Below are positions 1 through 20,510 of a stretch of DNA of 20,510 nucleotides, piece after piece. Both the position numbers and the translations under genes were made by a program. The notes under the pieces are model-generated. The model was not told where the DNA came from and ran no database searches. It was given only the letters and a program-made list of their open reading frames with translations. The stretch covers positions 1 through 20,510 of IMG/VR virus record IMGVR_UViG_3300025769_016770; one strand, given 5' to 3'. Each line of letters begins with the position of its first letter. Within the stretch, counting starts at the first letter, position 1. Source of the DNA: a virus.

Positions 1-1666
1 TACCTGTGGTTCCTTGAGTTCCATCAGTACCTTGGGTTCCATCAGTACCCTGAGTACCTGTGGTTCCTTGAGTTCCATCGGTTCCTTGAGTACCTGTGGT
101 TCCTTGGGTTCCATCAGTACCTTGGGTTCCATCGGTTCCTTGAGTACCTGTGGTTCCTTGGGTTCCATCAGTACCTTGGGTTCCATCGGTTCCTTGAGTA
201 CCTGTGGTTCCTTGGGTTCCATCAGTACCTTGGGTTCCATCGGTTCCCTGAGTACCTGTGGTTCCTTGGGTTCCATCAGTACCTTGGGTTCCATCGGTTC
301 CCTGAGTACCTGTGGTTCCTTGAGTTCCATCGGTTCCCTGAGTTCCATCAGTACCCTGAGTACCTGTGGTTCCTTGGGTTCCATCAGTACCCTGAGTACC
401 TGTGGTTCCTTGAGTTCCATCAGTACCCTGAGTACCTGTGGTTCCTTGGGTTCCATCGGTTCCCTGAGTACCATCAGTACCTTGAGTACCTGTGGTTCCT
501 TGGGTTCCATCGGTTCCCTGAGTACCATCAGTACCTTGAGTACCTGTGGTTCCTTGGGTTCCATCGGTTCCTTGGGTTCCATCGGTTCCCTGAGTACCAT
601 CTGTACCTTGGGTTCCATCAGTACCCTGAGTACCTGTGGTTCCTTGGGTTCCATCGGTTCCCTGAGTACCATCAGTACCTTGGGTTCCATCGGTTCCCTG
701 AGTACCATCTGTACCTTGGGTTCCATCAGTACCCTGAGTACCTGTGGTTCCTTGAGTACCATCTGTACCTTGAGTACCAGAACCTGTAGTTCCCTGAGTG
801 CCATCAGTACCCTGAGTTCCATCGGTTCCTTGAGTACCATCAGTTCCCTGAGTACCATCTGTACCTTGGGTTCCATCAGTTCCCTGAGTTCCATCAGTAC
901 CTTGGGTTCCATCGGTTCCCTGAGTTCCATCAGTACCCTGAGTACCTGTGGTTCCCTGAGTTCCATCAGTACCCTGAGTACCTGTGGTTCCTTGAGTTCC
1001 ATCGGTTCCTTGAGTACCTGTGGTTCCTTGGGTTCCATCGGTTCCCTGAGTTCCTGTTGTACCTTGGGTTCCATCAGTTCCTTGAGTACCAGAACCTGTA
1101 GTTCCCTGAGTTCCATCAGTACCTTGGGTTCCATCAGTACCTTGGGTTCCATCGGTTCCCTGAGTACCTGTGGTTCCTTGGGTTCCATCGGTTCCTTGGG
1201 TTCCATCAGTTCCTTGAGTACCAGAACCTGTAGTTCCCTGAGTTCCATCTGTACCTTGGGTTCCATCAGTACCTTGGGTTCCATCAGTTCCTTGAGTACC
1301 AGAACCTGCAGTTCCCTGAGTACCATCAGTACCCTGAGTACCATCAGTACCCTGAGTTCCATCGGTTCCTTGAGTACCAGAACCTGTAGTTCCCTGAGTA
1401 CCATCAGTACCCTGAGTTCCATCGGTTCCCTGAGTACCAGCACCTGTAGTTCCCTGAGTACCATCAGTACCCTGAGTTCCATCTGTACCTTGGGTTCCAT
1501 CAGTACCCTGAGTTCCATCTGTACCTTGAGTACCTGTAGTTCCCTGAGTTCCATCGGTTCCTTGTGTGCCATCAGTTCCCTGAGTACCATCACCTGTAGT
1601 TCCCTGAGTACCATCTGTACCTTGAGTACCTGTGGTTCCTTGGGTTCCATCGGTTCCTTGAGTACC
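1..1666 (-). repeat. Collagen-coding tandem repeat, 18/36-bp units, Gly-Thr-X
   Basis: The basic unit is 18 bp and encodes G-T-Q-G-T-D or G-T-Q-G-T-T; pairs of units give a 36-bp period. About 185 triplets are visible. X is threonine almost everywhere and Y is Gln, Asp or Thr, with one GTA triplet near 1306. No proline or lysine occurs in the shaft. The part nearer the left edge (1-770) is uninterrupted. Seven G-X-G interruptions (five GSG, one GAG, one GDG) lie at 776, 1088, 1220, 1298, 1376, 1436 and 1586. The repeat is coding, so it is neither a CRISPR array nor a non-coding satellite. Confidence 0.95.
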
Positions 1667-2671
1667 AGTTAGGAAAGAACCATTAGCGTAAAACGAAGTA
1701 GCACTAATAATACCAGTGTTTCCGTAGATTGTTACACCAGCACCAATAGTAACTTCATTATTGATACCATCAATAGTTACGGAAGCAGGACCGACAGTTA
1801 AAATGCCAGTAACTCTTGCATCTCCTTCGACAAGCAGACTATATTCAGAATCTGCCGTAGTTCCAATGCCGACGCTACTTGTAGTATGAATACCGGCAGC
1901 AGTCTGTTCAAAGTAACCTGTTCCACCGCCACCGCCACCGCTATTGTTAGTTACAAATTCAAACTTCCTTATCGAATGATCATATCTTAAAAACTTACCA
2001 TCATATGCAGATGCATTAGTAGCAATACCAACAATGTCATCAAGATACTTAAGTTGCGTCTCACCACCTCCACCTAATGTGGATAATTGTTGTTGAATAC
2101 GATTGACAAAAAGACGATAGTGATTTGAAAGATCATCTAAGGTTGCAAAATTCGTATTAGCATCAGGATTTTTTTCATCGAGAAGTCCTTCAGACAAAGA
2201 AACAATTTCTTGTTTTTGTTGTATTTCTGCGACTAATTTATGAAGTAATTTTATATCCTCATCATAATATTTTACTTCAGGAATTTCTGGAAATTGTAAA
2301 GGTTTAACTAATAATTTTTCTGCTTCACTATAACCAAATGCTCTACGAAGCCTATCTAATTCTACAGACAGTTGTCCTATATCTTTTTTATAATCAACTA
2401 CTTCAGGAATATTAGAAACTTGAGATTTTACTTGTTCAACTAATTTCTCAAGTTCTATAATTCTTTGATAGTTTTTATTCTCAACATTATCTACACCTTC
2501 TACTACTTCCTCCTCCTCATTATTTTCTTCAACAACAATCTCTTCCTTCTCATCCAATAAATCGGAAGGAGATAAAATTTTTTTTTGAGATTCAATTTCT
2601 ATTTCTTCATTATTTAACTTTTCTTCATTCTTTTTCTTCTCAAAGAAGTCCGAAGGTTTATTCAATGGCAC
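1..2671 (-). CDS. Collagen-like fibre protein, N-terminal part (C-terminus beyond left edge)
   Basis: The minus-strand frame is open from a GTG at 2671 to the left edge, giving 890 residues with no stop. It begins VPLNKPSDFF, a beginning I associate with cyanophage structural proteins. Residues 10-65 are acidic and lysine-rich and probably disordered. Residues 66-115 and 135-195 look like helical or coiled-coil segments (for example IIELEKLVEQV). A GGGGGG linker lies at 245-250. Residues 255-335 resemble the short beta-rich stretch found before phage fibre shafts (LLVEGDARVTGILTVG). From residue 336 the chain is Gly-Thr-Gln/Asp/Thr triplets. I infer a trimeric virion fibre with a collagen-type shaft. 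A good Shine-Dalgarno lies 9 nt before the GTG, and no ATG in this frame has comparable support. The C-terminal tip cannot be seen. Specific attachment site (tail, baseplate or head) is unknown. Confidence 0.88.
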   Translation of the reverse strand, partial: MPLNKPSDFFEKKKNEEKLNNEEIEIESQKKILSPSDLLDEKEEIVVEENNEEEEVVEGVDNVENKNYQRIIELEKLVEQVKSQVSNIPEVVDYKKDIGQLSVELDRLRRAFGYSEAEKLLVKPLQFPEIPEVKYYDEDIKLLHKLVAEIQQKQEIVSLSEGLLDEKNPDANTNFATLDDLSNHYRLFVNRIQQQLSTLGGGGETQLKYLDDIVGIATNASAYDGKFLRYDHSIRKFEFVTNNSGGGGGGTGYFEQTAAGIHTTSSVGIGTTADSEYSLLVEGDARVTGILTVGPASVTIDGINNEVTIGAGVTIYGNTGIISATSFYANGSFLTGTQGTDGTQGTTGTQGTDGTQGTTGDGTQGTDGTQGTDGTQGTTGTQGTDGTQGTDGTQGTDGTQGTDGTQGTTGAGTQGTDGTQGTDGTQGTTGSGTQGTDGTQGTDGTQGTDGTQGTAGSGTQGTDGTQGTDGTQGTDGTQGTTGSGTQGTDGTQGTDGTQGTTGTQGTDGTQGTDGTQGTDGTQGTTGSGTQGTDGTQGTTGTQGTDGTQGTTGTQGTDGTQGTTGTQGTDGTQGTTGTQGTDGTQGTDGTQGTDGTQGTDGTQGTDGTQGTDGTQGTDGTQGTDGTQGTTGSGTQGTDGTQGTTGTQGTDGTQGTDGTQGTDGTQGTDGTQGTDGTQGTTGTQGTDGTQGTDGTQGTDGTQGTDGTQGTTGTQGTDGTQGTDGTQGTTGTQGTDGTQGTDGTQGTTGTQGTDGTQGTTGTQGTDGTQGTTGTQGTDGTQGTDGTQGTTGTQGTDGTQGTDGTQGTTGTQGTDGTQGTDGTQGTTGTQGTDGTQGTDGTQGTTGTQGTDGTQGTDGTQGTTGTQGTDGTQGTTGTQGTDGTQGTDGTQGTTG

Positions 2672-2685
2672 CGCAAAATACTCCT
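2669..2685 (-). promoter_or_regulatory. Shine-Dalgarno AGGAG and GTG start of the collagen-like fibre gene
   Basis: AGGAG at 2685-2681 lies 9 nt before GTG at 2671-2669. This decides the start of the left fibre gene, which has no suitable ATG at its N-terminus. Confidence 0.75.
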
Positions 2686-2708
2686 ATATTTCTATATCCC
2701 ATATATGA

Positions 2709-2716
2709 TATTTATG
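2709..2716 (-). promoter_or_regulatory. Putative T4-type late promoter CATAAATA
   Basis: The minus strand reads CATAAATA, one base off the T4 late consensus TATAAATA and a match to the NATAAATA form used for T4-like cyanophages. It lies 37 nt before the GTG of the collagen-like fibre gene, in the 142-bp gap after the sugar operon. The rest of that gap is AT-rich and holds no other recognisable element. Confidence 0.6.
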
Positions 2717-2813
2717 ATTGTAACATAAAAACCAAAAATAGATAGAGATAAAATAATTAAAAAATTTTTTTATTAAAATACACGTTTCCAGAAATAGAAA
2801 TTCTATATTCATC

Positions 2814-4373
2814 TTAATTTTCCGTATCAAAAAAGAACATTTGCCACAATCTACTGTTATCTTTTACTGTACCAAAATACTTTGATGCAGAATGAATACA
2901 ACTAGCATCAAAGATGACCAAACGATTATAAACATTGCCAAGAACATCTACTGGTTCAAAAGGAGTTCCATCTAAATGATAATCTCCCGGAATATCTTTC
3001 CAAGAAGCATCATACCCTTCTTCATTATATGTTCTAGCTCTTGTTTTTTTGTGTGCGTACAAAGTTGTGCCACACTCAAAAGGAGCATTTGGACTTAAAT
3101 ATAGCATACCTCCCCACATCTGAGAGTCGCAATGATATACAATTGGTTGCCCAGACCAACAATATTGGAATCTACCATTCATTCCATGCTCTTTCCACTT
3201 AGTAATTTTTTTACCCATTATTTGCTCAAATCTTTCTTTGAGTCCTGGAAATAAAAACTGTTGATGGGTTCGATTACCAATATACCCTCTACCAATACCA
3301 CCAATATGATAATCTTGTTCCAATGCAAATTTTCTTATTGAATCCGGATTTTCATAAAAATTGTCCACCATCCATGTAGTTGATTTTGTGTTAGATGATA
3401 TACCAAAATTTAAACCTGTTTCTATATTTTTTTCTTGGGGTAACAAAAATTCTTTGACTCTAGGTAATTTAAAAATAATTTGAGGAAGAGATTCTAATGG
3501 GTAATTTTTCAGAACATAATTACATTTATTTTTATATTCCTCAACGAGTTTATCATCTTTAACAATTTGTTTGAATGATTCTACTGATAAGTTATTTACT
3601 ACAGACAAATTTCCATGATTACAGAAGGATTTTGCCTTTTCATTTCTCCTTTCTTCTCCCATCCATGTAAAATGCCATCCACAATCTTGAATGATTTTAT
3701 TATCTTGAGTTACCCAAACTGGAGAAATGGGACATTTATATTGTCCCCTAAATTTGGTCGGAGATCCTCCATTTTTTAATTGTTTAGCAGTACATAAAAC
3801 TAAAGATTTACTCCAATCTGCAGGAGTATCGTCAATAAAAAGTCTTTTATCCGCTCTACCTTCCAGAAGAACTAAAGGAACTTTTAAATAATTGCCATTT
3901 AAACATCTACACACATTTGAAAAATATTCAATAAACTCTGGATTTATTATCTCATCACAGTCACTAGAAATAAAAACGGTATCGTCATCATATTTGTCAA
4001 TAATATTAAGTAGTCCATCTTTTTGCAGTCTTTCTCTAGTCCAATATAATTCTCGACCAGTATTTTTTGCCACGCTTGCTTCATAAAAATCAACTTCATC
4101 TGGCGTTAAATTTATTTTATCATAATCAATTTCAATTACAGTAACTTGATTCTCAAAACCAAATTCTTTAATCAAATCTTTACAAATAAACTCTTTTTTA
4201 TTTCCACTAAATGTATGACTAGCTTCTACAATAATAAATTCATCAACATAATCTTTTAATAAATTTAATCTTAGTTCAAGAAGTTCTTTTTCATTAAAGA
4301 AAAAAAAGTAATCAATAATTTTTTTCATTGCAAGTTGACGATATGAACTTAAAATTTTAGTGGTGTTTTTCAT
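2814..4373 (-). CDS. GT17 glycosyltransferase fused to a C-terminal 2OG-Fe(II) oxygenase-like (DUF6445-type) domain
   Basis: The protein has 519 residues. Residues 17-315 match the GT17 (MGAT3-like) pattern: a start IIDYFFFFNEKELLELRL, the motif VDEFIIVEASHTFSG at 43-57, an acidic SSDCDEI at 136-142, and DCGWHFTWMG at 230-239. Residues 333-517 look like a 2OG-Fe(II) double-stranded beta-helix domain, with H414-x-D416, distal H494 and R508. By family, the N-terminal half should transfer a sugar (GlcNAc-type in MGAT3) and the C-terminal half may hydroxylate an unknown substrate. The start follows directly on the TAA of the upstream gene, with a weak GGGA before it; an internal ATG (codon 16) has no ribosome site. 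Its GT17 half is a paralogue of the GT17 domain of the preceding gene. The sugar donor and acceptor are not predictable. Confidence 0.8.
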   Translation of the reverse strand: MKNTTKILSSYRQLAMKKIIDYFFFFNEKELLELRLNLLKDYVDEFIIVEASHTFSGNKKEFICKDLIKEFGFENQVTVIEIDYDKINLTPDEVDFYEASVAKNTGRELYWTRERLQKDGLLNIIDKYDDDTVFISSDCDEIINPEFIEYFSNVCRCLNGNYLKVPLVLLEGRADKRLFIDDTPADWSKSLVLCTAKQLKNGGSPTKFRGQYKCPISPVWVTQDNKIIQDCGWHFTWMGEERRNEKAKSFCNHGNLSVVNNLSVESFKQIVKDDKLVEEYKNKCNYVLKNYPLESLPQIIFKLPRVKEFLLPQEKNIETGLNFGISSNTKSTTWMVDNFYENPDSIRKFALEQDYHIGGIGRGYIGNRTHQQFLFPGLKERFEQIMGKKITKWKEHGMNGRFQYCWSGQPIVYHCDSQMWGGMLYLSPNAPFECGTTLYAHKKTRARTYNEEGYDASWKDIPGDYHLDGTPFEPVDVLGNVYNRLVIFDASCIHSASKYFGTVKDNSRLWQMFFFDTEN

Positions 4374-7307
4374 TTAAAATCCCAAATATTTTTGTCTATT
4401 AAAATTTAAATCATAAGTAGTATATGATATATCATAGGTTTCATTATTAAATGGATTAGAATATGTATCTGAAAAAAAATTTTTTCCCCATTTCTTAGTA
4501 AGATATTCATTTTTATTTAATGTTCGCGATTTATTCACTTTTTCCTTTAAATCCATATTTAATCTCCAGGTTTGAGAACCACTAGTTTTATAGTCAGATT
4601 CTCCATGCAGATAGTCAATATTTAAGAAACTGGATTTTATGTTTTTTGTTGTTATTCTAATGTGATAATCAACATCTTCTATATAAGCTGGATATAAGTT
4701 TTCATCAAATAATCCACACTCTTGGACAACCCAATCTTTTATTAAAAATAAATCATAAGATCCACCTCCCCAATCAGATTTTTTAGCGTGTATCATACCG
4801 GAATCTGTTTTTAATGCTTCTTCATTCATTTTCTTCAGTAAACCAGATGTAAAACAAATATCATTGTTTGCAATGATCCAATACGGACAATTCATATATG
4901 ATTTAATAATCAAATTCCATGCACCACTTACCCCAAGATTAGATGGTAGATGGGTTACTTTAATTTTTTCTATAAATGGATGTTTTATACTTGCTATCTT
5001 ATTTAAGTCCTCATCAATTTCCCCTTTTCCATTATTATTAATAATAAAAAACTCTTTTACGGGATAATCAACGCTATCTATTAATCGTTTTAACCAGTGA
5101 ACTCCATTTACTATAGGAACTCCTATCATGGGAATAGAACTTTCATACTCAAATAATTTTTTAAAATCCGAAACTTTTATTAAGTTTAACCATTCTTCAC
5201 GATTTCTTTCAAGATTTTCATATACAAGATCTTCTTTTTTTTCAACTAAATTTTGAATACCTTTTCTAATAACTCCGCACCCATGATCAGTATCAACAAC
5301 AAACATTTCCAAATCATTTCTCTCCTTACGAAGATGAACAAATGCTTTCCAAGAATCCCCATTCCAAGTATCAACAACAGGATATGGTCTTTGATATTCT
5401 TCTTTCGTTGGATTCATATCATGACAAATAATATACCCACCAACATTTAAAATATCAAGGGAATTTAAAATGTCCGTTAAAACTTGATTATATTCATGAA
5501 GTCCATCAATAAAAATAATATCAAACTTTTCTTTATTTTGTTTAAAAAACTCATCCGAAGTTAAATGAAATGTTGCTGGACTATCCTCATTTGGATCAAC
5601 ACCAACTTTATAATCACATATTATATTTGAAATATTATCTCCTTTACTAACTCCTATTTCCAAATATTTTTTGGATTTTGTTTTTTCGATTAGAAAATTA
5701 ATAATATCTGTTCTTCTTGTTGATTCTTTTATAAATGGATCATGAGGTTCTATATTTAAAGTTTCTGGTATAAAAAACTTTTTTAAATGTTCAAACTCAA
5801 GTATTTCTGATGGAAGATTATTTAAATCATAATTCCTTAAAACTACTTTTTTATTTCCCCACGTATTTAAACCATTATCTTTTGGAGTCCATTTGTCGAT
5901 ATAGTCTTCAAGTTCTTTTGAATTCATGTCTTTTATGATTGCAGATTCTATGTGATCTGCATAATGTGATGTTGATTTTTGTTTTGTCTTTAATCTACTA
6001 GAATCACCCATCCAACTAAAATGCCACCCACAATCTTTTAATCTCTTTCCATCTTCTGTAACATATACTGTTTCAAAAGGATTTTGAATATTAAATCTCA
6101 TCTGAGCGGGAGTTGCTTTTTCAAAATGCTTCTTAGTGCATACGAAAAAAACATTGTCGATACTTAATGGAATATTAGTATCGGAATGATATACTCTAAA
6201 ATTTGCTCTTCCTTCTAGTTCCACTAGGGGTATTTTAATAATTTTATTTTGATTCTTAGATATATTATAAGTAAAATAATTTATATATTTTGGGTTGATA
6301 ATTTCATCAGCATCTGAAACAAAAAATATATCTCTATCATCAAATTGCGAAATAACAGAAAGCAAATCATCTAAGACTAATCTCTCTCTTGTTCTTGCAT
6401 TCAAAGAATTTTTATAAGTATCATTTGATTTTCCAGACAAAGAGCGAAAAATAATGTCAAATTCAGTATTTTCAACATCTTCATCATTTGATGGAAGGTT
6501 AGTCTGAACAAAAATAAATTTTTCCTCTGGCAAATTCAATTCCTTGATATATTCTTTTGCCAAAGGTTTCCAATCATTTCCACTATGAGTTTTTGTTCCC
6601 TCAAGAACTATAAACTTATCAACTTTATCATGAAGAAGTTTATACCTTAGTTCTAACAACTCTTTTTCATTAAAGAATCTAAAACAATCTATAATTTTTT
6701 TTCTTCCAATTTCCAATTTATCCACATTTTTTTCTTCAACCTCAATATTTAAATTTTTAATCTTTGTCTGTACAAAATTTTTATGATAATCATCCAAATC
6801 ATTGAAATACATATTTCTTAAATCAAGAAGACCTTCTTTATGTTCTTCCGTTTTTCCCCACCACCAAGATGATACTACCTTTTCATATAAAATACCCCAC
6901 TTACCTGGATATCCACATTCTAATCTAAGTTTAGGTGAATCGAAATCACAATTTTCTAAAGACTGTTTGCACAAATAATATGCATCTTGATATTGGTTGT
7001 GCCAATTTTGGAAGTTTGCGAGTTTATAATATGCTTCAGGTCTTTTTGGAAGAATAGACATTGCATGTTTATACATGCAACGAACATGTTCAAATCTATT
7101 TCCTTGAAGATCAAAACAAGTTCCAATATGAAGTAAACACTCATATGCTAGGTCTAAATCGTCTCCAGATCTATCGGCACATCTAAGAAAGAATGAAATT
7201 GCTGCAGCAGTTTGCCCTATAGAAAAATATTCTGTTGCTAAATTAAAATTAGTTTCAGGATTTTCTGGATCTAGAATATATTCAATTAAATAATTTTTTT
7301 CATTCAT
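4374..7307 (-). CDS. Four-domain protein: TPR, GT17 glycosyltransferase, SAM methyltransferase, GT2-like glycosyltransferase
   Basis: The protein has 977 residues. Residues 14-120 form TPR-like helical pairs (for example PEAYYKLANFQNWHNQYQDA). Residues 204-515 are GT17-like, with FFNEKELLELR at 211-221, VSDADEI at 330-336 and DCGWHFSWMG at 425-434. Residues 531-682 are a class I methyltransferase of the Methyltransf_24 type, with YLEIGVSKGDN at 548-558 and FIDGLHEY at 599-606. Residues 725-945 are a GT-A/GT2-like transferase with an ANND metal-site motif at 813-816 and an EDVD at 877-880. I infer one polypeptide that adds, extends and methylates a glycan, the TPR perhaps holding the acceptor. 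The ATG overlaps the upstream stop by 8 bp and has GGAG 10 nt before it. Translation of the three-gene operon is likely coupled. Confidence 0.85.
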   Translation of the reverse strand: MNEKNYLIEYILDPENPETNFNLATEYFSIGQTAAAISFFLRCADRSGDDLDLAYECLLHIGTCFDLQGNRFEHVRCMYKHAMSILPKRPEAYYKLANFQNWHNQYQDAYYLCKQSLENCDFDSPKLRLECGYPGKWGILYEKVVSSWWWGKTEEHKEGLLDLRNMYFNDLDDYHKNFVQTKIKNLNIEVEEKNVDKLEIGRKKIIDCFRFFNEKELLELRYKLLHDKVDKFIVLEGTKTHSGNDWKPLAKEYIKELNLPEEKFIFVQTNLPSNDEDVENTEFDIIFRSLSGKSNDTYKNSLNARTRERLVLDDLLSVISQFDDRDIFFVSDADEIINPKYINYFTYNISKNQNKIIKIPLVELEGRANFRVYHSDTNIPLSIDNVFFVCTKKHFEKATPAQMRFNIQNPFETVYVTEDGKRLKDCGWHFSWMGDSSRLKTKQKSTSHYADHIESAIIKDMNSKELEDYIDKWTPKDNGLNTWGNKKVVLRNYDLNNLPSEILEFEHLKKFFIPETLNIEPHDPFIKESTRRTDIINFLIEKTKSKKYLEIGVSKGDNISNIICDYKVGVDPNEDSPATFHLTSDEFFKQNKEKFDIIFIDGLHEYNQVLTDILNSLDILNVGGYIICHDMNPTKEEYQRPYPVVDTWNGDSWKAFVHLRKERNDLEMFVVDTDHGCGVIRKGIQNLVEKKEDLVYENLERNREEWLNLIKVSDFKKLFEYESSIPMIGVPIVNGVHWLKRLIDSVDYPVKEFFIINNNGKGEIDEDLNKIASIKHPFIEKIKVTHLPSNLGVSGAWNLIIKSYMNCPYWIIANNDICFTSGLLKKMNEEALKTDSGMIHAKKSDWGGGSYDLFLIKDWVVQECGLFDENLYPAYIEDVDYHIRITTKNIKSSFLNIDYLHGESDYKTSGSQTWRLNMDLKEKVNKSRTLNKNEYLTKKWGKNFFSDTYSNPFNNETYDISYTTYDLNFNRQKYLGF

Positions 7308-8280
7308 TTATAAAATTCTCCAACGCATCTTCAGAAATTTTTAAAACATAAGAAGCATTATCTTGCAATCCAAATGTAATTATATAATCATCTTTATACT
7401 TAGACATACCACAACAAAATTCAATATTTGCTCCCATAAAATCAAACTGTTTAGATTGTTTTAAAACATTCCAATTCTTATCCCAATAAGTAAATACATG
7501 CCGATATGTTGCATTTTTTCTATCTTGTTCACTACGAAAAAGATATGTAATATGGTGTATACATATATATCCATCTTTATATGGCATTACCTGAGATCCT
7601 CCTCTCAGATTTTGCATCATATTTTCTTTAAGATTACCAAGAAAAACTGTTTTGGTTGTATTAGTTTTTATGTCATATTTAACAATTTGTACTGGATTGG
7701 ACCATTTAACAAAGTGATATGGTTGATCTAATATAGGCATCCAATTTTTTTCACAATAACTATCTGAATTTTCAGGTACAGGTATTCTATGCCGATTAAT
7801 TTCTTTAAATGAATTGGGAATATCGATTTCAGATAATTCCATTCTACCAACACCATTTGTAGTTGTATCTCTCCTAACACCACAAAGATAAAATTTTTCT
7901 TCCCATTTAACAATTCTACAATCTTCCAACCCGACAAATTCCCATAAAGGTTTTCTATCAAAGTTAGAAGTATCTATTTTATCAAATGAAGTTAAAATTA
8001 AATTTTCATCCAAAATTCCAAAATAATTTGTAGTTGTCAAAGAAATATCATTTTCTGGATTTAAATATAAAAGAGGTCCCCACTGATGCTCATAGTTATT
8101 CTTTTCAGAATGGTACAGCGTATATTGACAGTGCCTTATATTTACAAAAATATCATTTCCATCAACAAAAACCGATGGATTGAAAAGGCCAGTACCATTA
8201 GTATGTTCGGATGGAATAATTAAAGGTTCTACAATTCCTCCAGAATTCAAAGCATACTGAGAAAAATTCATATCATCCAT
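7300..8280 (-). CDS. GH130-like five-bladed propeller glycosidase/phosphorylase
   Basis: The protein has 326 residues from the ATG at 8280. Motifs fit the GH130/GH43-like propeller superfamily: NPSVF at 34-38, GLEDCRI at 117-123, EKNWMPI at 177-183, RGGSQVMPYKDG at 226-237 and IEFCCGM at 286-292. GH130 enzymes phosphorolyse or hydrolyse beta-mannosides. The virus-borne branch with the KNWxPI motif is not characterised to my knowledge, so the activity is only inferred. I prefer ATG 8280 because AGGA (8293-8290) lies 9 nt before it. A TTG at 8289 touches the AGGA and is unlikely, and ATG 8271 is a weaker alternative. This is the first gene of the sugar operon and overlaps the next by 8 bp. It may trim or recycle the glycan made by its neighbours, or attack host surface glycans. 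Confidence 0.72.
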   Translation of the reverse strand: MDDMNFSQYALNSGGIVEPLIIPSEHTNGTGLFNPSVFVDGNDIFVNIRHCQYTLYHSEKNNYEHQWGPLLYLNPENDISLTTTNYFGILDENLILTSFDKIDTSNFDRKPLWEFVGLEDCRIVKWEEKFYLCGVRRDTTTNGVGRMELSEIDIPNSFKEINRHRIPVPENSDSYCEKNWMPILDQPYHFVKWSNPVQIVKYDIKTNTTKTVFLGNLKENMMQNLRGGSQVMPYKDGYICIHHITYLFRSEQDRKNATYRHVFTYWDKNWNVLKQSKQFDFMGANIEFCCGMSKYKDDYIITFGLQDNASYVLKISEDALENFINE

Positions 8281-8300
8281 ATAAAACAATCCTACATTTT

Positions 8301-8329
8301 ATTATAGCAAAAAAACAACCCCTTGACAA
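8301..8329 (-). promoter_or_regulatory. Sigma70-like promoter of the sugar operon
   Basis: On the minus strand TTGTCA (8329-8324) is followed after exactly 17 bp by TATAAT (8306-8301). Expected transcription start is near 8294, giving a leader of about 14 nt that begins almost at the AGGA ribosome site of the GH130-like gene. A perfect -10 box, rather than a late box, suggests early or middle expression by host polymerase. Confidence 0.7.
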
Positions 8330-8351
8330 GTGATCCAAATATAAGTAGAAT
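8323..8351 (+). promoter_or_regulatory. Sigma70-like promoter of the plus-strand oxygenase gene
   Basis: TTGACA (8323-8328) is followed after 17 bp by TAGAAT (8346-8351). The -35 box overlaps that of the divergent operon by 5 bp. A competing reading is a late-like TATAAGTA at 8340-8347, one base off consensus, so timing is uncertain. Confidence 0.65.
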
Positions 8352-8367
8352 ACCTTTGTTAGGGTTG

Positions 8368-8400
8368 AAGGATACATAATATATTACTTTAATAATATTA
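8368..8400 (+). promoter_or_regulatory. Distant Shine-Dalgarno with a hairpin that may bring it next to the ATG
   Basis: AAGGA lies at 8368-8372, 28 nt before the ATG at 8401, too far for normal initiation. The intervening RNA can fold: 8377-8382 pairs with 8395-8400 and 8383-8386 with 8390-8393, with a 3-nt loop and one bulged base. Folding would leave 4 nt (8373-8376) between the ribosome site and the foot of the stem, directly beside the ATG. All pairs are A-U, so stability is modest. Confidence 0.45.
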
Positions 8401-9009
8401 ATGAAAATATTTGGATTAAAAAATAAAACAATATCAAACTTTGAAAAAAGAGGATGGCATTATCTACCTAATATTATTTCACCAACAGAAGCAATACAAA
8501 TCAAATATCAAAACTTAATGGGTGCTGTTCATGATCTTGGTGGATTAAAATCTCACCATGATCCTGAAAGAGGTAAAGTAATGTGTTGTTATGCTCCACC
8601 ATCTTCTGTTTTTGTGGTTCGTAGAGTTAAACCAATTCTTGAAAATATACTTGGAGAAGAATTAATTCCATCATATTGGTTTACAACAACATATCATAAT
8701 AAAGGTTTTATGGTTAGACATACTGATAGACCTTCTTGCGAAGTATCAGTTACTATGAATATAGATGGAACAGTAGATTGGCCTATACAACTTCAAGATC
8801 TTCAAGGAAAAAGAAGAAAAGTAGTAACTCCTATTGGGCATGGATTAGCATACCTTGGAATAAAAGTTCCCCACTGGAGAGCACCTCTTCGATGTAAAGA
8901 AGGTGATCAGTTTATGCAATTATTTTTGCATTATGTTAGAAAGAGTGGTCCATGTGCTGACTATGCTTATGATAAAAATCAAAAATGTTATAATCTTTTA
9001 AATCAATAA
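8401..9009 (+). CDS. 2OG-Fe(II) oxygenase-like protein
   Basis: This 202-residue protein is the only plus-strand gene seen. It has the pattern of a 2-oxoglutarate/Fe(II) dioxygenase fold: H107-x-D109 in VRHTDRP, and a distal H158 with R160 in VPHWRAP, followed by the beta strand MQLFLHYV. The C-terminal ADYAYDKN reads like other marine phage oxygenases. Reaction and substrate are unknown; protein or sugar hydroxylation is the family expectation. No ribosome site lies within 15 nt of the ATG; a more distant one could be presented by a hairpin. It is divergent from the sugar operon, from which it is separated by overlapping promoters, and convergent with the next gene, the two stops overlapping by 7 bp. 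A stand-in role such as a non-catalytic binding domain is possible. Confidence 0.68.
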   Translation: MKIFGLKNKTISNFEKRGWHYLPNIISPTEAIQIKYQNLMGAVHDLGGLKSHHDPERGKVMCCYAPPSSVFVVRRVKPILENILGEELIPSYWFTTTYHNKGFMVRHTDRPSCEVSVTMNIDGTVDWPIQLQDLQGKRRKVVTPIGHGLAYLGIKVPHWRAPLRCKEGDQFMQLFLHYVRKSGPCADYAYDKNQKCYNLLNQ

Positions 9010-9662
9010 GCTTGAATTCCATACTTTTCCGATATTGCTTTATCCTGATCTTCTTTTGTTGGAACACCTTCAACTCTCATCCAACAAACACTTGCGATTC
9101 TTTCTCCAGAAATAACTGGTTGAACACCATGAAGATAATGATGTGTTGATGGAAAGGCAATAAACAATCCCGGTTCTGGTTTTATACTAATATTCCATGC
9201 AGGAAAAACAAATTCCCCACCTTCAAAATCATCATTTAAAAAAAGAACCGTTGATAAGTCTCTATCAATAGTCTTTTTCCATTGTTGTGTTCCATCAGGA
9301 TTTGTCCATAATCCTTCGCCGTCATAGTGAGGTTTATAGTGTCCACCTTTTTCATAATAAAGGAACTGTGGTATTTCACTATCCTTGACTTTAAATTGAT
9401 AAAATGGATTAATCACATTTTTAACAATGTCTTCATAAAGACATTGAACTTCTGTTATAATTGGACTTATATCAGCACACAAAACATCTCTTACTTTAGG
9501 ATCTATTTTGTGCTCATCTTGTCTAGTATCATTTGATTTCTCTGCATCATAAACACCCATTCTATCTTTGGGTGATTTTTTTACATAATCAGTTAGATAT
9601 TTACATCCTTCCTTTGTTACAACATTGCGTTGAATTAATATTTTTCCAAGTAAAATATCCAT
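9003..9662 (-). CDS. Prolyl 4-hydroxylase-like 2OG-Fe(II) oxygenase
   Basis: The protein has 219 residues and covers a complete P4H-type catalytic domain. QFLYYEKGGHYKPHYD carries H112-x-D114. STVLFLNDDFEGGEFVFP (137-154) is the typical core strand pair. LHGVQPVISGERIAS supplies distal H178 and the 2-oxoglutarate-binding R188. All expected iron and co-substrate ligands are present. The family hydroxylates prolyl or other residues in proteins, or small molecules. Having a P4H near collagen-like fibres is suggestive, but the fibre shafts have almost no proline. It follows a repeat-protein gene after 31 bp, within which lies a late-type promoter; no Shine-Dalgarno is present. The convergent plus-strand gene overlaps its last 7 bp. 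Confidence 0.88.
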   Translation of the reverse strand: MDILLGKILIQRNVVTKEGCKYLTDYVKKSPKDRMGVYDAEKSNDTRQDEHKIDPKVRDVLCADISPIITEVQCLYEDIVKNVINPFYQFKVKDSEIPQFLYYEKGGHYKPHYDGEGLWTNPDGTQQWKKTIDRDLSTVLFLNDDFEGGEFVFPAWNISIKPEPGLFIAFPSTHHYLHGVQPVISGERIASVCWMRVEGVPTKEDQDKAISEKYGIQAY

Positions 9663-9691
9663 ATAGAATAATATAGTTTTCAGTATTTATG
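9662..9691 (-). repeat. Duplicated promoter-leader cassette, copy 1
   Basis: These 30 bp match 16101-16130 at 26 positions with no gap. The match runs from the late box to the last base of the start codon and includes the block AAAACTAYATTATTCTAT. No Shine-Dalgarno is present in either copy. Confidence 0.85.
9684..9691 (-). promoter_or_regulatory. Putative late promoter CATAAATA before the P4H-like gene
   Basis: The minus strand reads CATAAATA, 21 nt before the ATG at 9662. The spacing and the sequence down to the ATG match the leader of the GT4-FkbM gene. Confidence 0.7.
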
Positions 9692-9693
9692 TG

Positions 9694-11655
9694 TTAAGTA
9701 TGAGTTATTCCATTATCAGAAACTGTTGCTGCCCAATAAGAATTTCCTTTTTGCAACTGCACTCCAGGCAATGACATAGTTTCACTTGAAAATTCCATTC
9801 TATCAATTACACTTCTACTTCCTGGACTCCATCCACCGGCAATGTATCCAAAATTTTCATTGCAGAATGCATTCAACCCTTCCCTGCCCTCTGGCATAGA
9901 ATTTGTTGTATAACTAAATGTTTCAGAAGAAAAATCTAGTCTTTCTATACGACATTGATATGTGGGCCATCCACCACCACCTGCCACATATCCATATTCG
10001 GGACTTTGAAATGATGCAAATTCTTGTCTTTTTGTAATCATAAAACCAGAATTATTTACTGATTCTGTGGAAAAATCTAACCTATCATATGTGCTTTTCT
10101 CCGATCCCCCAAATGGAGGAGGTCCTTCTCCTCCACAAAAGTATCCATAACTTGGGGTCTTAAGTGAAGACATCCATGCTCTGTCATATGTTAACATATT
10201 TCTAGAAGTTAATACTTCTGTGGACAAATCCATTCTTGTAACTTCATCATCATCTCCTCCAGCGGGTCCAGCACCACCAGCAGTGTAAATATAATTATTG
10301 TTTGCAAGTGATGTTGTTCTTTTAATTCCAGAACCGCCAAAAGCTGGAGGATTCAATGAAAGATTATCAGTTAAAGTTTCATTACTAAAATCCATTCGAT
10401 CTATTTTGGAACTAGCTTGGGGTTTAGAAAGTCCTCCTATAAAATATCCATAGTTACTATTTCCGGCAGCAGAAAGTTCAGATCTACGTTGAGCTAACTG
10501 AGCATCAATAGGAAGCGTTGTCATCGTTTCGGTTGCATATTCCATCCGATCTATGTTTTGATAAGGAAAACCTGGAAGTTCCCCTCCACCATAATATCCA
10601 TATTTGCCACTTATGCTTTTTCCGTTTTTATCAGTGGATTTTCTAATCCTAGAATTTACTGATTTTCCACCACTAAATGATGCCAACTCATTTCTACCTG
10701 CTGGCAAATTAAATGTTGATGGAGCTTCTGGTGCAAATGTAGTTTCATTTGAAAAATCAAGACGAGTAATCTTACTATATTCAAAAGATGGTGGGTGAAA
10801 TCCACCAGCAAAATAACCATAATCTAACCCACTAACTCCACTCCATGTATTACGCTCTTCAGTAAAACCTATTAGCGCCACCCCTATAGTTTCACTAGAA
10901 AATTCCAAACGATCTATTGTACAAATAAATGCATTTGGCGGATGTTGTCCACCAGCTGCATATCCATAGTTTTTTGTATAGACTGATCCCTGACCAGATT
11001 TAGCAATTGGTAAATTATTCCCTGGTGCTGATGTAGTTTCATTAGAAAAATCTAATCGATCAACAACACAATTATAAGGTGGAGAAGATCCACCAAAAAA
11101 ATAACCATAATCACTGGTGTTGAAAGTAGCAAAAGTTGCTCTAGCACTCGTTAATTGATTTGGTGCAGGAGCTGGAGGAACTGCTACTGTTTCACTACTA
11201 AAATCTATACGATCTATAGTACAAACTTGTCCCAAAGAAGCATTTGGATTAGAACGACCGCCCGCAAAATAACCGTATTGTGGACTAAAAATTCCTCCCA
11301 ATCCCCATCTTGCCTGAGTTAATTGACTTCCCGTAAGTGGAGATGTTAATAATTCATTTGAAAAATCTAAACGTGAAATTACATTAGTTCCAACATATCC
11401 AGTTGTAGGATTATATCCGCCAGCAAAATAACCATATAATGAATTACTAATTCCCGTAAGAGAGGAAAAAGCAGTTTGAAGGTTATTACCTGGTGCTGAT
11501 GTAGTCTCATTAAATAAATCTATTTTATCAACAATAGTAGTTGGGGTATTTTGAACATCAATTCCACCGCCAAAGTAACCATAGTTGGCAGATTCATCTA
11601 TATTACCTTCTAACTGTTCTACTCTAAAATCAGAAAGACCGAATACTCCTGCCAT
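9694..11655 (-). CDS. YGYFxGG repeat protein, probable double six-bladed propeller (paralogue 1)
   Basis: The protein has 653 residues and begins MAGVFGL. After about 23 residues come 12 repeats of about 45-55 residues. Each starts with a YGYFxGG-type strand, has a central I-D-R-[LI]-[DE]-F-S-[NS]-E-T, and ends in a less conserved stretch. Repeats 1-6 span about 22-329 and repeats 7-12 about 351-653. Between them is a linker at 330-350 (SRIRKSTDKNGKSISG) shared with the two paralogues. The repeats resemble kelch or galactose-oxidase blades, so I infer two propellers in series, probably displayed on the virion to bind the host surface. The catalytic role is not evident. A CTAAATA-type box lies 19 nt before the ATG. 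Confidence 0.8.
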   Translation of the reverse strand: MAGVFGLSDFRVEQLEGNIDESANYGYFGGGIDVQNTPTTIVDKIDLFNETTSAPGNNLQTAFSSLTGISNSLYGYFAGGYNPTTGYVGTNVISRLDFSNELLTSPLTGSQLTQARWGLGGIFSPQYGYFAGGRSNPNASLGQVCTIDRIDFSSETVAVPPAPAPNQLTSARATFATFNTSDYGYFFGGSSPPYNCVVDRLDFSNETTSAPGNNLPIAKSGQGSVYTKNYGYAAGGQHPPNAFICTIDRLEFSSETIGVALIGFTEERNTWSGVSGLDYGYFAGGFHPPSFEYSKITRLDFSNETTFAPEAPSTFNLPAGRNELASFSGGKSVNSRIRKSTDKNGKSISGKYGYYGGGELPGFPYQNIDRMEYATETMTTLPIDAQLAQRRSELSAAGNSNYGYFIGGLSKPQASSKIDRMDFSNETLTDNLSLNPPAFGGSGIKRTTSLANNNYIYTAGGAGPAGGDDDEVTRMDLSTEVLTSRNMLTYDRAWMSSLKTPSYGYFCGGEGPPPFGGSEKSTYDRLDFSTESVNNSGFMITKRQEFASFQSPEYGYVAGGGGWPTYQCRIERLDFSSETFSYTTNSMPEGREGLNAFCNENFGYIAGGWSPGSRSVIDRMEFSSETMSLPGVQLQKGNSYWAATVSDNGITHT

Positions 11656-11674
11656 TTATCTTATCACTTTTTTA

Positions 11675-11682
11675 TATTTAGA
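11675..11682 (-). promoter_or_regulatory. Putative late promoter TCTAAATA before repeat-protein paralogue 1
   Basis: The minus strand reads TCTAAATA, 19 nt before the ATG at 11655, and overlaps the stop codon of the preceding gene. CTAAATA is a variant of the late box reported for marine T4-like phages. Confidence 0.5.
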
Positions 11683-13597
11683 CCGCAATGTCTGATGGGA
11701 AACAATGAGAAGCGCGTACAGAAGGACTTGACATTGTTGTTGATGGAGATGTACTAGTATTTGTGGAAAATTCATACCTATCCATTCGATTTAGAGTAGT
11801 TGGTGGTCTGTATCCAGGTCCTATGTAACCATAATGTTTGGATAACCCTACGGTAAGATCCATTCTTCCTACGGGAGCAGGACAATATGTCCCTCCTGGA
11901 GAAAATGTTTCTGTTTCCATATCAAATTTATTTGCTACATTTAAATAACTGCTAGTATAGAGACCATTACCACCAAAGATATATCCATAACTTCCTACAA
12001 GATCTTTACCTCCAGCCGTGCCCTGTACTCTATATGTAGTGGGAACTGGAGCAATACTAGTTGTTTCAGTTGAAAATTCTAAACGATCTATAATACTCGC
12101 TCTAACTGGAGGTAATCCTGGAGTTTGTCCCATAGAAAACCATCCATAATAAGGAGAAGAAAAATTAGCTACACCACTTGGGGTTCGAGTTGTGGATACT
12201 GATATTATATTTGCTATAATTGTATCAGTATCTGTTGATTTATCGTATCTATTACCATTCGTTTCATTCTGTCTAGTAGAATATCCATAGTGATTATTAC
12301 TAAAAGAACTTCCTGTTCCTGCTGCTGAAAGCTTATCTAAAGCACTTCTAGTATCATTCTTAAATTCATATCTATCCAAAATTGTTGTTCCGGTTTTTAC
12401 TTGATATCCATAATCAATACTTGTAAATATACTACCATGAGGTTGTGCTGTACCAGCCATATCTGTTGGTGGGGTAGTTTGAGTTTCAGTCGCATAATCG
12501 ATTATATTTCTTTGCCCAGGAGCACTTCCAGAAGGAAGTCCGTTCATCAAATAAAAACCGTATCCACTGACAGAACTTCCAGTTTTATCAGTTGTTCGTC
12601 TTATTCTTGTTTGTCTGCCAGAAACTCCTGCTACAGAATTTCTTGCTTGAGTTAAATTTGCTCCATGAACTGGTGGTCCTACTACAGTTTCATTAGAAAA
12701 ATCAATGCGGTCAATGGTACAAAAACGTGATCCGTCAAAACCACCACCAAAATAACCATAATTGGAACTAAAAACTCCTGCTGAACCTTGTCTACTTACA
12801 GATAAAGTACCTCCTATCTCTAATACAGTTTCACTAGAAAAATCAATGCGATCAATGGTGCAAACATAAGGTGGAGAAGAACCACCTGCAAAATAACCAT
12901 AATCTGAACCAGAAACTCCTGCGGAAGTAGATATTGTTTTAGTTAGATTATTTCCTGGTGCAACTGTAGTTTCGGTAAAAAAATCAATGCGATCAATAGT
13001 ATTTTTATAACCGCCAGATATTGGATTGTCACCCCCAGCAAAGTAACCATAATTGGAACTAAAAACTCCTTCTAAAGCATTTCTTGCTTGAGTTAATTGA
13101 CTTCCTACTGGTGGTACTGCTACAGTTTCACTAGAAAAATCGATGCGGTCAATAGTGCAAACACGATCTGGAGTAAGAGCAGGATCACGACCACCAGCAT
13201 AATAACCATAATCTGAACCAGAAACTCCTGCTAAAGCATTTCTTGCTTGAGTTAATTGACTTCCTACTGGTGGTACTGCTACAGTTTCATTAGAAAAATC
13301 AATACGGTCAACTTCATCCGTAACGCCAACTCCTGGAAAACCACCACCAAAATAACCATAACCATAATCGGAACCGGAAGTTGATATTGTATTAGTGATT
13401 GCTCTAGTTAATGATGATCCAGGTAGTGATACAGTCTCATTAGAAAAATCAATACGGTCAATGGTACAAACAACAGGTCCTGGAGTAGAACCACCACCAA
13501 AGTAACCATAGTTAGCAGACTCCGGCCAAGTATTGTCTACTTGTTTGTCATATAATTTACTACTATTTGTCCTGAGACCGAATATATCTCCTGGCAT
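11678..13597 (-). CDS. YGYFxGG repeat protein, probable double six-bladed propeller (paralogue 2)
   Basis: The protein has 639 residues and begins MPGDIFGL. Twelve repeats can be counted. The first six (about 27-326) are very uniform: SDYGYFAGG, CTIDRIDFSSET, PPVGSQLTQARNALAGVSG. A linker at 327-345 (TRIRRTTDKTGSSVSG) matches the paralogues. The last six (346-639) keep the spacing and a Y-G-Y anchor but have diverged, some losing GG and the I-D-R core. Uniform blades suggest recent unit duplication or gene conversion, while the diverged half may be the older or specificity-bearing part. I infer a virion propeller protein. No late box or Shine-Dalgarno lies just before the ATG, which follows the upstream stop by 4 bp, so it is probably co-transcribed and reached by coupling. 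Confidence 0.8.
   Translation of the reverse strand: MPGDIFGLRTNSSKLYDKQVDNTWPESANYGYFGGGSTPGPVVCTIDRIDFSNETVSLPGSSLTRAITNTISTSGSDYGYGYFGGGFPGVGVTDEVDRIDFSNETVAVPPVGSQLTQARNALAGVSGSDYGYYAGGRDPALTPDRVCTIDRIDFSSETVAVPPVGSQLTQARNALEGVFSSNYGYFAGGDNPISGGYKNTIDRIDFFTETTVAPGNNLTKTISTSAGVSGSDYGYFAGGSSPPYVCTIDRIDFSSETVLEIGGTLSVSRQGSAGVFSSNYGYFGGGFDGSRFCTIDRIDFSNETVVGPPVHGANLTQARNSVAGVSGRQTRIRRTTDKTGSSVSGYGFYLMNGLPSGSAPGQRNIIDYATETQTTPPTDMAGTAQPHGSIFTSIDYGYQVKTGTTILDRYEFKNDTRSALDKLSAAGTGSSFSNNHYGYSTRQNETNGNRYDKSTDTDTIIANIISVSTTRTPSGVANFSSPYYGWFSMGQTPGLPPVRASIIDRLEFSTETTSIAPVPTTYRVQGTAGGKDLVGSYGYIFGGNGLYTSSYLNVANKFDMETETFSPGGTYCPAPVGRMDLTVGLSKHYGYIGPGYRPPTTLNRMDRYEFSTNTSTSPSTTMSSPSVRASHCFPSDIAV
12620..13528 (-). 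repeat. Six homogeneous propeller-blade repeats, about 150 bp each
   Basis: This is the first half of paralogue 2. Consecutive units are nearly identical DNA. The segment starting at 13078 and the one starting at 13237 agree base for base over about 55 bp, through the codons for GSQLTQARNA and the preceding VAVPPV. Confidence 0.8.
12638..12723 (-). repeat. 86-bp blade segment shared with paralogue 3, copy 1
   Basis: This segment matches 16907-16992 at 84 of 86 positions without gaps. It encodes CTIDRIDFS, then ETVVGPPVHGANLTQARN, in both proteins. Confidence 0.9.
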
Positions 13598-13601
13598 TTA
13601 A

Positions 13602-14447
13602 TTACTGGCGTAGATCGTTATTAAAAAGTGGTACCTTTTCTTGTTCTAATTGCTTTGTTTCTTCTTTACCCCCAAGAAGTTTTTCTGTCATCCCACTGAT
13701 TTCTTCAATGCCAGAAGCAACATGCTTTTGAAGGCTCTCAAGGAATTCCCTTGCGTTTGTTGGGTCAGCATATCCTTCCTTAATTCTATTAACATCATCA
13801 TCAAGAACAGTTGGTGCCGTTGCTCTTCTCATAGAACGAATATTTCCACCTGACACACCAGTTTGTGCTGCTAGTAAATCATCAAGTGCTTGGTTTGCAA
13901 ATCTTCTTTCCCAATAAACTGGTTGGTCGGCATCAAATTCTGCTTTGGTTGGAGGATGACCACCATTTAACTCAATAAGTCTTTCAATAACTTTATCGAA
14001 AAAAGATAGTTCATCAATTTGTGCCTTGAACCCAGAATTCAATCCATCAATAAAACGATGAAAATGAAACTCGTCAATATCATACCAACAAAGTTCTTCT
14101 CCACCATCTCTGGTTTTCCACCAAATTGGTTTTGATTTATCTTTACCTTCCCATTTGAAATGAAATTCCCTAGCATGTTTTTTTGCTTCTTGAATGCTGG
14201 AAAGTAATCCTTCGGCAACAGACTTTCTATTAATAATTGCTGCTTTAAATGCCGATGGAATTGTAAAGTTGTCATGAATAATAAACTTTTCAATTTGGAA
14301 ATTTGATCTTCCCTGTGCTAATTCAATTTCAGATGCTCTCCAACGATTACATTCAGAAAGAGCTTTTAATGTAAATTCTTTATTTTTTTCTTCATCTAAA
14401 ACATCTTCTGCTTTAGCCAGTGCAAATTCATTGTAATTATCAGACAT
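13602..14447 (-). CDS. Unrecognised protein, probably a conserved phage structural or accessory protein
   Basis: The protein has 281 residues. It is charged and mostly helical by eye, with no signal peptide or membrane segment. There is a tryptophan/histidine-rich middle (PIWWKTRDGGEELCWYD at 109-125, then FHFHRF) and a probable coiled coil near the C-terminus (about 230-275). It reads like a conserved cyanophage protein, but I cannot assign a function. GGAG lies 6 nt before the ATG in a 22-bp gap, and a CCTAAATA box lies 33 nt upstream inside the end of the GT4-FkbM gene. Position between a fibre-like protein and a decoration enzyme, and the late-type box, suggest a virion protein or assembly factor. 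Confidence 0.75.
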   Translation of the reverse strand: MSDNYNEFALAKAEDVLDEEKNKEFTLKALSECNRWRASEIELAQGRSNFQIEKFIIHDNFTIPSAFKAAIINRKSVAEGLLSSIQEAKKHAREFHFKWEGKDKSKPIWWKTRDGGEELCWYDIDEFHFHRFIDGLNSGFKAQIDELSFFDKVIERLIELNGGHPPTKAEFDADQPVYWERRFANQALDDLLAAQTGVSGGNIRSMRRATAPTVLDDDVNRIKEGYADPTNAREFLESLQKHVASGIEEISGMTEKLLGGKEETKQLEQEKVPLFNNDLRQ

Positions 14448-14469
14448 AAAACTCCGTTAAATTATGATG

Positions 14470-16101
14470 TCAACTTGATTTATTTAGGTTGTTGTTTTTG
14501 GCAAAAAATAATCCGGAACAATCATTTTCCCATTCAAGGTCTATTGTAAAATTTTTATTTTTTAAGAATGAAACTAAATTATTGATGTTAAATTTTGAAG
14601 TTACGTTGTTATGAAATTCCCCAACAATTTCATTGACTTTATGTAGAAGTTTCGAGTTCATAATAATTTCAAACTCCGATCCCTCTGTATCTATTTTTAT
14701 TAATCGCACTCTTTCCAATTGATTTAAAATATCATCTAAAGATATGCACCGTACCTTTTGAATCGAATAATTTTTATATCCTTCTTGTTTAATATTGTAT
14801 AATGTATTCATACCAGTATTCCACTTTGTTGGATATGAATAAAGATCTACTTCATTAGCATTGTGTCCATAGACTGCCATATTAAAAGTTCTAACACCGG
14901 AATAACTTTCCAAATTTTTTTGTAATAAGTTATAATTTTCTTTTTCTGGTTCAAAAGAAACAACATTTTTACATCCAAGATCAAGACACAATTTTGAAAA
15001 AGATCCGCGATGTGCTCCAATATCAATTACAACATCAGTAGATTTTAAATTTTTAATTTGATAATCATTTTTAATATAAACATTATTAAAAATAATTTCA
15101 TCCATAGTCATTCTTTCAAAAATAAAAATTGGAATTTTTTTTGTTATAACATCTATATAATATTTCCATTTATTTGATATTATTTTCCAATTATAATTTT
15201 TTGTGGCATACATTGATATTTTTTTTGATATATCATTATATTCATCTCTAACCTTATCAAATGCCGAAAGAGCACGAATTACTTCCTCGGCAAAGTTTTT
15301 ATGAAAAGTTTCATCAGGAATCCAACCTCTTAAAGTATTCTGTCCTGACATTGGAATATATTTACCCATCCAGTTAGAAGTCTCTGGAAGTGCTCCCATG
15401 CCTGTTGTAATAGGAAAGCATCCACAAGACATTGCTTCTGCCAAAGACACGCAGAAGGTTTCCTCCCAGACATTAGGATGGATATAAAAAGCAGCATCCT
15501 GAATATGAGAAAGAAGTTCTTCTCTATCAATACAAGGAGAATATTCGACACCAGGAAGTTCTTTAAGTTCTTTATAAACAGGAATAAATGGTGATGGTTC
15601 TAGTCCATTTGGTCCAGTGACAGTTTCATTATCCCCTTCGCCTGGTTGAATATCTCCATAAAGAGACATGGAAGAAAATACTTTGAGTTTTGCATCTGGA
15701 TGATGCTTAATAACTTCTTTCCAAATAGGAACCAAAGGAGCAACTCCTTTGTGTGGTGCCGAAAAGAAAATACAAGTCTTTGACTTTGGTTTTCCAGATG
15801 GACGAAACATCTCATGCACTCCATTTGGAATAACATGAAGTTTCTCTGCTGGTGCTCTGTTATACTTTATAAACTGCTCCCTTTCCCAATTTGAAACGCA
15901 AACGATTCCATCAACTTTATCCACATGTTGTGGAAGATCTTTGTGTCCCATCTGGTCACAATTATCATGTGCCCAGATAATTTTATATTTTTTATCTGAC
16001 TTTATAATTTCATGCGTTGTTCTCTGCACATCAACATTTTCTGGAAAAGTATAATGTTGAGAAAGATAATGAAAAGAACTTTCAGTCGCACCAGATTTCA
16101 T
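14470..16101 (-). CDS. GT4 glycosyltransferase fused to an FkbM-family methyltransferase
   Basis: The protein has 543 residues. Residues 1-330 are a GT-B fold transferase of family GT4: HVIPNGV at 89-95, then the E-x7-E signature of EETFCVSLAEAMSCG (E214, E222), GCFPI, and a helical end. The usual N-terminal glycine-rich strand and about 40-60 residues appear to be missing, so the donor- or acceptor-side domain may be shortened. Residues 351-540 are an FkbM methyltransferase: VIDIGAHRGSFSK (358-370), VSFEPEKENYNLLQKNL (381-397), and IKIDTEGSE at 468-476. FkbM enzymes O-methylate sugars, so the fusion would add and cap a glycan residue. The start is preceded by an in-frame TAA within the late box, so no longer form exists on this DNA. 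No Shine-Dalgarno is seen. Confidence 0.88.
   Translation of the reverse strand: MKSGATESSFHYLSQHYTFPENVDVQRTTHEIIKSDKKYKIIWAHDNCDQMGHKDLPQHVDKVDGIVCVSNWEREQFIKYNRAPAEKLHVIPNGVHEMFRPSGKPKSKTCIFFSAPHKGVAPLVPIWKEVIKHHPDAKLKVFSSMSLYGDIQPGEGDNETVTGPNGLEPSPFIPVYKELKELPGVEYSPCIDREELLSHIQDAAFYIHPNVWEETFCVSLAEAMSCGCFPITTGMGALPETSNWMGKYIPMSGQNTLRGWIPDETFHKNFAEEVIRALSAFDKVRDEYNDISKKISMYATKNYNWKIISNKWKYYIDVITKKIPIFIFERMTMDEIIFNNVYIKNDYQIKNLKSTDVVIDIGAHRGSFSKLCLDLGCKNVVSFEPEKENYNLLQKNLESYSGVRTFNMAVYGHNANEVDLYSYPTKWNTGMNTLYNIKQEGYKNYSIQKVRCISLDDILNQLERVRLIKIDTEGSEFEIIMNSKLLHKVNEIVGEFHNNVTSKFNINNLVSFLKNKNFTIDLEWENDCSGLFFAKNNNLNKSS
14481..14488 (-). promoter_or_regulatory. Possible late promoter CCTAAATA
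   Basis: The minus strand reads CCTAAATA inside the last codons of the GT4-FkbM gene, 33 nt before the ATG at 14447. It encodes Asn-Leu-Asn-Lys there, so chance is a fair alternative. Confidence 0.35.
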
Positions 16102-16130
16102 ATAGAATAATGTAGTTTTGATTATTTATC
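16101..16130 (-). repeat. Duplicated promoter-leader cassette, copy 2
   Basis: This cassette is 26 of 30 identical to 9662-9691, ungapped. In both places it separates the end of a YGYFxGG repeat gene from a modification-enzyme gene. Confidence 0.85.
16123..16130 (-). promoter_or_regulatory. Putative late promoter GATAAATA before the GT4-FkbM gene
   Basis: The minus strand reads GATAAATA, 21 nt before the ATG at 16101, the same spacing as for the P4H-like gene. Confidence 0.7.
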
Positions 16131-16132
16131 AG

Positions 16133-17029
16133 TTAGTTTGAGACTCCTGCTGAACCATATCTTGCTTGAGTTAATTCATTTCCTACTGAAGGTACTGCTA
16201 CTGTTTCGCTGGAAAAATCAATACGGTCAATGGTGCAATACCACGTAGTTCCATTATAACCACCAGCAAAGTAAGCATAATTGGAATTGGAACTTTCTGC
16301 TAAGTATCGTCTCTTTAAAGTTAAATTTGCTCCATGAACTGGTGGTCCTACTACAGTTTCACTGGAAAAATCTAAACGATCAATGGCACAAGTGTCACCT
16401 GGAATTGTTGGACTAGAACCACCAACAAAGTAACCATAATTAGAACTAGAGACTGCTGTTAAACCTTCTGTTATTTTATCTAACCCATTTCCTACTGGAG
16501 GCACTGCCACAATTTCGGTAGAAAAATCAATTCGGTCAATAGTATTAAAATAACTCACCGCATCATTGCCACCGGCAAAGTAACCATAATTTGAATTAGA
16601 TAGTGCTGTTAATGCACTTCTTGGTTTAGTTAATCCTCCTGGTGGTGTTCCTACTGTTTCATTGGAGAAATCTAGACGATCAATGACGCAATACCGCGTA
16701 ACTCCATTATTACCACCGGCAAAGTAACCATAATTAGAATTGGAAAGTGCGCAAAGATTAGTTCTTTGTTGACTTAACCCATTTCCTACTGTAGGTACTG
16801 CTACTGTTTCGTTAGAAAAATCAAGTCGATCAATAAGATTAACCAAAGGTGGGGCAAAACCACCAGCAAAATATCCATAATTGGAATTAGAAACTGCTGC
16901 TAAATTATTTCTTGCTTGAGTTAAATTTGCTCCATGAACTGGTGGTCCTACTACAGTTTCACTAGAAAAATCAATGCGGTCAATGGTGCAAACCTGAGGT
17001 GGAGCAAACCCACCGGCAAAGTAACCATA
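16133..17029 (-). repeat. Six homogeneous propeller-blade repeats in paralogue 3
   Basis: This is the second half of the gene. Units of about 145-150 bp share long near-identical stretches, such as the PPVHGANLT segment at 16321 and 16921, and agree closely with the first half of paralogue 2. Confidence 0.8.
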
Positions 17030-18124
17030 AGATTGTGAAATTGGATTTCCATTTTTAGCAGTATAAATGGTTGAAAATCTAGTGATTGGTTTTCTTGGCG
17101 ATTCTGCAAATGCTGTTACCGCTGCTGCTTCGGCAGATATTTTTTCGGTTCCTAAGGTATAAGTGGAATTTGAATAATCAAATCTGTAAATATTTGTTGT
17201 ATTATTGGGAGCATTATAAGTTGGTTTTCCGCCAACAACGTAAGCAAAATTATTTCCATCCGGAAATGCTCCACCATTTCTAAGATTAACTGGAAATGAA
17301 GTCGAGGGAGACACTGTATCGCTACTAAATTCGATCTTGTTTACTGAGTTCCATGATCCGGAAGGACCCATTCCAGCAAAAAAATAAGCATGTTCTTTAC
17401 TACTTGCACCACTATGTTCTGCTTTAATATTTGATAAAACACCAGGTAAAGTAGAAACTACTTTGGATGAAAAATCAAGTTTTCTAATAATATTTCGATA
17501 TGCATGGGGGTTAGATGGGGGTATTCTGCCATAACCACCAGAAATATATCCAAACTCAAATTTAGATTGATTTGGTGCTTCAACAGCAGCAGTCTGGGTC
17601 AAAAACATCCCTTCTGGTGTTGGACTTGGGAAATAAATAGGACTAGATACTGTTTCATTGGAAGTGGAATATACGAGAGCATTATCTCTATCAATTCCAC
17701 TACCCAAATGATTACTACTATAACCATGACATGCCATTCCATATCCATATTTGATTGTTGACATGGTTGCATTTTGAGCATTAACTCTATTACTTGTCCA
17801 CCAATTCGTAGTATCAAGTCCACTTACAGAAGCACGAGCATGAGTTGTAAAATCAATTCTATCAACGCTGGATATATAGTTTGGACTAACTAAACTAGAA
17901 TATCCACCAACAGCATAAGCATGTTCTTTACCAACCATTCCAGAAATGGAAGATTGTTGAAGAGATAAACTTATATCGCTAAGTTTAGTAGTACTATTGT
18001 TAAAATCATACTGGTCAATTTCGGTTGAAGAAGAAAATATATAACCATACTGAGGATCATAAGAAGTCCAAATATCCTTAATTTGTTTTTTATATGTCGT
18101 CTTTAAACCAAATACGCCAGCCAT
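16133..18124 (-). CDS. YGYFxGG repeat protein, probable double six-bladed propeller (paralogue 3)
   Basis: The protein has 663 residues and begins MAGVFGLKTTY. Twelve repeats can be counted. The first six (about 22-340) are diverged (KEHAYAVGG, IKYGYGMACHG, FEFGYISGG). A linker at 341-364 (TRFSTIYTAKNGNPISQ) aligns with the linker of the paralogues. The last six (366-663) are uniform: SNYGYFAGG, TIDRIDFSSETV, then a variable PP-rich turn. This is the mirror image of paralogue 2, where the first half is uniform. The protein stops exactly at a blade boundary, after GVSN. I infer a virion-displayed double propeller. The start has a late box 21 nt upstream and overlaps no neighbour. It lies 10 bp downstream of the glycosyltransferase stop. 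Confidence 0.8.
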   Translation of the reverse strand: MAGVFGLKTTYKKQIKDIWTSYDPQYGYIFSSSTEIDQYDFNNSTTKLSDISLSLQQSSISGMVGKEHAYAVGGYSSLVSPNYISSVDRIDFTTHARASVSGLDTTNWWTSNRVNAQNATMSTIKYGYGMACHGYSSNHLGSGIDRDNALVYSTSNETVSSPIYFPSPTPEGMFLTQTAAVEAPNQSKFEFGYISGGYGRIPPSNPHAYRNIIRKLDFSSKVVSTLPGVLSNIKAEHSGASSKEHAYFFAGMGPSGSWNSVNKIEFSSDTVSPSTSFPVNLRNGGAFPDGNNFAYVVGGKPTYNAPNNTTNIYRFDYSNSTYTLGTEKISAEAAAVTAFAESPRKPITRFSTIYTAKNGNPISQSYGYFAGGFAPPQVCTIDRIDFSSETVVGPPVHGANLTQARNNLAAVSNSNYGYFAGGFAPPLVNLIDRLDFSNETVAVPTVGNGLSQQRTNLCALSNSNYGYFAGGNNGVTRYCVIDRLDFSNETVGTPPGGLTKPRSALTALSNSNYGYFAGGNDAVSYFNTIDRIDFSTEIVAVPPVGNGLDKITEGLTAVSSSNYGYFVGGSSPTIPGDTCAIDRLDFSSETVVGPPVHGANLTLKRRYLAESSNSNYAYFAGGYNGTTWYCTIDRIDFSSETVAVPSVGNELTQARYGSAGVSN
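16907..16992 (-). repeat. 86-bp blade segment shared with paralogue 2, copy 2
   Basis: This segment is the partner of 12638-12723; they differ at two bases only. A further partial copy begins near 16321 in the same gene. Confidence 0.9.
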
Positions 18125-18134
18125 TTATAACACT

Positions 18135-18803
18135 CTATTTTTCTATATTTATTTCCTGAAATACATGAGAACCAACATGGCACAAACGAATTGTTGTATC
18201 TAACCATGCGGTAAATCCAACACTCTTTGCTCTTTCAAAGAACGAAAAATCTTCTGGAAGATAACTCATGTCTTTTTTCAATTCATTAAAATAGTGATAT
18301 GAATTATAATATTCTGCTTCAGTAATTGGATAGGTAGAATGCCCCTGTGCAGGAATATATTTTAGATCTTCATAGTTCTCTTTTATTTTTTCAAATACTC
18401 TACGGTGAATAAGAGCAAAACCAAATCCAATACTTTCAATCTTTACCAAACTATTCTCTGCTACCGGTGGTTGAGAGATATTATAATTGTATTGTAATGG
18501 AATACTCTTCATTGGATATGCGCCACATACAATATCCTTTTGATGTGATAGAAGTTTTAATACATCTTCAGAAGTGAATCCAACATCAGCATCAATAAAC
18601 ATTACATACTCATATTGAGTATTATTCATAAAGAAATTGGCAATCCTTGATCGACCTTTTGTGATTAGACTCTCATTTGCAAGAGTAATCAAACCATGAT
18701 CAATTTGATTTGATCTCAAATCTTTGCCAAGATTAAACAATCCCTTGGCAGTTTTATCACTAACAAGTCCGCCATAACAAGGCAGTGCAATTAAAACGCT
18801 CAT
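18135..18803 (-). CDS. GT-A fold glycosyltransferase (GT2-like, DxD)
   Basis: The protein has 222 residues and begins VLIALPCYGG, a typical first strand of a GT-A nucleotide-sugar fold. A metal-binding DAD lies at 71-73 in YVMFIDADVGF. SIGFGFALIHRRVFEKI (124-140) and EDFSFFERAKSVGFTAWLD (184-202) supply the acceptor-side and catalytic-base region. A late H209 and H213 in CHVGSHVF resemble the second metal ligand of such enzymes. It is short but seems complete for a small cytoplasmic phage transferase. The donor sugar is unknown. Its ATG overlaps the stop of the upstream oxygenase gene (ATGA), so the two are translationally coupled. It could prime a glycan that the GT4-FkbM and GT17 enzymes extend. 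Confidence 0.8.
   Translation of the reverse strand: MSVLIALPCYGGLVSDKTAKGLFNLGKDLRSNQIDHGLITLANESLITKGRSRIANFFMNNTQYEYVMFIDADVGFTSEDVLKLLSHQKDIVCGAYPMKSIPLQYNYNISQPPVAENSLVKIESIGFGFALIHRRVFEKIKENYEDLKYIPAQGHSTYPITEAEYYNSYHYFNELKKDMSYLPEDFSFFERAKSVGFTAWLDTTIRLCHVGSHVFQEINIEK
18146..18153 (-). promoter_or_regulatory. Putative late promoter AATAAATA before repeat-protein paralogue 3
   Basis: The minus strand reads AATAAATA, 21 nt before the ATG at 18124, inside the 3' end of the glycosyltransferase gene. The spacing equals that of the two cassette copies. Confidence 0.6.
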
Positions 18804-19378
18804 ACTAATAACTCAATATTAAAGGAAATGGAAATACGATTTTCGTCTGATGTGTTTGGTACAACAGAATGTGGAAGCCAGGATGGAAATAAAAGTAAAT
18901 CTCCAATCTCTACCTGATGTGTAAAATACTCATCTTTAATTAAACAACTTCTTTGGAAATCCATCATTCTTGCTGGTCGTGGATCCTCAAACATGATTGA
19001 ATTATTATCTTTTGATAATTGTATATAATATACTCCACTCATCCAACCAGATGGATGAACATGAGAAAAATTCATTCCTCCTTTTGGGTTAATATTTCCC
19101 CACATGGATCTAATAACCATTTGTGGTGTTTTTTTACTTATATCCGCAATAATATTCTGTGCAATAATTGTCGTCTTTTCTAAGAGTGGTTTAAAAATTT
19201 CTTGATTCCAGAGATCAGTATCACTTTGCCATCCACCTCTATTACTTCTTATCTTTCCAGAAGTTTTTTTAGATAGATCAATCAAAAAATTTTTATATTT
19301 TTCATTTTCTTTTTCATCAAAAATATTAGAACTGTAAAATACAGTGGGAAATAACTCCCCCTTTTTAATATTAAACAT
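18800..19378 (-). CDS. 2OG-Fe(II) oxygenase, PF13759/TIGR02466 type
   Basis: The protein has 192 residues from the ATG at 19378. It shows the pattern of this family: NRGGWQSDTDLW (46-57), then WGNINPKGGMNFSHVHPSGWMSGVYYIQ with H106 and H108, FEDPRP, and GDLLLFPSWLPHSVVPN with H170, followed by R181. The members are uncharacterised and common in marine phages and their hosts. A hydroxylase acting on a protein or sugar is the usual guess. A TTG at 19381 would add one residue; ATG is preferred. No strong Shine-Dalgarno is seen. It lies 17 bp after the stop of the collagen-like fibre gene, so it is probably read on the fibre transcript, and it overlaps the next gene by 4 bp. Confidence 0.85.
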   Translation of the reverse strand: MFNIKKGELFPTVFYSSNIFDEKENEKYKNFLIDLSKKTSGKIRSNRGGWQSDTDLWNQEIFKPLLEKTTIIAQNIIADISKKTPQMVIRSMWGNINPKGGMNFSHVHPSGWMSGVYYIQLSKDNNSIMFEDPRPARMMDFQRSCLIKDEYFTHQVEIGDLLLFPSWLPHSVVPNTSDENRISISFNIELLV

Positions 19379-19395
19379 CAAAAATAATATTCACA

Positions 19396-20510
19396 TCAAG
19401 TTATATATCTTCCGGAAAGATTAACTGATATTGAACTTGTAACTCCAACCTCAACAACAACTGCATCCGTTGGTTCAATTCTTTTTTCTTTTTGTAGAAT
19501 TTGAACCACACTATTCTGTGGTATTGTCAACTCTTTGACAAGATAACCTTGTCTGATTGTTCCTAATCTAAAAATAGAAACAGAAACATCTACATCCAAA
19601 ATATCACTATAATTTGTCAAATTGATTACATTTAATGAGAATGGATTTGAACTTGCCGTAAATACAGTATGAATTCCAGTAACTCCTATAGATGCTGCAA
19701 TTCCAACATAAGTTGTATCAGTTCTTTCTTTATAAGTAACCCAACAATCTAAAGCATTATTGACTCCGGCAGCAGTGGTTCCTACTCCAACAAAGGATGC
19801 AAATCTTAATTTGTCTTGAGGGTTCATGACCAATGACTGATCGATAACTTCAAGTGCTCCTTGGTATGGAACTAATACCTTATTAGTTAAAGGAACACCA
19901 TTCCAAGTATTACTTCCAGTATTGAAATCAACATGTGAGGTAAAATAAACATCTGCGGGAGATATATTTGCAGCATGTATGCTTAGTAATTCATAAGTTT
20001 TTCCTGCTGTTGATGGGAAAGATTTTGCAACGGCAACAAAACCATCGATATCATTAGAAGCCGAATGATAGATTGTTGTTGTTATACCGATATCAAACCT
20101 TAAACCAGGACCATCTTCACCTGGAGTACCAGCACCTATAGTTCCCTGGGTACCATCAAGACCTTGAGTACCATCTAGACCTTGGGTTCCATCAGTTCCC
20201 TGAGTACCAGCACCTGTAGTTCCCTGGGTACCATCGGTTCCTTGAGTACCATCTAGACCTTGGGTCCCATCAGTTCCCTGAGTACCAGCACCTGTAGTTC
20301 CCTGGGTACCATCGGTTCCTTGAGTACCTGTGGTTCCTTGAGTTCCATCGGTTCCTTGAGTACCTGTGGTTCCTTGAGTTCCATCGGTTCCTTGAGTACC
20401 TGTGGTTCCTTGAGTTCCATCGGTTCCTTGGGTTCCATCGGTTCCTTGAGTACCTGTGGTTCCTTGAGTTCCATCGGTTCCTTGAGTACCTGTGGTTCCT
20501 TGAGTTCCAT
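19396..20510 (-). CDS. Collagen-like fibre protein, C-terminal part (N-terminus beyond right edge)
   Basis: One open frame runs from the right edge to the TAA at 19396, giving 370 residues. About 135 residues are Gly-Thr-X triplets with a few GAG interruptions and GLD triplets, ending GTPGEDGPG. Then come about 234 residues of beta-rich C-terminal region. That region holds two similar units: ELLSIHAANISPADVYF with VLVPYQGALEVI and MNPQDKLRF, and SLNVINLTNYSDILDVDVS with LTIPQNSVVQIL and IEPTDAVVVEV. I infer a trimeric virion fibre whose tip or foldon is this duplicated beta-sandwich. A TTG at 19833 could seem to start a separate gene, but it is in frame with the collagen part and has no ribosome site. 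The downstream oxygenase follows after 17 bp. Confidence 0.9.
   Translation of the reverse strand, partial: GTQGTTGTQGTDGTQGTTGTQGTDGTQGTDGTQGTTGTQGTDGTQGTTGTQGTDGTQGTTGTQGTDGTQGTTGAGTQGTDGTQGLDGTQGTDGTQGTTGAGTQGTDGTQGLDGTQGLDGTQGTIGAGTPGEDGPGLRFDIGITTTIYHSASNDIDGFVAVAKSFPSTAGKTYELLSIHAANISPADVYFTSHVDFNTGSNTWNGVPLTNKVLVPYQGALEVIDQSLVMNPQDKLRFASFVGVGTTAAGVNNALDCWVTYKERTDTTYVGIAASIGVTGIHTVFTASSNPFSLNVINLTNYSDILDVDVSVSIFRLGTIRQGYLVKELTIPQNSVVQILQKEKRIEPTDAVVVEVGVTSSISVNLSGRYIT
20104..20510 (-). repeat. Collagen-coding tandem repeat of the second fibre
   Basis: The 18/36-bp units are the same as at 1-1666, plus a higher-order 78-bp period: GAG interruptions lie at 20128, 20206 and 20284. The last 24 bases of the window equal the first 24, as expected inside one repeat. 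Confidence 0.92.

Follow-up and report, generated by a model that had tools for sequence, protein, structure and literature searches.

SgtA of Clostridioides difficile is a glycosyltransferase (GT) with TPR repeats whose gene adjoins a collagen-like gene and which adds beta-O-GlcNAc to threonines of the collagen repeat, as reported in the excerpt of PMC7157674. For 2OG oxygenases, the section of PMC6817910 used here names collagen C-P4H, leprecans, PLODs and AspH as proteins with a TPR domain found or predicted N-terminal to the 2OG domain. Animal collagen-modifying enzymes (C-P4H alpha subunit, LH/PLOD) and mimivirus L230/R699 are among the closest known systems. Proline and lysine are the usual targets of collagen hydroxylation, and long proline-free (Gly-Thr-X)n shafts should, by the usual rules, form no stable triple helix unaided.

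The window, that is the whole stretch of 20,510 nucleotides analysed here, encodes 14 gene products. Pfam and PHROGs searches covered ten of them (both fibres and two kelch-like proteins were left out).

2..2671, minus strand: fibre A, collagen-like, N-terminal part with (GTX)n shaft; the C-terminal part lies beyond the window's left end
2814..4373, minus strand: ORF2, GT17 fused to a DUF6445 2OG oxygenase domain at about residues 325-517 (Pfam, model)
4374..7307, minus strand: TPR, GT17, Methyltransf_24 and GT2 (Pfam; TPR also by PDB sequence search)
7300..8289, minus strand: GH130/GT108-fold protein, the cassette's constant gene (Pfam, structure model, fold search)
8401..9009, plus strand: ORF5, divergent 2OG-type oxygenase-like (invariant residues)
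9003..9662, minus strand: P4H-like 2OG oxygenase (PF13640 E 2e-15; PDB prolyl 4-hydroxylases E 3e-7)
9694..11655, minus strand: kelch-like YGYFxGG repeat protein (phrog_19111 E 1e-109; Pfam kelch below cut-off)
11678..13597, minus strand: kelch-like YGYFxGG repeat protein (38% identity to the 9694-11655 protein)
13602..14447, minus strand: ORF9, no assigned function (ORF call)
14470..16101, minus strand: GT4 (E 4.7e-7) and FkbM methyltransferase (E 3.5e-16) (Pfam)
16133..18124, minus strand: kelch-like YGYFxGG repeat protein (31% identity to the 9694-11655 protein)
18135..18803, minus strand: GT2-like protein (phrog_1574; weak, Pfam GT2 E 0.0035, below cut-off)
18800..19381, minus strand: 2OG oxygenase, 2OG-FeII_Oxy_5 (PF13759 E 2e-27)
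19396..20508, minus strand: fibre B, collagen-like, C-terminal part; the N-terminal part lies beyond the window's right end

The domain inventory of a preliminary description was confirmed: five GT-type, two methyltransferase and four 2OG-type domains and a GH130-fold protein are flanked by two fibres. To these we add an N-terminal TPR domain, three kelch-like repeat proteins and ORF9. The fibres are threonine-rich, as had been claimed, with Thr at X in 217 of the 220 in-window Gly-X-Y triplets (runs of at least six triplets: 180/180 in fibre A, 37/40 in fibre B), and neither Pro nor Lys occurs among these 220. Tandem-repeat scores in the window reached 1120. Complete versions of fibre A have 1528 aa in a contig 99.99% identical to the window over 18,289 bases and 1426 aa in a second close contig; the N-terminus of fibre B is visible in the 99.99% identical contig (L568).

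Positions 2814-8289 are a recurrent cassette, consisting of the GH130-fold protein, a TPR domain, a swappable GT/methyltransferase middle and a DUF6445 2OG domain of prolyl-hydroxylase fold. The GH130-like protein is encoded in at least 593 environmental viral-contig stretches and in 3 of 50,697 GenBank phage records. Of 147 loci carrying the GH130-like gene, 141 also encode a TPR domain; the 147 include redundant loci as well as the window and its own contigs and, as the best 80 loci per scan were analysed, lean towards the window's relatives. The two genes overlap or lie at most 18 bases apart in 119 of 140 measured pairs, with an 8-base overlap in the window. At L057 the GH130-like protein is fused to DUF6445, and elsewhere to other domains; radical SAM and SPASM domains occur in some cassettes (5 and 4 of 93 segments, respectively, in the Pfam tally). 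The preliminary description did not recognise 2814-8289 as one unit, and we found no published description of a GH130-TPR-GT/MT-2OG cassette among the open-licence papers surveyed.

The cassette often comes after fibre or tail genes. Of 136 upstream neighbours in reach, 111 shared the strand of the cassette. Pfam assigned 15 Collagen, 13 Peptidase_S74 and 6 tail assembly chaperone matches, overlapping in part, among 75 upstream neighbours (of 77 non-redundant ones, ORF5 of the window and a short L074 ORF were left out); others matched PHROGs of virion structure or tail. In the window, 142 bases separate ORF2 from fibre A, which comes after it on the same strand. A cellular source of the cassette appears unlikely: the genome-contig scan yielded five short contigs (3-18 kb; four titled MAG, one bin), which are perhaps phage.

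The GH130-like protein matched PF04041 with E 6.2e-5 and 22.5 bits, below the 26-bit gathering cut-off, and we therefore term it GH130-fold rather than filing it as GH130. Its model (pLDDT 90) has a GH130-type fold across the whole protein, with 7fir as best Foldseek match (E 1.1e-10) and Z 23.7 against 9fj8 in structure comparison. The fold is shared with the GH130 beta-1,2-mannan phosphorylase Teth514_1788 over 271 residues (Z 23.7, rmsd 3.3), at 15% identity, and with the Leishmania mannosyltransferase MPT-2 over 262 residues (Z 18.1, rmsd 3.9); the MPT enzymes belong to GT108. E122, D123, R125 and others were invariant in 78/78, and the counterpart of the GH130 catalytic Asp may be among them. 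A PDB sequence search with the protein or its profile gave no match.

In the 2814-4373 protein, Pfam detected GT17 (E 4.5e-13) and, above cut-off, DUF6445 (E 3.3e-6). The HxD...H...R residues of the latter (H94, D96, H174, R188) were unchanged in 50/50 relatives, and its model (pLDDT 92) adopts a prolyl-hydroxylase fold whose nearest match is OGFOD1, PHD2 and P4H being close as well (Z 13.5). Judged by this model, the domain is a 2OG-Fe(II) oxygenase, with the iron triad and 2OG arginine placed on a 2OG-oxygenase fold; a PDB sequence search with its profile returned nothing useful. The 4374-7307 protein carries GT17 (E 5.3e-10), Methyltransf_24 (2.3e-10) and GT2 (1.1e-7) behind an N-terminal TPR domain at about residues 7-187, which is 54% identical to S-SCSM2R and 42% to DSL-LC02.

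The preliminary description had read all these enzymes as one single island, which was not supported. Relatives of the kelch-linked genes occur in the cyanophages S-SKS1 (P4H-like, ORF5-like, ORF9-like and kelch) and AG-345-L05 (P4H-like, GT4, GT2-like, ORF9-like and kelch), and (GXY)10 is absent from both. ORF9 has a 66% identical relative in S-SKS1 and is 41% identical to the region behind GT4 in AG-345-L05, where the GT4 half of 14470-16101 (44%) and the GT2-like protein (54%) also have relatives. At 9003-19381, the enzymes linked to kelch proteins probably form another surface-modification set, distinct from the cassette. ORF5, labelled 'ferrochelatase' in PHROGs and in the S-SKS1 record, is likely a 2OG-type enzyme, since the H-x-D...H...R motif (H107, D109, H158, R160) is invariant in 17/17 aligned relatives; this motif speaks against the ferrochelatase label. 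Neither Pfam nor a PDB search with its profile gave a useful match. The GH130-like gene repeatedly has an ORF5-like gene as its divergent neighbour.

The cassette accompanies collagen-like fibres. (GXY)10 arrays were present in 25 of 29 long cassette records (45-247 kb, hand-chosen among larger contigs), which form 17 clusters at 80% identity, 14 of them with at least one positive record; in the other four records no Gly-X-Y array was found in reach. Control records were picked by ThyX and gp5-like markers (50 of 80 each, mostly longer contigs) and are mostly shorter than the 29 cassette records. Two of the 11 controls of at least 45 kb had (GXY)10, one of them cassette-bearing (Fisher 1e-4 against 25/29), as had both cassette carriers among all 100 controls versus 3 of the 98 others (p 0.002), p-values that are optimistic since related phages are not independent. 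Of six cyanophage-type records, only the two carrying the cassette had (GXY)10, and at 21 of 47 cassette loci with 6 kb on each side no collagen ORF was found.

Counted by collagen type, the cassette was present in 17/50 Thr-type records (two of the hits being the window's own contigs), 11/50 Ile-type and 1/50 Pro-type records, against 1/50 ThyX-picked and 1/50 gp5-like-picked records, both of which also hold a Gly-X-Y array. The Thr-type sample was drawn from 77 stretches (L202, L212 and L215, whose contigs were already represented, and those after L222 were excluded); for the Ile and Pro types, the first 50 among 80 listed stretches were used, from at least 120 stretches per scan. This co-occurrence check, run with the cassette as marker, did not refute the earlier idea that the phage modifies its own fibres. 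That idea is supported insofar as the GH130-TPR-GT/MT-2OG cassette accompanies collagen-like fibres across records; the single island and the specificity for threonine are not.

Threonine as a necessary target was rejected since cassettes adjoin Thr-poor collagens (Thr at X 0.00 in L061 and L012, 0.04 in L059) and Thr does not follow GT content. With the window's own contigs removed, Thr-type (15/48) and Ile-type records (11/50) did not differ (p 0.36). Mean Thr at X was 0.51 in 17 GT-containing loci versus 0.38 in 42 others (medians 0.34 and 0.36), where five of the 17 are the window or its own contigs with Thr near 1.0, loci are redundant and domain labels rough and local. Built from small profiles by iteration, these labels drifted: several of those reading 'FkbM' or 'GT25' have weak or no Pfam support, and Pfam tallies were preferred.

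From the observed gene content, folds, conserved active-site-like residues, unity of the cassette and association with collagen-like fibres, we infer its substrate and likewise any reaction order, linkage and benefit. We slightly favour a fibre-directed protein-modification cassette which, guided by its TPR domain, would hydroxylate, glycosylate and methylate proline-poor fibres of the phage itself. The TPR domain would grip a long virion fibre poor in proline, most probably the collagen-like fibre encoded next to it; the DUF6445 domain with its P4H fold would hydroxylate fibre residues, the GH130/GT108-fold protein and exchangeable GTs (GT17, GT25, GT2) would attach or trim sugars, and FkbM/Methyltransf_24 domains would methylate. 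With binder, hydroxylase and GH130-like protein recurrent and the middle swapped among phages, surface chemistry would differ between them, and the modification may stabilise the shaft or alter its recognition. Against fibre hydroxylation counts that the in-window shafts, devoid of Pro and Lys, lack the canonical collagen hydroxylation targets.

Enzymes of the FkbM, GT4, GT2 and GT25 families commonly have glycans, not proteins, as substrates. The enzymes might instead modify host surface glycans (O-antigen, capsule), blocking superinfection or altering attachment, and lie near fibres through a shared host-interaction hypervariable region. S-SSM7 and Sf-FS3, with annotated sugar-nucleotide, GT and 2OG clusters but without (GXY)10, would fit, as would the host LPS/O-antigen role published for pelagimyophage and cyanophage GT clusters (excerpts of PMC7029224 and PMC7824862). 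We nevertheless consider this somewhat unlikely: sugar-nucleotide pathway families are absent among the ten window proteins scanned, the cassette tracks collagen type (17/50 and 11/50 versus 1/50), and the pairing of TPR with a prolyl-hydroxylase fold is typical of protein substrates. SgtA, a TPR-GT acting on a collagen repeat (PMC7157674, in excerpt), is a precedent that supports TPR-guided fibre modification.

Decoration of virion proteins other than the collagen shaft, be it kelch-like repeats, S74-type fibres or the large structural proteins often preceding the cassette, would explain why upstream neighbours are frequently non-collagen virion proteins, why certain cassette records have no (GXY)10, and why the window's three kelch proteins are interspersed with enzymes. 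It is improbable in view of the (GXY)10 arrays in 25/29 long cassette records and of the kelch islands without cassette in S-SKS1 and AG-345-L05. A lineage effect, by which an aquatic phage group carries both proline-poor collagens and the cassette without functional link, appears highly improbable given direct same-strand adjacency at many divergent loci and positive records in 14/17 clusters, even if related records inflate counts, nine of the 17 positive Thr-collagen records are alike by score, and Pro-collagen and marker-picked records may stem from other phages or habitats.

If fibres are indeed the substrate, the adjacent hydroxylase/glycosyltransferase set offers a testable answer to how proline-free (Gly-Thr-X)n shafts stay stable, and swapped middle domains would give phages varied chemistry on a shared fibre type. 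The cassette being common in environmental contigs and nearly missing from GenBank phage records, a widespread virion-surface alteration may have been overlooked. S-SCSM2R has a named Synechococcus host, which makes a direct test feasible.

As in SgtA-BclA3 of C. difficile, a TPR-GT gene of the window lies close to a gene for a Thr-rich collagen; that of SgtA lies immediately upstream (PMC7157674, in excerpt). SgtA, however, is a single 358-aa protein with C-terminal TPR targeting GPT repeats at the spore surface, and the same excerpt mentions no 2OG or GH130 partner, whereas in the phage cassette the TPR is often N-terminal and the association does not depend on Thr. Phage virion proteins bear glycans in mycobacteriophages, on capsid and tail tube and not on fibres (cited in the excerpt of PMC12619734). 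With the C-P4H alpha subunit the cassette would share a TPR-type binder paired with a 2OG hydroxylase, and LH3 and mimivirus L230 unite hydroxylase and glycosyltransferase activity on one protein, all serving collagen (PMC6817910, PMC12433258 and PMC9546862, in excerpt). The 2814-4373 protein, too, joins a GT domain (GT17) to a 2OG domain (DUF6445) in a single chain; the substrate traits, Lys at Y for LH/PLOD/L230 and Pro at Y for collagen prolyl 4-hydroxylase, were found in none of the 220 in-window triplets. Compared from genes and models, the phage cassette differs from the animal and mimivirus enzymes by its extra GH130-fold protein, methyltransferases, GT17 and others. All in all, the enzyme set of many environmental water phages probably hydroxylates proteins and adds sugars and is often encoded beside collagen-like tail fibres, a hint that these phages chemically decorate their own fibres in a way resembling animal collagen decoration. 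Quite tentatively, and with more doubt than conviction, one may see in the cassette an independently evolved phage counterpart of the animal collagen-modification machinery, in which a TPR-guided hydroxylase, exchangeable GTs/methyltransferases and a GH130-fold partner would stabilise and disguise proline-free collagen fibres in a great many uncultured phages of aquatic habitats.

Judged by its sequence, the window, a complete viral record of 20,510 bases, is a cyanophage-type record. The sole DNA relative found was Synechococcus phage S-SKS1 (two records), and the nearest protein relatives of the cassette genes lie in Synechococcus phages. A near-identical contig (99.99% over 18,289 bases) lengthens the sequence to 31 kb and adds transaldolase, HNH endonuclease and glutaredoxin-like genes, identified by eye. 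The domains listed in the preliminary description were all recovered by ORF calls, Pfam and PHROGs, subject to three caveats: by sequence GH130 scores under the Pfam cut-off, though by fold the match is clear, the stand-alone GT2-like protein is a weak match, and ORF5 is 2OG-like solely through an invariant H-x-D...H...R. The 'ferrochelatase' label on the PHROG of ORF5 (8401-9009) and on its S-SKS1 relative looks wrong in view of this 2OG-type motif. Thr at nearly every X position of the fibres was likewise borne out (180/180 and 37/40 in-window triplets). A TPR domain and three kelch-like proteins, absent from that description, are also present. The features are:

2-2671, fibre A, collagen-like, running off the window
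2814-4373, GT17 and DUF6445 (cassette)
4374-7307, TPR domain and glycosyltransferase/methyltransferase middle (cassette)
7300-8289, GH130-fold gene (cassette)
8401-9009, ORF5
9003-9662, P4H-like protein
9694-11655, 11678-13597 and 16133-18124, kelch-like proteins
13602-14447, ORF9
14470-16101, GT4 and FkbM
18135-18803, GT2-like protein
18800-19381, 2OG protein
19396-20508, fibre B, collagen-like, running off the window

Phage S-SCSM2R, whose host is Synechococcus sp. WH7803, and phage DSL-LC02 share a gene order of GH130-like gene, TPR domain, differing middle and DUF6445 domain; in DSL-LC02 the cassette and a Thr-rich collagen gene are divergently oriented, and two further such genes lie beyond. 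Profile scans of environmental viral contigs yielded at least 593 stretches related to the GH130-like protein and at least 308 related to DUF6445, the best 80 of each being read. GenBank phage records held a GH130-like relative in only 3 of 50,697 (E 1e-5), one of them at 25% identity. The TPR domain was also found in 141/147 loci with a GH130-like gene, and 119 of the 140 gene pairs measured overlap or lie at most 18 bases apart (80 of the 119 overlap by 4-8), the other 21 being more than 400 bases apart. DUF6445 was undetected in some loci, partly owing to contig ends. In the middle, Pfam found FkbM (29), GT17 (16), Methyltransf_24 (15), GT25 (14), GT2 (13) and radical SAM (5) on 93 non-redundant segments. 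Across these loci the putative binder, the predicted hydroxylase and the GH130-like protein recur, and the middle is swapped. One GH130-like protein (L163 1068-2897) is fused to a SPASM domain, which scores over its cut-off, and to a radical SAM domain, which scores under it; the DSL-LC02 TPR protein (L003 13989-16142) has, by eye, a similar Cys motif, and Thr-rich collagens adjoin both.

The GH130-like model (pLDDT 90) matched beta-1,2-oligomannan phosphorylase (Z 23.7) and the Leishmania GDP-mannose-dependent MPT-2 (Z 18.1), and E122, D123 and R125 are invariant (78/78). The DUF6445 model (pLDDT 92) was closest to OGFOD1, with PHD2 and bacterial P4H among the next matches (Z about 12-13.5); its matches were mostly protein hydroxylases, with a few small-molecule enzymes (e.g. 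SnoN) or enzymes of unknown role. Such likeness of predicted folds leaves the substrate unproven.

The neighbour upstream of the GH130-like gene was on the same strand in 111/136 cases, and 75 non-redundant neighbours included Pfam Collagen (15), Peptidase_S74 (13) and tail chaperone (6), in overlapping categories. A Gly-X-Y array, (GXY)10, was present in 25/29 long cassette records; after clustering at 80% identity, 14 of 17 clusters held a positive and 13 were wholly positive. Controls carried it in 3/50 gp5-like-picked and 2/50 ThyX-picked records. The enzymes might have been just as common in phages lacking such fibres; the cassette marker occurred in one record of each control set, both (GXY)10 carriers. 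Among these marker-picked records (GXY)10 was thus present in 2/2 cassette carriers vs 3/98 others (p 0.002, kinship ignored, as in all our association p-values). Sorted by collagen type, the cassette occurred in 17/50 Thr-type (15/48 minus the window's own contigs), 11/50 Ile-type and 1/50 Pro-type records, yet the latter comprised twice the bases of the Thr-type.

The proposed specificity for Thr did not hold. Thr at X spanned 0.00 to 1.00 in the collagens of cassette loci, independent of GT content, and Thr- and Ile-type records did not differ in cassette frequency (p 0.36, kinship ignored). Over the collagens of the loci retrieved, Thr made up 41%, Ile 13% and Leu 10% at X, and Gln 64% and Thr 16% at Y; Pro made up 2.4% at X and was outside the 12 commonest residues at Y. 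Since the P4H-fold enzyme of the cassette adjoins collagens nearly without Pro, its target is implied to be another residue or a different protein.

Nor could the window be upheld as one enzyme island tied to its fibres. The genes at 9003-19381 resemble islands in two phage records. S-SKS1 encodes an annotated sulfotransferase as well as proteins related to ORF5, to ORF9 (66%), to the P4H-like enzyme and to the kelch proteins; AG-345-L05 has relatives of the P4H-like (45%), GT2-like (54%), GT4 (44%), kelch and ORF9 proteins and also DUF6445-like stretches. Neither (GXY)10 nor a GH130-like gene was found on searching either phage, and most of these enzymes would therefore need no collagen fibres and are to be judged separately from the cassette. 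For the 2OG protein at 18800-19381 no relative was found in either stretch. With the C-terminal half of the AG-345-L05 GT4 protein (L004 11929-13824) ORF9 shares 41% identity, and this fusion behind GT4 suggests that GT4 and ORF9 act together. The kelch-like proteins (9694-18124) are interleaved with modifying enzymes, and their relatives lie in the similar islands of both phages.

Fibre A measures 1426 vs 1528 aa (102 residues) in two close contigs (L087 10743-15023, L088 10743-15329; 98.7% identity over 14 kb); its shaft length may vary through repeat number, or this may be an assembly effect. The C-terminal domain of fibre B (19396-20508) shares 30% identity over 243 residues (E 2e-21) with that of an AG-345-L05 fibre (L004 42-4034), whose non-collagen shaft is YadA-like by eye. 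Shaft type may be exchangeable beneath a common fibre tip.

All enzyme families of the cassette are already known, as are viruses that modify their own virions. The combination itself is apparently undescribed, no account of a GH130-fold/TPR/variable/DUF6445 cassette with proline-poor phage collagens having been found in the open-licence papers searched.

We lean slightly towards a cassette that modifies the fibres. It counts against this reading that collagen went undetected in 4/29 long cassette records and in 21/47 cassette loci with 6 kb each side. Modification of host glycans is a possible but rather unlikely role; a virion protein other than the collagen-like fibre is an improbable target. 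Fibre modification is favoured because of its precedents. Passages of PMC6817910 and PMC12433258 describe a TPR, found or predicted, N-terminal to the 2OG domain in collagen prolyl/lysyl hydroxylases and AspH, whose TPR part binds substrate. Mimivirus L230 combines hydroxylase and glycosyltransferase activity on collagen (PMC9546862). In C. difficile the gene of SgtA, a glycosyltransferase that contains TPR repeats, adjoins a gene for a Thr-rich collagen, and SgtA attaches GlcNAc to Thr of the collagen repeat (PMC7157674). E. coli prophage collagens, examined in recombinant, unglycosylated form, are thought to rely partly on Pro at X (PMC3368898), of which the fibres described here have almost none.
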